Source: Paraburkholderia sp. Tr-20389
GTDB taxonomy: Bacteria > Pseudomonadota > Gammaproteobacteria > Burkholderiales > Burkholderiaceae
Assembly: GCF_017104565.1 (NCBI RefSeq)
Contig: NZ_JAAGPD010000002.1
Coordinates: 248,001-312,000, forward strand
Reading direction: 5' to 3'
Length of the DNA stretch: 64,000 nt
Shown here one piece after another: positions 1 through 64,000 of the stretch; position 1 is the stretch's first letter; each line of letters begins with the position of its first letter. A program made the position numbers and the translations under genes. The notes beneath the pieces are model-generated. The model saw only the letters and a program-made list of their open reading frames with translations. It was not told where the DNA came from and ran no database searches.

Positions 1-2
1 GC

Positions 3-122
3 TTGCTGAACGCTGTTGCAGATTCGATGCTGCGAAACAACGTGGTTCCGAGTTTTCCGTATAGCGCGTGGCGTGGAATCATTGCTTTAAATACTCAGTA
101 CGACGAACTAAATAAAGCCTGA
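3..122 (+). CDS. Possible C-terminal end of a gene cut by the window start
   Basis: An open frame enters from the left edge and runs 39 codons to a TGA at 120-122, ending in the residues ALNTQYDELNKA. I do not recognise the protein. Base composition is lower in GC than in the secretion genes that follow. It could be the tail of a type VI-linked gene or a chance open frame; the stretch is too short to decide. Confidence 0.3.
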   Translation: MLNAVADSMLRNNVVPSFPYSAWRGIIALNTQYDELNKA

Positions 123-450
123 CCAGGAACATGAAGCAAGATCGTCATAGACAGCGATCAGATTGATGTCCGATGATGGATCGTCAGGATACGCAGTGGC
201 ACTATCCAATTCAACTTGCCAGCGTGAAAAACTCAAGCATTGTGATTGCGCGTTTGATTATCGTCCATAAGAATAGGTAGGATTACTGGACAATGCATTG
301 CGATTCGTGGTCGAATGACTCGCGGCTTATTCACGACTTCTATGGCACCCAATGCAGTTCTCCGCTAGACGTCTTCATTTCACATCGGTTTCGATGAAAG
401 CACGCTTGTGCATTCCTGATTGGCCGGATCGACCGGTTGAGCGGGCGAGC
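123..450. other. Intergenic region before the type VI secretion genes
   Basis: About 330 bases with lower GC than the flanking genes and no convincing gene. It probably holds the promoter of the operon that starts at the hypothetical gene near 451, but I could not pick out a convincing -35/-10 pair. An in-frame extension of the downstream gene to 352 is possible. Confidence 0.4.
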
Positions 451-924
451 ATGGAAGACACGACAGCGGCGCCCATTAGTCCGCAGCCGTCTTCTCCGGA
501 CGGAGACGAATTGATTCAATCGCTCCATGCGTACTACTGCGAGGCATTGAAGTCGCCTCATCGCATGTCGACAGGGATGGGTGATGGCATGCACATTGCG
601 GCGGCGCATGCTGCGGCAAGCGCCGAGCCGACAATCGATACGAGCCGCACCCCAGACGACGGATTGGGCGTGCTGAACGCGCACGGGCAGCGGCTGGATG
701 ATCTGATCGATCGGCTGGTGCCGGGCGGTGCGCCGGGACATTCCGAACCGGCCTTTGAAGGGCCTTTTGAAATACTGAGCCTGTTCGAGTTACGCGAACC
801 GCACCTGGACGAAACACTGCGACCTTGGCCCGTACCACCGGAACTGGCACGCAGTGAGCATCATGCTCCCGCAATCGATAGCCCGATGCAGAAACCTGTT
901 CATGCGCTGCATCGGTGGGACTGA
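451..924 (+). CDS. Hypothetical protein upstream of tssE
   Basis: A 157-residue protein if started at the ATG at 451; the frame is open back to an ATG at 352 (190 residues). Neither start has a strong ribosome-binding site, and codon use looks more gene-like from 451 on. I see no known domain, signal peptide or membrane segment. It is Pro/Asp/Glu/His-rich, with a possible helix early on (DELIQSLHAYYCEAL). It ends 7 bases before tssE on the same strand, so it is probably co-transcribed with the baseplate genes and may be a cluster-specific accessory protein. Function unknown. Confidence 0.5.
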   Translation: MEDTTAAPISPQPSSPDGDELIQSLHAYYCEALKSPHRMSTGMGDGMHIAAAHAAASAEPTIDTSRTPDDGLGVLNAHGQRLDDLIDRLVPGGAPGHSEPAFEGPFEILSLFELREPHLDETLRPWPVPPELARSEHHAPAIDSPMQKPVHALHRWD

Positions 925-931
925 CAACGTG

Positions 932-1495
932 ATGAGGGAAACGCTTGTGAAGACATTCGATGACAGTGCGGCCGCTTCGAACACGCCGCAATCGTTGCGT
1001 GCGAGCGGAGGCTATCTGATGCCGACTCTGATCGACCGTTTGCGCGACGACGCTCCGCATCGCCAGACCGAGATACCGGCCGAATATGCCGTCACGCGCG
1101 CACGCATGAGAGAGATCATCCAGCGCGACATCGCCTACTTGCTGAATACGACCAATCTCACGGACCAGATCGACTCGAAGCGCCACGCGCTTGCTGCAGG
1201 TTCGACGGTGAACTTCGGCGTGCCGCCGCTTGCGGGCGCGTTCACGGCTGCATACCGGTGGTCGGATATCGAAGCGGCCGTCCAGTCAGCCCTGGCGCGA
1301 TTCGAGCCCCGGCTGATACCGGAGTCGATCCAGCTCGTTCCACTCAGCGACGCCGATCGCAAAGGGCGTCACAGCCGAATGGCATTTGAAATTCGCGGGC
1401 TGGTCCGTATAGAGCCCTACCCGCTTGAGTTCATCGTGCAAAGTTCGCTCGACCTGGAAACGAGCCGGGTGCAGTTCGATCTCGATCGGGCTTGA
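932..1495 (+). CDS. tssE: Type VI secretion baseplate subunit TssE (gp25-like)
   Basis: TssE is the gp25-like wedge protein of the type VI secretion baseplate, which starts sheath assembly in the cytoplasm. The family core is visible: LIDRLRDD near the N-terminus, then RDIAYLLNTTNL and the stretch NFGVPPLAGAF, with the conserved ending ALARFEPRLIPESIQLVPL. The ATG at 932 gives 187 residues with a GGTGGGA stretch about 12 bases upstream; a later ATG at 1019 would remove a variable N-terminal extension. It sits directly before tssF and tssG, the usual baseplate order, 27 bases from tssF. Confidence 0.9.
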   Translation: MRETLVKTFDDSAAASNTPQSLRASGGYLMPTLIDRLRDDAPHRQTEIPAEYAVTRARMREIIQRDIAYLLNTTNLTDQIDSKRHALAAGSTVNFGVPPLAGAFTAAYRWSDIEAAVQSALARFEPRLIPESIQLVPLSDADRKGRHSRMAFEIRGLVRIEPYPLEFIVQSSLDLETSRVQFDLDRA

Positions 1496-1522
1496 ATCGT
1501 CTCGCCCGAGGTTTGAATCGAT

Positions 1523-3415
1523 ATGGATCCGCGACTGCTCGAATACTACAACCAGGAGTTGATTTATCTGCGCGAAAGCGCGGGTGAATTCGCGCACGCG
1601 CATCCAAAGATTGCGCGGCGCCTCGGCTTGCAAGCTGGTGAAATGAACGATCCGTATGTCGAACGGCTCATCGAGTCATTCTGCTTCATGGCGGCGCGCA
1701 TGCGGATCAAGCTGGATGCCGAATTTCCGCGCTTTACCCAGCGGTTGCTCGAAGTCGTTTATCCGAACTACGACGCGCCCACGCCGTCGATGGCCGTGGT
1801 GAGAATGTATCCCGCGCAGACCAAGGGGAACCTGAACGCGGGGTTTCGCGTAGCGCGCGGAATGACGCTCAAAACCCGCATACCCGACGGCGAACACACG
1901 CCCTGCACCTTCCGGACGACGCAGGACGTCGTGCTGTATCCCCTGAAGATCGTGAGCGCCAGGCTTACGGGTGTACCGCCGGACATTACCGGACTCGAAA
2001 GGCACTTGCCGTCCAACGTTCAGGTGCGTGGCGCCTTGCGGCTGCGAATCCGGTCCACGAACCACGCGAAGATCGCCGCGCTGGAAGGGTTGGACAATTT
2101 GCCGATCTACCTGGCCGGCGACGAGCAGGTGGCGTCGAACCTGTTCGAACTCGTGCATGCGGCGGGAGTCGGATCGGTTATTGGCGAGCCGGGTGGATTC
2201 GGCTCGCCGGAGCACCCCTATGCCGTGGTGACATCGGGCGCCGTGGTGCACGAGGGCTTGGGACTCGACCAGACAATGCTCCCGCCAGGCTGGTCCAAAT
2301 TCCACGGACACAACCTGCTGCATGAATACTTTGCGTGCCCTGCGCGTTTCTATTTTTTCACGCTCACGGGTCTGGCTGCCGGCCTAAGGAAGACGCAAGG
2401 CGAGGAAGTAGAGATCGTGGTGCTGTTGAGCCGGTCGCCGGACCGGCTGGCGAGTCTTGTCGAAGCCTCCCGCTTTGCGCTCTTCTGCACACCTGTCATC
2501 AATCTGTTTGAGCAGAGACTGGATCGCATCGAGTTGTCGGAGGCGAACACCGAGTTTCATCTTGTACCGAAGCGTCAGGCACCACTCGAGTACGAGGTAT
2601 TTTCGGTTCAGAAACTGTACGCGCAAGTCGCGAAGAGTTCGGAAAAGCTTGAATTCCGGCCGCTTTATCAGACCCTGCACAACGACGAAGGCAACTACGG
2701 GCGATATTTCTCGGTACGGCGCGAGCGTCGGCTCCTGTCCGATTCGGCACGACGTTATGGAACGCGTACGCCGTATATCGGCACCGAGACCTTCGTTTCT
2801 CTCGTCGATCAGCACGAAGCGCCATACCACGAAAGCATGCGCTATCTGTCCGCCGTTGCATGGCTGACCAATCGCGATCTCCCGATGCTCGTGCCGCGCG
2901 ACGGTGTGAATGACTTTCAGAAGCCGGAAAACGATGCACCCGTCGAATCCATCGGGCTGATCCGGCCGCCCAGCACGCCACGTCCGCCATACGCGGAGGG
3001 CGAGGCGGCATGGCGTCTGATCCGGCAACTGAATTTCAATTACCTGCCCTTCGAATCGTTCGACCACCGGCCCGGAGGACAGGGACTGCGCGACATGCTG
3101 AGGCTCTTTCTGAGCGGCGACGACACCGAGCACGCGCGTCAGATCGAGAGTCTTGTCGGTGTGAAAACCAGCCCGATTGCGCGCAAGCTGCCCGGTCACG
3201 GTCCGTTGGTGTTCGGGCGTGGGATCGAGTGTCAACTGACCGTCGACGAGAGAGGGTTCTCCGGAACGAGCCCCTATCTTTTCGGGCTGATTCTCGAACA
3301 TTACCTGGCAAGGCATGTGTCGATCAATTCGTTCACGCAAACCGAACTGCTGTCCATGCAACGTGGTCACATCATGCGTTGGCCCGTTCGTATCGGTACG
3401 CGCGGAATCGCGTGA
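1523..3415 (+). CDS. tssF: Type VI secretion baseplate subunit TssF
   Basis: TssF (ImpG/VasA family) builds the baseplate wedge together with TssG, TssE and TssK. The protein is 630 residues, a normal length for the family, and opens with the characteristic MDPRLLEYYNQELIYLRE, followed by the hallmark DPYVERLIESFCFMAARM and FPRFTQRLLEVVYPNY. The start is the ATG at 1523. Its TGA overlaps the ATG of tssG by one base (TGATG), which implies translational coupling and fits the TssF-TssG stoichiometric complex. Confidence 0.95.
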   Translation: MDPRLLEYYNQELIYLRESAGEFAHAHPKIARRLGLQAGEMNDPYVERLIESFCFMAARMRIKLDAEFPRFTQRLLEVVYPNYDAPTPSMAVVRMYPAQTKGNLNAGFRVARGMTLKTRIPDGEHTPCTFRTTQDVVLYPLKIVSARLTGVPPDITGLERHLPSNVQVRGALRLRIRSTNHAKIAALEGLDNLPIYLAGDEQVASNLFELVHAAGVGSVIGEPGGFGSPEHPYAVVTSGAVVHEGLGLDQTMLPPGWSKFHGHNLLHEYFACPARFYFFTLTGLAAGLRKTQGEEVEIVVLLSRSPDRLASLVEASRFALFCTPVINLFEQRLDRIELSEANTEFHLVPKRQAPLEYEVFSVQKLYAQVAKSSEKLEFRPLYQTLHNDEGNYGRYFSVRRERRLLSDSARRYGTRTPYIGTETFVSLVDQHEAPYHESMRYLSAVAWLTNRDLPMLVPRDGVNDFQKPENDAPVESIGLIRPPSTPRPPYAEGEAAWRLIRQLNFNYLPFESFDHRPGGQGLRDMLRLFLSGDDTEHARQIESLVGVKTSPIARKLPGHGPLVFGRGIECQLTVDERGFSGTSPYLFGLILEHYLARHVSINSFTQTELLSMQRGHIMRWPVRIGTRGIA

Positions 3416-4476
3416 TGATAAAGACGTCCGTTACCGATGAACGTCAGCACGGGCCCCTCTCGGCGGACTTCGTTGCGCGGTTGCAGGCGCGGCCCTGGGA
3501 GTTCGGCTTTTTCTCCCTGATGCGCCGCATCGCCGCCGATACGCGCATCGATTCTGTCGGCACCGCGGCACGCCCTTCTTCCGAACCCTTCAGACTGGGA
3601 CAGCAACCCAGCCTCACGTTTGCGCCCCGGGAGATTGCGAGTGTCGGCGAAATCGGCGAGCGGTTGCTTGTGCGCCTGTTCGGACTGGGGACACTGGGGC
3701 CGAACGGGCCGCTGCCGATCCACGTGACCGAGATCGCCCGCGAACAGGAGGAAAGCCGACGTGACCGCACGCTGACGGGATTCCTGGATGTTTTCCACCA
3801 TCGCTACCTTGCGCTTCTATACCGTGCATGGGCTTCGGCGCAGGCTACTGCCGGTCTCGATCGTGCCGATGACGAACGGTTCTCCTTCTATGTAGCGAGC
3901 CTCACTGGCCACGATCTCGACGAGCTAGCCCACCGGGCTCTGCCCGTGCACGCGCAGTTGTCGGCATCTGCCAATGTGCTGCGCGAAGCACGAGACCCCG
4001 ACGGACTGCGGCTGACGCTTGAACACTATTTTGGCGTGCCCGTCAGGATCGAAGAATATGTGTTTCATTGGATGCCCGTGTCGCGGGATGGACAGTCGCA
4101 TCTCGGCGAACAGAATGCGGGCGCATGCATCGGCGACGGAGCAATCCTCGGGCAGCTGATTCCCGATCGCCAGTTCAGGTTTCGAATCGTGATCGGTCCC
4201 GTGAGGCTCGATACCTATCTGAGCTTCACGCCGCATGGCGCGGCGTTGCCCGAACTGGTGGACTGGGTGCGCAGCTTCGTAGGCCATGAATTTTCCTGGG
4301 AACTGGAACTACGTGTCCGGTCTGATCGCGAGTTGCCCGCCGTGATCGGCGGTCCGCAGCAGCTGGGGTGGTCGGGGTGGCTCGGGAACTCGCCCGATGG
4401 CGCGCCCGTCGTGGGCATGCGCTTCGAACCGGAGCAGTGCATGAAGCCCGGCACGCCACGGCGTAGCCGGATTTGA
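3415..4476 (+). CDS. tssG: Type VI secretion baseplate subunit TssG
   Basis: TssG (ImpH/VasB family) pairs with TssF in the baseplate wedge. The 353-residue protein has the family opening LQARPWEFGFFSLMRRIAA and the conserved FGLGTLGPNGPLPIHVTE, and later FLDVFHHRYLALLYRAW. I chose the ATG at 3415 because it overlaps the tssF stop and gives the usual family length; the same frame stays open upstream inside tssF, but that extension reads as out-of-frame tssF sequence. The next gene, tssA, starts 26 bases after its stop. Confidence 0.93.
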   Translation: MIKTSVTDERQHGPLSADFVARLQARPWEFGFFSLMRRIAADTRIDSVGTAARPSSEPFRLGQQPSLTFAPREIASVGEIGERLLVRLFGLGTLGPNGPLPIHVTEIAREQEESRRDRTLTGFLDVFHHRYLALLYRAWASAQATAGLDRADDERFSFYVASLTGHDLDELAHRALPVHAQLSASANVLREARDPDGLRLTLEHYFGVPVRIEEYVFHWMPVSRDGQSHLGEQNAGACIGDGAILGQLIPDRQFRFRIVIGPVRLDTYLSFTPHGAALPELVDWVRSFVGHEFSWELELRVRSDRELPAVIGGPQQLGWSGWLGNSPDGAPVVGMRFEPEQCMKPGTPRRSRI

Positions 4477-4502
4477 CCGTTGGCGAGTATCGAGGATGCC
4501 GG

Positions 4503-5603
4503 ATGAGCGACGACTACGGAAACACACTGATCGAATCGAAGTTGGAAGGCGCGACGCAGGATTGGCTGGCGCCAGTTCATCCGTCTGCATGCTGTGGCGC
4601 AGATCTGGAGTACGACCGCGAGTTCGTGCTGCTGTTCGCGCAGGTGGCCGCCAGAATGGACGTGCAATACGGCGACTTCAAAAGCGATCCCGAGCCGGTC
4701 AACTGGAATGAAATCGAACGGAAGTGCCGGCAGTTGATGGATCGAACCAAGGACATCCGGCTGGCTGTGCTGTTTACGCGCTGCTGCGTGCGCCAACGCT
4801 CGGCGGCAGGACTGGTTGAGGGTTTGGCGCTGCTGGAGGCATGGTTGCGTGCCTATCCGGATTCCGTTCATCCGCAACCGGAAGTCGATGGCGACCGCGA
4901 AGCCGCGTTGGAAATTCGAATGAATGCGCTTCAGGTCTTGACGGATATGAACGGTCTGCTCGCGGACGTTCGCGGCATCAAGCTTTCGCAGTCCTCCTCT
5001 CCTGTTCTGACCGTGCGAGAGGTCGAGCGCGCCTTCGTCCAGCCGCGCCCCGACGATGCACTTCCGATCGAATCGGTGTGCCGCCAGCTCGATCACTTGT
5101 CCGTCCAGAACCCCGACATCTTCGCCGCGTTTCACAAGGCGCTCGAATACCTTGAGGCAGTCGACGCATGGAATCGGGAGCGCCTTGAGGGTTTCACCCC
5201 AGACCTGACGGATCTCACGCGAATTCTCGGGCTTCTCGCGCGAGATCGCCTCACGGTCTCTGGAACCGGGATGGCCGGTCGAGCCAGCGATGCCGCAACG
5301 GCGGTGTCCGAATCCGATGCGGCGACGCTCCATGCAGCCGAACCTGGCTCGCCGGCATTGGATGCAATCTGGACCGAACCGGAGATTACGTCCGAACGCT
5401 CGCATTCGCACGCCGTCCAGCTCGACCGTGAAGCAGTGTTGCAAAACATTCGTGAAGCGCGGCACTGGTTCGAGGCCAACGAACCCAGTAGTCCAATCCC
5501 CCTATTGCTGCGACGCGCCGAGCAGTTCGTGGGCAAACGCTATGCGGAAGTGGTGAGAGCGATTCCGCCTGAACTGCTGACCGAGTGGGAAAACGCATCA
5601 TGA
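4503..5603 (+). CDS. tssA: Type VI secretion protein TssA (ImpA family)
   Basis: TssA proteins organise baseplate or sheath assembly. The 366-residue product has an ImpA N-terminal domain in its first half (WLAPVHPSACCGADLEYD, then DIRLAVLFTRCCVRQ) and a C-terminal segment typical of shorter TssA forms (ARHWFEANEPSSPIPLLLRRAEQFVGK). The ATG at 4503 is preceded by GAGGATG at a suitable distance. The TGA overlaps the vgrG start (CATCATGATGG), so the two are likely translationally coupled. Compared with long TssA forms that carry an extra ring-forming domain, this is the medium-length class. Confidence 0.9.
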   Translation: MSDDYGNTLIESKLEGATQDWLAPVHPSACCGADLEYDREFVLLFAQVAARMDVQYGDFKSDPEPVNWNEIERKCRQLMDRTKDIRLAVLFTRCCVRQRSAAGLVEGLALLEAWLRAYPDSVHPQPEVDGDREAALEIRMNALQVLTDMNGLLADVRGIKLSQSSSPVLTVREVERAFVQPRPDDALPIESVCRQLDHLSVQNPDIFAAFHKALEYLEAVDAWNRERLEGFTPDLTDLTRILGLLARDRLTVSGTGMAGRASDAATAVSESDAATLHAAEPGSPALDAIWTEPEITSERSHSHAVQLDREAVLQNIREARHWFEANEPSSPIPLLLRRAEQFVGKRYAEVVRAIPPELLTEWENAS

Positions 5604-7894
5604 TGGATCAGATCACCTTCACTCCGACTTCGACAGCGTCCGGCGAAAGGACGCAGAATCGTGCGAACGCTGCTGTGTCAGGTTCGCCCATGCGATCGAC
5701 GAAGCAACCGGGCTCACCGTCTCAGGGTTATGCGGAACACACGATCACCATTGCTGGCGCTGCGATTCCGCTCGCGCCGAGCGGCGAGCCGGCGCTGCTG
5801 CTGCGGCGCATTCAGGGCACAGAGGCTCTGTCGGAGATCTACTCCTATACGCTCGACTGCTGCACTCCCCTCAACTCCTCGATGCCGGAACGCGCCGCGG
5901 CGAATCTCGATCTCAGATCGATGATCGGCAAGGAACTTACCGTTTCGATCCAGCTCGACGGAATGGGGAGCGATACGCCCGGCGTCGCGGGGGCGGCAGG
6001 TACATCCCGTATCGGCGCGGGCACACGACAGATCAGCGGTATCGTCACGCAGGCACACTATGTCGGTCAAACGAGCCAGCAAAGCCACTATCGTTTGATC
6101 ATGAAACCGTGGCTGTGGCTCACCGATCAGCGCTCGGACTTCCGCATCTTTCAGGGCAAGACGGTGGTGGAAATCATCGAGCAGGCGTTCGACACATACA
6201 TGTACTCGTACGAGACGCGGCTCAGCGAGACGTATCCGGTACTCGACTATCAGGTCCAATACGGTGAGACCGATTTCCGTTTCATCCAGCGTCTGATGGC
6301 CGAGCATGGCATTTATTGGTTCTTCGAGCATAGCGATGGGTTCCACCGGCTGATTCTGGTCGATCACCTCGGCGCGCACCGGCCCGTGGAAAGCGCTGCG
6401 TATCGCACGCTGTGGTACTACCCGCCTGGACACAAGATCGATCGCGAGTACATCGACCATTTCGATCTGGACGGCAGTCTCCAGTCGGGCCGATGGACCA
6501 CCAACGACTTCGATTTCAAGAAGCCGGCTGCCGTGTTGCTCCGGCAGAACGAGCTCACCCAGCAAACGGCGCACAACGACCTCGAGCGCTATGAATGGCC
6601 AGGCGACTACACCAACCCTTCGCATGGCGAGCAGTTCGCCCGTTGGCGGATGGAGCAGATGCGTGGCTTGGGCGAGCGGGAACGGGGCGCAGGCAATGTG
6701 CGTGACGTCGTTTGCGGGACCACGTTCCGCCTGGCGGGTCATCCCCACGACACGGCGAATCGGGAATACCTGGTGATTGGCTCGTCGATCGCGGCGTCGG
6801 AGGTGGATCTGACGAGTGGACCCGGTCACTATTCATTTGCTGCATCGTTCGTGACGCAGCCCGCGACGACCGTTTTTCGGCCACCACGCAATCTTTACCC
6901 CAAGCCGCGCACCAGCGGGCCGCAAACAGCCATCGTCACGGGACCGCCCGGGGAGGAGATATGGACGGATCAGTATGGGCGAGTCAAGCTGAGTTTTCAC
7001 TGGGATCGATCGGGCATCAAGGATCAGAGTTCGTCTTGCTGGATACGCGTGGCTTATCCGTGGACAGGGCCGAACTACGGCGCCGTCCACATTCCGCGCG
7101 TCGGCACGGAGGTCATCGTCGACTTCGAGAATGGCGATCCTGATCGGCCCATCGTGATCGGCCGTGTGTACAACGCCGAGTCGATGCCGCCGTGGCCGCT
7201 GCCGGGCAACGCGACGCAAAGCGGAATATTGACTCGCTCCACGAAAAACGGCGGATATGACAATGCCAACGCGCTGCGTTTCGAGGATCGCAAAGGGTCT
7301 GAGGAAGTCTGGCTGCATGCGGAGAAGGATCAGCGGATCGAGGTCGAGCACGACGAAAGTCACTGGGTCGGAAATGACCGGCGCAAAACCATCGACTGCA
7401 ACGAAACGGTCAAGGTCGGCATGAACCGCACTGAGACCGTTGGAATGAACGAAACCATTGCCGTCGGCATGAACAGGACCGAGGCGGTGGGCATGAACGA
7501 AACGGTGGTCGTCGGTCTCAACCGGATGATCACGACGGGTTTCAGTCAGGAAGTGCAGGTGGGCATCGACGCGATGTTCACGGTAGGGGCGATGCGGGAT
7601 GAAACGGTCGGCGCCAATTACCAACTGGAGGTGGGCGCGAACTGGGCCAGCCAGGTTGGAAACAACCACACGCATGCGGTACAGCAAACGTTGGCCATGA
7701 ATGCGGGCAAAGCGGTGAATGTGCAGTCGGGCGGAACGGCCAGCTACATCGCACAGGACAAACTGGTCCTGCAGTGCGGACAGGCTTCCATCACGCTCGA
7801 AAGCAACGGGAACGTCGTGATCGGCGGTACGGTTATCGGTATTCAAGGTGCGCAACATGTTGGCATCAGCGGCGCGATCGTGGACCTCAACTAA
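5600..7894 (+). CDS. vgrG: Type VI secretion spike protein VgrG (TssI)
   Basis: VgrG forms the trimeric spike tip that carries effectors out of the cell. The 764-residue protein shows the gp27-like region (LRSMIGKELTVSIQLDG; YGETDFRFIQRLMAEHGIYWFFEH), the gp5-like OB region (GPPGEEIWTDQYGRVKLSFHWD; SSCWIRVAYPWTGPNYGAVH; PRVGTEVIVDFENGDPDRP) and a C-terminal beta-helix made of short repeats such as VGMNRTETVGMNETIAVG (bases about 7414-7530). No extra toxin domain follows the needle, so it is a structural rather than an evolved VgrG. Two adjacent ATG codons (5600 and 5603) overlap the tssA stop. Confidence 0.95.
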   Translation: MMDQITFTPTSTASGERTQNRANAAVSGSPMRSTKQPGSPSQGYAEHTITIAGAAIPLAPSGEPALLLRRIQGTEALSEIYSYTLDCCTPLNSSMPERAAANLDLRSMIGKELTVSIQLDGMGSDTPGVAGAAGTSRIGAGTRQISGIVTQAHYVGQTSQQSHYRLIMKPWLWLTDQRSDFRIFQGKTVVEIIEQAFDTYMYSYETRLSETYPVLDYQVQYGETDFRFIQRLMAEHGIYWFFEHSDGFHRLILVDHLGAHRPVESAAYRTLWYYPPGHKIDREYIDHFDLDGSLQSGRWTTNDFDFKKPAAVLLRQNELTQQTAHNDLERYEWPGDYTNPSHGEQFARWRMEQMRGLGERERGAGNVRDVVCGTTFRLAGHPHDTANREYLVIGSSIAASEVDLTSGPGHYSFAASFVTQPATTVFRPPRNLYPKPRTSGPQTAIVTGPPGEEIWTDQYGRVKLSFHWDRSGIKDQSSSCWIRVAYPWTGPNYGAVHIPRVGTEVIVDFENGDPDRPIVIGRVYNAESMPPWPLPGNATQSGILTRSTKNGGYDNANALRFEDRKGSEEVWLHAEKDQRIEVEHDESHWVGNDRRKTIDCNETVKVGMNRTETVGMNETIAVGMNRTEAVGMNETVVVGLNRMITTGFSQEVQVGIDAMFTVGAMRDETVGANYQLEVGANWASQVGNNHTHAVQQTLAMNAGKAVNVQSGGTASYIAQDKLVLQCGQASITLESNGNVVIGGTVIGIQGAQHVGISGAIVDLN

Positions 7895-7949
7895 TTGGAA
7901 AGATGCTGAAACCACCAAGCGTGACCGGTAAGGCTGGGAGAGCATTCAC

Positions 7950-9269
7950 ATGAGGTTCCTGAACCAGACATCGTGTGACGCATTATGTTTTAGCGGCCTG
8001 GATCTGGCAGACGATGAATTTCGCGTTGTCGTAGTGAAGGTCGGGTACAAGCTGAATCCGACGAATATCGCAGGCAAGTTCGTCGCGGAGACCCTGAAGG
8101 AACCGGCTTTGCTTTGTTTGCGTGACGAGCACTACGGCGCCGTCAACGCGAGCAGTATTCGGGAAGAAAGCGATCTCGCACACTACAAGCCGCGATGCGA
8201 CGTGATTGTTCGCGGCAGCGCGTACGCGCCAAAGGGTGTCGCAGCAGCGCAATGGAGCGCGCGGATTAAAGTCAGTGCGACGCAAGCGACTTTGCAGACG
8301 CTGTTTCGGACCTTCCAGTTGCCAGCCAAGCTCGGTTTGAGACCGGTTTTGGATGCGCGCTATCCCGAACGCGGGACGCATCCCGTGCAAGCGGGCTTTA
8401 GAGACCATCGACATGGCGTCAATCAGGTATTGCTCGACAAGGCGCTGCAGATTACCGGGCCGCGCGAATTTTTCTATCGAGGCGGATGGCGTCTTAGTGA
8501 ATCTCGCCCGACTAGCCATGTTCCCCTACGTTGGGAACATGCTTTCGGCGGAACCAGTGCGGTGCGTAATCCATTGCACGCCCAAGACAGTAGCAACCCC
8601 GAGTTCCTGCTGAACGAAGTGTGCTACACGAATCCGCTGGGTTGCGGATGGATCGAGAATCGCTATTTCGAAACCCTGCGAAAGGCAGGTGAGAAGCCAC
8701 CTGAACGACTGCCCGCGCCGCAGATCGCACTCCTTGAGCGACCGATTCTGAAGCCTGCCGTCATTCGACACCCCGATCGAATCGATGCGACCAACCCGGA
8801 CGACTTCATCCGCACTGCGCAAACTTATGGTGAGTCTCCGGCTGGGTTCGGCGCTGTTGGACGATCATGGGTACCGCGCCTGCAAATGGCGGGCACTTAC
8901 GATGCAAAGTGGCAGAACGAACGTTGGCCCTTGCTGCCCGATGACTTCGACTTTGGGTACTGGAACTGTGCGCCGAGGGATCAGCAGATTGACGTACTTC
9001 CTCCCGATGCGCGTATTGAACTCTGGAACCTCGCCGATCCTGATTCGACGTCGAATGGATACCTGTGCTTCGACTTGCCAGGTGACTGGCCGCTCGTACT
9101 CTTACGTCGCGACGACGACATATGCCTGCCTCTGGTCATGAAGACCGATACCCTGGTGATCGACACAGACACCATGACGGTGACGCTAACGCATCGTTTT
9201 CAGTTCAGCGAGAAGTCTGCTGTCAGGAGCGTCGAAGCCCGTCTGCACCGCGAACCCGATACGGCGTAA
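7950..9269 (+). CDS. DUF2169 family type VI secretion adaptor-like protein
   Basis: DUF2169 proteins are found next to vgrG and PAAR-like genes and are thought to help load effectors onto the spike. This 439-residue copy shows the family features: an N-terminal segment with DDEFRVVVVKVGYKL, the core HVPLRWEHAFGG, and MAGTYDAKWQNERWPLLPDDFDFGYWN. The ATG at 7950 has GGGAGAG upstream. It lies between vgrG (55 bases away) and a DUF4150 PAAR-like gene, the expected arrangement. No toxin gene lies next to it in the window, which is unusual for an adaptor. Confidence 0.85.
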   Translation: MRFLNQTSCDALCFSGLDLADDEFRVVVVKVGYKLNPTNIAGKFVAETLKEPALLCLRDEHYGAVNASSIREESDLAHYKPRCDVIVRGSAYAPKGVAAAQWSARIKVSATQATLQTLFRTFQLPAKLGLRPVLDARYPERGTHPVQAGFRDHRHGVNQVLLDKALQITGPREFFYRGGWRLSESRPTSHVPLRWEHAFGGTSAVRNPLHAQDSSNPEFLLNEVCYTNPLGCGWIENRYFETLRKAGEKPPERLPAPQIALLERPILKPAVIRHPDRIDATNPDDFIRTAQTYGESPAGFGAVGRSWVPRLQMAGTYDAKWQNERWPLLPDDFDFGYWNCAPRDQQIDVLPPDARIELWNLADPDSTSNGYLCFDLPGDWPLVLLRRDDDICLPLVMKTDTLVIDTDTMTVTLTHRFQFSEKSAVRSVEARLHREPDTA

Positions 9270-9311
9270 GAGCGGCCCCGGCACTAAAGATTTTCTGAAG
9301 ACCCTGAAACT

Positions 9312-9668
9312 ATGGCTACTGAACTCATTGCACGCCAGGACGGTGCGTGGCTGATCGTCAGCCTGGCGCCGGACGTTTGCCTGACGCCCTTGGGAGGAAT
9401 CCCTGTTCCCGTGCCGTATCAGGTCGTCGCATCGCTGCAGGCGGCACAACTTACGACAACGACCGTCAACGTGAACGGAAACGCAGCTGTCGTCTTCGAC
9501 ACCAGTTTTGTTCCGACGACCCAGGGAGACGAGGCGGGAACGCTCGGCGGCGTCAAGAGCGGAACGACGGCGCAGAAAACACGGCCATTGCAGCATAGCG
9601 GCACGGTGAGGTTTCAAGGCAAATCAATCGTTCGCGCCAACGACCTGTTCTGGATGAATGGGCCGTAA
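9312..9668 (+). CDS. DUF4150 / PAAR-like protein
   Basis: A 118-residue PAAR-like protein of the DUF4150 type, expected to cap the VgrG spike. Recognisable parts are CLTPLGGIPVPVPYQVVAS, VNVNGNAAVVFDTSF, GDEAGTLGGVKSGT and the closing VRANDLFWMNGP. It carries only the tip domain; many DUF4150 proteins continue into a C-terminal toxin, which is missing here. It follows the DUF2169 gene by 42 bases on the same strand, consistent with a VgrG-adaptor-tip unit. Confidence 0.85.
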   Translation: MATELIARQDGAWLIVSLAPDVCLTPLGGIPVPVPYQVVASLQAAQLTTTTVNVNGNAAVVFDTSFVPTTQGDEAGTLGGVKSGTTAQKTRPLQHSGTVRFQGKSIVRANDLFWMNGP

Positions 9669-9777
9669 CAACAAGCGTGGTCAAGCTCAATGTGTATCGC
9701 TGTGTCCCAATCCGACCGGGCGCGTGCATGAACGCTCGTGCCAGGCGCCTTCTTGCGAATCCGTTTGGTTCACGCAG

Positions 9778-10329
9778 TCAATCTCCATCCGGCACTCCCG
9801 CATCAGACGGGATCGCGGCGCCACCTTGGCCAGGCATGAGGCCCGGCGTGACGCCGACCTGAGGCTCCTCGTATAAGTCCTGATAGTTCGGATCGGTGTA
9901 ACGGTAATAGTCCTGTGGAAAGTACTTTTTATGCGCCTCAGAACCCAATGCCAGACCGAGGTGTGCAATCAGTTTGCAGCCACATTCGCTGCGATGCCCC
10001 ATCATCGCGACAGGACGCCCATCGGCAGTCCAACGCGGGTCGCCTTCGATAATCTGATTGATACCGTGCGCATAGGGGGTAAGTATTGGACATTGGACCA
10101 GATCTCCCTTTCTGACGATGCCATGTCCGAACAGTTTGACGGTATCCGATCCGGTAATCACCAATCCCCAGTGATCCGTTATGTCGCCGACGAGGATGAG
10201 CCTCCGATGCGAGGCATTGATCACCAGATGACTGTGCGGAAGTTCCTGGCTCGTGGGCGGGTCCGCAGGCTTATTGGGTCCTGTTCCGTCAGGTTTGGCA
10301 CTGCTCGACCCCTCTGGCACTGACGCCAT
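9778..10329 (-). CDS. PAAR domain-containing protein
   Basis: A 183-residue protein transcribed towards the DUF4150 gene. The middle (about residues 35-115) reads as a PAAR fold: LVGDITDHWGLVITGSD, GHGIVRKGDLVQCPI, and GRPVAMMGHRSECGCKLI. N- and C-terminal ends are Pro/Gly/Ser-rich and probably disordered. The start is well supported by AAAGGAGG seven bases before the ATG. No toxin domain is evident in the C-terminal 60 residues, although DYYRYTDPNYQDLYEE is an unassigned segment. Its own promoter region (10330-10380) is AT-rich, so it is expressed apart from the tss operon. Confidence 0.75.
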   Translation of the reverse strand: MASVPEGSSSAKPDGTGPNKPADPPTSQELPHSHLVINASHRRLILVGDITDHWGLVITGSDTVKLFGHGIVRKGDLVQCPILTPYAHGINQIIEGDPRWTADGRPVAMMGHRSECGCKLIAHLGLALGSEAHKKYFPQDYYRYTDPNYQDLYEEPQVGVTPGLMPGQGGAAIPSDAGVPDGD

Positions 10330-13062
<2,733 letters not shown>

Positions 13063-13075
13063 AACGCTGAAACAA

Positions 13076-13110
13076 TCGCGCGGCAGTGCGGGAACTCCAT
13101 TGCCGCGCGA
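13076..13110. terminator. Stem-loop after katG
   Basis: TCGCGCGGCA and TGCCGCGCGA form a perfect 10-bp stem around a 15-base loop, 13 bases after the katG stop. There is no T-run, so it may be a weak or factor-assisted terminator, or an RNA-stabilising hairpin. Confidence 0.45.
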
Positions 13111-13242
13111 ATCCCGACGTTCGACGCACGGTGCGATTGCCGTTCACGCGGCATCGCGCCGTTTTGTTTTTGCACTGGATGCGCAACCCGTCACGCCCAC
13201 GTTCCGGAACCTGAGGCGGCCCGGCGGCGCTTGTAACGATGT

Positions 13243-13458
13243 CTACACGCAATGCTCGTCGATCCACTCCTTGGCCCACTCCGTTGCGAAGGTGATCGCT
13301 TCTTTTCCATCCACGAAGTGTCCCGGCACCTGGAACTCGTATGTCTCCGCGGAAATGTCTTCGGCACCCGGCCGATAGATGCGCACATTGGCGACCACAT
13401 TGCCGTCCGCGACGCCTGCCGTTACGCCGAGGGTGCAAGATGAATAGGTTATCTCCAT
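13243..13458 (-). CDS. Small hypothetical protein, 71 residues
   Basis: A short protein starting MEITYSSCTLGV and ending WAKEWIDEHCV, transcribed towards katG. The ATG at 13458 has AGGGAGC upstream, which supports this start over a longer open frame reaching 13779, whose extra N-terminus looks non-coding. The sequence suggests a small alpha/beta domain, with alternating beta-type residues (NVVANVRIYRP) followed by an amphipathic C-terminal helix. It has no signal peptide or membrane segment. I do not recognise the family, and nothing in the context assigns a role. Confidence 0.7.
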   Translation of the reverse strand: MEITYSSCTLGVTAGVADGNVVANVRIYRPGAEDISAETYEFQVPGHFVDGKEAITFATEWAKEWIDEHCV

Positions 13459-13901
13459 GTTTGTGCTCCCTGGGTTCGTCGATGAGGTTGTCATGCGAGC
13501 GCATTGGACTCTGGCCAACGCTTCAGCAATCGACATGCCATTGGGCGACGGTACGAACCGCTTGCGGCACGACCGCTCGCAACTGGCTGCCGTGAATGCA
13601 TGCGGTGTTCCAAAAGGAAGGCGGCGACGCAGACGACAGCAGGTCTGTACGAAAGCGACGCGTTCCGGCTGGCTTCTGTCTTCATGCGTCTGGAGATAAA
13701 AGCAGCTGCGGTTCAGTCGAATAGTGGCCTTCGGGCAACGAGAAGCAAGGCGTAGTTGTCTCTTCGCTTGCACATGCAATTTTGCACCGCTACCATGAAA
13801 CCATATATACGGTTTTCAACAAGGCGGAAGCGGGCTGACCACATCACCCGGAGACCACACCGCAATACATCATTCGGCCTGCGCGGCAAAGGGGGCGCAT
13901 C
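13459..13901. other. Intergenic region before phoU with small inverted repeats
   Basis: About 440 bases without a convincing gene. Two small inverted repeats lie near phoU: TTGCACATGCAA at 13768-13779 and GAAACC-N8-GGTTTTC at about 13797-13817, the latter around an AT-rich centre (ATATATAC). They may be promoter or operator elements for phoU; no Pho-box repeat was evident. Confidence 0.4.
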
Positions 13902-14609
13902 ATGTCCGACAAGCATCTCTCGAGTCAGTTCGACGCTGCGCTCAACATGCTCTCCACTCATCTGCTGGCCATGGGCGGCATGGTCGAAAGGCAGATTACC
14001 CGCTGCCTGACGCTGCTCGACGACTACGATCCCGCGCTGGTTCAAGAAATCCGCGACAGCGAACGCGAGCTCAACGCCCTCGAAATCGAAATCGACGAAG
14101 AGATCCATCGCGTCATTGCACGCCGGCAGCCTGCCGCACGCGATCTGCGTCTGCTGATGGCAATGTCGAAATGCGTGACCAATCTCGAACGCATGGGCGA
14201 TGAAGCGCGCAAGATCTCGAAGCGTTTGCGGCGCATCGACGAAAACGGCGGCACATCTGTCATCCCGCTGGCCGAACTGCGCAGCTCCGGCGAAATGGCG
14301 GCGTCCGTGCTGCACCGCGTGCTCGATGCGTTCGCGCGCATGGACGCCGTCGCCGCCGCGCAGATCGTGCGAGACGACAAGGCCATCGACGAGGCCTTCC
14401 GCGCATTCGTCCGCAGGCTCGTGACACAGATGAGCGAGTCGCCCCACACCGTTTCCATCGCACTCGAGTATCTGTTCATTGCGAAAGCGCTCGAGCGAAT
14501 CGGCGATCATGCGAAGAATATCGCTGAATTTGTCGTATTCGTCGTGAAAGGCCGGGATGTGCGCCACATTCCGCTTGGCGAACTCGAACGCGAGGCGTTG
14601 GCCAACTGA
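13902..14609 (+). CDS. phoU: Phosphate-signalling protein PhoU
   Basis: PhoU links the Pst phosphate importer to the PhoR-PhoB system and represses the Pho response when phosphate is plentiful. The 235-residue protein contains the two expected three-helix repeats, each with a metal-binding helix: NLERMGDEARKIS in the first half and ALERIGDHAKNIAEF in the second. The ATG at 13902 follows AAAGGGGG. In many relatives phoU lies between pstSCAB and phoB; here none of those genes is nearby, so this may be a second or relocated copy. Confidence 0.93.
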   Translation: MSDKHLSSQFDAALNMLSTHLLAMGGMVERQITRCLTLLDDYDPALVQEIRDSERELNALEIEIDEEIHRVIARRQPAARDLRLLMAMSKCVTNLERMGDEARKISKRLRRIDENGGTSVIPLAELRSSGEMAASVLHRVLDAFARMDAVAAAQIVRDDKAIDEAFRAFVRRLVTQMSESPHTVSIALEYLFIAKALERIGDHAKNIAEFVVFVVKGRDVRHIPLGELEREALAN

Positions 14610-14813
14610 GCGCACAGCATTTGCCGTACCACGTCTTGCGGATGCCGACACGACATGTCGTTCGGTGGGTAAAGGGTACAAATTACCTTCTGCCGATACC
14701 GGCGAAGCGTGGTCGCGCCGCCGATGCATCGGGATTTCACGCGGCACGAACGGGACTCGCGAATCAGGAATACGCGATGCACATATGCACTCATCGAACC
14801 CAGGAATATTTCG

Positions 14814-15434
14814 ATGAGCCGCGTATTACTGGTCGACGATGATGCGAATGTGCGTGACGCACTCGGCGCGGTGCTCGACGGCGCGGGCCACGACGTCACC
14901 ATCGCGCACGACGGCAGGGAAGCGGTTCGTCTGGCATTCGTGACCCATCCGCAGGTGATCGTATCGGACGTCATGATGCCTACGATGAATGGCCCCGATA
15001 TGGTACGCAGAATCAGATCGATGCCTGCTTTTCAGAAAGTGCCCGTCATTCTGATGTCGGCGATGGTGACTACACCATCCGTCCCCGTCGTTGCGATGCT
15101 CCGCAAACCATTCCCTCCTGAGAAACTGCTGGAACTGCTCGACGGCGTGGGTCGGATCTCCGAAGACGCAGAGGCGCACGAAGACGAAAACGTCTGCCGC
15201 GAAGGTGCGTGTCAGGAGCGCATCCGCCGCAGTATCGAACTCGCCGATGCACAGGGGAGACGCGTGCAGAAGCTTCGTAGCCTCGGCGTCGACACGCGCG
15301 TTGCAGAGGAATTGCACGATTGCATGCAGGGGAGCGTCGCCGCGCTTGTCGAATTCGAGTGCAGTTGTCATTGCAGCAAGCCGTTACTGAATTTTTCGGG
15401 TAAAGGGCATAACGCGCCGTCTCCGCACCACTGA
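14814..15434 (+). CDS. Response regulator receiver protein with Cys-containing C-terminal tail
   Basis: The first 120 residues form a CheY-type receiver: acidic pocket DDD at 8-10, phosphoacceptor Asp52, switch Ser82 and Lys98. The last 95 residues match no output domain I know; they contain six cysteines including CREGAC and ECSCHC near the end. That pattern could bind metal or form disulfides. There is no DNA-binding domain, and no histidine kinase gene lies beside it. The ATG at 14814 has AGGA eight bases upstream; the open frame runs further upstream but without a good start. It is 204 bases after phoU on the same strand. Confidence 0.85.
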   Translation: MSRVLLVDDDANVRDALGAVLDGAGHDVTIAHDGREAVRLAFVTHPQVIVSDVMMPTMNGPDMVRRIRSMPAFQKVPVILMSAMVTTPSVPVVAMLRKPFPPEKLLELLDGVGRISEDAEAHEDENVCREGACQERIRRSIELADAQGRRVQKLRSLGVDTRVAEELHDCMQGSVAALVEFECSCHCSKPLLNFSGKGHNAPSPHH

Positions 15435-15642
15435 TCCGTCAACGCACGCAAACGTCGCATTTGCGGCACACAGCGTCTGCGTCATTCATCCATGCATCGA
15501 TCTGTCCGCGATAACGAACACGGCGCGCGCGAGCGTCGCAGGAAAGCACCGTGACGCATATGGATAGCAAGATTGCTTCCTTGTCCTGACGTGTTGCGTC
15601 GACAAGAATGAGCGCTCAACAACGACGACTCCGCTCATTCCC

Positions 15643-16452
15643 ATGTCGAAAGCTCCCAGCCTGCAACTCGATTCCGCCACGCTCGCCGATGAATACGATC
15701 GTCTCGGCATCCGCCAGTTCAACCACGGTCTGCAACTGCTCGACGCGCTCAGCCTGCGTGAAGGCGAGCGCGTGCTCGACATCGGTTGCGGCACGGGGCG
15801 CTTGACGGAATCGGCTGCGCAGCGCGTCGGCGTACAAGGCGACGTACTCGGCATCGATCCGTTGCCGCTGCGCGTCGAGCGTGCGCTGCAACGCGCGCAA
15901 GGGCAGTTCGCGGCGCGTGTCGGCCGCGCGGAACAACTCGCGGATATCGCCGACGCGCACTTCGATGTGGTCTATCTGAACAGCGTGATTCACTGGATAC
16001 CGGACCAGCCGCAAGCGTTGCGCGAAGCGTGGCGCGTACTCAAGCCCGGCGGCCGTCTCGGCTTCACGACGATGCCCGCAGACGTGCCACACGATCTGCA
16101 TCGCGTGCTGCATACGCTGATCGTCGATGACCCGCAGTCGCCACGCGCGGAGATCGGCGCGCCGAACAAGCTCACGCGCGACAGCGCCGCAAGCCTGTTG
16201 TCGTCGGTGGGCTTCGAACTGACACTCAACGAAATCCGCACATTCGACGATGCCTTCGATAACGTCGACGACGTGCTGACGTTCAGCCGCGCAAGCTCGT
16301 TCGGCAACTTCCTGTCGTCATTGGACGAACCGCATATCGCACGGTTGCGCGAGCGCCTCGCCACAGCGCTCGAAGCGCATCGCGGACCGCGTGGCCTGCA
16401 ACTGACGCGCCGCATGATCTTCGTGACCGGACGCAAACCGCTTGCGCATTGA
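15643..16452 (+). CDS. Class I SAM-dependent methyltransferase
   Basis: A 269-residue methyltransferase. Motif I is VLDIGCGTGRLTE (about residues 44-56), followed by LGIDPLPLRVERA and the later FDVVYLNSVIHWIPD and WRVLKPGGRLGFTTMP. The substrate is not predictable from sequence; the fold resembles UbiE-type enzymes. It lies 52 bases upstream of the sulfonate-type importer genes on the same strand, so it may be co-expressed and act on a sulfur compound or a metabolite released from one, but that is inference. Confidence 0.85.
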   Translation: MSKAPSLQLDSATLADEYDRLGIRQFNHGLQLLDALSLREGERVLDIGCGTGRLTESAAQRVGVQGDVLGIDPLPLRVERALQRAQGQFAARVGRAEQLADIADAHFDVVYLNSVIHWIPDQPQALREAWRVLKPGGRLGFTTMPADVPHDLHRVLHTLIVDDPQSPRAEIGAPNKLTRDSAASLLSSVGFELTLNEIRTFDDAFDNVDDVLTFSRASSFGNFLSSLDEPHIARLRERLATALEAHRGPRGLQLTRRMIFVTGRKPLAH

Positions 16453-16504
16453 AATTCCGCTGCTTGCGCTGCCCACTCTCCCGACCGCAATCCACACTCA
16501 TTCA

Positions 16505-17587
16505 ATGGCCAATCGAATCCGACGTACCTTCACGCTCGTGAAGTCCGTTCTGCTCGCGACCGCGCTCGCTTTCACCGTGCCGCAAGCACACGCAGACAAA
16601 CCCGCCGTGATCCGCATCGGCGTCGCGCAACAAGGCGCGGGCGATCCGCCCACGTTCGGCGGCTCGCCCGCTGCGACCGTGCAGCAATTGCAACTGGTCG
16701 AAAAGGAATTCGCCGCCGACGGCATCAAAGTCGAATGGCTGTTCTTCAAGGGCGCGGGCCCCGCCGTCAACGAAGCGATCGCCGACAAATCGCTCGACTT
16801 CGCGTTTCAGGGCGATCTGCCTTCCGTGCTGGGTCGCGCGAACGGACTCAAGACGCGCATCCTGCTCGAATCCGGCGTGCGCGTCGGCGTGAAGATCGCC
16901 GTGCCGCCCGACTCGTCCGTGCAGTCCGTGAAAGATCTGAAGGGCCGGCGCGTGTCGATCTTTCGCGGCACCAATCTGCAACTCGTCGCGGACAACGTGC
17001 TCGCCGCCAACCAGCTCGACGAACGCGACCTGCGCGTGATCAATCTCGATTCCGCGAGTTCGCTGGCCGCGTTGTCGTCGAAGGGCATCGACGCGTCGGT
17101 CAACGACTATCACCTCTACAAGCTGCGCGACCAGGGTCTCGCGAAGATCATCTACGAATCGCAAAAGGACGGGCCGCAATTCACGCGTCAGTCGCATCTG
17201 CTCGTGCTCGATGACTTCGACCGCGCGCATCCCGACATCGTGCAACGGGTGGTGAATGCGTTCGTCAAAGGCGCGCAATGGTCGTCCGACGAAGCGAACC
17301 GCGACGCGCTCTTCAAGCTATGGGCGAAGAGCGGCGTGAGCTATGCATCGTGGCAGGCCGAGTTCGCCGATCAACCGTTGAAGTCGCGCAATTCGCCACT
17401 CGTCGATCCGTTCATCGTCGCGCGCTACAAGGCCGTGGCGAGCGATGCGCTCAAGCTCAAGCTGATCCGCCAGCCCGTCGAAGTCGACGGCTGGTTCGAG
17501 ACGCGCTACCTGGACAACGCGCTGCGCGCGCAGTCGCTCGAACACTACTGGACGCGCTACGACGCGCAGGGCAAACCGCTCGGTTGA
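16505..17587 (+). CDS. ssuA: Sulfonate-type ABC transporter substrate-binding protein
   Basis: A periplasmic binding protein of the SsuA/TauA/nitrate type, 360 residues, expected to capture alkanesulfonates or related organosulfur compounds. A signal peptide covers about residues 1-31, ending VPQAHA. The mature part has the family pattern IRIGVAQQGAG, then DFAFQGDLPSVLGRANG and DLKGRRVSIFRGTN. The ATG at 16505 was chosen because it gives a clean signal peptide; the frame is open 63 bases upstream. The first gene of an SsuABC-like importer; the specific ligand is uncertain, so the symbol is by family only. Confidence 0.85.
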   Translation: MANRIRRTFTLVKSVLLATALAFTVPQAHADKPAVIRIGVAQQGAGDPPTFGGSPAATVQQLQLVEKEFAADGIKVEWLFFKGAGPAVNEAIADKSLDFAFQGDLPSVLGRANGLKTRILLESGVRVGVKIAVPPDSSVQSVKDLKGRRVSIFRGTNLQLVADNVLAANQLDERDLRVINLDSASSLAALSSKGIDASVNDYHLYKLRDQGLAKIIYESQKDGPQFTRQSHLLVLDDFDRAHPDIVQRVVNAFVKGAQWSSDEANRDALFKLWAKSGVSYASWQAEFADQPLKSRNSPLVDPFIVARYKAVASDALKLKLIRQPVEVDGWFETRYLDNALRAQSLEHYWTRYDAQGKPLG

Positions 17588-17598
17588 CGGAGGCCGCA

Positions 17599-18456
17599 AT
17601 GAGCAAGGCGATAGACCAGTGGTCAGCAATCTCGAAGCGCGCCACGCACAGCACGGCAAGCGGCGCATCGGATACCTCACAGCGGCGCGTGCGAGCCGTC
17701 GCGTGGCATCTCGCGCCGTGGCTGCTGCCCGCCGCGCTGTTCACGCTGTGGAGCGTCGGCTGCGCGCGCGGCTGGATCGCGCCGCAAATTCTTCCGCCGC
17801 CGCAGCAGGTGTTCGACACGCTGCGTGAACTCGCGGCGAGCGGCGATCTCGTGCATCACACGCTCGTCAGCCTGCAACGGGTTCTCGTCGGTTTCGGCGT
17901 GGGCACGCTCGCCGGGCTGCTGATCGGTGCCGCATTGGGTCTGTCGCGTACCGTCGAAGCCTACGTGCTGCCCGCGTTCAATGCGCTCGTGCAGATTCCC
18001 GTGCTCGGCTGGTTGCCGTTTTTGCTGCTGCTCGTCGGTGTCGGCGAGCCGCTCAAGTACATCCTGATCGCGCATGCCGCGCTGGTGCCCGTCACGTTAA
18101 GCACGATGCAAGGCGTGCGCAACACGCCCACGTCGCTCGATGAGGTTGCACGCGTGTTCGGCTACAGCCGCTGGCAGCGCGTCGTGCGGATCGTGTTGCC
18201 CGCCGCCGTGCCGACGCTCGCAACAGGCGTGCGGCTCGCTTTCACGAAGGCGTGGCTCGCGCTCGTCGTAGTCGAACTCGTCGCCTCGTCCGAAGGGCTC
18301 GGCTATCTGATCGTATACGGACGTCAGCTCTTTCAGCTCGACCTGGTGATGGCTTCCGTCGTGATCGTCGGCGCCATCGGTTTTGCGATCAACCGCCTGC
18401 TCGACGCGCTCGAAGCACGGCTGCGGCGCGGCCAACCCTCGGCCTTTCGCGAGTGA
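17599..18456 (+). CDS. ssuC: Sulfonate-type ABC transporter permease (first)
   Basis: A 285-residue inner-membrane permease of the SsuC/TauC family. About six hydrophobic segments are visible, starting with WLLPAALFTLWSVGCARG. The EAA loop that contacts the ATPase is LDEVARVFGYSRWQRVVRIVLPAAVPTLATG. The ATG at 17599 follows GGAGG and is 11 bases after the binding-protein stop. A second, different permease follows, so the channel is probably a heterodimer. Confidence 0.88.
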   Translation: MSKAIDQWSAISKRATHSTASGASDTSQRRVRAVAWHLAPWLLPAALFTLWSVGCARGWIAPQILPPPQQVFDTLRELAASGDLVHHTLVSLQRVLVGFGVGTLAGLLIGAALGLSRTVEAYVLPAFNALVQIPVLGWLPFLLLLVGVGEPLKYILIAHAALVPVTLSTMQGVRNTPTSLDEVARVFGYSRWQRVVRIVLPAAVPTLATGVRLAFTKAWLALVVVELVASSEGLGYLIVYGRQLFQLDLVMASVVIVGAIGFAINRLLDALEARLRRGQPSAFRE

Positions 18457-18479
18457 ATCATTCGATCGGGGAACACGTC

Positions 18480-19379
18480 ATGTCCTTCGCACGTTCGTTG
18501 TCACCATCACGCCTTTTCGCGTCGCGTAACGCAAGCGGTCCGCCGCCATGCAGTTGCGATGTGCCCGTCAAACCATCGCGCAGCGCTGCGTTCAAGAAGC
18601 GTCTTTCGGCGTTCAACTGGCGCGGCCTCGTCCTGCCGCTTGCTGCGTTCGCGGTGTGGTGGATCGTGTCGGCCTTGCATGTCGTGAAGAGCGGCTTGCT
18701 CGTCAGTCCCGTCGACGTCGCACATACCGCATGGCAGCAGATTCAAAGCGGCGCGTTGCTGCGCGCGCTGTCCGCTTCGCTGGCGCGCGAGGCAAGCGGC
18801 TTCGTGATCGGCACGGCGGGTGGCCTGCTGCTCGGCGCGGCGCTCGGCTTCTCGCGCATCGCCACACGCGTCGTCGGTCCGACCTTCGATACGTTCAAGC
18901 AGATTTCGCTGTTCGCGTGGATCCCGCTGATCTCCGTCTGGTTCGGCCTCGGCGACATGGCGAAAGTCGTGTTTCTCTCGCTCGCCGCGCTGCTGCCCGT
19001 CGCCGCGCACACGTGCGACGGCATTCACGCCGTGCCGCCGCGCTATGTCGAAGTGGCGCGCGCGTTCCGCTATTCGCGCTTGCAGATGGCGCGCTTCGTG
19101 ATTTTGCCCGCCGCGCTGCCGTCGATTTTCACGGGCATCTACCTCGCGTTGATCTACTCGTGGCTCGCGACACTCGGCGCCGAGTATCTGCTCGTCGCGG
19201 GCAGCGGAATCGGCAACACGCTGATCGACGGTAGCGAGCAGTTCAGGATGGATCTCGTGCTGTTCGGGGTCATCGTCGTGGGTCTCACGGGCTGGGCGCT
19301 GAACGCGCTCGCACGAGGCATCGAACGTCGAGTATTCGCGCAGCGCACTCGCCCATCGCGCGAGCGCGCCGCCGCGTGA
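18480..19379 (+). CDS. Sulfonate-type ABC transporter permease (second)
   Basis: A 299-residue permease of the same family as its upstream neighbour but clearly diverged from it. The EAA-type loop reads YVEVARAFRYSRLQMARFVILPAALPSIFTG. A basic, Cys-containing N-terminal extension of about 45 residues precedes the first membrane segment (LVLPLAAFAVWWIVS). The ATG at 18480 is preceded by GGGGAACACGTC. A pair of permeases, where ssu systems of enteric bacteria have one, is common in related sulfur-scavenging loci. Confidence 0.88.
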   Translation: MSFARSLSPSRLFASRNASGPPPCSCDVPVKPSRSAAFKKRLSAFNWRGLVLPLAAFAVWWIVSALHVVKSGLLVSPVDVAHTAWQQIQSGALLRALSASLAREASGFVIGTAGGLLLGAALGFSRIATRVVGPTFDTFKQISLFAWIPLISVWFGLGDMAKVVFLSLAALLPVAAHTCDGIHAVPPRYVEVARAFRYSRLQMARFVILPAALPSIFTGIYLALIYSWLATLGAEYLLVAGSGIGNTLIDGSEQFRMDLVLFGVIVVGLTGWALNALARGIERRVFAQRTRPSRERAAA

Positions 19380-19405
19380 CGCAAACACTTCATCAGGTAA
19401 CACAT

Positions 19406-20263
19406 ATGACAACGACAGTTTCCGAAGGCATCCGCATTCGTGGCGTCAGCAAACGCTACACGCAACAGGGCGAGGCAACCGGCACGCTGCTCGTGCTCGA
19501 CGACATTTCACTCGATATCGCGCAAGGCGAATTCATCAGCGTGCTCGGCGCGAGCGGTTGCGGCAAGTCGACGCTGCTGCGTCTGGTCGCGGGACTCGAC
19601 AGCGACTATCGCGGCGACATCAGCGTCGATGGCGAGCGTGTGCGCGACACGTCGCTCGAACGCGGCATCGTGTTTCAGGATCACCGGCTGTTTCCGTGGC
19701 TGACCGCATCGCAGAACATTCTCGCCGCGTTGCGCAACGCGCCGCTTTCGCAGCAGCAAAAGCGCGAGGCCGTCGCCGAGCATGTCGCGCTCGTCGGTCT
19801 GGAAGGTTTCGAGAATGCGTATCCGCATCAGTTGTCGGGCGGGATGGCGCAGCGCGTCGCGATTGCCCGAGGGCTCGTCAACCGGCCCCGCGTGCTGCTG
19901 CTCGACGAACCGTTCGGCGCACTCGACGCGCTCACGCGCGGCCGTCTGCAAAACGAGTTGCAGCGCATCTGGCAGCACGAACGGATCACGATGATTCTCG
20001 TCACGCACGACGTCGACGAGGCGATCTACCTTGGCGATCGCGTCGTCACGATGGCGCCGCGTCCCGGCCGCGTGAAGCGTATCGCGCAGATCGATCTGCC
20101 GCGTCCGCGCGAGCGCAGCGATACGCGTTTTGTGCAATTGCGCGAGCAGATACTGGCCGACTTCACCGAGCGGCCGGCGTCCGCCCCAAACGACACGCCC
20201 CGCAACGGTCATAGCGCAACCATGCATGAACCGCGCATCGGCGAATGGCGTCTAGCCTGGTGA
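19406..20263 (+). CDS. ssuB: Sulfonate-type ABC transporter ATP-binding protein
   Basis: The ATPase that powers the importer, 285 residues. Walker A is GASGCGKST, the Q-loop lies in GIVFQDHRLFPW, the signature is LSGGMAQRVAIARGL and Walker B is VLLLDEPFGALDALT, with the switch His in LVTHDVDEA. The ATG at 19406 is preceded by AGGTAA; a GTG at 19376 overlapping the permease stop is an alternative start. The last 40 residues are a variable tail. It shares a strand and tight spacing with the binding protein and permeases. Confidence 0.9.
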   Translation: MTTTVSEGIRIRGVSKRYTQQGEATGTLLVLDDISLDIAQGEFISVLGASGCGKSTLLRLVAGLDSDYRGDISVDGERVRDTSLERGIVFQDHRLFPWLTASQNILAALRNAPLSQQQKREAVAEHVALVGLEGFENAYPHQLSGGMAQRVAIARGLVNRPRVLLLDEPFGALDALTRGRLQNELQRIWQHERITMILVTHDVDEAIYLGDRVVTMAPRPGRVKRIAQIDLPRPRERSDTRFVQLREQILADFTERPASAPNDTPRNGHSATMHEPRIGEWRLAW

Positions 20264-20312
20264 CATCCGAAGCAAAACCCGAGTTCTTTCGACGTCGATC
20301 AAGGACACTACA

Positions 20313-21683
20313 GTGAGCGAAGCACGACCCCATCAACGACAGATCAGCCTCGGCGCGTTCCTGATGGAAACGGGACACCACATCGCCGCCTGGCGTCATC
20401 CCGACACGCACGCGACTGGCGGCCTCGACTTCGCGCACTATGCGGAACTCGCGCAGATCGCGGAGCGCGCAAAGTTCGATGCGATCTTTTTCGCCGACAG
20501 CGTCAGCGTGCGCGACACGAATCTTCCTTCGCTATCGCGCACGGCGCGTGCCGATCATTTCGAGCCGTTGACGCTGCTGTCCGCGCTCTCCGTCGTCACG
20601 AAGCACATCGGCCTGATCGCCACCGTCTCCACGACCTTCAACGAGCCGTACAACGTGGCGCGCAAGTTCGCCTCGCTCGATCATCTGAGCGGCGGCCGCT
20701 CGGGCTGGAATCTGGTCACGTCGAGCACCGAAACGGAAGCGCACAACTTCGGCTTCGACCGGCATCCCGACCACGCGCAGCGCTACGAGCGCGCGAAGGA
20801 ATTTCACGACGTGGTGACGGGCCTGTGGGACAGCTGGGACGACGACGCGTTCATCCGTGACAAGGAAAGCGGCGTCTACTTCGATGCCGACAAGCTGCAT
20901 GTGCTCGAACATCGCGGCAAGCACTTCAAGGTACGCGGACCGTTGAACGTCGCGCGTTCGCCGCAGGGACGGCCCGTCGTGATTCAGGCGGGCGCGTCCG
21001 ACGCGGGCAAGGAACTCGCCGCACAGACGGCGGAAGTGATCTTCGTCGCACATCAGACGCTGGACGAAGCGAAGGCCTTCTATCGCGACGTGAAAGGCCG
21101 GCTCGCGCGCTATGGCCGTCGCCCCGAGCATCTGAAGATCATGCCCGGCATCTTTCCCGTGATCGGCAGAACGCAGCAGGAAGCACAAGACAAATTCGAC
21201 GCGTTGCAGAACCTGATTCATCCGACCGTCGGCCTGTCGTTGCTGTCGAACATGTCGGGCGGCATCGATCTGTCGAAGTATCCCGTCGACGGTCCCGTGC
21301 CCGAACTGCCCGAGACCAATGGCGGCAAGAGCCGGCAGCGGCTGCTGCTCGATCTCGCCCGGCGCGACAATCTGACGATACGCCAGCTATATTTGCGCAT
21401 TGCCGGCGCACGCGGACATCAGCAGGTGATCGGCACGCCGCAGAGCATCGCGGACCAGTTGCAGCAATGGTTCGAAGAAGAAGGCGCCGATGGCTTCAAC
21501 ATCATGTCGCCGTGGCTGCCCGGCGGACTGAGCGAATTCGCCGAACTCGTCGTGCCCGAGTTGCAGCGTCGCGGCCTGTTCCGCACGGAGTATTCCGGCA
21601 ATACGCTGCGCGACCATCTCGGACTGCCGCGACCGAAGAATCAGTTCGCGGCTCAAGAAACGCCGGTTGCGCAGACTGCCTGA
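20313..21683 (+). CDS. LLM-class flavin-dependent monooxygenase (NtaA/SnaA/DszA type)
   Basis: A 456-residue FMNH2-dependent monooxygenase of the NtaA/SnaA/DszA/DmoA branch, related to SsuD. Supporting segments are GAFLMETGHHIAAWRHP, FDAIFFADSV, and LDHLSGGRSGWNLVTSS with FGFDRHPDHAQRYERAKEF. Such enzymes use reduced flavin and oxygen to cleave C-S or C-N bonds. Its position right after a sulfonate-type importer and opposite a sulfite dehydrogenase suggests release of sulfite from an organosulfur substrate. The start is GTG at 20313 with AAGGA upstream. No partner flavin reductase gene is in the window. Confidence 0.88.
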   Translation: MSEARPHQRQISLGAFLMETGHHIAAWRHPDTHATGGLDFAHYAELAQIAERAKFDAIFFADSVSVRDTNLPSLSRTARADHFEPLTLLSALSVVTKHIGLIATVSTTFNEPYNVARKFASLDHLSGGRSGWNLVTSSTETEAHNFGFDRHPDHAQRYERAKEFHDVVTGLWDSWDDDAFIRDKESGVYFDADKLHVLEHRGKHFKVRGPLNVARSPQGRPVVIQAGASDAGKELAAQTAEVIFVAHQTLDEAKAFYRDVKGRLARYGRRPEHLKIMPGIFPVIGRTQQEAQDKFDALQNLIHPTVGLSLLSNMSGGIDLSKYPVDGPVPELPETNGGKSRQRLLLDLARRDNLTIRQLYLRIAGARGHQQVIGTPQSIADQLQQWFEEEGADGFNIMSPWLPGGLSEFAELVVPELQRRGLFRTEYSGNTLRDHLGLPRPKNQFAAQETPVAQTA

Positions 21684-21692
21684 TCTCAATCT

Positions 21693-21721
21693 AATGGTGC
21701 GGCTTTCAAAGCCGCACCATT
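21693..21721. terminator. Bidirectional terminator
   Basis: AATGGTGCGGCTTT and its exact reverse complement flank a single C, a 14-bp perfect palindrome between two convergent genes. The T/A ends of the stem give a short T-run in both directions, as expected for a shared terminator. Confidence 0.8.
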
Positions 21722-21727
21722 GTCGCC

Positions 21728-22330
21728 CTATAGCCGTCCCGGACGCGGATCGGCAACGAACCCATCGCGGTTCGGCATATGAATGGACGCCAGCGAATGT
21801 GCATCGAGACGTGCATCGTCGGGCACGATGCCGTTCTGATTCAGGATCCACGCGCTGACGGCATACACTTCGTCGGCGCTGAGCGATTGCGGCGCGTTGT
21901 ACGGCATCGCGCGACGGATGTAGTCGAACAGCGTCGTCGCATACGGCCAGTAGCTGCCCACCGTGCGCTTCGGATTCGCGCTCGCGAGCGTGCCGCGTCC
22001 GCCGACCAGCTGATCGCCGATCAGCCCTTCCCCTTTCGCGCCGTGACACGCCGCGCATTTGGCCGCGAAGATCTTGCCGCCCATCGCGACATCGCCGCTG
22101 CCTGCGGGTAGACCGCGGCCATCGGGCGCGACGTCGATGTTCCATACGGCGAGGTCGGCATCGCTGATTGACGTGCCGATCGCATCGGCGGACTTGCGCA
22201 GATGATCGTCCAGCGCCGGCTGCTTCGATGCCGTCAACGAAGCCGAGCACGCCGCCAGCAATGCCGCAGATAACGATACGCTCACCACGCCGCGAATCGG
22301 CCGGGAAGCGCGGAACACAGGCTTAGGCAT
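21728..22330 (-). CDS. Cytochrome c lipoprotein, likely electron acceptor of the sulfite dehydrogenase
   Basis: A 200-residue c-type cytochrome. The N-terminus is a lipoprotein signal with a lipobox ending at Cys28 (LLAAC). One haem site, CAACH, is at 92-96, and the segment RAMPYNAPQSLSADEVYAVSAWIL carries the likely axial Met and resembles SoxD/SorB cytochromes. The start overlaps the end of the soxC-like gene by 8 bases, so the two are coupled. Expected role: accept electrons from sulfite oxidation in the periplasm and pass them to the respiratory chain. Membrane anchoring by lipid is inferred. Confidence 0.88.
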   Translation of the reverse strand: MPKPVFRASRPIRGVVSVSLSAALLAACSASLTASKQPALDDHLRKSADAIGTSISDADLAVWNIDVAPDGRGLPAGSGDVAMGGKIFAAKCAACHGAKGEGLIGDQLVGGRGTLASANPKRTVGSYWPYATTLFDYIRRAMPYNAPQSLSADEVYAVSAWILNQNGIVPDDARLDAHSLASIHMPNRDGFVADPRPGRL

Positions 22331-23600
22331 TTTTCACGCTTCCATCGGCGCCGACGCGCCACTGGTGAATCCCGTTGTAGTGGTAGTTCGAGTTCAGGCC
22401 GCGCGCCTGCACCAGGGCCTCGCGCGTCGGCTGCACGTAGCCGGTCGAATCCGTCGCGCGCGACAGGATCGCGGCCGGTTCGCCGTTCCAGACCCAGCCC
22501 AATTGAAAGCGCGTCAACGCGCGATCGCGTGCCGGTTCGTCGAGCGCCGCGTCTTGCCATGTTTTGCCGCCATCCGTCGACACTTCGACGCGCCGAATCG
22601 CGCCGCGCCCCGACCATGCGAGACCGACGATCGGATAGAACCCGTGCACCGTCAGCCGATGCCCCGCCGAAGGCCGCGTGATCACCGACTTCGCATCCAT
22701 CTCGAACACGAACTGGCGCGCGCGTCCGTCCGGCAGCAGCCCCGTGTATTTCGAGGTTTCCTCGCGCGTCTCCAGCGGCGCATCGACGATCTTCAGTCGC
22801 CGCAGCCACTTCACATTCGTATTACCTTCGAAGCCCGGCACGATCAGCCGCAACGGATACCCATTCTCCGGCCGCAAACGCTCGCCGTTCTGCGCATAGA
22901 CCACGAGCGCGCGGTCGAGAATGCGGTCGAGCGGCAGACTGCGCGTCATCGAAGAAGCATCGGCGCCTTCCGCGAGCAGCCATTTAGGCGAGCGCCCATC
23001 CGTCGCCGTCGCGAGTCCGCCCGTTGCTTCGAGCAAGGTGGAAAGACGCACGCCCGTCCATTCGCAGCACGACAGCAGTCCGTGCGTGATCTGCACGGGC
23101 AACCCGGTCGGCCCTTTCCACTCGCTCCCGGTGTTGCCCGAACATTCAAGGAAATGAATCCGCGACTCGGAAGGCAGCCGCAACAGATCGTCCATCGTGA
23201 ACAGCTTCGGCTCGCGCACGAACCCGTGCACGACGAGCCGGTGCTGATCGGGATCGATATCCGGCACGCCCGCATGATGGCGCTCGTAGACGAGACCGTT
23301 GGGCGTGATCGTGCCGTGCAGGTCCGCGAGCGGCGTGAGCGAGGATGCCGCGCCCGGCATCGGCCACGCGCGCGCTGCGCGGCGTACGACGTTCGCTTCA
23401 CGCGGCGACGGTTGCCCGTATGGATGGTCGAGAATCGGCGCACCAGGCGTCTGCGTCCACGGATCGACACTCAGCGGACGCAACAGCGTCGCCGCCTTCA
23501 CGTTCGGCGCGACGAGCGCGGAAAGCGCCAGCCCGCCGAGCATCCGGCGGCGTGGCGAAACGGGAGCAGTCTTCGAATCAGGAATCGGCGGATTGGACAT
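22323..23600 (-). CDS. soxC: SoxC-type sulfite dehydrogenase (molybdenum subunit)
   Basis: A periplasmic molybdoenzyme that oxidises sulfite to sulfate. The 425-residue form starting at 23600 opens with a Tat signal, SPRRRMLGGLALSALVA. The molybdenum-ligating cysteine is Cys153 in FLECSGNTGSEWKG. The C-terminal half contains the Mo-co dimerisation domain (VSTDGGKTWQDAALD). A longer start at 23657 is possible. It overlaps the upstream permease gene by 23 bases and the downstream cytochrome by 8 bases, so it belongs to a five-gene operon with an amino-acid-type importer. No soxAXYZB genes are present, so a SorAB-like role in sulfite detoxification is more likely than thiosulfate oxidation. Confidence 0.9.
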   Translation of the reverse strand: MSNPPIPDSKTAPVSPRRRMLGGLALSALVAPNVKAATLLRPLSVDPWTQTPGAPILDHPYGQPSPREANVVRRAARAWPMPGAASSLTPLADLHGTITPNGLVYERHHAGVPDIDPDQHRLVVHGFVREPKLFTMDDLLRLPSESRIHFLECSGNTGSEWKGPTGLPVQITHGLLSCCEWTGVRLSTLLEATGGLATATDGRSPKWLLAEGADASSMTRSLPLDRILDRALVVYAQNGERLRPENGYPLRLIVPGFEGNTNVKWLRRLKIVDAPLETREETSKYTGLLPDGRARQFVFEMDAKSVITRPSAGHRLTVHGFYPIVGLAWSGRGAIRRVEVSTDGGKTWQDAALDEPARDRALTRFQLGWVWNGEPAAILSRATDSTGYVQPTREALVQARGLNSNYHYNGIHQWRVGADGSVKNA

Positions 23601-24318
23601 GAGCGAACCCGGTGATGCGCGAGCGAGCGCCGGAGGCAGAACGACGCCGCCCGCCATCGAGCAGACGCGTCGCGACGAACTGCAGCGCCGAGCACAGCAG
23701 CAGATAAACCAGACCGACGAACAGGAAGATCTGCACGGGATACACCATCAACCGATTGTTGACCTGGTTCGCGAGGAACGTGAACTCGGGCACGCCGACG
23801 ATGTACGCAAGCGACGTATCCTTGATCAACGACACCCACTGGTTCACGAACGACGGCGTCATGATCCGTACTGCCTGCGGCAAGAGCACATAGCGCAGCG
23901 CCTGCCAACGGGTGAGGCCAAGCGATGCCGCCGCCTGTCCTTGACCCGCGCCGACGGCGGCGATGCCCGCCTGCACCGAATGCGACAGGTAAGCGCCGCC
24001 GATCAGCGCCAATGCGCAGACCACCGTCGCGAGTCCGGGCACGTCGATATGCAGCAGCATCGGCATCAGGAAGAACGTCCAGAAGATCAGCATCAGGACG
24101 GGAATGGCCCTGAAAAAGCCCACGATCGCGACGAGCGCGAGATGTGCAGCGCCGCGCGTCATCGACAAGGCGATGCCTGCCGCGAGGCCGATCACACCGG
24201 ACAACAGCGCCGACACGACCGACATGACCAGCGTCAACGCCGCGCCGCCGAGCGGACCATGGGGAAACGTGCCGAGCAGCAGATAGCGCAGCGTCGGCAG
24301 CCAGTCGACTTCGCTCAT
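23578..24318 (-). CDS. Polar-amino-acid-type ABC transporter permease (second)
   Basis: A 246-residue permease of the HisMQ/GltJK family with the EAA loop AAASLGLTRWQALRYVLLPQAVRIMTPSF. Four or five hydrophobic segments are visible. Its start codon overlaps the stop of the first permease (ATGA type), and its end overlaps the sulfite dehydrogenase start. Pairing with the upstream permease gives a heterodimeric channel. Operon membership with sulfite oxidation suggests a sulfur-containing amino acid or sulfonate (for example cysteate or taurine) as cargo; that is inference. Confidence 0.88.
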   Translation of the reverse strand: MSEVDWLPTLRYLLLGTFPHGPLGGAALTLVMSVVSALLSGVIGLAAGIALSMTRGAAHLALVAIVGFFRAIPVLMLIFWTFFLMPMLLHIDVPGLATVVCALALIGGAYLSHSVQAGIAAVGAGQGQAAASLGLTRWQALRYVLLPQAVRIMTPSFVNQWVSLIKDTSLAYIVGVPEFTFLANQVNNRLMVYPVQIFLFVGLVYLLLCSALQFVATRLLDGGRRRSASGARSRITGFAHVQSADS

Positions 24319-25046
24319 GTCGCACCCCGCTGCCATGCGTGCGCGCTGCGGCGCTTCCACAGCAGCAACGCGACTTCGATCGCTGCAATGGTCGCGATAT
24401 AGAGAGCGGTTGCGGCGCCGAACGCCTCGAAGGTCTTGAACGTTTCGGTATCGATCTGTCGCGACGTATAGGACAGTTCCGCGAGACCAATCGCCATCGT
24501 CAGCGACGAGTTCTTGACGATATTCATGTATTGCCCGGCAAGCGGAGGTGTCGCGATGCGGATCGCCTGCGGCAGGATCACATGGCGGAACGTGGCGAAC
24601 GGCGTAAGCCCCAGCGCGGCCGCTGCCTGATATTGCGCAGTCTTGACACCACGTATGCCCGCACGAAACTCTTCGCCGACGAAAGTCGTCGCATAGCAGG
24701 TCAGACCTACCCAGCCCGCGACGAACTCGAACGGCGGCCATGCGAGCGTGAACACACCCAGCGAAATCGCATGCGGCGCGTTCAGCCATTCCATCGTGGA
24801 TTGAGGAAGCAGCGTCGCCGCACCGAAGTACCAGAACAGCAGTTGCACCAGCAGCGGCGAGTTACGGAACACGAGCACATAGAGCGATGCCGCACGAGCC
24901 ACGACGCCGCTGCGGGCATTGCGCGCCAACGCGAGCGAGAAGCCCAGCATCGTCGCCGTGACGATCACACATGCGGAGAGCAGCAACGTCAGCCCAAAGC
25001 CGTGTACGAGCCACGCGACGTACTTCGGTTCCAGCCAGGCGTTCAT
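24315..25046 (-). CDS. Polar-amino-acid-type ABC transporter permease (first)
   Basis: A 243-residue permease of the HisMQ/GltJK family. The N-terminal half contains LYVLVFRNSPLLVQLLFWYFG and the EAA loop is AAAALGLTPFATFRHVILPQAIRIATPPL. It starts 7 bases after the binding-protein stop and overlaps the next permease by 4 bases. The set lacks an ATP-binding gene here, so an ATPase from elsewhere must serve it if it is functional. Confidence 0.88.
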   Translation of the reverse strand: MNAWLEPKYVAWLVHGFGLTLLLSACVIVTATMLGFSLALARNARSGVVARAASLYVLVFRNSPLLVQLLFWYFGAATLLPQSTMEWLNAPHAISLGVFTLAWPPFEFVAGWVGLTCYATTFVGEEFRAGIRGVKTAQYQAAAALGLTPFATFRHVILPQAIRIATPPLAGQYMNIVKNSSLTMAIGLAELSYTSRQIDTETFKTFEAFGAATALYIATIAAIEVALLLWKRRSAHAWQRGAT

Positions 25047-25053
25047 CGCGCGA

Positions 25054-25872
25054 TCAGCTCTTCTGCGGATCGCCGATCTTGAACAGACGCGGCAGCGGCG
25101 CGCGGCTGGTCGGGCCGAACCACTCGTCGTAGATCTTGCCCGCCGAGCCGTTCGCTTCGAGGCCCTTGAGCGTGTCGTCGACCACGTTCAGCAGACGCGT
25201 CTCGCCCTTCGGCACGCCGACGCCTTCGTAGTCGTTGGAAATTGTGAACGGAGAAATCTCGTAGTTGCCCTTGTCCGGCACGTTCGCGAGCAGCGCGACG
25301 AGCTTAGGACCGTCCTGCGTGATCGCCTGCACGTTGCCCGTGCGCAACGCGGCGAAGGCGAAAGGCGTGTCGTCGTAGGCGACGATGGTCGCGCCCGGGA
25401 ATTGCGCACGAACCTGCTGTTCGTTCGTCGTACCCTTGTCCGCGCCGATGCGCAGGCTGTTCAGCTGTTGCGGCGTTTTCAGCACACCCTTCTTCGCGAT
25501 GAACTGCGTACCCGACGCGAAATACGGCGTGCTGAAATCGACTTCTTTCTTGCGCTCGTCGGTGATCGTGAAGTTCGCGAACACCAAGTCGACCTTGCCC
25601 GACTTCAGGAACGCGATGCGGTTGGCGGGATTGGTCGGCTGGATTTCCAGCTTCACGCCGAGCTTGTTCGCCACGGCGCGCGCATAGTCGACATCGAGTC
25701 CGACGATCTGATTGCTCTTCGGATCGACGAAACCGAACGGCGGATTGCTGTCGAAGGTCGCGACGCGCAGCACGCCCGCTTTCTTGATGTCGTCGAGACG
25801 GTCGGCGTGCGCCGCGCTGGAGACGGCGAGCATCAACCCCATGATGACTGCGCCGGCGAATCGGATTTTCAT
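25054..25872 (-). CDS. Amino-acid-type ABC transporter substrate-binding protein
   Basis: A 272-residue periplasmic binding protein of the cluster that binds His, Gln, Glu or cystine. The signal peptide is about residues 1-23 (ending SSAAHA), followed by the typical opening LDDIKKAGVLRVATFDSNPPFGFVD and later IVGLDVDYARAVANKLGVKLE. The motif VDLVFANFTITDERKKEVDFSTPYF marks the family. First gene of the operon; its ATG at 25872 has AAGG upstream. The ligand cannot be read from sequence. Confidence 0.9.
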   Translation of the reverse strand: MKIRFAGAVIMGLMLAVSSAAHADRLDDIKKAGVLRVATFDSNPPFGFVDPKSNQIVGLDVDYARAVANKLGVKLEIQPTNPANRIAFLKSGKVDLVFANFTITDERKKEVDFSTPYFASGTQFIAKKGVLKTPQQLNSLRIGADKGTTNEQQVRAQFPGATIVAYDDTPFAFAALRTGNVQAITQDGPKLVALLANVPDKGNYEISPFTISNDYEGVGVPKGETRLLNVVDDTLKGLEANGSAGKIYDEWFGPTSRAPLPRLFKIGDPQKS

Positions 25873-25981
25873 GTTGTGGCCTTCTGATGGTTATGCGTGT
25901 AGCGAGTTGCCGCGACTTTAGCAACGCGCCTGCTCGCGACGAACCAATAAATCGTCACGAGCAAAGCGGTACACGTCATAT

Positions 25982-25999
25982 GCGCTGCGTACGCAGCGC
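25982..25999. terminator. Palindrome after the outer-membrane channel gene
   Basis: An 18-bp perfect palindrome, GCGCTGCGTACGCAGCGC, lies directly after the stop codon of the outer-membrane channel on the minus strand and upstream of the divergent importer operon. It could be a hairpin terminator without a T-run or an operator. Confidence 0.4.
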
Positions 26000-26000
26000 T

Positions 26001-27494
26001 TTACTTCTCAGAAGAGTCCGCCGTCTTCAGTTGGCCATCCCAGCCGCCGCCCAGCGCTTTCACCAGCATCACCGAGTTCTGCAGCGCCGTGCTGCTGTAA
26101 TCGAGCGCGGTCTTGCGGTCCTGCACTTGCGTCAACTGCGTATCGAGCATGTCGATGCGGCTCGACGTGCCCGCCGCGAAATTGCGCTGCTGGCTCACCG
26201 CAAGTTCGCCGCTGCGCTGCGCGACATCGTTCGATGCCGCCGCCTGGCGGGACGCGATCTGCACCGCGCTCAGATAGTCTTCGACGTCCTGAAACGCGCT
26301 CAACACCGTCTGCCGATACGCGGCCACTTCCTGATCGTAGTTGGCCTTCGCGTTGCGCACGGATGCAGCCGTTGCGCCCGCGTCGAACACGGTCTGCGCC
26401 ACGTCGAGTCCGAGCGACCAGAAACGCGTCGGCAGCGACACGAGATGCGCGAGCGACGTGCCGCTCCAGCCGCCATCGGCGGACAGCGTGATGGTCGGGA
26501 AATAGCCCGCCTTCGCAACGCCGATCTTCGCGTTGTATTGCGCGACCGTGCGTTCCGCCTGCACGATGTCGGGACGCCGCTGGAGCAGCGTGGACGGCAA
26601 CGCCGCCGGCATTGTCGGCAGCGCGAAGCGGTAGTCGGCCTGAACCGGCAGCGAAAACGCGGCGGGCGCTTCGCCGACCAGCACGGCAAGCGCATGCTCG
26701 TACTGACGCCGCGTGAGCTGCGCGCTCGCGATGCTCTCGTCGATGGTTTGCAGCGTGTTGTGTGCGGTGCGCACATCGTCATACGATGAAACGCCCTGCT
26801 TGTACTTCGCTTCCGTCAGCGCGAGCAGTTCCGCGTCGATACGGCGCTCTTCCGCGAGCAGCGCGAGATCGGCATCGGCAGCCCGCACGGTGAAGTAATC
26901 GACGGCCAGCGTGGCGAGCACGCTCAGGCGTTCGCCCGCCAGTTGCGCATCGGACGCCTGCGCGCTCGCCTCGCTGGCTTCGACCGAGCGCCGCACGCTG
27001 CCCCACAGGTCCGGCTCCCAACTGGCTTCGAGTTCCGCCGACACGCTCTTCGACGCATAGCTGCTCACGCTGCCGCTCGACGAAACCTGCGTCGTGCTGC
27101 CGCTGCCCGACCGCGTGCCCGAACCGGCGAACGAAACGGTCGGAAACAGGCTCGCGCGCGCGGACGACACCTGCGCGCGCGCCGCGCGATACGCCGCGTC
27201 GTATTGCGCCAGCGTCTGGTTCGCTTTCAGCGCGCGTTCGCACAGTTCGTTCAGCGTGTCGTCGCCGAACATCGTCCACCAGCGGCTGTCGAGCGCGGCG
27301 GCGGGATCGGGTTGCGCCTGTTGCCACAGACCGCTCGCATCGGGGCTGTTCATTTCCTTGAACGTCGCGGGCACGGCGACATCCGGGCGCTTGTAGTCGG
27401 GGCCGACCGCGCAGCCCGCGCACAGCGCCGCAATGGCCGCAGCCACGATCGTTCGATGCAGACGCCGCATCGTGCGCGTCGGTGTGTCCATCAT
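26001..27494 (-). CDS. Outer-membrane efflux channel lipoprotein (OprM/NodT family)
   Basis: A 497-residue TolC-like channel that completes the MdtABC-like pump. The lipobox ends at Cys28 (ALCAGC), followed by the family start AVGPDYKRPDVAVPATFKE. Two outer-membrane efflux domains follow, with the repeat hallmarks LAVDYFTVRAADADL and RRPDIVQAERTVAQYNAKIGVAKAGYFPTI. The gene starts inside the end of the upstream RND gene (4-base overlap) and is the last gene of this pump operon. Two consecutive ATG codons are available at the start. Confidence 0.92.
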   Translation of the reverse strand: MMDTPTRTMRRLHRTIVAAAIAALCAGCAVGPDYKRPDVAVPATFKEMNSPDASGLWQQAQPDPAAALDSRWWTMFGDDTLNELCERALKANQTLAQYDAAYRAARAQVSSARASLFPTVSFAGSGTRSGSGSTTQVSSSGSVSSYASKSVSAELEASWEPDLWGSVRRSVEASEASAQASDAQLAGERLSVLATLAVDYFTVRAADADLALLAEERRIDAELLALTEAKYKQGVSSYDDVRTAHNTLQTIDESIASAQLTRRQYEHALAVLVGEAPAAFSLPVQADYRFALPTMPAALPSTLLQRRPDIVQAERTVAQYNAKIGVAKAGYFPTITLSADGGWSGTSLAHLVSLPTRFWSLGLDVAQTVFDAGATAASVRNAKANYDQEVAAYRQTVLSAFQDVEDYLSAVQIASRQAAASNDVAQRSGELAVSQQRNFAAGTSSRIDMLDTQLTQVQDRKTALDYSSTALQNSVMLVKALGGGWDGQLKTADSSEK

Positions 27495-30400
27495 GATGGG
27501 GTTCCGTTACGTGAGGCGCGCCGGCCGTTGAAGCGGTCGAGCCAAAGATAGATCACGGGTGTCGTGAAGAGCGTCAGCGCCTGGCTGACCATCAGGCCGC
27601 CGAGGATCGCGACGCCGAGCGGATGACGAAACTCGTGCCCGTAGCCCGAACTGACGATCAGCGGCACCGCGCCGAGCAAAGCGGCAAGCGTCGTCATCAT
27701 GATCGGCCTGAAGCGCGTGAGACACGCCTGGTAGATCGATTCCTCCGCGCTGGCCGCATGTTCGCGCTCGTAGGTGACGGCGAAGTCGACCATCATGATC
27801 GCGTTCTTCTTCACGATGCCGATCAGCAGCACGATGCCGATCAGCGCGATGATCGACAGCTCGTAGCCGCATACATACAGCGCGATCAGCGCGCCGAGAC
27901 CTGCTGAAGGCAGGGTCGAGAGTATCGTCAGCGGATGCACGAGGTTCTCGTACAGAATGCCGAGCGCGATATACACCGCAATCAACGCACCAACGATAAG
28001 CAGCAGTTCGCTGCCGCCCGATTGCTGCATCTGCGCGCCTTGCCCCGCGAACGACGGCAACACCGTGTTCGGCAGATGCAGTGAAGCGACAGCGCTCTTG
28101 ATTGCCGCGTTCGCATCGCTCATCGATACGCCTTCGCGCAGGTTGTACGAGAGCGTGACGGCGGGAAACTGGTTGTCGTGTGCGATGGTGACGGGCGCAT
28201 GCGACAGCGTGCGCTTGGCAAGTGCGGACAGCGGCACGAGCGTGGCGCTAGAACTTGTCGAAGAACTCGACGAGGTCGACGAAGACGTACTGCTGCTGGA
28301 ACTGCTTGCCGTGGTGGCAGGCACATACAGCGTATCCAGCGTCTTCGGATCCTGCCAGTACTGCGGCGCGACTTCCATCACCACGTGATACTGATTCGCC
28401 GGCCCGTAGATCGTCGCGATCTGGCGCTGGCTGAACGCGTCGTTCAAGGTATCGTCGATCGCTTCGAACGGCACGCCCATGCGCGCCGCCGCGTCGCGAT
28501 TCACCTGCAGCATCATCGAAAGACTCGCGCTTTGCACGTCGGCATTCACGTCGCGCAGTTGCGGCAACGCGCGCAGCTTCGCTTCGATACGCGGCAGCCA
28601 TGTATCCAGTTCGGTCTGGTTCTCCGCCGTCACCGTGTACTGAAACTGCGCCGCGCTTTGCCGCGCGCCGAACATCAGATCCTGCGCGGATTGCAGCAGC
28701 AGGCGCACGCCGGGCAGATCGGCCGTGCGGCGGCTCAGATCCGCGATGACCTGATCGGCGCTCTGCGTGCGCTCCGACAGCGGCTTGAGCGTGACGAACA
28801 TCATACTGTTGCTGACGGCATTGCGTCCGCCGACATAGCCGGACACGGACTGCACATTGGGGTTCTGCAACATGCGCTTGTTGATTTCGTCGAACTTTTG
28901 CTTCATCGCCTGAAACGAAATGCTCTGCGATGCCTGGATGTTGCCCATCAGCCGCCCGGTGTCTTCCGTCGGAAAGAAGCCCTTCGGCATCACGGCGACC
29001 ACGCCGACGTTCGCGAACAGCAACAGCACGGTGACGGCGAGCATCGTCTTCGGATGACGCAGCGCCCAGCGCAGACTCTTTCCATACCCGCGCTCGACGC
29101 GCTGTCCCAAAGCCGCTTCGCCATGCTTCGACGGCGCGTGGCGCAGCAGCAGGCGGCCCAGCGTCGGCGCGAGCGTCAGCGAAATCACCATCGAAATCAT
29201 GATCGCGATGGCGAGCGATACGGAAAACTCCCGGAACAACCGACCGACGATGCCGCTCATCATGATCAGCGGCAGAAACACGACCACGAGCGACACGCTG
29301 ATGGTCAGCACCGTGAAGCCCACTTCGCGCGTGCCGTCGAGCGCGGCGGCGAGCGGGGTCTTGCCCTGATCGAGATGCCGCATGATGTTCTCGACGACCA
29401 CGATCGCATCGTCGACCACGAAGCCCGTCGAGATCGTCAGCGCCATCAGCGACAGATTGTTCAGGCTATAGCCGAGAAAGTACATCGCCGTGAACGTGCC
29501 CGCCAACGCGAGCGGCACGGTGATCGCGGGGATCAGCGTGCTGCGCCAGTCGCGAAAAAACGCATATGACACGGCCGTCACCAGCAGCACCGACGCGAGC
29601 AGCGAGAGTTCCACGTCGAGCACCGACGAGCGGATCGTCTGCGTGCCGTCGAGCACGACGCCGAGCTTCACCGTCGACGGCAGGCTCGCCGAGAGCTGCG
29701 GCAGCGCGGCGCGGATTGCATCGACGGTCTTGATGACGTTCGCATTCGGCTGCTTCGACACGATCAGCAGCACGGCAGGTTTGCCGTTCGCGAGACCGTA
29801 GTTGCGCAGGTCTTCCGTCGACTTCACCACTTGCGCAACGTCCGACACATGCACGATCGCCCCGTCATGCGTGCGGATCACGAGCGGCTTGTAGTCGTCG
29901 GCGTTCGGCAGCTGGTCGTTCGCCGTCACCACGTAGTGCTCGCCGTTCATGCTGACGGCGCCCTTCGGCAGATCGACGCTCGCATTCGCCAGCGCGGTGC
30001 GCACGGTATCGAGCGCGATGCCGTAATGGCTCAGTTGATCGGGATTCAGTTCGATCCGCACGGCGGGAAGCGCGCCGCCGCCCACCGTCACATCGCCGAC
30101 GCCGGGCACCTGAAGCAGCTTCTGTTGCAGCACCGACGACGCATAGTCGTACATCTGCCCGACGCCCACCGTATCCGACGTGAGGCCGACGATCATCACG
30201 GGCGCCGCCGCAGGATTCATCTTGCGATAGGTCGGCGTTTGCGTGAGCGTCGTCGGCAGATTGCTGCGCGCCGCGTTGATCGCGGCCTGCACGTCGCGTG
30301 CCGCGCCGTCGATATCGCGGTTCAGATCGAACTGCAACACGATCTGCGACGAGCCCGACGAGCTTTGCGAGGTCATCTGCGTCAAGCCGGCAATCGAGCC

Positions 30401-30613
30401 GAACGCGCGTTCGAGCGGCGCGGTCACCGTCTTCGCGACCGTGTCGGGATTCGCACCCGACAACGTTGCGCTGACCATCACGACGGGAAAATCCACGGAC
30501 GGCAGCGCGGCGACGGGCAGCAGCCGGAACGCGACGATGCCGAACAGCGCCAGACCGAGCGCCAGCAGCATCGTGCCCACCGGCCGGCGGATGAACGGAG
30601 CGGACAGGTTCAT
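27491..30613 (-). CDS. mdtC: RND efflux transporter, MdtC-like
   Basis: A 1040-residue inner-membrane proton-driven pump subunit of the MdtC type. The N-terminus MNLSAPFIRRPVGTMLLALG and the segment [14 protein letters not shown]-like [17 protein letters not shown] (transmembrane region 4 with its paired Asp residues) are typical. Large periplasmic loops follow transmembrane segments 1 and 7. About residues 764-792 are a Ser/Thr-only stretch inserted just before LVPLSALAKRTLS, which is not part of the usual family. With the upstream MdtB-like protein it should form a heterotrimeric pump. Confidence 0.92.
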   Translation of the reverse strand: MNLSAPFIRRPVGTMLLALGLALFGIVAFRLLPVAALPSVDFPVVMVSATLSGANPDTVAKTVTAPLERAFGSIAGLTQMTSQSSSGSSQIVLQFDLNRDIDGAARDVQAAINAARSNLPTTLTQTPTYRKMNPAAAPVMIVGLTSDTVGVGQMYDYASSVLQQKLLQVPGVGDVTVGGGALPAVRIELNPDQLSHYGIALDTVRTALANASVDLPKGAVSMNGEHYVVTANDQLPNADDYKPLVIRTHDGAIVHVSDVAQVVKSTEDLRNYGLANGKPAVLLIVSKQPNANVIKTVDAIRAALPQLSASLPSTVKLGVVLDGTQTIRSSVLDVELSLLASVLLVTAVSYAFFRDWRSTLIPAITVPLALAGTFTAMYFLGYSLNNLSLMALTISTGFVVDDAIVVVENIMRHLDQGKTPLAAALDGTREVGFTVLTISVSLVVVFLPLIMMSGIVGRLFREFSVSLAIAIMISMVISLTLAPTLGRLLLRHAPSKHGEAALGQRVERGYGKSLRWALRHPKTMLAVTVLLLFANVGVVAVMPKGFFPTEDTGRLMGNIQASQSISFQAMKQKFDEINKRMLQNPNVQSVSGYVGGRNAVSNSMMFVTLKPLSERTQSADQVIADLSRRTADLPGVRLLLQSAQDLMFGARQSAAQFQYTVTAENQTELDTWLPRIEAKLRALPQLRDVNADVQSASLSMMLQVNRDAAARMGVPFEAIDDTLNDAFSQRQIATIYGPANQYHVVMEVAPQYWQDPKTLDTLYVPATTASSSSSSTSSSTSSSSSTSSSATLVPLSALAKRTLSHAPVTIAHDNQFPAVTLSYNLREGVSMSDANAAIKSAVASLHLPNTVLPSFAGQGAQMQQSGGSELLLIVGALIAVYIALGILYENLVHPLTILSTLPSAGLGALIALYVCGYELSIIALIGIVLLIGIVKKNAIMMVDFAVTYEREHAASAEESIYQACLTRFRPIMMTTLAALLGAVPLIVSSGYGHEFRHPLGVAILGGLMVSQALTLFTTPVIYLWLDRFNGRRASRNGTPS

Positions 30614-30623
30614 CGTGCGCCCC

Positions 30624-33600
30624 TTAGCTCGCGTTCGCGTCGTCGGACGGCGTGATCGCGGCGCGCGTCGCGAAGCGATGCAACGCGAGGAAGATCACGG
30701 GCGTCGAGAACAACGTGAGCAACTGGCTCACCACCAGGCCGCCGATGATCGCAATGCCGAGCGGCTGCCGCAACTCGTGGCCCATGCCCGTGCCGAGCGC
30801 GAGCGGCAATGCGCCGAACAGCGACGCGCACGTCGTCATCAGGATCGGGCGGAAGCGCAGTTCGCACGCACGGCGCATCGCGTCCAGCGCGGAAAGACCG
30901 AGCGTGCGTTCCTGTTCGAGCGCGAAGTCGACCATCATGATCGCGTTCTTCATCACGATGCCGACCAGCAGCACGATGCCGATCAGGCCGATGATGTCGA
31001 GTTCGCCGCCGCACAGCAGCAACGCGGCGAGCGCGCCGCACGCGGCGGACGGCAAGGTCGACAGAATGGTCAGCGGATGCACGAGGCTCTCGTACAGCAT
31101 GCCGAGCAGAATGTAGACGGCCACCAGCGCGCCCACCAGCAGCAACGCTTCGTTCCCGAGCGACGAGCTATACAACTGCGCGGCGCCTTCGAGATTCATC
31201 TGCACGCTCGCGGGCGGATTCAGCTTCGCTTCGATGGCTTCGATGCGGTCGATGGCCGTGCCGAGCGTCACGCCTTGCGCGAGATTGAACGACACGTCGG
31301 CGTACGGAAACTGCGCCTGGCGCTGAATCGTCAACGGCGCTGCGCCCACCGACGCGCTTGCGATGCTCGACAGCGGCGCGAGCGTAGAAGAAGACGTCGA
31401 CGTGGAAGACGTGGAAGACGTGGAAGACGTGGAAGACGTGGAAGACGTAGAAGAAGATGAAGAAGACGACGACGAACTGCTCGACGTCCCCACATACATG
31501 CCGTCGAGCAATGCGAGCGGCGACTCGCCAACCAGCCGCACATCCGCACCCAGCGTCACGTGATACTGGTTCACGTGCGTATAGATGGTCGAAATCTGCC
31601 GGTCACCGAACGCGTCATAGAGCGCATTGTCGATGTCCTGCGCCGACAGCCCGAGACGCGATGCCGTCGCACGGTCGAAGTCGAACTTCAGCACATTGCC
31701 TTGCTGCTGCGCCTGACTCTGCACGTCGGTGAAAAGCGGATCGGCGCGCATCGCGGCGAGCAGGCGCTGCGTCCATTCGGCGAGTTCGGCGCGGTCGGTG
31801 GCCTGAACGCCGACGCGGTAGCTGTTTGCGTTGATCTGGTCATCGAGCGTCAGATCCTGCACGGGATGCAGATACAGCTTGAGATCCGCGCGCTGCGCCG
31901 CATCGCGTGTGAGCCTGTCGATCACGTCTCGGCTCGACGCGCCGCCGTTCTCTTTCAGGCTGATCAGCATGCGTCCCTGGTTGAGGGTCGCATTGTTCTG
32001 ATCGATGCCGACGAACGACGACACGCTTGCCACCGCGCTATCGCTGGCAATGCGGCCCGCCAGCGTGCGCGTCGACGCCGCCATCCGTTCGAACGACGTG
32101 CGCGGCGAGCCGAGCGAAATCCCTTCGATCAAACCCGTGTCCTGCTGCGGAAACAGCCCCTTCGGCAGCAGCATGAACAGCGCGACCGTCAGCAGCGTCG
32201 CCAGCCCGACGAGCGCGAGCACGGCCAGGCGATGCGCAAACGCCCAGTCGAGCGCGCGCAGATAACCGCGGTTCAGCCGCGCGAGCCAGTCGTTCGCGTT
32301 CGCGTCGCTGTCGCTTGCGGCGTGATCCGCGCGCAGCATGCGGGCCGCCATCATCGGCGTGAGCGTCAGCGACACCCACGCTGAAATCACGATCGCAATC
32401 GCGAGCGTCAGCGCGAATTCGCGGAACAGCCGGCCGATCACATCCGGCATGAAGAACAACGGAATCAGCACGGCGACGAGCGCGACCGAGATCGACAGGA
32501 TCGTGAAGCCGATCTGCCGCGCGCCCTTCAGTGCGGCATCGAGCGGCGTCTCGCCGTTTTCGATGTGACGCATCACGTTTTCGAGCATCACGATCGCATC
32601 GTCGACCACGAAGCCGGTCGCCACCGTCAACGCCATCAGCGTGAGGTTGTTGACCGAGAAGCCGAGCGCGTAAATGCCGGCGACCGTGCCCACGAGTGCG
32701 AACGGCACCGTCACCGCAGGAATCAATGTGAATTCGAGCCGGCGCAGAAATACGAACACGACCATCACGACAAGCGCAATCGCCGCCGCCAGTTCCATCT
32801 TCACGTCATGCACCGACGCGCGGATGGTCTGTGTGCGGTCGCTCAGCACGTTGATCTTCACCGTCGCGGGCACCGACGCGCGCAATTGCGGCAACAGCGC
32901 TTCGATCCGGTTCACGACGTCGATCACGTTCGCGCCCGGCTGGCGTTGCACGTTGATGATGATCGCAGGCGTTGCGCCGCTCCATGCGGCCTGACGCGGG
33001 TTCTCCGCCATTTCCGAGAGCTTCGCGACATTCGACAGCCGAACGGGCGCGCCGTTGCGATACGCGAGCACGAGGTCCGCGTAATCCTCGGCGGACGTGA
33101 GCTGATCGTTCGCATCGATGGTGAAGGCCTGCAGCGTCCCGTCGATCGTGCCCTTCGCGCTGTTCACGTTCGCGTTGCCGACTGCCGTGCGCACGTCTTC
33201 GAGCGACAGGCCCATCGCGTTCAACGCACGGGTGTCGGTCTGCACGCGTACGGAGGGCCGCGCGCCGCCCGACAGCGTGACGAGCCCGACGCCCGACACC
33301 TGCGAAAGCTTCTGCGCAATGCGCGTGTCCGTCAGGTCTTCGACACGCGTGAGCGGCAACGCATCCGACGTGACGGCGAGCGTGAGCACCGCCGTATCGG
33401 CGGGATTGACCTTGCTGTAGACGGGCGGATAAGGCAGGTTCGACGGCAGCGTGCTGTTCGCGCTGTTGATCGCGGCCTGCACTTCCTGCTCGGCTTCGTC
33501 GAGGTTCGTCGAGGTCTGGAACTGCAGCGTGACGAGCGACACGCCGAGCGAACTCGTCGAGTTCATGCGCTTGAGCCCCGCCATCTGCCCGAACTGCTTT

Positions 33601-33803
33601 TCGAGCGGCGCGGTAACGGACGTGCTCACCACATCGGGCGATGCGCCCGGATATTGTGTGTAGACCTGGATCGTCGGGTAGTCGATTTCGGGCAACGCGG
33701 ACACGGGCATCAGCCGATACGCGATCAGACCGATCAGCAACAGGGCGAGTGTCATCAATCCCGTCGCGACGGGACGGCGAATGAACGGGCGGGAAATATC
33801 CAT
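30624..33803 (-). CDS. mdtB: RND efflux transporter, MdtB-like
   Basis: A 1059-residue RND pump subunit of the MdtB type. Opening MDISRPFIRRPVATGLMTLALL, the paired Asp residues in FVVDDAIVMLENVMRHIENG and the closing membrane bundle are as expected. Residues about 772-806 form a Ser/Thr stretch between YVGT and TLAPLSSIASA, encoded in part by a 9-bp tandem repeat (31402-31446). It is followed 10 bases later by the MdtC-like gene and preceded by the MdtA-like adaptor. Confidence 0.92.
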   Translation of the reverse strand: MDISRPFIRRPVATGLMTLALLLIGLIAYRLMPVSALPEIDYPTIQVYTQYPGASPDVVSTSVTAPLEKQFGQMAGLKRMNSTSSLGVSLVTLQFQTSTNLDEAEQEVQAAINSANSTLPSNLPYPPVYSKVNPADTAVLTLAVTSDALPLTRVEDLTDTRIAQKLSQVSGVGLVTLSGGARPSVRVQTDTRALNAMGLSLEDVRTAVGNANVNSAKGTIDGTLQAFTIDANDQLTSAEDYADLVLAYRNGAPVRLSNVAKLSEMAENPRQAAWSGATPAIIINVQRQPGANVIDVVNRIEALLPQLRASVPATVKINVLSDRTQTIRASVHDVKMELAAAIALVVMVVFVFLRRLEFTLIPAVTVPFALVGTVAGIYALGFSVNNLTLMALTVATGFVVDDAIVMLENVMRHIENGETPLDAALKGARQIGFTILSISVALVAVLIPLFFMPDVIGRLFREFALTLAIAIVISAWVSLTLTPMMAARMLRADHAASDSDANANDWLARLNRGYLRALDWAFAHRLAVLALVGLATLLTVALFMLLPKGLFPQQDTGLIEGISLGSPRTSFERMAASTRTLAGRIASDSAVASVSSFVGIDQNNATLNQGRMLISLKENGGASSRDVIDRLTRDAAQRADLKLYLHPVQDLTLDDQINANSYRVGVQATDRAELAEWTQRLLAAMRADPLFTDVQSQAQQQGNVLKFDFDRATASRLGLSAQDIDNALYDAFGDRQISTIYTHVNQYHVTLGADVRLVGESPLALLDGMYVGTSSSSSSSSSSSSTSSTSSTSSTSSTSSTSTSSSTLAPLSSIASASVGAAPLTIQRQAQFPYADVSFNLAQGVTLGTAIDRIEAIEAKLNPPASVQMNLEGAAQLYSSSLGNEALLLVGALVAVYILLGMLYESLVHPLTILSTLPSAACGALAALLLCGGELDIIGLIGIVLLVGIVMKNAIMMVDFALEQERTLGLSALDAMRRACELRFRPILMTTCASLFGALPLALGTGMGHELRQPLGIAIIGGLVVSQLLTLFSTPVIFLALHRFATRAAITPSDDANAS
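31402..31446. repeat. 9-bp tandem repeat inside the mdtB-like gene
   Basis: Five perfect copies of GTGGAAGAC (plus-strand reading) lie head to tail, with degenerate copies on both sides. On the coding strand each unit encodes Thr-Ser-Ser, so copy-number change would lengthen or shorten the Ser/Thr linker by three residues without a frameshift. Confidence 0.95.
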
Positions 33804-33830
33804 CGGTTTCTATCGGTCTGAAAGCGCGCG

Positions 33831-34976
33831 TCAGTTGCGGACGATCTTCACGGCGCTGCCGTCGTCGAGCTTGTCCGCACCGTCCAGCACGATTGCGTCG
33901 CCCGCTTTCAGGCCGCCCTGCTCGATCACGGTGGCGTCGTTGTACGAGACACCCGCCGTCACGTGGCGCAATGCGACCTTGCCGGCGTTCTTCTTCACGT
34001 CGGCGGCGTTCATCGTCAGCACGAAATCGCCCGACGCGCCGTGCTGGATCGCGACCGTCGGCACCGTCAACGCGTCGTGCAGCGTGCCGACCGTCATCCG
34101 CACATTGACGAAGCGATTCGGGAACAGGCGGCCGTCATGGTTCGGCGCACTCGCCTTGAGCTTGACGGTGCCCGTCGTCGTGTCCGCCTGGTTGTCGATG
34201 GCGGCGAGCGTCGCGTGATCGAGCACGGTGCGCTTGTCGCGCGCGAAAATCTCGACGGGCAACGCGCCCTTGTCGCGGAACGCATCCACGACGTCGCCCA
34301 TCTTGTCTTCGGGCAGTGCGTAGACGACGGTGGTCGGCGAGTCGCTCGTGATGGTCGCTATGCCCGTCGTGTCGCTCGTCGTCACGTAGTTGCCGGCGTC
34401 GGTGGAGAGCAGGCCGATCGTGCCGTCCATCGGCGCGACGATGTCGCAATAGCTCACCTGCACGCGCAGATTCGCGACGCTGCCCTGATCGGCCTTCACG
34501 GTGCCCTGATACTGGCGCAGCGTGGCGCGCTGCGTATCGAGCGTCTGACGCGAGATCGAGCCGCCGTCGATCAGCGTTTCATAGCGCGTCAGGTCGGCTT
34601 TCGCGTTCGCGAGCAGCGCTTCGTCGTGTTCGAGCGTGCCTTGCGCTTCGAGCAGTTGCGCGCGCAAGGCGCGCGAATCGATCCGCGCGATCGGCTGCCC
34701 CGCTTTCACGCGCTGGCCTTCCTTCACGAGCACGGCTTCGAGCGTGCCGTTGACCTGCGTTTTGACGGTGACGGTTGCGCGCGGCGTGACGGTGCCGAGT
34801 GCGTCGAGTTGCAGCGGCACGTCGGCGCGCTGAACCGTGCCGATCGTGACGGGCGTTTCTTGCGCAGCCGGACGCTGCGGCTTGTGGAACGCAGCGTACG
34901 CCTGCCACACGATGACGCCGGCAGCGGCAATGCACGCGACAACCAGAAGACGACGGGATGGACGATTGAATTTCAC
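33831..34976 (-). CDS. mdtA: RND efflux periplasmic adaptor, MdtA-like
   Basis: A 381-residue membrane-fusion protein linking the MdtBC-like pump to its outer-membrane channel. An N-terminal membrane anchor (LLVVACIAAAGVIVWQAYAAF) precedes the barrel-sandwich region GTLEAVLVKEGQRVKAGQPIARID, a helical hairpin, and the second lipoyl half VSYCDIVAPMDGTIGLLSTDAGNYV. The start appears to be GTG at 34976, without a clear ribosome-binding site. First gene of the operon mdtA-mdtB-mdtC-channel. Confidence 0.9.
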   Translation of the reverse strand: MKFNRPSRRLLVVACIAAAGVIVWQAYAAFHKPQRPAAQETPVTIGTVQRADVPLQLDALGTVTPRATVTVKTQVNGTLEAVLVKEGQRVKAGQPIARIDSRALRAQLLEAQGTLEHDEALLANAKADLTRYETLIDGGSISRQTLDTQRATLRQYQGTVKADQGSVANLRVQVSYCDIVAPMDGTIGLLSTDAGNYVTTSDTTGIATITSDSPTTVVYALPEDKMGDVVDAFRDKGALPVEIFARDKRTVLDHATLAAIDNQADTTTGTVKLKASAPNHDGRLFPNRFVNVRMTVGTLHDALTVPTVAIQHGASGDFVLTMNAADVKKNAGKVALRHVTAGVSYNDATVIEQGGLKAGDAIVLDGADKLDDGSAVKIVRN

Positions 34977-35122
34977 GCGATGATGGATCGGCGCTCAGGC
35001 GCTGAACACGGAACGGAAGGAATGAAAAGGACGACGCCGCGAGGGCGTCGCCGGAAATCGGCACTGCGCCGCCAGGAGAAACCGGCGAGTGCCGTGCAGG
35101 TGAGGGGAATGTAGCAACGGGA

Positions 35123-35147
35123 AAGCGCGCCCAGGTTTAGCGCGCTT
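35123..35147 (-). terminator. Terminator of the AcrAB/OprM-like operon
   Basis: AAGCGCGC and GCGCGCTT form a perfect 8-bp stem around a 9-base loop, 19 bases after the channel gene stop on the minus strand. Read in that direction the stem ends in TTT before CCC. It separates the two efflux operons. Confidence 0.6.
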
Positions 35148-35165
35148 AGCAGATGTTTCCGCGTG

Positions 35166-36677
35166 TTACTGCTGCGAAGCGACGTGCGTGGTCTGTTGCG
35201 CCTGCTGTGCGTATGGCGCATCGGCAGCACGGGGCGTGTCGCCCGAATGCTCGATCCAGCCGCCGCCCAGGTACTGATACAGATCGACAAGATTGGTCAG
35301 GCGGTTCAACGATGCCGTAATCAGCGACTGCTGCGCCGAATACAGATCGGTCTGCGCGGTCAGCACGTTCAGGTAGCTGTCGACGCCATTGCGATAGCGC
35401 AGATCCGACAGGTCATAGCGACGCTGCTGCGACTCGACGTTCTCCTGCAACGCCTTGATCTGCCGGTCGTACGTGCCGCGCGCGGCGAGACCGTCGGAGA
35501 CTTCACGGAACGCCGTCTGGATCGCCTTTTCGTACTGCGCGACGGCAACGTTCGTTTCGAGCTTCGCAAGATCGAGATTCGCGCGGTTCTCGCCGCCCTT
35601 GAAGATCGGCACCGAAATGGTCGGGCCGAAACTCCAGGCAAGCTGGCCCGGCTTGAACAGCGTGCCGAGACTCGCACTTGCCGTGCCGAAGTCGCCCGTC
35701 AGCGAGATGCTCGGGAAGAACGCCGCACGCGCCGCGCCGATGTTCGCGTTCGCGCCGATCAAGGTCGCTTCGGCTTCCATGATGTCGGGACGGCGCGTCA
35801 GCAGATCGGACGGCAAGCCCGCAGGAATGTCCGCGAGCAGTTGCTGGCTCGCGAGCGGCAAGCCTTGCGGCAAGTCGGCGGGCAACGGCGCGCCGACCAG
35901 CAGCACGAGCGCGTTCTCGGCCTGTGCGCGCGAACGCTGCTGGCTTTCGTAGCTCGCCTGCGCCTGCTGCATCGTGCCCGCCGCTTCGCGCAGATCGAGT
36001 TCGGAGCCGGTGCCCGTGTTGTACTGGAGCTTCGTCAGCTCATACGAGCGGCGTGCCGTGTCGTACGTGTTCTTCGTGCTCTGAAGCATTTCGTCATAGG
36101 CGACGAGTGTCAGGTATTGATCCGCGACCTGCGAAACCAGCAGGATTTCTTCGGCCTTGCGCGCTTGCGCCGTCGAGAAATAGGTTTGCAGCGCCTGTTG
36201 CGTGAGACTGCGCACCTTGCCGAAGAAGTCGAGTTCCCACGACGCGCTCGCCGCGACCTGATAGTCGCTGCTCACTGTCGCCCGTCCAACGTAGGACAGA
36301 TCCTTCGGCGTACGGCTGCGCGTACCCGTGCCGTCGATGGAAACCGACGGCATCAGGTCCGCGCGCTGGATGCGGTATTGCGCACGCGCTTCTTCGACCT
36401 TCAACGCCGACACGCGCAGATCGCGGTTGTTCTGCAACGCGAGTTCGATCAGGCGTTGCAGGCGCGGATCGACGAAGAATTCGCGCCAGCCGATGTCGGT
36501 GGCGGCATGATCGTTGGCCGTGCGCGTGGCCGTGCCTTTCGCCGGCTGGTTATCGTAGACGCCGCCTTGCGGGTACGTCGCCGTGACGGGCGCGGCCGGC
36601 CGTTCGTAAGTCGGCGCGAGCGTGCAGCCGCTCGCGAAGAGCGCTGCGGCGAGCGCCGTCAGTATCGTTCTGTTCAT
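35166..36677 (-). CDS. oprM: Outer-membrane efflux channel lipoprotein (OprM family)
   Basis: The outer-membrane exit duct of the second pump, 503 residues. A lipoprotein signal ends at the Cys of ALFASGC, followed by TLAPTYERPAAPV. Two efflux domains carry LIELALQNNRDLRVSALKVEEARAQYRIQ and LLTRRPDIMEAEATLIGANANIGAARAAFFPSI. The ATG at 36677 has GAGGAC nine bases upstream and is preferred over an upstream GTG at 36692. Last gene of the operon. The symbol reflects the family only. Confidence 0.92.
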   Translation of the reverse strand: MNRTILTALAAALFASGCTLAPTYERPAAPVTATYPQGGVYDNQPAKGTATRTANDHAATDIGWREFFVDPRLQRLIELALQNNRDLRVSALKVEEARAQYRIQRADLMPSVSIDGTGTRSRTPKDLSYVGRATVSSDYQVAASASWELDFFGKVRSLTQQALQTYFSTAQARKAEEILLVSQVADQYLTLVAYDEMLQSTKNTYDTARRSYELTKLQYNTGTGSELDLREAAGTMQQAQASYESQQRSRAQAENALVLLVGAPLPADLPQGLPLASQQLLADIPAGLPSDLLTRRPDIMEAEATLIGANANIGAARAAFFPSISLTGDFGTASASLGTLFKPGQLAWSFGPTISVPIFKGGENRANLDLAKLETNVAVAQYEKAIQTAFREVSDGLAARGTYDRQIKALQENVESQQRRYDLSDLRYRNGVDSYLNVLTAQTDLYSAQQSLITASLNRLTNLVDLYQYLGGGWIEHSGDTPRAADAPYAQQAQQTTHVASQQ

Positions 36678-36688
36678 TTGCTTTGTCC

Positions 36689-39600
36689 TCACTGAGCCGT
36701 TTCCTCTTCGACGTCCGGCTCCGTGCTGTTAGGTGTCGCGCCGTCGCGCGAGAATTTCGAGCGGATCACGACGTAGAACATCGGGATCATGAAAACGGCG
36801 AGGAACGTGGCCGTCAGCATCCCGCCGATCACGCCCGTGCCGATCGCATGCTGGCTCGACGAACCGGCGCCGTTGCTGATCGCGAGCGGCAGCACGCCGA
36901 GCACGAAGGCAAGCGACGTCATCAGGATCGGGCGCAGCCGCAGACGCGACGCTTCGAGCGCGGCCTGCACGGCCGTCATGCCTTCCTTGATCTGCAACTC
37001 GCGCGCAAACTCGACGATCAGAATCGCGTTCTTCGCGGACAAACCGACCGTGGTCAGCAAGCCGACCTGGAAGAACACGTCGTTTTCGAGCCCGCGCATC
37101 GTCACGGCGAGCAGCGCGCCGATCACGCCGAGCGGCACCACCAGAATCACCGCGAACGGAATCGACCAGCTTTCATACAGCGCGGCGAGACACAGGAACA
37201 CGACGAGAATCGAAATGCCGTACAGAATCGGCGCTTGCGAGCCCGACTGGCGCTCCTGGAACGACAGGCCCGTCCATTCGTAGCCGATGCCTTGCGGCAG
37301 CTTCGTGGCCAGCGCTTCCATCGCGGACATTGCCTGGCCCGTACTCTTGCCCGCCGCGGCCTGGCCCTGAATTTCGACGGATGAGATGCCGTTGTAGCGT
37401 TCGAGCTTCGGCGAGCCGTAGATCCAGTGGCCCGACGCCACCGACGTCAGCGGCATCATGGTTCCCGAACTGCCGCGCACGTACCACTTGCTCATGTCTT
37501 CCGGCGTCATGCGGAACGGCGCGTCCCCTTGCAGATAGACCTTCTTGATCCGTCCATCGGTATCGAGGAAGTTGTTCACATACGCCGACGCCCATGCAAT
37601 CGAGAACGTCTGGTCGATGTCCGACACCGTGACGCCGAGCGCCTGCGCCTTTTCGCGATCGATATCGATCTTGAACTGCGGCGTATCGGACAGTCCGTTC
37701 GGACGCACGAGCGCCAGCGACGGATCTTTCGCGGCCATGCCGAGCAATTGGTTGCGCGCCGCCATCAAGGCTTCGTGACCGAGCGACGCGTTGTCCGTCA
37801 ATTCGAAATCGAAGCCCGATGCGGTGCCCAGTTCCGGAATGGACGGCGGATTCACGGCGAGCACGGTCGCGTCCTTGTACGACGCGTAGTGACCGTACAC
37901 GCGGCCCACCAGCGCCTGCACCTTCTGGTTCGCATGCTGGCGCACCGAGTAGTCCTTCATCCGCACGAACGCGAGACCCGCGTTCTGGCCGCGGCCGGCG
38001 AAGCTGAAGCCGTTCACGGTGAAGACGGATTCGACGATGTCCTTCTCGTCGTTGAGCAGATAGTCGGTGACGTTCTTCAGCGTGCGCGCCGTGGTTTCCT
38101 GCGTCGAGCCGGGCGGCGTCTGCACCAGCACGAACATCGTGCCCTGATCTTCATCGGGCAGGAACGACTTAGGCAGACGCATGAACAGGAAGCCGACGGC
38201 GACAATCACGACGAGATACAGCACGAGCCAGCGTCCCGAGCGGCGGATCACATGTTGCACGCCGCTGTGATAGCGGTCGCGGCCGTTGTCGAACGTACGG
38301 TTGAACCAGCCGAAGAAGCCCGTCTTCGCGCCGTGATGCCCCTTCGGTATCGGCTTGAGAATCGTCGCGCACAACGCGGGCGTGAGAACCAGCGCGACCA
38401 GCACGGACAGCACCATCGCGGCGACGATCGTCAGCGAGAACTGTCGATAGATTGCACCGACCGACCCGCCCGAGAACGCCACGGGCACGAACACCGCCGA
38501 CAGCACGAGTGCCACGCCGACCAGTGCGCCCGTGATCTGGCCCATTGCCTTGCGCGTCGCTTCCCTTGGCGACAAGCCTTCCTCCGACATCACGCGTTCG
38601 ACGTTCTCCACGACCACGATCGCATCGTCCACCAGCAGACCGATCGCCAGCACGAGACCGAACATCGACAGCGTGTTGATCGAGAAGCCGGCCGCGCTCA
38701 TGATCGCGAACGTGCCGAGCAGCACCACGGGCACCGCGATCGTCGGGATCAGCGTGGCGCGCAGGTTTTGCAGGAACAGGTACATCACGAGGAACACGAG
38801 GACGATGCCTTCGAGCAGCGTCTTCACCACTTCCTCGATCGACATCTTCACGAACGGCGTCGTGTCGTACGGATACTTCACGACCAGGCCGTGCGGGAAG
38901 TTCTTCGACAACTGATCGATCTTCGCGCGCACCAGCTTCGCCGTTTCGAGCGCGTTCGCGCCCGTCGCCAACTGGATCCCGAAGCCAGCCGTCGGCTGGC
39001 CGTTGTACTTGGTGTCGAAGTTGTAGTTTTCGCCGCCCAGGTCGATACGCGCCACATCCTTCACGCGCACCTGCGAGCCGTCCTGACTCACCTTCAGCAG
39101 CACGTTGCCGAACTGCTCGGGTGTTTGCAGCAGCGTCGCCTGTGTGATGGTTGCCTGCAGCACCTGGCCTGGCACCGAAGGCGTGCCGCCGAGCGAGCCC
39201 GCCGCGACCTGCACGTTCTGATTGGTCAACGCGGTTTCGACATCAACGGGTGTGAGGCTGTACTGGTTCAGCTTGTTCGCGTCGAGCCAGACGCGCATCG
39301 CGAACTGCGAGCCGAACAGCTGTACGGTGCCGACGCCGTTGACGCGGCTCACCGGGTCTTCCACGTGCGACGCGACATAGTTCGCGAGGTCGTAGCGGTC
39401 CATGCTGCCGTCCGTCGACACGAACGCCATCACCAGCAGGAAGCTGCTGCTCGACTTCGTGACCTTGGTGCCCTGCTGCTGCACGCTTTCGGGCAGCAGC
39501 GGCGTCGCGAGTTGCAGCTTGTTCTGCACCTGCACCTGCGCGATGTCCGGGTTCGTGCCCGCCGCGAAGGTCAGCGTGATGGTCGCGTTGCCGGAGTCAT

Positions 39601-39847
39601 CGCTGCTCGACGACATGTAGAGCAGATGGTCGAGACCGCTCATCTGCTGTTCGATCACCTGGGTGACGGTGTTTTCAACGGTTTTCGCCGATGCGCCCGG
39701 ATACGTCGCGCTGATCTGCACGGCAGGCGGCGCGATGGTCGGATACTGCGCGATGGGCAGGTTGAAGATGGAGGCGATGCCCGCGAGCATCAGGATGATT
39801 GCAATGACCCACGCAAAGATGGGCCGGTCGATAAAAGACTTTGCCAT
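36689..39847 (-). CDS. acrB: RND multidrug efflux transporter, AcrB/BpeB-like (HAE1)
   Basis: A 1052-residue proton-driven multidrug pump. It begins [20 protein letters not shown], carries the proton-relay Asp pair in [18 protein letters not shown], and has the HAE1 features [14 protein letters not shown] and [20 protein letters not shown] (the pore-domain stretch of AcrB-type proteins). Full length compared with AcrB (about 1050). It lies 12 bases after the adaptor gene. Unlike the neighbouring pump, it has no Ser/Thr linker. Likely substrates are drugs, dyes and solvents by family. Confidence 0.95.
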
Positions 39848-39859
39848 TGCGCGTCCTCG

Positions 39860-41077
39860 TTACTGCGCGTTCTGCGCGCCGGACGCGGGCGTTGCCGCCG
39901 TCTGCGTGGCCGTATCGGCGGCGGGCAGTTGTGCCGCGACTGTCTTTACGCTCATGCCGGGGCGCACCTTGTCGACACCTTGCACGATCACGCGGTCGCC
40001 CGTTTGCAGGCCGCTTTCGACAACCCAGTTCGCACCGTACGTGCCCGACGTCACCAGTTGCCGCATCGCTACCTTGCCGTCCGCGCCAACGACGAGCGCG
40101 GTCGGATCGCCCTTCTGGTCATGCGTGACGCCCTGTTGCGGCACCACGAACGCCTGTTCGTTGACACCCTCTTCGATCTTCGCGCGCACATACATGCCAG
40201 GCAGCAACACGCGCTGCGCGTTGCCGAACAGCGCGCGCACGGTGACGGAGCCCGTCGTCTGATCGACGGTCACGTCGGAGAATTCGAGCTTGCCCGTGCC
40301 GACGTACGGACGGCCGTCTTCGAGAATCAGCGTGACTTTCGCCGCGTTCGGGCCGCTCGTCTTGAGGCGCCCTTCCTGTGCGTCGCGGCGCAGCTTGAGG
40401 CCGACGAGGCTCGATTGCGTGAGGTCCACGTAGACGGGATCGAGTTGCTGCACGGTCGCGAGCAGCGTTGCCGCGCTCGACTGCACGTAGGCGCCTTCCG
40501 TCACCGACGACTTGCCGATGCGGCCCGAGATCGGCGAGGTCACGTCCGTATAGCCGACATTGATCTGTGCCGTGTCGACAGCGGCTTTGCCTGCCGCGAC
40601 ATCGGCGGCGGCCTGACCTTCGGATGCCACGGCGTTGTCGTAGTCCTGCTTGCTGATCGCGTTCGCTGCAACCAGCACCTTGTAGCGCTCGGCCTCGGCA
40701 TGCGCGGAAACGAGCGTCGCCTGCGCCTTCGCAAGCGTTGCCTTCGCGCTGTTCAACGACGCGATATACGGCGCGGGATCGATCTTGTAGAGCGTCTGCC
40801 CCGCCTTCACTTCGCTGCCTTCTGTATAGAGGCGCTTCTGCACGATGCCGTCGACGCGCGCACGCACTTCGGCAACGAGATGCGCGCTCACGCGGCCCGG
40901 CAATTCGACGGTGACGGGCACAGCGGAGGGTTGGATGGTGACGACGCCGACCTCGGGCGTCTGTTGCGGCGGGGCCGCGTGCTTGTCGCCGCACGCGGCG
41001 AGCAGCGGCAGTACGGCGGAAATCGTAGCCGTGGCCGCGAGCATTCGAAAGTTACGGTTCTTTAATAGCGCAGGCAT
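39860..41077 (-). CDS. acrA: RND efflux periplasmic adaptor lipoprotein, AcrA/BpeA-like
   Basis: A 405-residue membrane-fusion lipoprotein. The lipobox ends at the Cys of LPLLAAC near residue 28. The barrel-sandwich hybrid region includes RVDGIVQKRLYTEGSEVKAGQTLYKIDPAPY and DVTSPISGRIGKSSVTEGAYV. The ATG at 41077 is preceded by AAGG and gives a clean signal; the frame stays open to 41269 across the promoter region, which is not coding. First gene of acrA-acrB-oprM, divergent from a TetR gene. Confidence 0.93.
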   Translation of the reverse strand: MPALLKNRNFRMLAATATISAVLPLLAACGDKHAAPPQQTPEVGVVTIQPSAVPVTVELPGRVSAHLVAEVRARVDGIVQKRLYTEGSEVKAGQTLYKIDPAPYIASLNSAKATLAKAQATLVSAHAEAERYKVLVAANAISKQDYDNAVASEGQAAADVAAGKAAVDTAQINVGYTDVTSPISGRIGKSSVTEGAYVQSSAATLLATVQQLDPVYVDLTQSSLVGLKLRRDAQEGRLKTSGPNAAKVTLILEDGRPYVGTGKLEFSDVTVDQTTGSVTVRALFGNAQRVLLPGMYVRAKIEEGVNEQAFVVPQQGVTHDQKGDPTALVVGADGKVAMRQLVTSGTYGANWVVESGLQTGDRVIVQGVDKVRPGMSVKTVAAQLPAADTATQTAATPASGAQNAQ

Positions 41078-41274
41078 CGTACAACCTTGTATGTATTGAA
41101 CGGGGCCGGCGCGCAACGAGCGTTGATCCAACGCGCACCGACACGATAAGTGCGTGAAGATAGGCTTTGTTCGCCTTTCGCGGGTTACAGCCACCAGGCT
41201 GCCGTAAGACTTGTTAATCCAACGCTGTAGCGTGGCGACTACGATGGCCGCGTGATTCAGGAGAGGCACCCGTC
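41078..41274. promoter_or_regulatory. Divergent promoter region with candidate TetR operator
   Basis: The 197 bases between the pump operon and its TetR gene should hold both promoters. An imperfect inverted repeat, TTACAGCC-ACCA-GGCTGCCGTAA (41185-41207), has inner arms CAGCC/GGCTG and outer arms TTAC/GTAA and is the best candidate for the TetR site. Confidence 0.5.
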
Positions 41275-41910
41275 ATGGGACGAACGAAGCAACAGGCGCT
41301 CGACACGCGGGCGAAGATCATCGAAGCCGCCGAGCGCGTGTTCTTCGTGCGCGGCTTTGCGCGCGCGTCATTGGAAGACATCGCATCGGAAGCGGGCGTC
41401 ACGCGCGGCGCTGTTTACGGGCACTTCAGGAACAAGGAGGCCTTGTTTCAGTCGATCTACGAGAACGCGGACATGCCGCTGGACCCATTTGTCGTGCAAG
41501 CATGCGAAGAGGACGCGGACCCGTTGCAGCATCTGCATGCGCAACTGCGCCAGCGGTTGCGCGACGCGCTGCACATGCGGCGCGCGCGGCGCCTGTACAG
41601 CATCGCGCTGACGAAGTGCGAGGTCACGGCGGAGACGGCGGCGTTTTATGAGCGCGTGTCGATGGCGGCCTTGCGCGCCGAAGCGCAGATCGACGCGGCG
41701 TTACGCGCCGCGTCCGAACGCGGACAGTTGCCGCCCAACGTCGACACGCGTGCCGCCGCCGGTTTCATTCATGCGGCGCTGACGGGCTTTCTGCACAAGC
41801 GGCTGTTGATGTCCGCCGAATCGCGCGTCGATGTGGAGGCCGATCAGACGCTTGCATCGGCGATGAGATGCGTCGGCGCACAACCCTCGTTCGAACCGGC
41901 ACGCGTCTGA
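41275..41910 (+). CDS. TetR family regulator of the efflux operon (AcrR-like)
   Basis: A 211-residue TetR-family repressor. The N-terminal helix-turn-helix is clear: ARAKIIEAAERVFF-type opening followed by ASLEDIASEAGVTRGAVYGHFRNKEALF at about residues 27-55. The C-terminal ligand domain is of the AcrR kind (ADMPLDPFVVQ and later AAAGFIHAALTGFLHKRLLM). It is divergent from the AcrAB/OprM-like operon, the standard arrangement for a local pump repressor. ATG at 41275 follows CAGGAGAGG. Confidence 0.92.
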   Translation: MGRTKQQALDTRAKIIEAAERVFFVRGFARASLEDIASEAGVTRGAVYGHFRNKEALFQSIYENADMPLDPFVVQACEEDADPLQHLHAQLRQRLRDALHMRRARRLYSIALTKCEVTAETAAFYERVSMAALRAEAQIDAALRAASERGQLPPNVDTRAAAGFIHAALTGFLHKRLLMSAESRVDVEADQTLASAMRCVGAQPSFEPARV

Positions 41911-42095
41911 CCCCGGCAAACCTCGCAGAAGGTCATTACAAGGCCGCTGCAAATCGCTAAGACTTCGTAAGACTCGCTAAGTCCCCAGAACCGGGGCCGC
42001 ACCGCGTTGCGCTATAGTCATACGCAGATCCGATACCCGGCGGCAAGGGCGCTGCCCGTCCCAAGCGGCAAAGCCCGGCGCAGCCTGCTCACATC

Positions 42096-42863
42096 ATGCC
42101 CGACACGCCCCTTCAGGTACTGCTCGTCGACGACGACGCCGACCTGCGCGACCTGCTTCGCAATTTCTTCCAGCAACGCGGCATCGACTTCTCGGTGCTG
42201 CACGACGCCACGCATCTCGCGCGGCGGCTCGAACGCGAGCGTCCGTCGATCATCGTGCTCGATCTGATGATGCCAGGCGTCGACGGCCTCACGGCGCTCA
42301 AGCAGTTGCGCGGAAGCGGCGACACGATTCCCGTGATCATGCTGACGGCGCGCGCCGACGGCGTCGATCGCGTGATCGGCCTCGAACTCGGCGCGGACGA
42401 TTACCTCGGCAAGCCGTTCATGCCGCAGGAATTGCTCGCGCGCATTCACGCCGTGCTGCGCCGTCATGCGCTGCATCCCGAAGCGCCGCCCGTCGAGCAT
42501 CGCGAGGCGCTCGTGTTTGGGCGCTTCCGGCTTGACTTCGCATCGCGCACGCTCTTTCGCGACAACGAGCCCATCAAGCTGACGGGCAGCGAATACGCGC
42601 TGCTCGAAGTGTTCGCACAGCATCCGATGGAAACGCTGTCCCGCACGCGCATCGTCGATCTGTTGCATGGTCCCGATTCCGAAGTGACGGAGCGCGGCAT
42701 CGACGTGCCCGTATGGCGTCTGCGGCGGCTGCTCGAAGACGATCCCGCCGCGCCGCGCCGTATCCAGACGATGCGCGGCATCGGCTACATGTTCGTGCCG
42801 GGCGAAACCGGCGATGGCGACGTAAGCAGTGAAGGCGGCCAGGGCGGCGACGACGCATCGTAA
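42096..42863 (+). CDS. OmpR-family response regulator
   Basis: A 255-residue transcription factor. The receiver domain covers residues 1-120, with acidic residues DDD at 12-14, phosphoacceptor Asp56 in IVLDLMMPG and the switch Lys in LGKPFMPQEL. A winged-helix DNA-binding domain follows (LTGSEYALLEVFAQHPMETLSR; MRGIGYMFV). The TAA overlaps the kinase ATG (TAATG), so the pair is translationally coupled. It lies 185 bases after the TetR gene on the same strand and may or may not control the pumps. Confidence 0.93.
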   Translation: MPDTPLQVLLVDDDADLRDLLRNFFQQRGIDFSVLHDATHLARRLERERPSIIVLDLMMPGVDGLTALKQLRGSGDTIPVIMLTARADGVDRVIGLELGADDYLGKPFMPQELLARIHAVLRRHALHPEAPPVEHREALVFGRFRLDFASRTLFRDNEPIKLTGSEYALLEVFAQHPMETLSRTRIVDLLHGPDSEVTERGIDVPVWRLRRLLEDDPAAPRRIQTMRGIGYMFVPGETGDGDVSSEGGQGGDDAS

Positions 42864-44116
42864 TGAAAAATCCGTTCAATACGCTTTTCGGCCGTCTCGC
42901 GACGATGACGGTCGGCCTGATCGTGGCCGTGCACGTGACGTCGCTGTTCGCCGTCGACCGCGAGCGCGGCCAGATCGACGCGGAACATGCGCGCCGCGAC
43001 GTGATGCTCGCCGTGCAGGCGAAGCACGATGGTGAAGCGAGCGCGCGACACGTCGCGCAGACGCTCGGCATCGAATACATCGCCGATGCCGACGTGCTCA
43101 GTTCCGGCTGTCCGCCGCCGTGCAAAGGCACGGATGCGCCATTCGAACGTGACCTGCTGCCGCGCCTTCCGCCTGGCAGCCGCGTCGTGTTCGATCCGGG
43201 CACGGGATCGCTGTGGATACGCTACGGAAGCGAGCCGTACTGGCTGTACATCCGCAACGCCAATCTGCCGGGCATGCGTTTTCTCGGTTCGTCGCTGGTG
43301 ATGCTGGTGCTCGCCGTGTGCGCGGCGCTGTTCGCCGCATGGCGGTTCCAGCGCCCCTTGCACCGGCTCGCGGATGCGGCGCGCGAATTCAGGATCGGAC
43401 GGCGCGTGCCGCCCGTGACGGAAAGCGGTCCCGCTGAGATGCGCTCGCTGATCGGCGACTTCAACGAGATGATGAGCGAACTCGGTAAAGCCGAGCAGGA
43501 ACGCGCGGTGATGCTCGCGGGTGTCGCACACGATTTGCGCGCGCCGATCACGCGCATGCAGGTGCGCGCGGACCTGCTGCCCGATGCGGCCAATCGCAGC
43601 GGCTTTCTGCGCGACGCGGAATCGCTGTCGCGCATCGTGACGCAGTTTCTCGACTATGCGCGCGACACGGCCGATCCGTCGCCGCAAGCGAATGTCGATG
43701 CGCATTGCCGGCGTCACTACGGCGACGGACTCGACGACGAAGCGCTCGTGCGATTGCATCTGAATGCGGGCGACGGCTTCAATCTGCCGCTCGTGGATCT
43801 CGACCGGATTCTGTCGAACCTGATCGAAAACGCGATGAACTACGGCGAGCCGCCCGTCGAGATTTCGACGTCCGCGCATAACGGCGTCTACACGCTCACC
43901 GTGCGCGATCACGGTGTGGGCATTCCGCAGGATCAGCTCGAACGTGCGCTGCAGCCGTTCACGCGGCTCGATCCGGCGCGCGGCGGCGATGCGCATTGCG
44001 GCCTGGGCCTCGCGATCGTGCGACGGCTCACGCGCTATAACGGCGGCCAGTTCGTATGCGACAACGCGCCTGAGGGCGGGTTTCGCGTGACGCTGACGTT
44101 TCGCCGCGAGATCTAG
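42863..44116 (+). CDS. Sensor histidine kinase with a CPPPC periplasmic motif
   Basis: The partner kinase of the upstream regulator, 417 residues. Two membrane segments (about 11-30 and 141-160) bracket a periplasmic sensor of about 110 residues that contains a CPPPC pair (Cys83 and Cys87). A HAMP region follows, then the dimerisation domain with His223 in GVAHDLRAPITRM. The ATP-binding domain shows NLIENAMNYGEPP (N box), RDHGVGIPQDQL (G1) and GGDAHCGLGLAIVRRL (G2). The overall arrangement resembles EnvZ/RstB-type kinases. Confidence 0.93.
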   Translation: MKNPFNTLFGRLATMTVGLIVAVHVTSLFAVDRERGQIDAEHARRDVMLAVQAKHDGEASARHVAQTLGIEYIADADVLSSGCPPPCKGTDAPFERDLLPRLPPGSRVVFDPGTGSLWIRYGSEPYWLYIRNANLPGMRFLGSSLVMLVLAVCAALFAAWRFQRPLHRLADAAREFRIGRRVPPVTESGPAEMRSLIGDFNEMMSELGKAEQERAVMLAGVAHDLRAPITRMQVRADLLPDAANRSGFLRDAESLSRIVTQFLDYARDTADPSPQANVDAHCRRHYGDGLDDEALVRLHLNAGDGFNLPLVDLDRILSNLIENAMNYGEPPVEISTSAHNGVYTLTVRDHGVGIPQDQLERALQPFTRLDPARGGDAHCGLGLAIVRRLTRYNGGQFVCDNAPEGGFRVTLTFRREI

Positions 44117-44143
44117 CGGCACGTTCTCTCTATGTGGTTTCGA

Positions 44144-44168
44144 TGCCGCCCGTCGTGGGCGGCATCCG
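44144..44168. terminator. Bidirectional terminator-like hairpin
   Basis: GATGCCGCCC and GGGCGGCATC form a perfect 10-bp stem with a 5-base loop between the convergent kinase and RcnB-like genes. Confidence 0.7.
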
Positions 44169-44175
44169 TCGTTCA

Positions 44176-44565
44176 TCAACGATGCGGCGCGAGCAGGATG
44201 CTCGAGATCACGCCCGTGGCGATCGCGGCCAGCACGAAGTCGCCATTGACCTGCACCCACTGATAACCCGACGGCGGCGGTTGAAGGTCGTGCGCGTGCC
44301 AGTCGTCGACAACGTACTGCGGACCGCGATAGTCGGGCGGCAAGCGGTCGCCGCGATGCCAGTCGCGATGCGGCACGGGACGATGCGGCGCGCCGGGGCC
44401 TTGCGGACCATCGTGGCCGTCCGGACCATCGGGACCGCCGCGTTGATCGGCAACAGGATGACGGCCCGGACCGCCATCGTCGCCGGGGGCATATTGCGCG
44501 AATGCCTGGGTCTGGGCCACGACACACGAAACAGCAAGCAACAACACAGGTACAGCTTTTTTCAT
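44176..44565 (-). CDS. RcnB-like periplasmic protein
   Basis: A 129-residue exported protein. The signal peptide covers residues 1-23 (MKKAVPVLLLAVSCVVAQTQAFA). The mature N-terminal half is rich in Gly, Pro, Asp and His (GGPDGPDGHDGPQGPG and HRPVPHRDWHRGD), and the C-terminal part LPPDYRGPQYVVDDWHAHDL with GYQWVQVNGDFVLAAIATGVI matches the RcnB family linked to nickel and cobalt homeostasis in E. coli. The ATG at 44565 has GGGGAG upstream. It converges with the two-component genes. Confidence 0.8.
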   Translation of the reverse strand: MKKAVPVLLLAVSCVVAQTQAFAQYAPGDDGGPGRHPVADQRGGPDGPDGHDGPQGPGAPHRPVPHRDWHRGDRLPPDYRGPQYVVDDWHAHDLQPPPSGYQWVQVNGDFVLAAIATGVISSILLAPHR

Positions 44566-44749
44566 CGAACACTCCCCAAACAAGGTGAGAGTGTTTTCCG
44601 GCGCAACGATTCAAACGGGGGCCTTACGGGGGCTTACGGGTGGATTGCCTCTCCTCATTCTTGTCTAATTCCCCACCTCTACGATGCACCTCATTCGCTG
44701 ACGCATCGTCAGCCACATCCTGGAACACATTCGTCTGAAGGAGGTCATC

Positions 44750-45274
44750 ATGCCGCTCGCAGCCATCATTCAAGGCACGCCAATCTGGGTCTGGGTGCTG
44801 CTCGTCTTTCTGCTCTCGCGCGGATTCAAGGCCATGAACAGCGGCACCGCGCCGCTTTCGAAGCTCGCCATCGTGCCGCTCGTCTTCACGGCGTGGGGCG
44901 TCCTGCATCTGATCACCGACCCGTTGGCGGGTTGGTCGTCCGTGATCGTCTGGGTGATTTGCGCGCTGGCTGGCATCGCGGGCGGTGTGTTCATCGCGAG
45001 CCGGACGCGCTTCATCGTCGATCCGATTGCGAACACCGTCATGCTGCCCGGCTCCATGGTGCCGCTGGTGCTGATCGTCATCACGTTCGCGGCCAAATTC
45101 TGGCTCGGCGTCGAACTGGCGACCGCGACGAGTCTGTCATCGCTCGGTGTGTACGTGTTGCTGAGCGCGGCGGTGTCGGGCGTCGTCGCAGGTGTGTTCG
45201 GTGGGCGCTTCCTCACGTACTGGAAAGCGATGAACGCACGCCGCGTCGTTCAGGCGTGCTCGCAAGGCGCGTAA
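44750..45274 (+). CDS. Small integral membrane protein, DUF6622-like
   Basis: A 174-residue protein with about five hydrophobic segments: IWVWVLLVFLLSRGF, LAIVPLVFTAWGVLHLI, VIVWVICALAGIAGGVFIA, MVPLVLIVITFAAKF and LGVYVLLSAAVSGVVAGVF. Strong ribosome-binding site GAAGGAGG before the ATG at 44750. I place it in the DUF6622 group from memory of similar short membrane proteins; no function is known. It is divergent from the RcnB-like gene and ends about 200 bases before the DUF899 gene. Confidence 0.75.
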   Translation: MPLAAIIQGTPIWVWVLLVFLLSRGFKAMNSGTAPLSKLAIVPLVFTAWGVLHLITDPLAGWSSVIVWVICALAGIAGGVFIASRTRFIVDPIANTVMLPGSMVPLVLIVITFAAKFWLGVELATATSLSSLGVYVLLSAAVSGVVAGVFGGRFLTYWKAMNARRVVQACSQGA

Positions 45275-45420
45275 GCGCCGGCTGTGAAGTGGGGTGCCGC
45301 GCATCCGGCGGGCACGCCCGTTGCGACCCGCGACTCTGAGGAAAATGCCGCCAGACTTGTTACTCCCGGCGTTTCCTTTTCCGGTCCAAACTGTCTCTCG
45401 ACACACAACAGGCGATAGCG

Positions 45421-45444
45421 CCGCGCCTCATCCACGAGGCGCGG
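45421..45444. promoter_or_regulatory. Perfect hairpin in the leader of the DUF899 gene
   Basis: CCGCGCCTC and GAGGCGCGG form a 9-bp perfect stem with a 6-base loop, 32 bases upstream of the DUF899 start codon and 16 bases before its GGAGG. There is no T-run. It could end transcription from the upstream gene, or be a leader structure. Confidence 0.5.
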
Positions 45445-45476
45445 CAGCCTGTTCAAATCAGGAGGTCGCACGAGCC

Positions 45477-46262
45477 ATGTCCACATCAGACCAGAACGGA
45501 AAGAACAGCGAACAGCCGGCGATGCACACGCCGCCCGTGGTATCGCAGCAGGATTGGGAAGCCGCGCGTCAGCAGTTGCTCGTCAAGGAAAAGGCCCACA
45601 CCCGCGCGCGCGATGCGCTGGCCGCCGAGCGCCGCCGCATGCCGTGGATGGCCGTCGACAAAACCTATGTGTTCGAAGCGCCCACTGGCAAGCTCAGCCT
45701 GCTCGACCTGTTCAACGGCAGGCGTCAGCTGATCGTCTATCGCGCGTTCTACGAGCCGGGCGTGTATGGCTGGCCGGAGCATGCGTGCCGGGGCTGCTCG
45801 ATCGTGGCCGACCAGGTTGCCCATCTCGCGCATCTCAACGCACGCGATACGACGCTCGTTTTCGTCTCGCGCGCACCGCAGCCCGACATCGCTCGATTGA
45901 AGGCGCACATGGGCTGGCAAATTCCGTGGTTCACGATCACGGACAGCTTCGACGCCGATTTCGGCGTCGGCGAATGGCACGGCACGAACGTGTTCTATCG
46001 CGACGGCGAACGCGTGTTCCGCACGTACTTCATCAACAATCGCGGCGATGAGCAGATGGGCGGCACGTGGAACTATCTCGACATCACACCGCTCGGCCGG
46101 CAAGAGGTCTGGGAAGATTCGCCCGAGGGCTATCCGCAGACGCCGACTTACAAGTGGTGGAACTGGCACGACAGCTATGTCGACGACGCGCCGCCTGACC
46201 GGAAGTGGGTGGAGGTATCCGATGCGGGCGAGGCCGCGTTCAGGAACAAACAAAACACCTGA
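45477..46262 (+). CDS. DUF899 family thioredoxin-like protein
   Basis: A 261-residue cytoplasmic protein of the DUF899 family, distantly thioredoxin-like. Typical parts are VSQQDWEAARQQLLVKEKAHTRARDALAAERRRMPW, LIVYRAFYEPGVYGWPEHAC RGCS (with two Cys four residues apart at about 103-106) and DFGVGEWHGTNVFYRDGERVFRTYF. Function is unsettled in the family. The ATG at 45477 follows CAGGAGG; the open frame continues upstream across the leader hairpin but is unlikely to be coding there. Confidence 0.88.
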   Translation: MSTSDQNGKNSEQPAMHTPPVVSQQDWEAARQQLLVKEKAHTRARDALAAERRRMPWMAVDKTYVFEAPTGKLSLLDLFNGRRQLIVYRAFYEPGVYGWPEHACRGCSIVADQVAHLAHLNARDTTLVFVSRAPQPDIARLKAHMGWQIPWFTITDSFDADFGVGEWHGTNVFYRDGERVFRTYFINNRGDEQMGGTWNYLDITPLGRQEVWEDSPEGYPQTPTYKWWNWHDSYVDDAPPDRKWVEVSDAGEAAFRNKQNT

Positions 46263-46293
46263 CGACAGCTATGCCAGAAGACCGGCGCAACAA

Positions 46294-46319
46294 AGCCGCA
46301 GCGCATGTGCGCTGCGGCT
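46294..46319. terminator. Bidirectional terminator
   Basis: AGCCGCAGCGCA and its exact reverse complement flank TG, a 12-bp stem between the convergent DUF899 and FadB-like genes. Confidence 0.75.
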
Positions 46320-46330
46320 CGCCACGCAAA

Positions 46331-48451
46331 TCACACAGCCCGATTCAAACTCGAAAACGACTCACCGCGTTCGACGAGTTCCACCAGCAACGGCGACGGC
46401 TTCCAGAACAAAGGATCCTGCTTTTCGAATTCGCGGATATCCGCGAGCAATGCAGGCAGACCGACCGTATCGGCGTAATGCATCGGACCGCCGCGCCAGG
46501 CCGGAAAACCGAAGCCGTTCATCAACGTCACGTCGATATCGAGTGGCCGCAGCGCGATGCGTTCGTGAATCACGTTCGCGCCTTCGTTGATCATCGCGGC
46601 CATGTAGCGGCGCACAATCTGCTCGTCCGTGAACGCGTGCGGCGTGACGCCCGCACGCTCGCGCTCCGCGTCGATGATCGCATCGACTTCGGGATCGGGC
46701 TTACCGGCACGCTGACCGTCTTCATACCGGTAAAAGCCGCGTGCCGTCTTCTGGCCGAACCAGCCGCGCTCGCATAGACGATCGGGAATCTGCACGTAGC
46801 GCGCGTTGGGATCGCGCGTCGCCGCACGGCGTTTGCGCGTCGCCCATCCGATGTCGCCGCCCGCGAGATCGATCACCTGATACGGTCCCATCGGAAAGCC
46901 CAGCTCGCGCACGGCCTTGTCGATCTGATACGGCGACGCGCCGTCTTCCATCAGATGATCGGCCGCCGCGCGGTACACCGCGAGCATCCGGTTGCCGATG
47001 AAACCGTCGCACACGCCTGCGCGCACGGGCACTTTGCGCAGCTTCTTCGCGAGATCGAAGGCAGTCGCGACGACGTCGGCGCTCACGCGCGCGGGCACGA
47101 CGACTTCCAGCAGCTTCATGATGTGCGCCGGCGAGAAGAAGTGCAGGCCGATCACGTCCTGCGGCCGCGCGATGCCGGCCGCGATCGCGTCGATGTCGAG
47201 ATACGACGTGTTGGTCGCGAGCACGGCGCCCGGCTTGCACACGCGGTCGAGTTCCGCGAACACGGCCTGTTTGACCGCCATGTCTTCGAACACGGCTTCG
47301 ATCACGACGTCGGCATCGGCGAGCGCATCGTACGACGTGCTGCCCGCGAATCGCGCGAGCTTCTTCGCCTTGGCATCCTCAGTGAGACGTCTCTTCGCGA
47401 TCAGGCCGTCATAGACTTTTTCGACATGCGCTCGGCCGCGCGCGAGCGATGCGTCGTCGCGCTCGATCATCGTCACGGGCAAGCCGGCATCGAGCAGCGC
47501 GACGGCGATGCCCGCGCCCATTGTGCCGCCGCCCACCACGCCGGCGGACGCGATCGGCCTCGGCTGCGCACTGCGCGTTTCAGGTGCTTTCTGCGCTTCC
47601 CTTTCCGCCTGAAACGCGTGGACGAGCGCCGCGCGCTGCGGGCTGTCGAGGCATTCGAGAAACCGCGCGCGCTCGACGCGCAGACCTTCTTCGAACGGCA
47701 GCGTCAGCGCCGCTTCGACGCAATCGACGATCTTCAGCGGCGACAGCAGGCCGCGCGATTTCTTCGCGGTATCGGCGCGCGCAGCGGCAATCGCGGCCGT
47801 GCCCGCGTCCTTGTCGGCGAGCGCTTGCGCGTCGCGCGTGCGCCGCACGCTCGCATGCTCGACCAGCAATTGCTGCGCGTACGCGAGTCCTTCTGCGAGC
47901 ACGTCGTCGCTCTGCCCGATACGATCGACGAGGCCCATCTTCAGCGCGCCCTGCTCGCCGATATGCTTGCCGCTCAGCATCAGCGACAACGCCGCCTCGG
48001 CGCCGATCAGACGCGGCGTCCGCTGCGTGCCGCCCGCGCCCGGCAACAGACCGAGCAGCACTTCGGGCAGGCCGAGTTTCGCGCCCGCCACCGCGAGCCG
48101 GTAGTGGGCCGCCAGCGCGATTTCGAGTCCGCCGCCCAGCGCGGCGCCATGAATCGCGACGATGACGGGCTTGCTGCACGCCTCGATGCGGTTGCACACG
48201 TCGGGCAGCGTCGGCATTTGCGGCGGCTTGCCGAACTCGCGGATATCCGCACCCGCAATGAAATTGCGTCCGGCCCCGACGATCAACACGGCCCGCGCCG
48301 CCGCATTCGCTTCGGCGGCTTCGATCGCCGCGACGAGGCCGCGCCGGACCTCGACGCCCAGCGCGTTGACGGGCGGGTTGTCGACGGTGACGAGCAGGAG
48401 GTTGCCGCGCAATTCGTGGAAAACGGGCGCGGCGGCTGGGGTCGATGTCAT
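46331..48451 (-). CDS. Bifunctional enoyl-CoA hydratase / 3-hydroxyacyl-CoA dehydrogenase (FadB/FadJ-like)
   Basis: A 706-residue fused beta-oxidation enzyme. The N-terminal crotonase domain has the oxyanion segment GAGRNFIAGADIREFG and the two catalytic glutamates Glu110 (ALGGGLEIALAAHYRLA) and Glu130 (LGLPEVLLGLLPGAGGTQR). From about residue 300 the dehydrogenase starts with the NAD-binding GVVGGGTMGAGIAVALLDAG and the active-site stretch VIGLHFFSPAHIMKLLEVV. The ATG at 48451 has GAGGAG upstream; the frame stays open to 49201, antisense to the LysR gene, and that part is rejected. Divergent LysR gene suggests local control. Confidence 0.95.
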   Translation of the reverse strand: MTSTPAAAPVFHELRGNLLLVTVDNPPVNALGVEVRRGLVAAIEAAEANAAARAVLIVGAGRNFIAGADIREFGKPPQMPTLPDVCNRIEACSKPVIVAIHGAALGGGLEIALAAHYRLAVAGAKLGLPEVLLGLLPGAGGTQRTPRLIGAEAALSLMLSGKHIGEQGALKMGLVDRIGQSDDVLAEGLAYAQQLLVEHASVRRTRDAQALADKDAGTAAIAAARADTAKKSRGLLSPLKIVDCVEAALTLPFEEGLRVERARFLECLDSPQRAALVHAFQAEREAQKAPETRSAQPRPIASAGVVGGGTMGAGIAVALLDAGLPVTMIERDDASLARGRAHVEKVYDGLIAKRRLTEDAKAKKLARFAGSTSYDALADADVVIEAVFEDMAVKQAVFAELDRVCKPGAVLATNTSYLDIDAIAAGIARPQDVIGLHFFSPAHIMKLLEVVVPARVSADVVATAFDLAKKLRKVPVRAGVCDGFIGNRMLAVYRAAADHLMEDGASPYQIDKAVRELGFPMGPYQVIDLAGGDIGWATRKRRAATRDPNARYVQIPDRLCERGWFGQKTARGFYRYEDGQRAGKPDPEVDAIIDAERERAGVTPHAFTDEQIVRRYMAAMINEGANVIHERIALRPLDIDVTLMNGFGFPAWRGGPMHYADTVGLPALLADIREFEKQDPLFWKPSPLLVELVERGESFSSLNRAV

Positions 48452-48494
48452 GTGCAGTGTCTCCTCGTGCAGCAGATGAGCGGAATCGCCGATG

Positions 48495-48563
48495 ATTGTC
48501 CTGGCGATAAACTCAATTGACAATCGCAGCATCCATTGACAGAGTGTCAAGGAATCTTTGACA
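48495..48563. promoter_or_regulatory. Array of TTGAC/TTGTC motifs and palindromes between fadB-like and lysR genes
   Basis: The divergent promoter region holds ATTGTC at 48495, the palindrome ATTGACAAT at 48516-48524, the perfect palindrome TTGACAGAGTGTCAA at 48536-48550, and another TTTGACA at 48558. Starts are spaced 19-23 bases, about two helix turns. The motifs also match -35 hexamers. Likely binding region of the LysR regulator or overlapping promoters. Confidence 0.55.
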
Positions 48564-48574
48564 GTAGCCCCGCC

Positions 48575-49501
48575 TTGGACGTCAACGCCCTCACGCTGCT
48601 GGTCGAGATCATCGATGCCGGCAACCTCAGCGAGGCTGCGCGGCGGCTCAAGATGACTCGCGCCAACGTCAGCTATCACCTCAATCAGTTCGAAAAATCG
48701 CTCGGCCTGCAACTGGTCCGGCGCACGACCCGTCGCGTCGAGCCGACCGAGATCGGGCTGAAACTCTACGAACACGGCCGCGCGATCCGCAATTCGCTGC
48801 TGGCCGCGCAGGAATCCGTCTCGACGCTCGGAGAAAGCCTGCAAGGCCGCGTGCGTCTGTCGGTGCCGAGCGGGTATGGGCAACTGGTGATGTCGGCGTG
48901 GCTGATCGCGTTCAAGCGCGACTATCCGGGCATCGTGCTCGACGTGATGTTCGAAAACCGTGTGGAAGATCTGCTGCGCGACGAAGTGGACATTGCCGTG
49001 CGCGTGATGTCGGAGCCGCCGCAAAACCTCGTCGCGCGTGACATGGGGCCGGTGCGATGGGTCGCGTGTGCGTCGTCGGCTTATGCGGCGCAGCACGGCA
49101 TGCCTGCCGATCTCGACGCACTGCGCACCACGCCGCTCATCACGTCTGCGGTAGTCGGCAGGCAACTGCGCCTTGCCGCCTATCTGCGCGACGAACGGCA
49201 CGAAGTGCTGCTCGAACCGGGCGTGATCTCCGAGAATTTTCTGTTCTTGCGCGAGGCGATTCTCGCAGGACTAGGTGTCGGACTCGTACCCGACTACGTG
49301 GTGCACGACGACATCAGGCGCGGCGACGTCGTCACCGCGCTGGACCCGTGGCGGCTCAGCATTTTCGGCACGAACATGTACATGCTGTATATGCCGAACC
49401 GTCACCACACGCGCGCGACGGCGCGTTTCATCGAATTCATGCTCGACGAGGCGCGCAAGGCAGGACGCGGCGTGCCGTCGAGCGCGAGCGCCGCGCGCTA
49501 G
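48575..49501 (+). CDS. LysR family transcriptional regulator
   Basis: A LysR-type regulator of 308 residues if started at the TTG at 48575, which places the helix-turn-helix at the usual distance from the N-terminus (DVNALTLLVEIIDAGNLSEAARRLKMTRANVSYHLNQFEKSLG). A TTG at 48536 would add 13 residues but sits inside a palindrome that looks like an operator. The effector domain (RVRLSVPSGYGQLVMSAWLIAFKRDYPGI onward) resembles the CrgA/AaeR-like group. Its end overlaps the end of the convergent IclR gene by 4 bases. Confidence 0.88.
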   Translation: MDVNALTLLVEIIDAGNLSEAARRLKMTRANVSYHLNQFEKSLGLQLVRRTTRRVEPTEIGLKLYEHGRAIRNSLLAAQESVSTLGESLQGRVRLSVPSGYGQLVMSAWLIAFKRDYPGIVLDVMFENRVEDLLRDEVDIAVRVMSEPPQNLVARDMGPVRWVACASSAYAAQHGMPADLDALRTTPLITSAVVGRQLRLAAYLRDERHEVLLEPGVISENFLFLREAILAGLGVGLVPDYVVHDDIRRGDVVTALDPWRLSIFGTNMYMLYMPNRHHTRATARFIEFMLDEARKAGRGVPSSASAAR

Positions 49502-50364
49502 ACCTTCGCCGCAGCCTTGACGCGTTTCTTCACATCGCTCACGGGCTTCTCCAGCTTTTCGGGCGTCGCCACGACAGCGCCCACGCGCTTGAAGTAAGGC
49601 GAGCTCAGCGTCGCCGCACCCATGTCCGATGCCGCGCTCAGCAACGAGGGCGCCAACTCCTTCAAACGCGATTCGGGCAGCCGGCTGGTCGGCCCGGCAA
49701 GACTGACGATGCCAACCACTTCGTTCGTCACAGGGTTTCGCACGGGCGCGGCAATCGACGTCATGCCCGCTTCGTAAGTCTCGATCGCCACGCCGTAACC
49801 GCGTTGACGCGCGCCGTTCAGGTCCTTGAGGAACTGCTGGATCGTCTTGGGCGCGCGCGGCGCGCTCTGCGACTTCGCGGCGAGCCCGCCCTGCTTCGAC
49901 ACGAGTTCGATCGCGCGTTCGTCCGATAGCGTCGACAGCCACGCCTGTCCGCTCGCCGTGCAATGCAGCGGCGGCTGGCTGCCCATGTCCGGGTCGTAGC
50001 GCAAGCCGGACTTCGCTCCCTGCGCCTTGCCGACGAACGTCAGATGATCGTCCTCGACGACGCCCAGCCGCGCCAGTTCGCCCGATGTTTCGGCGAGCCG
50101 GTCGAGCACCGGCTGCGAAATGTCGAACACGCCGCTCGTCGACAGATAGATCAGCGCGAGCGACACCAGCTTGAGCGCCAGCATGTATTCGCCGTGGTCT
50201 TCGTCCTGGCGCACGAAGCCTTCCTCGATCAGCATCGACAGCAGCCGATGCGTGCCGCTGCGCGGAATGTTGAGCGTGTCGGCGATGGCCGCGAGCGGCA
50301 TGCGGCCGCCATTCTTCGCCAGCAGTTCGAGCACTGCCAGCGCCCGCTCCAGATTGCCTGCCAT
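49498..50364 (-). CDS. IclR family transcriptional regulator of the catabolic island
   Basis: A 288-residue IclR-type regulator. The N-terminal winged helix is LERALAVLELLAKNGGRMPLAAIADTLNIPRSGTHRLLSMLIEEGFV, and the C-terminal effector domain includes LHCTASGQAWLSTLSDERA and GYGVAIETYEAGMTSIAAPVRN. The C-terminal 35 residues are Lys/Val-rich and variable. The ATG at 50364 is preferred; a TTG at 50382 adds six residues. A palindrome (ATTCCA-N3-TGGAAT) lies about 45 bases upstream, and related palindromes occur in the promoters of the neighbouring catabolic operons, so it probably controls itself and the island. Confidence 0.9.
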   Translation of the reverse strand: MAGNLERALAVLELLAKNGGRMPLAAIADTLNIPRSGTHRLLSMLIEEGFVRQDEDHGEYMLALKLVSLALIYLSTSGVFDISQPVLDRLAETSGELARLGVVEDDHLTFVGKAQGAKSGLRYDPDMGSQPPLHCTASGQAWLSTLSDERAIELVSKQGGLAAKSQSAPRAPKTIQQFLKDLNGARQRGYGVAIETYEAGMTSIAAPVRNPVTNEVVGIVSLAGPTSRLPESRLKELAPSLLSAASDMGAATLSSPYFKRVGAVVATPEKLEKPVSDVKKRVKAAAKV

Positions 50365-50407
50365 GTGGGTAGTCCCGTTCAATCAGTCATACGCAAATGA
50401 GAACACG

Positions 50408-50422
50408 ATTCCACACTGGAAT
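50408..50422. promoter_or_regulatory. Candidate IclR operator upstream of the iclR-like gene
   Basis: ATTCCACACTGGAAT is a perfect 6-3-6 inverted repeat. It uses the same half-sites as the other island sites but in the opposite order (ATTCCA first), so it may be two outward-facing halves of neighbouring sites. It lies between the IclR gene and the isomerase gene. Confidence 0.5.
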
Positions 50423-50481
50423 TCAAGCGGATTCGCGTTCCCCGCCGCATGACAGGCAATCGCGACAACTGCCATGGACGT

Positions 50482-51315
50482 TCAGATCGTCGCGTAAGCC
50501 TGTTCGACGACAGCCAGCGTCGCTTCGCGCAAGCGGCGCGCGCGTTCCACTGCGGGCGTCGTCTTTGCCCATTGCTCGGTCGGCACTTCGATGCTGATGG
50601 GCAGATGATCCGGCAACGCGCGCAAGATGCCGGCTAGATCGATCCCGCCCTCGCCCGGAATCATCCGCTCGCAGCGTGCCTGGAAGAGCAGCGTGTCGAG
50701 ATCCGTCGGACGCTCGGCGGGTGCATCGCAGAACTGCACGTAACCGAACCATTCGCGCGGCAGAGCGCGCAATTCATCCAGCGACGAAGCCGCGCGATCG
50801 AAGTGCAGCGGATCGATGATCAGCCCCGTATTGCGCTTGCCGCTTGCCTTCACGACGCGCGCGCCTTGCGTGATGTTCTTCACTTCCGTCCACGGCATCG
50901 GTTCTACCGAAGGCGAAAGTCCGAGCGGCGCCGCCAGATCGCAGAGCTTGCCGAGATTGTCGACGGTGCGCGCTTTGTCGGGATCGTTGCCCGCCACGAG
51001 CACGTAGCGCGCACCGAGTTCGGCTGCCGTTTCGAGCATCGGCTTGTACGACGCGACGTCCGTATCCGGCTTGAGCCGCAGGATCTCGACATCGAGCACG
51101 CGCATGCCCGTGCCTTTGAGCACCGCGAGCGTTTCGCGCTTGAGCGGCGTATCGCCGACGATCTCGTGCCGCACTTCATGATCCGTGGCTGGCAGCAGGC
51201 GCAGGCCGACGAAGTCGTAGCCCGCGTCGGCCGCGCACTGAACCATCTGCGGCGGGGCGAGTTCGAGTGCCGTCAGTGCCGACAGCGACAACGCCCGCGA
51301 ATGAGCTTGGGTCAT
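50482..51315 (-). CDS. Sugar phosphate isomerase/epimerase-like TIM-barrel protein
   Basis: A 277-residue protein of the xylose-isomerase-like TIM-barrel superfamily, which includes epimerases, IolE/IolH-type inositol enzymes and 3-dehydroshikimate dehydratases. Visible metal-site segments are LSPSVEPMPWTEVKN (Glu), GLIIDPLHFDRA (Asp and His), YVQFCDAPAE and HLPISIEVPTEQWAKT (Glu). The ATG at 51315 has AGGAGA upstream. It is downstream of the NIPSNAP gene in the same operon. With an AroE-like dehydrogenase in the same island, a dehydratase or isomerase acting on a cyclic hydroxy acid is plausible, but unproven. Confidence 0.85.
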   Translation of the reverse strand: MTQAHSRALSLSALTALELAPPQMVQCAADAGYDFVGLRLLPATDHEVRHEIVGDTPLKRETLAVLKGTGMRVLDVEILRLKPDTDVASYKPMLETAAELGARYVLVAGNDPDKARTVDNLGKLCDLAAPLGLSPSVEPMPWTEVKNITQGARVVKASGKRNTGLIIDPLHFDRAASSLDELRALPREWFGYVQFCDAPAERPTDLDTLLFQARCERMIPGEGGIDLAGILRALPDHLPISIEVPTEQWAKTTPAVERARRLREATLAVVEQAYATI

Positions 51316-51354
51316 GATGTCTCCTGTTTTCGTTTCGCGTTTCATTCAGGCCGT

Positions 51355-51966
51355 TCAGCGCAGCGGCGAGAACGGCGCGGGCATGTAGATGGTCGACTCC
51401 ATCGTCGTCAGATGCGCGGGGCCGCCCTTCGGCGGCCAGATGCCGTCTTTCACGGCTTCCGCGCGAATGCGCGAACGCTCGTCGACGCTCGCATACGGCC
51501 AGATGTTCAGAAAGCGCGGCACGGTGCCGTCGAGCGAATACATCGCGCCGATCAGCGGCGAGCGCTTCGTGCGTTCGGGCACGGCCTTTTCCCACGCGTC
51601 GATCGTGTGCTGAAGACTCGCGAGCTTCGTGCCGTACACGCGCATTTCATAGATGCCGCCATGCACGGCCGGTTCGATGGGCGGCAGAAACGGAAAGAGC
51701 GCATAGCTTTCCACCTTCACGTCGTCGACGAATTCGCCGCAGCCGAACGGATTGCCTTCCAGCAACAGACGCTTGCGCTCGTTCACCAGCGCGGCTTCCG
51801 ATTCGAAGCCGCGCAGCACCATCACCTTGCCGAGCGCGCCGATGTCCGAATACCAGCAGCCGAGCAGCATCGCGCCCGCCTGATTGCCGTTTGCCTTGAT
51901 GCTTTCGAAAACCTGCGCGTTCGTGCCGATTTTCACCGTCAGCGTGACTGTGTCATACAGAGTCAT
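51355..51966 (-). CDS. NIPSNAP family protein
   Basis: A 203-residue protein with two ferredoxin-like (dimeric alpha-beta barrel) halves. The second half carries the NIPSNAP hallmark GGIYEMRVYGTKLASLQHTIDAWEKAVPERTKRSPLIGAMYSLDG, and the ending RAEAVKDGIWPPKGGPAHLTTMESTIYMP is typical. Bacterial NIPSNAP proteins often occur in catabolic operons but have no settled reaction. It overlaps the stop of the FAD dehydrogenase by 4 bases (ATGA), so it is translationally coupled to that gene. Confidence 0.87.
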   Translation of the reverse strand: MTLYDTVTLTVKIGTNAQVFESIKANGNQAGAMLLGCWYSDIGALGKVMVLRGFESEAALVNERKRLLLEGNPFGCGEFVDDVKVESYALFPFLPPIEPAVHGGIYEMRVYGTKLASLQHTIDAWEKAVPERTKRSPLIGAMYSLDGTVPRFLNIWPYASVDERSRIRAEAVKDGIWPPKGGPAHLTTMESTIYMPAPFSPLR

Positions 51967-53744
51967 TGCAATGTCCCTTTGATGTGAATGGAAGAGCAGG
52001 CGCGCGTCTCGTCATGCGCCGCGCCGGCAAGAGAAAGTCCCGCGAGATAGCCGAAAGTCATTGCCGGTCCGAGCGTGATGCCGCCGCTCGGATAGCAGCC
52101 GCCCATCATGCTCGCGGCGTCGTTGCCGACCGCGTAGAGACCGGGAATCGCACGCTCGTTGCGGTCGAGCACGCGTGCGTTTGCATCGGTGGCGAGTCCT
52201 GAGAATGTGCCGAGGCTTCCGGGCAGCAGCTTCACCGCGTAGAACGGACCCGTTTCGATGGCCGCGAGGCACGGATTGGGTGTATGTTCGGCATCGCCCT
52301 GCACGCGGTTGTACGGTGTCGAGCCTTTGTGAAACTGCGGATCGAAGCCCTCTTTCGCGTAGGTGTTGCAGGTCGACACGGTGTTCGACAATCCTTGGGG
52401 ATCGATGCCGCACGCCGCCGCGAGTTCAGCAAGCGTCGCGCCGCGCTTCAGATAGCCGGAGCGGAGATACGGCGCCAACGGAAACGGAAACGGCTTCGAA
52501 AAACCGAGCCCGTAACGCCGCTGAAAACGCTGATCGCAGATCAGCCATGCGCACACTTCCTCGCCCCCGGGCGTGGTGCCGAGCAGAGCCGAAATGAAGT
52601 CGTGATACGACGACGCTTCATTGACGAAGCGCTGCCCGGCGCGCGTAACGGCAATCACGCCCGGCTTCGCGCGCTCGATCAGATGAGGAAACGCCACGTC
52701 GGGCGCGCCGCCGCGCTGCGGCACGAGCGACACGGGCGCCCATGCCGCGGGCGCATCAAGCGTGCCGTCGAACGCGCCGCCGATCGACTCGCCCAGGCGG
52801 ATGCCGTCGCCCGTGTTGCTGCGCGGCGCCGCCGACCAGTGCTCGCGCCCCGAAGGCGTATAGGCGAACTCGCGCGCGCGCCGTTCGACATCGTGTGGAA
52901 AGCCGCCGCACGCGAGCACGACGCCGCGCGCCGCGCGTACTTCATGCACGACACCCTCTATTTCGACGCGCGCACCTGTGACGCGCGAATCGTCGCGCAG
53001 AAGGCCAATCGCTTTGGCGTGCGTGCGCAAATCCACCTTGCGATCGGCCGCCGACTTCAGCAGCCGCGCAACGAGCGCGTTGCCGTTGACGAGATGCATC
53101 GAGCGTCCATAGCGCAACTTCTGCCACGCGAACGCCGCCAGCCTGCGCGTTACGTACAGCGCCGATTTCAGCGAGCGCGTCGCGCGATAGAAATGGGCGA
53201 GATCCTGTCCTGATGCCAGTGCCATGCCCTTCAGCGTCATCACGCCAAGCGGCTCGCGCAGCTTGTGGATCAATGCGCCGAGTTCGCGTCCGTCGAACGG
53301 CATCGCGCACACGGAGCGGCCGCCCGTTCCGGCGCCCGGCGTGGTGTGGAAATCCGGAATGCGATTGCCGTCGATGAAACGCATCGCCGTGTTGCGCTCG
53401 AAGAATTCGATCATTTCCGGCCCGCGTTCGAGCAGCGCGTCGGCCTTTGCCGCATCGAATTGCGTGCCAAGTTCGTTCTTCAGATAGGTGCGGGGCGTGT
53501 CGACGTCTTCGCGAATGCCTGCTGCCGTGGCGAGCGGATTACGCGGAATCCACATCCAGCCGCCCGACCACGCGGTCGTGCCGCCGAACACGCTCTCCTT
53601 CTCCGCGACGATCACCCGCAAACCCTGCGCCGCCGCCGTGACGGCAGCCGACAGGCCGCCTGCGCCGGAACCCAGCACCAACACGTCGCATTCGAGAATC
53701 GGTTCACGTTTCATCTTCGGTTCTGCTTGATCAGAGGATTTCAT
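51963..53744 (-). CDS. FAD-dependent dehydrogenase, 3-ketosteroid-delta1-dehydrogenase / fumarate-reductase-like
   Basis: A 593-residue flavoprotein. The dinucleotide-binding motif is DVLVLGSGAGGLSAAVTAAAQGLRV near the N-terminus, followed by EKESVFGGTTAWSGGWMWIP, typical of the KstD/fumarate-reductase group. The C-terminal end closes the FAD site with GLYAVGNDAASMMGGCYPSGGITLGPAMTFGYLA. It shares GQRFVNEASSYHDFI with the second dehydrogenase of the island at 62511. Such enzymes introduce or remove a C=C bond next to a carbonyl. Start at 53744 or, closer to the family, at 53714; neither has a clear ribosome-binding site. First gene of the operon with NIPSNAP and the isomerase. Confidence 0.88.
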   Translation of the reverse strand: MKSSDQAEPKMKREPILECDVLVLGSGAGGLSAAVTAAAQGLRVIVAEKESVFGGTTAWSGGWMWIPRNPLATAAGIREDVDTPRTYLKNELGTQFDAAKADALLERGPEMIEFFERNTAMRFIDGNRIPDFHTTPGAGTGGRSVCAMPFDGRELGALIHKLREPLGVMTLKGMALASGQDLAHFYRATRSLKSALYVTRRLAAFAWQKLRYGRSMHLVNGNALVARLLKSAADRKVDLRTHAKAIGLLRDDSRVTGARVEIEGVVHEVRAARGVVLACGGFPHDVERRAREFAYTPSGREHWSAAPRSNTGDGIRLGESIGGAFDGTLDAPAAWAPVSLVPQRGGAPDVAFPHLIERAKPGVIAVTRAGQRFVNEASSYHDFISALLGTTPGGEEVCAWLICDQRFQRRYGLGFSKPFPFPLAPYLRSGYLKRGATLAELAAACGIDPQGLSNTVSTCNTYAKEGFDPQFHKGSTPYNRVQGDAEHTPNPCLAAIETGPFYAVKLLPGSLGTFSGLATDANARVLDRNERAIPGLYAVGNDAASMMGGCYPSGGITLGPAMTFGYLAGLSLAGAAHDETRACSSIHIKGTLQ

Positions 53745-53769
53745 CCAACTATGGAACTAACTTTCTTTC

Positions 53770-53784
53770 TGGAATACTATTCCA
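53770..53784. promoter_or_regulatory. Candidate IclR operator, divergent promoter
   Basis: TGGAATACTATTCCA, a perfect 6-3-6 palindrome and a close match to the E. coli IclR-type site pattern (TGGAA-N5-TTCCA). It lies between the FAD dehydrogenase (minus) and the epimerase (plus), so it can control both. Confidence 0.7.
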
Positions 53785-53830
53785 CAAAACGCGATCTTGC
53801 AAAGATTTTATGACGATGAGGAGAAAGGAC

Positions 53831-54748
53831 ATGCGGGTACTGGTAACAGGTGGCAGCGGCTTTCTGGGCGCGTGGATCATGCGGCGCCTGCTTGCGCGGG
53901 GCATCGATTGCGTCGCGTTCGATCTGCACGCGAAGCCGCAACTGCTGCAGGCGCTCGCGCCGGAACACGCTGCAGGCGTGCAGTGGCGCACGGGCGACAT
54001 CGCACGAGCCGACGATGTGACACGCGCACTGCACGGCTGCGACGCCGTGATTCATCTCGCGGGCATCCTCACGCCGGACTGCGCGGCCAACCCCGTGCGC
54101 GGCGCGCAGATCAACCTGATCGGCACGCTGAACATCTTCGATGCGGCGCGCGCAGCGGGCCTCAAACGCGTGCTGTACGCCAGCAGCGCAGGCGTATTCG
54201 GCCCCGACGACGGCGCGACGCCGCATCCGCAAACGCACTACGGCGCGTTCAAGCTCGCGTGCGAAGGCTCGGCGCGCGCGTACTGGAACGATCATCGCAT
54301 CGCGAGCGTCGGCTTTCGCCCGCTCGTCGTGTATGGCGCGGGCCGCGAAACGGGTTCGAGTGCGGCGCCGAGCCTCGCCTGCCGCGCTGCCGCGCGCGGC
54401 GAGCGCTACACGATGCCGTTCACGGGTTCGACGGGCTTCGTGTTCGCCGACGACGTCGCCGCCGCGTATGAAGCCGCGTTGCTGCGCGACATCGAGGGCG
54501 CGCACGCCTTCACGCTGGCGGGCGACATCGCGTCCGTCGCGAGCGTGATCGACCGGATTGCGACGCTGGTGCCCGACGCGCGGATCGACGCAGCAGGCGC
54601 ACCGTTGCCCATCGCGACAGAATTTCCCCACGATCCAGCACTCGACCACCTGCTGCCCGGTCTGCCGCGCACCTCGCTCGATGACGGGCTGCGGCAGACC
54701 ATTGCGTTCTATCGTCACGCGCTGCAGACGTCGCTGCAGACGCAATAG
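53831..54748 (+). CDS. NAD-dependent epimerase/dehydratase (extended SDR)
   Basis: A 305-residue extended short-chain dehydrogenase. The cofactor motif is VLVTGGSGFLGAWIMRRLL (GxxGxxG at 7-13), with DIARADDVTRALHGCDAVIHLAGI next and the catalytic Tyr137-x3-Lys141 in HYGAFKLACEG. The ATG at 53831 has GAGGAGAAAGGAC upstream; an ATG at 53810 would add seven residues. The substrate is probably a sugar, cyclitol or related hydroxy compound. It converges with the Gfo/Idh/MocA gene. Confidence 0.88.
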   Translation: MRVLVTGGSGFLGAWIMRRLLARGIDCVAFDLHAKPQLLQALAPEHAAGVQWRTGDIARADDVTRALHGCDAVIHLAGILTPDCAANPVRGAQINLIGTLNIFDAARAAGLKRVLYASSAGVFGPDDGATPHPQTHYGAFKLACEGSARAYWNDHRIASVGFRPLVVYGAGRETGSSAAPSLACRAAARGERYTMPFTGSTGFVFADDVAAAYEAALLRDIEGAHAFTLAGDIASVASVIDRIATLVPDARIDAAGAPLPIATEFPHDPALDHLLPGLPRTSLDDGLRQTIAFYRHALQTSLQTQ

Positions 54749-54755
54749 AACGCCG

Positions 54756-55793
54756 TCAACGCGCGGGCGCCACGGGCCCGCGCGCCGCCACGGCCCGATG
54801 CACGGCAAGCGTCGCGGCGAGCGTGCGCGCGGCGTCATCGGCGGAACATAGCGGCGCTTCCTCACGTGCGATCACGGCGGCGAAGTGGCGCAACTGCTCG
54901 TGATACGGGTCGGCGCTATGCGGTGTGCTGCGCTCGACCGTCAGCGGCTCGTGCCAGCCCTTGCGCGCACGGTACTCCCACACGTCGAGTTGCGGCAGCG
55001 TCAGCGACGCGTCCGTGCCGATCAGGAAATGCGTGTTCACCTGCTGACGCGGATAATGCGCCGCTTCGCCCGCTGCGAGATCCCAGTTCCACGGCGAGGT
55101 CGCGCAGTCGGAGACGGCGAGCGTGCCGAGCGCGCCGCTGGCGAAGCGAAACAGCACAGCGGCCGTGTCCTCGACGTCGAACCCGCGCACCGCGTTCGAC
55201 GTGAGCGCCTGTACTTCGACGATATCGCCGAGCAGGAAACGCATGATGTCGATGTCGTGGATCAGGTTGATCAGCACCGGCCCGCCGCCCGCGCGCCGCC
55301 GCCATTCGACGTCGAAGTACGCATCCGGCTTGTAGAACGTCGCCAGCGCATTCGCCGTGACGGGCGTGCCGAGACGGCCCGATTGAACGATCTCCCGCGC
55401 GCGCCGCAGGATCGGATTGTGTCGGCGGTGATGGCCGACCAGTAGCGGCACGCCCGCCTCGTCTGCCGCGCGTGCCAGCCGCAGCGCTTCGTCGACGTCG
55501 TCGGCGATCGGCTTTTCGATCAACGCGGGCACGCCGCGCGCAATGCACGCGAGCCCGACATCGACGTGCGTCGCATTCGGTGTCGCGACAATCGCGCCTT
55601 CCGGCCGCACGTCCTCCAGCATCGCCTCGTAGCCTTCGAACCAGCGCAGTCCCTCTTGCCGCGCAAACTCGCTCGCAGCAGGCGACGGATCCGCAATCGC
55701 CACCACCTCCGCCTGCGGATGCAGCCGCGCCCGCTCCACATGCATGCGTCCGATCGCGCCCGCGCCGATTACCGCCAGACGTCTCCTTGCCAT
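54756..55793 (-). CDS. Gfo/Idh/MocA family oxidoreductase
   Basis: A 345-residue NAD(P)-dependent dehydrogenase of the glucose-fructose oxidoreductase/inositol dehydrogenase family. The Rossmann motif is LAVIGAGAIGRMHVERA, and the conserved EKPIADD places the key Lys at 94. The C-terminal sheet domain contains GGGPVLINLIHDIDIMRFLLGD, the usual site for the catalytic His and Asp. The ATG at 55793 has AAGGAG nine bases upstream. It faces the ABC importer operon across a 181-base region with candidate IclR sites. Confidence 0.9.
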   Translation of the reverse strand: MARRRLAVIGAGAIGRMHVERARLHPQAEVVAIADPSPAASEFARQEGLRWFEGYEAMLEDVRPEGAIVATPNATHVDVGLACIARGVPALIEKPIADDVDEALRLARAADEAGVPLLVGHHRRHNPILRRAREIVQSGRLGTPVTANALATFYKPDAYFDVEWRRRAGGGPVLINLIHDIDIMRFLLGDIVEVQALTSNAVRGFDVEDTAAVLFRFASGALGTLAVSDCATSPWNWDLAAGEAAHYPRQQVNTHFLIGTDASLTLPQLDVWEYRARKGWHEPLTVERSTPHSADPYHEQLRHFAAVIAREEAPLCSADDAARTLAATLAVHRAVAARGPVAPAR

Positions 55794-55870
55794 CGTCTCT
55801 TCTCCTTGATTGAACAGTCGTTCGCGCGTACCAGGTGAATACCCGGATACTCTGAAATCCGCTTTAATTG

Positions 55871-55901
55871 TTGAATGCTATTCCAATTCGAACTAGAGTT
55901 C
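55871..55901. promoter_or_regulatory. Candidate IclR operator between Gfo/Idh/MocA and importer genes
   Basis: TTGAATGCTATTCCA (55871-55885) matches TGGAAT-N3-ATTCCA with one mismatch. A second inverted repeat, GAACT-AG-AGTTC (55890-55901), follows 19 bases later from start to start. It lies 74-104 bases upstream of the importer's first gene. Confidence 0.6.
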
Positions 55902-55974
55902 ACCAAAAGTTTTCAATGCGCGACGATTCACGACGCCGCGCATTCCACGGATACGAACAGGAGCGGAGAGACAG

Positions 55975-57288
55975 ATGAGCGACAAGCACAAGCAAGCGGA
56001 TGCAGTTCTCAACCACGGCACGCCTGCCGCCGACGAAGGCAGCAGCGGCGGCACGCGCATGACGCGCCGCGACTGGCTCGCGACGGCGGGCAAGACGCTC
56101 GCGAGCGGCGCGGCGGTGCTCGCCGCGCCCGCGATCGTGCGCGCGCAGGGCGAGCAGCCGCTCAAGCTCGGCCTGCTGATGGCCAAGCAGGGTGTGTGGA
56201 CGGAACAGGGCGAAGTGATCGCGAACGGCGTGAAGATGGCGCTCGACGACGCGAACAACCAGGCGCGCGGACGACGCGTCGATCTCGTCTGGTACGACGA
56301 ACCGAATCCGCAGTCGGCGCAGCAAAACATGCAGAAGCTCGTCGAGCAGGACAAGGTGATTGCCGTGATCGGCGGCACGAACAGCGGCACGTCGCTGGCG
56401 ATGTCGTCCGTCGCGAACCGCACGAAGACGCCGTATATCGCACCCAATGCGGCCGCGCGCGAACTGACGGGCGGCAGCTGCAATCCGTACACGTTCCGCG
56501 TGCTGAGCCCGACGCCCGTCACGTGCCGCGCGCTCGCGCCGTCGCTGCTCGCGATCGGCAAGAAGTGGCATTTTCTCGTCGCGAACTATGCGTATGGACA
56601 GGACATCCAGCGTTCGATGTCCGATCTGTTGAAGCAGTCGGGCGGCACGATCACGGGCGCTGACGTGACGCCGCTCAACACCACCGACTTCAGCTCGTTC
56701 ATCCTCAAGATCCGCCAGTCGAAGCCCGACGTGGTGCTGCTCGGCCTGCCCGGCGGCGATCTGTCGACCTTCCTCAAGCAGTACGCGGAAATGGGCATGA
56801 AGGACAAGATTCCCGTCGCGTGCCCGATCATCGGCGACTCGGACTTGTGGTCGATCAGCGTCGACGCGGCAACGGGCTATTACGGCAAGCCGTGGCACTT
56901 CAGCTCGCCGGGCCATTCGCCCGAAGAAGTCGCGTTCATCAAGAAGTACACGGCGAAATACGGCAAGCCGCCCGCCGACAAGGCGTGGATCGGCTGGTTC
57001 ACGACGCGCGCGCTGCTCGCGGGTGTCAACCAGGCGAAGAGCACGTCGGGACCGGACATCGTGCAAAGCCTGGAGACGGTGCAGTTCGGCGACAGCAGCG
57101 GGCCCGCGTACTTCCGTCCGTGGGATCACCAGATGCTGCGGCGCTGGACCGTGTTCAAGGTCAAGGATCACATCACCGACAAATGGGACTGGCTCAACCA
57201 GGTGTCGGCCGTGCCGCAGAACCCTTCGGAACTCGACAAGCTGTACGGCACGCGCCAGGAAATCGGCTGCACGATGGCCGCGCGCTGA
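55975..57288 (+). CDS. ABC transporter substrate-binding protein (branched-chain amino acid / urea type, Tat-exported)
   Basis: A 437-residue periplasmic binding protein of the LivJ/UrtA class. It has a 58-residue leader with a twin-arginine motif TRRDWLA at 30-36 and a hydrophobic stretch ending AIVRAQ, so it should be exported folded by Tat. The mature part begins PLKLGLLMAKQGVWTEQGEVIANGVKMALDD, with VIAVIGGTNSGTSLAMS and SSFILKIRQSKPDVVLLGLPGGD. In this class ligands range from amino acids to aromatic acids and short diacids. First gene of a five-gene operon. Confidence 0.9.
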   Translation: MSDKHKQADAVLNHGTPAADEGSSGGTRMTRRDWLATAGKTLASGAAVLAAPAIVRAQGEQPLKLGLLMAKQGVWTEQGEVIANGVKMALDDANNQARGRRVDLVWYDEPNPQSAQQNMQKLVEQDKVIAVIGGTNSGTSLAMSSVANRTKTPYIAPNAAARELTGGSCNPYTFRVLSPTPVTCRALAPSLLAIGKKWHFLVANYAYGQDIQRSMSDLLKQSGGTITGADVTPLNTTDFSSFILKIRQSKPDVVLLGLPGGDLSTFLKQYAEMGMKDKIPVACPIIGDSDLWSISVDAATGYYGKPWHFSSPGHSPEEVAFIKKYTAKYGKPPADKAWIGWFTTRALLAGVNQAKSTSGPDIVQSLETVQFGDSSGPAYFRPWDHQMLRRWTVFKVKDHITDKWDWLNQVSAVPQNPSELDKLYGTRQEIGCTMAAR

Positions 57289-57383
57289 CCTGCGCTCTGC
57301 GGTTTCCAGCGAAATCGCGAGTTGAACTCACGACGCCGTTGCATCAAACGCGGTGCAACGGCCGTCGACACCTGGAGTACGGC

Positions 57384-58253
57384 ATGGCAGAAATGGTGTT
57401 GTCCCAGATCGCCAATGGACTGGTACTGGGCTTTCTCTACGTGCTGCTCGCGATCGGTCTGTCGATCATCTGCGGGCTGCTTGGCATCGTCAATTTCGCG
57501 CACGGCGCGCTGTTCGCGCTGGGCGCGTACTTCGCAATCGCGCTGTCGATGCAGTTCGGCTGGGCGGCCGTGATCGTCGCGCCCGTTCTCGTCGCGCTGG
57601 TCGGCATGTTGATCGAAGTGATCTTCATCCGCCGGTTGTATGGAAAGGAGCCTTTGCTCGGCCTGATCGTGACGTTCGCGCTGTCGCTGCTGCTGACGGC
57701 GCTGATCCGGCTGGTGTGGGGCGCGGGCGGCCTGCCGTTCAGCCCGCCTGCTGCGCTGAACGGCTTCCTCGTCTATGGGCCGCTGCTGATCACGAAATAC
57801 CGCCTGTTCGTGCTCGCCGCGACGGTCGCGATTCTGCTCGCGTTGTGGTGGTTCATGAAATTCACGCCCTATGGACGCATCCTGCGCGCGGGCAGCCGCG
57901 ACCCCGAAATGGTCGGCCTGCTCGGCATCAATCTGCCGCGCGTGCTGACGGGCGCATTCGGGCTCGGCGCACTGCTCGCAGGCGCGGCCGGCGTGCTGGC
58001 CGCTCCGCTGCTGACGGTCACGCCGAGCATGGCGACAGCCGCCGTGATGCCCGCCTTCGTGATCGTCACGATCGGCGGCCTGGGCTCGTTCGCGGGCGCC
58101 GTCGTCGCGGGATTGCTGGTCGGCATCGTCACCGCGCTGGCCGTGCAGTTCTTCCCCGAAGGCTCGTCGGTGGCGATGTACGTGCTGATGGCACTCGTTC
58201 TGCTCGTGCGTCCGCGCGGGTTGTTCGGCGAACGCTGGGAGCGCTTCGAATGA
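57384..58253 (+). CDS. livH: Branched-chain-amino-acid-type ABC transporter permease LivH
   Basis: A 289-residue inner-membrane permease of the LivH family, with about eight hydrophobic segments. The opening QIANGLVLGFLYVLLAIGLSIICGLLGIVNFAHGALFALGAY and the EAA-like region FTPYGRILRAGSRDPEMVGLLGINLPRV are typical. The ATG at 57384 follows GGAG. Its TGA overlaps the ATG of the fused LivM-LivG-LivF gene by 3 bases. The frame is open far upstream inside the binding-protein gene, which is not coding in this frame. Confidence 0.92.
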   Translation: MAEMVLSQIANGLVLGFLYVLLAIGLSIICGLLGIVNFAHGALFALGAYFAIALSMQFGWAAVIVAPVLVALVGMLIEVIFIRRLYGKEPLLGLIVTFALSLLLTALIRLVWGAGGLPFSPPAALNGFLVYGPLLITKYRLFVLAATVAILLALWWFMKFTPYGRILRAGSRDPEMVGLLGINLPRVLTGAFGLGALLAGAAGVLAAPLLTVTPSMATAAVMPAFVIVTIGGLGSFAGAVVAGLLVGIVTALAVQFFPEGSSVAMYVLMALVLLVRPRGLFGERWERFE

Positions 58254-60802
58254 ATCTCAAACTCTTGACCCGCCACCCCGTCGCGCTGCTGGCGACTTGT
58301 CTCTTCATCGTGTCGATCGCGTTGACCGCGACGGGCACGCCGCTCGAACGCGCGACGCAGATCGCCATCTACACGCTCTACGGCATGGGCGTGAATCTGC
58401 TCGTCGCGTACACGGGCCTCGTGCCGTTCGGTGCGTCGGTGTTCTTCGGCACGTCGACATATCTGGTCGCGATTTCGCTGCAACGCCTGATCGGCAACGA
58501 AGTCGTCGCGCTCGCCGCGAGCGTGATCGTCACGGGCGCGATGGCGGCGCTGATCGGCGCCATCGTGCTCAAGCGGCGCGGCCTGTACTTCTCGCTGCTG
58601 ACGCTCGCGTGCTCGCAGATCGCATTCGAAATCGCATTCAAATGGACCGATATGACGGGCGGCGAGAACGGACTGCAGAACGTACCGCGCCCGACCTTCG
58701 CGACCACCACGGGCTTCCACATCTTTGCCTGCGTGACCGTGGTGGCCGTTGCGTACGGTCTGTGGCGGCTCGTGCATGCGCCGTTCGGACGCGCGTTGCA
58801 GGCGCTGCGCGACAACGAGCAGCGCGCCGCGAGCCTCGGCTACGACACGTATCGGCTCAAGCTCTATGCGTTTGTCATCTCGGCTTCCGTGATCGGTTAC
58901 GCAGGCGGCCTGCTCTGCCTGATGCTGCAAGGCGCGTACGCGAACAACCTGAGCTGGGAACACGCCGGCGACAGCCTGCTGATGACCGTGCTCGGCGGCG
59001 TGCATCAGTTTCTCGGGCCGCTGTGGGGCGCCATCGCGTTCATCCTGCTCGAAGACAAGCTGAGCAGCCTGACGGAGCATTGGTGGCTGATGTTCGCGCC
59101 CATCATCATCGCGTTTGCGTTCTTCTCGCCCGAGGGCATTCAGGGGCTCGCACAACGGCTGCTGCGCCGGCCTCGCTGGACGCTCGTTCGCGACACCATC
59201 CCGCCGCGTCCCGAAGTCATCGCGCCGTACCGCGCGAGCCGCATCGACATGGACCCCAACACGCCGATTCTCAGCGTGCGCGGCCTGTCGAAACAGTTCG
59301 GCTCGCTCGTCACCGCCGACAACATCGATCTCGACGTGTATCCGTACAAGCTGCACAGCTTCATCGGACCGAACGGTGCGGGCAAGACGACGTTCTTCAA
59401 CATGCTGACGGGCGTGCTGCCTCCTTCGTCGGGCACGATCGCCTTCGACGGCAGGGACGTCACGAAGCTCGCGATGTTCCGCCGCGTGAGGCTCGGCATG
59501 AGCCGCTCGTTTCAGATCCTCAGTGTGTTCCGCAATCTCACCGTGTTCGAGAACGTGCGCGTCGCCGTGCAGGCGGCCCAGCGCAAACGTCTCGGTCTCT
59601 GGCACGACGCGCATACGCTCGACAAGCAGAATGCGCAGACATGGTCGCTGCTCGCCGCCGTCGGTCTCGTCGAGCGTGCGGCCGCCTCGTGCGAAAGTCT
59701 GTCGCACGGCGAGCAGCGGCTGCTCGAAATCGCGTTGTCGCTCGCGACGCAAGCGCGCCTTCTGCTGCTCGACGAACCGCTCGCCGGACTCGCCGAAGCG
59801 GATCGCGCGACCGTCGCGCGCATCGTGCGCGAACTCGCGAATCATCATGCCGTGCTGTTGATCGAACACGACATCGACCGTGTGCTGACCATTTCCGATC
59901 GCGTCAGCGTGCTGCATCGCGGGCATCTGATCGCGGACGGCTCGCCCGCCGTCGTGGCCGCGCATCCCGAAGTGATCGAAGCGTACATGGGTCATGCGAA
60001 GGGCGAGCGTGCCGTCGACGTGCGTCTGGCTCAACGCATCGACGCAAAGCGCGACACGTCGAAAGAGAAGCACCCGCTGCTGCGTCTCGAAGGCGTGAAG
60101 GCGGGTTACGCGGGCAACACGATCCTCGACGGCATCGATCTCGCGCTGCACGAAGGCGAAGTCATCGCGATCCTCGGTCGCAACGGCGTGGGCAAGACCA
60201 CGGCGTTGCGCGCGGCAACGGGCGTCGCGCAGGTCAGCGGGGGTACGATTACCTTCGACGGTCACGACATCACGTCGCGCGCGCCGCACGAGATCAACCG
60301 CCTCGGCCTCGCGATGGTGCCCGAAGGCCGCCGCCTGTTCCCGAACCTGACCGTCTACGAAAACCTGCGGCTTGCGGCGCGCAAGGGCGGCGCGAGCGTC
60401 GACGAGATGTATGCGCTGTTTCCGCGGCTCGCGAACCGCAAGGACGTGCGCGCTGAACATCTTTCCGGCGGCGAGCGGCAGATGGTGGCGATTGCGCGTG
60501 CGTTGATGGCGCCCGCTAAAGCGATTCTGCTCGACGAGCCGTTCGAAGGGCTCGCGCCTGCCGTCGTGCAGGAAGTGCTCGACGCCGTCGTGAAGCTGCG
60601 CGAGCGCGCAAGCGTCGTGATCGTCGAACATCAGGCGGACATGGTGCTGCCGATTGCGGACCGCGTGTACGTGCTCGTCAACGGACGCGTCGCCTATGAA
60701 AACACGGCCGATGCGCTGGCGCAGGACGCCGCGATGCAAGCCAAACTGCTAGGCATCGTGCATGACGATGCAAGTTCTACTCTGGAGGTGAAATCAGCAT
60801 GA
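58250..60802 (+). CDS. Fused ABC permease and two ATPases (LivM-LivG-LivF)
   Basis: One 850-residue chain. Residues about 1-310 are a LivM permease (YGMGVNLLVAYTGLVPFGASVFFG; KRRGLYFSLLTLACSQIAFE; LRDNEQRAASLGYD). About 330-580 are a LivG-type ATPase: Walker A GPNGAGKTT at 373-381, signature LSHGEQ, Walker B LLLLDEPLAGL, switch IEHD. About 605-840 are a LivF-type ATPase: Walker A GRNGVGKTT at 643-651, signature LSGGERQMVAIARAL, Walker B ILLDEPFEGLAP. No stop or frameshift interrupts it. An ATG at 59249 before the first ATPase lacks a ribosome-binding site; no Met precedes the second ATPase. Start overlaps livH; end overlaps the AroE-like gene. Confidence 0.92.
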   Translation: MNLKLLTRHPVALLATCLFIVSIALTATGTPLERATQIAIYTLYGMGVNLLVAYTGLVPFGASVFFGTSTYLVAISLQRLIGNEVVALAASVIVTGAMAALIGAIVLKRRGLYFSLLTLACSQIAFEIAFKWTDMTGGENGLQNVPRPTFATTTGFHIFACVTVVAVAYGLWRLVHAPFGRALQALRDNEQRAASLGYDTYRLKLYAFVISASVIGYAGGLLCLMLQGAYANNLSWEHAGDSLLMTVLGGVHQFLGPLWGAIAFILLEDKLSSLTEHWWLMFAPIIIAFAFFSPEGIQGLAQRLLRRPRWTLVRDTIPPRPEVIAPYRASRIDMDPNTPILSVRGLSKQFGSLVTADNIDLDVYPYKLHSFIGPNGAGKTTFFNMLTGVLPPSSGTIAFDGRDVTKLAMFRRVRLGMSRSFQILSVFRNLTVFENVRVAVQAAQRKRLGLWHDAHTLDKQNAQTWSLLAAVGLVERAAASCESLSHGEQRLLEIALSLATQARLLLLDEPLAGLAEADRATVARIVRELANHHAVLLIEHDIDRVLTISDRVSVLHRGHLIADGSPAVVAAHPEVIEAYMGHAKGERAVDVRLAQRIDAKRDTSKEKHPLLRLEGVKAGYAGNTILDGIDLALHEGEVIAILGRNGVGKTTALRAATGVAQVSGGTITFDGHDITSRAPHEINRLGLAMVPEGRRLFPNLTVYENLRLAARKGGASVDEMYALFPRLANRKDVRAEHLSGGERQMVAIARALMAPAKAILLDEPFEGLAPAVVQEVLDAVVKLRERASVVIVEHQADMVLPIADRVYVLVNGRVAYENTADALAQDAAMQAKLLGIVHDDASSTLEVKSA

Positions 60803-61641
60803 CCGAATCCACAGCAACGCAAGCCGCCGTATCGCTCGACGAAGGACTCAGCGGCGCGACGCGCGTGTACTTCATCGTCGGCGATCCGATTGCGCAGGTG
60901 CGCTCGCCGAAGGGCGTGACGGCCGCGCTGCGCGAAGCAGGACGCGATGCGCTGGTAGTTCCTGCGCACGTCGCGCCCGACGACCTGGCCGCATTCTTCG
61001 CGGGCGTCGCGCCGATGCGCAACGTCGACGGCGTGATCATCACGGTGCCGCACAAGTTCAGCGCCGCGGCGTACTGCAAGAGCTTTTCCGAAGAGGCCGC
61101 GTTTCTCTGCGCGGTGAATACGTTGCGCCGCGCGCCCGATGGCACGTGGCACGGCGGCATGTTCGACGGCACCGGCTTCGTCGCGGCGCTCGTCGATGCC
61201 GGCTGCGATCTGCAAGGCAAGCGCGCGTTGCTGGTCGGCGCGGGCGGTGCGGGCTCGGCGATCGGACACGCACTCGTCAACGCGGGCGTCGCGTCGCTCG
61301 ATGTGCTCGACAACGACGCCGCGCGCACCGAATCGCTGGTTGCGCGGCTCGCCGCGCTGCAACGCGGCGCCGTCCACACGGCGTCGAAGGACGTCGCGGC
61401 CGAATCGTTCGATGTTGTCGTCAATGCATCGCCGATGGGTATGCGCGCCGACGACCCATTGCCCGTCGATGTATCGCGTCTCGCTGCATCGACCTTCGTC
61501 GGCGACGTGGTGACGAAGCCGCCGCTCACGCCGTTCATCGAAGCGGCTCGCGCACGCGGCTGCAAGACGGTGACGGGCACGCAGATGTTCGCGCGCGTCT
61601 GCGACCGCATGGTCGAGTTCCTGCTGGACGGCGACGCATGA
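60799..61641 (+). CDS. AroE-like (shikimate/quinate dehydrogenase family) protein
   Basis: A 280-residue member of the shikimate dehydrogenase family. The catalytic Lys86 (ITVPHK) and Asp123 (MFDGTGF) are present, as is the NAD(P)-binding LLVGAGGAGSAIGHALVNAG at about 143-160. The substrate-binding motif, normally HSxSP, reads QVRSP here, so one of the two serines that hold the shikimate carboxylate is lost. Together with the operon context this argues for a catabolic enzyme with a related but different substrate, not the biosynthetic AroE. Start overlaps the fused transporter gene (ATGA); its end overlaps the next gene the same way. Confidence 0.88.
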   Translation: MTESTATQAAVSLDEGLSGATRVYFIVGDPIAQVRSPKGVTAALREAGRDALVVPAHVAPDDLAAFFAGVAPMRNVDGVIITVPHKFSAAAYCKSFSEEAAFLCAVNTLRRAPDGTWHGGMFDGTGFVAALVDAGCDLQGKRALLVGAGGAGSAIGHALVNAGVASLDVLDNDAARTESLVARLAALQRGAVHTASKDVAAESFDVVVNASPMGMRADDPLPVDVSRLAASTFVGDVVTKPPLTPFIEAARARGCKTVTGTQMFARVCDRMVEFLLDGDA

Positions 61642-62378
61642 GTGCGACGCAGCGGGTCGCCATCGTCACGGGTGGCGCGGGCGGCATCGGCCGCGCGATT
61701 GCGGCGCGGTTGCAACGCGACGGCCTGCGCGTCGCACTGTGGGATCTCGATGCGGCCGCCGCGCGCGAAGCGGCCTCTGCATTGCCGGACGGCACGGCCA
61801 TCGGCGTGCATGCCGATGTCACGGACGAGGCATCCGTCGCCGCCGCCCTTCAGACCACGCTCGATCGCTTCGGCTCGCTGCACGTGCTGATCAACAGCGC
61901 GGGCACGACGGGACCGATCGCGCCCGTCGCCGACAGCGCGCTCGATGCGTGGCAGCGCTGCATCGACGTCAATCTGCGCAGCGTGTTCCTGTGCTCGCGC
62001 GCCGCCGTCAGACCGATGCTCGCGGCGGGCTTCGGACGCATCGTGAATCTCGCGTCGATTGCGGGCAAGGAAGGCAATCCGTCGATGTCCGCGTATTCGG
62101 CGGCGAAGGCGGGTGTGATCGCGTTCACGAAGTCGATGGGCAAGGAACTCGCGCTCACGCCCGTGCGCGTGAACTGCGTCGCGCCCGCCGTCATCGAAAC
62201 GCCGTTGCTGCAACAGATGACGCCGGAAGCGCTCGCCGCGAGCCTCGCGAAGATTCCGATGCAGCGCGCGGGTACGGCCGATGAAGTCGCGAATCTGGCC
62301 GCGTGGCTGGCGTCGGACGAATGCTCGTTTTCGTGCGGCGCGACCTTCGACCTCTCCGGAGGACGTGCGACCTATTGA
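61638..62378 (+). CDS. Short-chain dehydrogenase/reductase
   Basis: A 246-residue classical SDR of the FabG-like type. The cofactor motif is VTGGAGGIGRA (residues 10-20), Asp at 36-38 after the second strand (WDLD) favours NAD, and the catalytic set is Ser140, Tyr153 and Lys157 in VNLASIAG and MSAYSAAKAG. The C-terminus ends DLSGGRATY. Its start overlaps the AroE-like stop by 4 bases. Expected to oxidise a secondary alcohol of the imported compound or an intermediate. Last gene of the importer operon. Confidence 0.92.
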   Translation: MSATQRVAIVTGGAGGIGRAIAARLQRDGLRVALWDLDAAAAREAASALPDGTAIGVHADVTDEASVAAALQTTLDRFGSLHVLINSAGTTGPIAPVADSALDAWQRCIDVNLRSVFLCSRAAVRPMLAAGFGRIVNLASIAGKEGNPSMSAYSAAKAGVIAFTKSMGKELALTPVRVNCVAPAVIETPLLQQMTPEALAASLAKIPMQRAGTADEVANLAAWLASDECSFSCGATFDLSGGRATY

Positions 62379-62414
62379 AGCCCAACCCTCGAAACAGGCT
62401 TCGGCCCTCATTTA

Positions 62415-62457
62415 TGGAATATAGTTCCACTTTCATAAATACTGGAATATCATTCCA
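62415..62457. promoter_or_regulatory. Tandem candidate IclR operators upstream of the second FAD dehydrogenase
   Basis: TGGAATATAGTTCCA (62415-62429, one mismatch) and TGGAATATCATTCCA (62443-62457, perfect) lie 28 bases apart, start to start, and 54-96 bases upstream of the FAD dehydrogenase start. Confidence 0.7.
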
Positions 62458-62510
62458 TTCATTGAATGTCGCCGGAGCAACGGCGATGCGGCGGAACGAA
62501 GGAGACAGGC

Positions 62511-64000
62511 ATGGTTTCGGAGCGAGCGTCCGGCTGGGACGAAGAAGTCGATCTGCTGATATTCGGCGCGGGCGCGGCCGGCATGACGGCGGCGCTGATC
62601 GCGCATCACGAGGGGCTCAAGGTTCTCGTGTGCGAAAAGACAGAGGCCGTCGGCGGCATTACGTCGACCTCGGGCGGCACGACGTGGGTGCCCGGCACGC
62701 AACTGAGCATCGACGCGGGCGTGCCCGATAGCGTCGACGATGCGCGGCGCTTTCTGCAATCGGTGGTCGGCGATCGTGGCGGCGACGAAGCGCGGGAAGC
62801 GTTCCTGCAAAGCGGGCCGCTCGCCATCGACGAACTGCAGCGCATCAGCGATGTCCGCTTCGTCGCGGCAGCCGCGCACCCCGACTACGTGACGGGCCCC
62901 GGCGCGGCGTTCGGCGGCCGCGCGCTCGCGCCCGTTCCGTTCGATGCGAGCGTGCTCGGCAAGGATCTCGCGCGGGTCAGGCCGCCGCGCAAGGAGTTCT
63001 TGGGCCTCGGCGGCATGATGGTCAATCGCAGCGATCTGAACGCGTTGCTGTTTCCTTTCGCGTCGGTCGGCAATTTCAAGCGCACGGTGTCCGTCGTGGG
63101 ACGCTATTTCCTCGATCGGCTGCGCTTTCCGCGCGGCACGCAACTCGTGATGGGCAACGCCCTCGCCGCCCGCCTTTTCTACAGCCTGCGCAAGCGCGGC
63201 GTGAACGTGCGGTTCGAAGCGCCCCTCATCGAACTCGTGCGCGAGAACGGCAGAGTGACCGGCGCGGTGGTCGGCTCGAAGAACGGCGCGAGCACGCGGA
63301 TCGGCGCGCGTCTCGGCGTCGTGCTCGCGACGGGCGGCGTCACGCGCCATCCCGCGCTGCGCAAGCAACTGTTTCCCGCGGGCGCTGAGCCGCTGTCACT
63401 GTCGCCCGATACGCATACGGGCGACGGCGTCGGCAGCGCGCTGAAGATCGACGCGCGGCTCGAAAACGGCGGCGACAGCCCCGGACTCTGGATGCCCTGC
63501 TCGATCCGCCGCTCGCGCGACGGCAACGACAGCGTATGGCCGCACATCATTCTCGATCGCGCGAAACCGGGGCTCATCGCCGTCAACAGGCGCGGCGAGC
63601 GCTTCGTGAACGAGTCGAACTCGTACCACGATTTCGTCATGGGCATGCTGCGCGATGCAGGCAACGGCACGAGCGTGCCCGCCCATCTGATCGTCGATGC
63701 GGCGTTCCTTCGCGACTACGGGTTGGGTCTGTTGATGCCCGGACGCAGCCGCGCGCGTATCGCCGAGTTCGAACGGTCCGGGTATCTGGTGAAAGGCGCG
63801 ACGCTCGCCGAGTTGGCAAAGAAGCTGGATGTCGACGCGACAGGACTCGCGCGTACCGTCGATACCTACAACCGTCACGCCGCAGTGGGCAAGGATCCGG
63901 CATTCGGCCGCGGCTCCGGGCCGATGAGCCGCTTCAATGGCGATCCGGCGCAAAAGCCCAACCCGTGCGTCCGTCCATTGGGTGACGGGCCGTACTATGC
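62511..64000 (+). CDS. FAD-dependent dehydrogenase, KstD/fumarate-reductase-like (3' end outside the window)
   Basis: The frame opens at the ATG at 62511, with AAGGAG upstream, and runs without a stop to the window end (496 codons seen). It begins MVSERASGWDEEVDLLIFGAG and continues with the FAD motif GAGAAGMTAALIAHHEG, EKTEAVGGITSTSGGTTWVPG and, further on, RGERFVNESNSYHDFVMGML. It is a paralogue of the dehydrogenase at 51963-53744, with the same family layout but clear divergence. The missing C-terminal part should contain the GGCYPSGG-like FAD closure. Two upstream IclR-type palindromes make it part of the island regulon. Confidence 0.9.
   Translation, partial: MVSERASGWDEEVDLLIFGAGAAGMTAALIAHHEGLKVLVCEKTEAVGGITSTSGGTTWVPGTQLSIDAGVPDSVDDARRFLQSVVGDRGGDEAREAFLQSGPLAIDELQRISDVRFVAAAAHPDYVTGPGAAFGGRALAPVPFDASVLGKDLARVRPPRKEFLGLGGMMVNRSDLNALLFPFASVGNFKRTVSVVGRYFLDRLRFPRGTQLVMGNALAARLFYSLRKRGVNVRFEAPLIELVRENGRVTGAVVGSKNGASTRIGARLGVVLATGGVTRHPALRKQLFPAGAEPLSLSPDTHTGDGVGSALKIDARLENGGDSPGLWMPCSIRRSRDGNDSVWPHIILDRAKPGLIAVNRRGERFVNESNSYHDFVMGMLRDAGNGTSVPAHLIVDAAFLRDYGLGLLMPGRSRARIAEFERSGYLVKGATLAELAKKLDVDATGLARTVDTYNRHAAVGKDPAFGRGSGPMSRFNGDPAQKPNPCVRPLGDGPYY

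Follow-up and report, generated by a model that had tools for sequence, protein, structure and literature searches.

What does a compact block of flavin-dependent dehydrogenases, other oxidoreductases and an importer do for Paraburkholderia sp. Tr-20389, and on which substrate would it act? The block closes the window (the whole stretch of DNA analysed, 64,000 nucleotides), and the earlier note had read it as a catabolic island for a hydroxylated alicyclic acid or a cyclitol, possibly leading to a hydroxybenzoate. Every gene named there is present, and the labels are backed by Pfam and NCBIfam (IclR, AP_endonuc_2 TIM barrel, NIPSNAP, FAD_binding_2 twice, Epimerase, Gfo/Idh/MocA, Shikimate_dh_N, SDR and Liv-type importer):

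49498..50382, minus strand, IclR-family regulator (IclR_C and HTH_IclR)
50482..51315, minus strand, TIM-barrel isomerase/dehydratase, xylose-isomerase-like (PF01261; start at 51315 or 51345)
51355..51966, minus strand, NIPSNAP-family protein of 203 aa (PF07978, two matched stretches)
51963..53744, minus strand, FAD1, predicted KstD-like ketone desaturase (PRK06134 and 7p18 matches)
53810..54748, plus strand, extended SDR or epimerase-like protein, accessory (PF01370)
54756..55793, minus strand, Gfo/Idh/MocA oxidoreductase, accessory (PF01408)
55975..57288, plus strand, Liv-type substrate-binding protein (NCBIfam urea/branched-chain binding-protein models, all below cut-off)
57384..58253, plus strand, LivH-type permease (reading frame and annotation of a syntenic record)
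58250..60802, plus strand, LivM-LivG-LivF fusion of 850 aa, a permease with two ATPases (BPD_transp_2 and two ABC_tran in one frame)
60799..61641, plus strand, AroE-like dehydrogenase of the 4k28/RifI2 type (best PDB match 4k28)
61638..62378, plus strand, SDR, accessory (adh_short_C2)
62466..64000 and on to about 64280, plus strand, FAD2, second predicted KstD-like desaturase (ChcC2 match, KstD columns)

FAD2 thus starts at 62466 and ends 280 bases beyond the window; it is 604 aa long at L002:13466-15280. The LivH label comes from the syntenic record, where the gene is annotated as a branched-chain amino acid ABC transporter permease. The term island held for synteny but not for composition, since the GC content (63-68% in 2-kb bins from 48000 on, 63-66% in the bins from 30000 to 48000) has no clear shift, and recent foreign DNA by composition was set aside on that ground. 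The adjoining fadB-like, LysR and OsmC genes were also rejected as members, as none of the 80 loci described below has a match to them at 1e-40, and the flanks of a syntenic Paraburkholderia record differ from those of the window.

The neighbourhood comparison suggested in the earlier note was run on named loci with fetched flanks, the best 80 of 190 relatives by FAD1 similarity. The genes were counted by tblastn; gene calls in relatives are those of a simple GC-frame caller, which misses genes. Six core genes recur together, and for these the refuting outcome named in the note, a lack of joint conservation, did not occur. Around FAD1, the AroE-like gene (at a threshold of 45% identity) and NIPSNAP were each present in 74 of the 80 loci, the TIM barrel in 73, IclR in 71 and the second FAD enzyme in 66; FAD1, AroE and the second FAD enzyme coincide in 63 and all six core genes in 56. 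The core, i.e., the AroE-like enzyme, two KstD-like flavoenzymes, TIM barrel, NIPSNAP and IclR, co-occurs more than by chance, and both alpha- and betaproteobacteria carry it, with the genes arranged in several ways. These counts include 48 loci that are not independent, with FAD1 71-88% identical (Burkholderia, Paraburkholderia, Caballeronia and one titled Bradyrhizobium), and some of the gene absences are contig ends, as only 64 of the 80 loci reach a length of at least 21 kb. At 45% identity the AroE-like gene was not found in six loci (L041, L058, L059, L079, L101 and L113). In the order sample, seven genomes gave an AroE-like match of at least 54%, and for two of them the fetched stretch contains no FAD1 (this sample and the named loci overlap at one contig, as L118 is apparently the 17,385-base contig G137:C87). 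Likewise, in three of nine plasmid records (eight among the 40 listed FAD1 plasmid matches, plus H43) the stretch around a FAD1 relative contains no AroE-like gene. The remaining genes are optional: the epimerase was found in 39/80 loci, Gfo in 29/80 and the SDR, at 50% identity or more, in 15/80, all three being absent from compact versions of the module, and a Liv-type substrate-binding protein of at least 40% identity in 22/80. LivM/G/F is a single ORF in 20 of the 21 loci where it reaches at least 50% identity. A P450-like gene recognised by eye (17 closer loci, seen in L071 and L077) was not counted as a member; it sits beyond IclR among genes judged unrelated, and is absent from all 34 loci L086-L119.

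The two FAD dehydrogenases are indeed paralogous and KstD-like, being ca. 39-41% identical to each other. In profile searches FAD1 reached 854 bits with PRK06134 (cut-off 747), and the closest solved structure for both is 7p18, a 3-oxosteroid 1-dehydrogenase (313 bits for FAD1). If we assume the active-site numbering Tyr119, Tyr318, Tyr487 and Gly491 for KstD (PDB 7p18, 4c3x), Y141, Y387, Y560 and G564 of FAD2 occupy all four columns, while in FAD1 Y380, Y551 and G555 align with the last three and F132 stands at Tyr119. Judged by alignment, both flavoenzymes retain the KstD active-site residues, with this one exception in FAD1. The pattern extends to the relatives (residue counts leave out 7 of 80 loci for FAD1, 4 of 66 for the second FAD enzyme, 7 of 74 for AroE and 5 of 73 for TIM, because the gene caller gave no fitting gene). 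The equivalents of Tyr318, Tyr487 and Gly491 are kept in 74/74 FAD1 rows; among the second-FAD rows Tyr318 is kept in 63/63, Tyr487 in 61/63 (two gaps) and Gly491 in 59/63 (three gaps, one Ala). The Tyr119 column is Tyr in all 63 second-FAD rows, and Phe in 73 and Met in one of the 74 FAD1 rows. Fold family and ketone-desaturation residues are common to KstD and both island enzymes, but the gene context differs and FAD1 lacks the Tyr119 equivalent.

The altered substrate motif that had been noticed in the AroE-like protein is real, GDPIAQVRSP being aligned with FPVEHSLSP of the AroE chain 2egg, so that one serine of the pair in HSLSP, which we take to bind the carboxylate, has no counterpart. 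Its best PDB match is 4k28 (148 bits; the next chain has 93), with SPIAQVKSP at this position; the motif PIAQV[RK]SP is thus common to both. The 68 aligned sequences (67 loci and the window) have GDPIAQV[RK]SP nearly fixed (within QV[RK]SP, Q and V in 67 each) and K86, N107 and D123 invariant, K86 and D123 being presumably the catalytic Lys/Asp. The closest match, the shared loop motif and the kept Lys/Asp place the protein, as far as sequence can tell, in the 4k28/RifI2-type branch. Chain 4k28 carries the database title 'Shikimate dehydrogenase family protein', and we take it to be the orphan RifI2, with a preference for NAD+ and weak activity on shikimate. The biosynthetic AroE model TIGR00507 gave 136 bits (cut-off 200), and the remaining listed shikimate dehydrogenase models were below cut-off too.

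In the TIM barrel, E138, D168, H171, Q194 and E243 are conserved at 99-100% (69 rows, 68 loci and the window). Its profile matches 2g0w, IolI 1i60, 3u0h and the N-terminal part of 5hmq, the last of which we assume to be QuiC1; the two-domain QuiC model NF042435 reached 40 bits (cut-off 1200), over the TIM domain only. NIPSNAP lies on the same strand as FAD1 in all 74 loci that have it, with a median gap of 42 bp. The best NCBIfam models for the regulator were BhcR and PcaR/PcaU/PobR, each below cut-off, and the SDR exceeded the cut-off for two generic SDR models only.

Two known pathways resemble the block. The chc genes of Sinomonas cyclohexanicum aromatise cyclohexanecarboxylate, a ring hydroxyl being oxidised to a ketone before two consecutive desaturases lead to a hydroxybenzoate (PMC9795900). 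The proposed reaction logic is shared, and FAD1 and FAD2 resemble ChcC2 and the SDR ChcB2; these were among the named-function models matched after the generic FAD and SDR ones, all below cut-off. ChcC2 gave 521 bits for FAD1 and 412 for FAD2 (cut-off 900; the top match genome-wide, at C11, has 571), ChcC1 342 and 285 (cut-off 1000), and for the SDR ChcB2 gave 207 (cut-off 350) and ChcB1 164 (cut-off 400). Membership in the chc pathway was rejected on these curated cut-offs; besides, no match to the P450 family, which serves 4-hydroxylation in chc, was found among the island proteins scanned (all but LivH). The constant alcohol dehydrogenase of the island is instead of the AroE family, and TIM, NIPSNAP, Gfo, epimerase and ABC importer are extra. 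The best reading is that the island would be analogous to this pathway rather than a member of it. Quinate/shikimate catabolism, in turn, has in common an AroE-family dehydrogenase, a TIM-barrel enzyme and, in some relatives, an MHS-type transporter, but the island adds two ketone desaturases and NIPSNAP, and AroQ and QuiC lie outside the module of the window.

From gene content, co-conservation, conserved active-site residues and neighbours, we think it more likely than not that the block forms a catabolic module complete in itself, serving the uptake of a hydroxylated cyclohexane-carboxylic acid and its conversion to an aromatic compound. The Liv ABC importer would take up the substrate and the AroE-like enzyme, perhaps with help from the SDR, would oxidise a ring hydroxyl to a ketone, beside which FAD1 and FAD2 would each remove two hydrogens, as KstD and ChcC enzymes do. 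The resulting dienone could collapse to a phenol. The TIM-barrel protein may epimerise or dehydrate and NIPSNAP may assist, e.g., as a tautomerase, all under presumed control by IclR. The product, in this view protocatechuate, gallate or another hydroxybenzoate, would then enter ordinary ring cleavage, for which contig C18 of the same genome has a match over cut-off to the beta subunit of protocatechuate 3,4-dioxygenase. One alcohol oxidation and two desaturations correspond to the conversion of 3,4-dihydroxycyclohexanecarboxylate to protocatechuate, or of dihydroshikimate to gallate, a hydrogen balance that favours saturated acids; our leading guess for the substrate is a saturated hydroxy-cyclohexanecarboxylate such as dihydroshikimate. 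If TIM were a dehydratase in line with both desaturases, the hydrogen balance would go past the aromatic state, and one of the three proteins must therefore act in another way.

The hydroxybenzoate part of the earlier note gains support from the neighbours in a few relatives (some of their family names come from family searches, several others from recognition by eye). LigA, LigB and LigK adjoin FAD2-AroE-FAD1-TIM in one locus (L115), a QuiC-like protein and a quinate/shikimate dehydrogenase lie ca. 3-7 kb from FAD1 in two (L092, L025), and AroQ and a catechol-dioxygenase-type protein are near the module in L118. In the genome of the window itself a paralogous module (FAD1 paralogue, NIPSNAP and a PcaK-like transporter) is one regulator gene away from pobA, an assignment just over cut-off. 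In place of the Liv importer, relatives from other lineages carry symporters that resemble PcaK or a shikimate transporter: counting with a single query per gene and including the locus of the query, a PcaK-like AAHS symporter was found in 17/80 loci and a ShiA-like MHS symporter in 8/80, whereas LigA/B/K, intradiol dioxygenase and full-length QuiC were each found in one, that of the query. The MHS query is 75% identical to an own-genome protein directly beside AroE2 and ca. 5 kb from AroQ (C19). Counted against aromatisation were the small number of loci with adjoining ring-cleavage or quinate genes, the Phe of FAD1 at a KstD tyrosine, the AroE-like gene missing in some loci and plasmid stretches, the CoA genes of four loci (see below), the excess in the hydrogen balance with a TIM dehydratase and the importer family of the window, which is not carboxylate-specific.

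Other substrates and routes could use some of the same enzymes. Flavoenzymes might prepare the ring of an alicyclic acid for hydrolytic or beta-oxidation-like cleavage via CoA esters, with no aromatic intermediate, and the acyl-CoA dehydrogenase and CoA transferase close to TIM in four of the 80 loci (L098, L109, L114, L117) would fit; we hold this unlikely, as with the queries used neither gene is present in the other 76 and the fadB-like gene beside the island has no match at 1e-40 in the loci. The cyclitol half of the earlier note is disfavoured, and appears just as doubtful, if not slightly more so. Here Gfo/IolG-like, SDR and TIM enzymes would oxidise polyols of the inositol, quercitol or pinitol type, leaving the last steps of aromatisation to the flavoenzymes, which agrees with the 148 bits of Gfo to IolG (cut-off 355), the IolI match of TIM and the serine missing from the AroE-like protein. 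However, Gfo, SDR and epimerase are not constant parts of the module, and the symporters found in its other versions resemble the AAHS and MHS carboxylate families, for which reasons we lowered it; furthermore, neither IolG nor IolE is over cut-off within the cluster (TIM had no IolE match at E 0.001 in the NCBIfam search), the IolE over cut-off lying on another contig (C21).

The neighbours of L092 and L025 and the alignment of TIM with 5hmq would also suit an alternative quinate/shikimate route, with the AroE-like protein as quinate/shikimate dehydrogenase, TIM as dehydroshikimate dehydratase and the flavoenzymes peripheral. We find this improbable: the genome has separate candidates, AroE2 beside the MHS transporter at C19 and a QuiC-like match at C65 (910 bits, below the 1200-bit cut-off), and quinate and shikimate need no second FAD enzyme, which 66 loci retain. 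The similarity of both flavoenzymes to 7p18 might point to the degradation of a ring ketone resembling a steroid or terpenoid, but this seems very improbable, since their usual partner is an AroE-family enzyme (74/80 loci) and no steroid ring-opening gene was recognised by eye among the neighbours listed.

Returning to the aromatisation of a cyclohexane-carboxylic acid, we put forward, as a tentative extension, that the six-gene core may represent an undescribed pathway, plasmid-borne and chromosomal, through which soil proteobacteria turn saturated hydroxylated cyclohexane-carboxylates (such as dihydroshikimate or 3,4-dihydroxycyclohexanecarboxylate) into aromatic compounds. A literature search, incomplete in coverage, found no description of such a module. 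If true, it would lead reduced ring acids into metabolism of the protocatechuate type by a route both compact and transferable, and would give a physiological role to the orphan RifI2-type shikimate dehydrogenase branch and to catabolic NIPSNAP proteins. A vague annotation would become a short list of candidate substrates, and the generic labels 'shikimate dehydrogenase', 'FAD-dependent oxidoreductase' and 'branched-chain amino acid transporter' would be corrected in many genomes. In the nine annotated plasmid records the module genes carry generic names only.

The block is real, its six-gene core is widely conserved and the grouping of these genes is not due to chance. The core consists of two KstD-like flavoenzymes (FAD1 and a second FAD enzyme, FAD2 in the window), an AroE-like dehydrogenase, a xylose-isomerase-like TIM-barrel protein (TIM), a NIPSNAP protein and an IclR regulator, and the genes of the block are laid out as follows:

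49498-50382, minus strand: IclR regulator, one end of the block
between IclR and FAD2, minus strand: TIM, NIPSNAP and FAD1
after FAD1, plus strand: epimerase-like protein
after the epimerase-like gene, minus strand: Gfo/Idh/MocA protein
plus-strand run, in this order: Liv-type substrate-binding protein (SBP), LivH, LivM-LivG-LivF, AroE-like dehydrogenase, SDR, FAD2
62466 to about 64280, plus strand: FAD2, the other end of the block, 280 bases past the window

The neighbouring fadB-like, LysR and OsmC genes were left out because none had a match at 1e-40 in the 80 related loci described below. In Paraburkholderia largidicola (AP028202) the identical gene set is annotated in identical order from IclR to FAD2, with different flanks; in GC content the block is not distinct from its surroundings. 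LivM, LivG and LivF form one frame of 850 amino acids (window 58250-60802), and in 20 of the 21 related loci having close LivM/G/F this triple fusion is likewise encoded by one ORF.

Scanning genome contigs with FAD1 as the query gave 190 confirmed relatives, and all counts refer to the best 80 of these 190, with FAD1 identities of 71-88% in 48 loci and 57-64% in 32. Presence was scored by tblastn in fetched flanks of up to 10 kb, at identities of at least 45% for the AroE-like gene and at least 38%, non-overlapping, for the second FAD enzyme. By this measure the AroE-like gene was present in 74 loci, TIM in 73, NIPSNAP in 74, IclR in 71 and the second FAD enzyme in 66; FAD1, AroE and the second FAD enzyme occurred together in 63. 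The earlier note had described a catabolic island and called for a neighbourhood comparison of its genes, and this comparison bears out the co-conservation of the core, with all six core genes in 56 of the 80 loci. AroE and FAD1 were separated by 8.7 kb at most (median 2.2 kb), and identical gene content was found in several gene orders. The orthologues of these two genes lie about 7 kb from each other in P. caribensis MBA4, which matches the window, and about 3 kb in P. phymatum STM815. The group with 57-64% FAD1 identity spans Bosea, Bradyrhizobium, Comamonas, Polaromonas, Azohydromonas, Derxia, Pseudomonas and others. Along similar lines, when 200 genomes were sampled evenly across the order, FAD1 at 58% identity or more was found in five, all with the AroE-like gene within about 7 kb, while only one of the 12 FAD1-family places of 50-55% identity had a match to the AroE-like gene within 10 kb (E 1e-30 or better). 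Conversely, seven genomes of this sample had the AroE-like gene at 54% or more, five with FAD1 alongside and two (G002 and G175) with no FAD1 in the stretches fetched.

The closest solved structure of both FAD1 and FAD2 is 7p18, a 3-oxosteroid 1-dehydrogenase (313 bits each). The columns of KstD Tyr318, Tyr487 and Gly491 hold Y380, Y551 and G555 in FAD1 and Y387, Y560 and G564 in FAD2, and at the Tyr119 column 73 of 74 FAD1 rows have Phe and all 63 rows of the second FAD enzyme have Tyr. Two types of the second FAD enzyme, with about 39-46% mutual identity, are interchanged within the module (loci L042-L119 and the window): type 2a (53 rows, e.g., Caballeronia, Derxia and Bosea) and type 2b (10 rows, the window among them). 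This exchange is a replacement preserving the enzyme class. In the AroE-like dehydrogenase, K86, N107 and D123 are invariant, and the loop GDPIAQV[RK]SP is common to 4k28, which we take to be RifI2 of Pseudomonas putida; one serine normally found in the AroE substrate loop is absent from it. TIM keeps E138, D168, H171, Q194 and E243, read as a putative metal site, and in profile alignments it matches IolI (1i60) and 5hmq, the latter presumably the dehydroshikimate dehydratase QuiC1. One locus (L096, Burkholderia sp. Ax-1724) has two related sets near each other, one with FAD1, NIPSNAP, TIM and an AroE of 49% identity, the other with AroE (81%), SDR (82%) and a type-2b FAD2.

To reach a benzoate from a saturated ring acid, three unsaturations are required. 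Alcohol oxidation by the AroE-like enzyme would provide one, the resulting ketone becoming the phenol, and FAD1 and FAD2 would add two desaturations, exactly three in all. Because these enzymes would supply three unsaturations, 3,4-dihydroxycyclohexanecarboxylate would, from the formulae, yield protocatechuate, and dihydroshikimate would yield gallate. Our guess is that TIM more probably works as an epimerase or isomerase, or else acts on a substrate variant needing dehydration, and that NIPSNAP could be a tautomerase. The proposed steps follow the logic of the aerobic cyclohexanecarboxylate (chc) route, in which 4-hydroxy-CHC is dehydrogenated and two consecutive desaturases then lead to 4-hydroxybenzoate (PMC9795900). 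The island proteins scored under the cut-offs of the curated chc, AroE, QuiC and iol models, so the block was assigned to none of them, and we propose that it works like the chc route without being a member. A literature search found no description of the module among the matches listed. Most likely, the block is a pathway of the ring-acid aromatisation type in a new form, and the candidate substrates are narrowed to a short list.

Beyond the core, gene content varied. SBP, LivH, LivM and LivG (at least 40-50% identity) were each found in 22 of the 80 loci, Gfo in 29, the epimerase in 39 and the SDR in 15, and compact versions (e.g., L097, L102 and L103) had only FAD2, AroE, IclR, FAD1, NIPSNAP, TIM and one MHS transporter. 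Counting each query's own locus, an AAHS symporter (at least 73% identity to the query) was present in 17 loci, an MHS symporter (at least 74%) in eight and a TRAP permease in three. By their NCBIfam scores these symporters resemble named families, below the cut-offs: PcaK with 493 and 500 bits (cut-off 770) and the AAHS subfamily with 399 and 407 (418.55) for the AAHS symporters, and their own subfamily with 362 (443) and the shikimate transporter with 262 and 271 (538) for the MHS symporters. Families of the AAHS and MHS types transport organic acids, and for this reason the substrate of the module is probably a carboxylate.

The neighbours bear on the fate of the product. In L115, FAD2-AroE-FAD1-TIM adjoins LigK (422 bits, cut-off 304.5), LigA (235, cut-off 108.6) and a LigB-family protein (572, cut-off 317), predicted to be protocatechuate 4,5-cleavage genes, together with two amidohydrolases and one Gfo-type protein; in genome G058 LigA and LigB are also found, about 7.5 kb from another FAD1 relative and separated from it by other genes. 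Two loci (L092 and L025) have, about 3-7 kb from FAD1, QuiC-like proteins (810 and 823 bits, both under the cut-off of 1200), together with a shikimate/quinate dehydrogenase above the PRK12549 cut-off. L118 has AroQ above cut-off and a further protein of the AroE family, as well as a dioxygenase that contains the Pfam Dioxygenase_C domain and scores under the catechol dioxygenase cut-off. Counting against an aromatic product, however, four loci (L098, L109, L114 and L117) instead have genes for a CoA transferase and an acyl-CoA dehydrogenase, and the queries used found no ring-cleavage gene in most of the 80 loci. That the module imports a hydroxylated cyclohexane-carboxylic acid and aromatises it to a hydroxybenzoate is the best explanation, to which we give somewhat better than an even chance, marked down very slightly because several neighbour-gene counts rest on a single locus.

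Related genes are found elsewhere in the genome of Tr-20389. Contig C11 (L121:7062-13702) carries a FAD1 paralogue, which is the only other ChcC2-like protein of this genome at E 1e-60 (571 bits). It is accompanied by a short NIPSNAP and a PcaK-like transporter, and a single AraC-type regulator gene separates this set from pobA (540.0 bits, cut-off 538.7), an arrangement that suggests a second aromatising module. On C18 the beta subunit of a protocatechuate 3,4-dioxygenase scored above cut-off, and the weaker match adjoining it probably represents the alpha subunit. Five matches to the AroE-like query were found at E 1e-30. AroE2, of the same clade, lies on C19 (L033:2202-10022) beside an MHS transporter, with AroQ about 5 kb away, and with a QuiC-like protein under cut-off on C65 these are quinate-type candidates separate from the block. 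IolE, on C21, is likewise separate from the block. On C27 (L030:7976-10389), a CoA-transferase-like gene with 42% identity to the CoA transferase that accompanies the module in four relatives is overlapped at its end by another AroE of this clade.

The module is also found on plasmids. FAD1 and the AroE-like gene occurred in six of the nine annotated plasmid records examined (Paraburkholderia largidicola, Rhizobium sp. ACO-34A, two Paracoccus, Diaphorobacter, where the annotation places the AroE-like gene in the ThiF family, and Rhizobium sullae), and the other three (Paraburkholderia aromaticivorans, Bosea vaviloviae and Nitratireductor thuwali) had a FAD1 relative with no annotated AroE-like gene in the stretch. 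In Rhizobium sullae (NZ_CP104145, L135) the plasmid is typed as conjugative and the module adjoins a recombinase gene. This copy also includes a fused Liv ATP-binding/permease gene.
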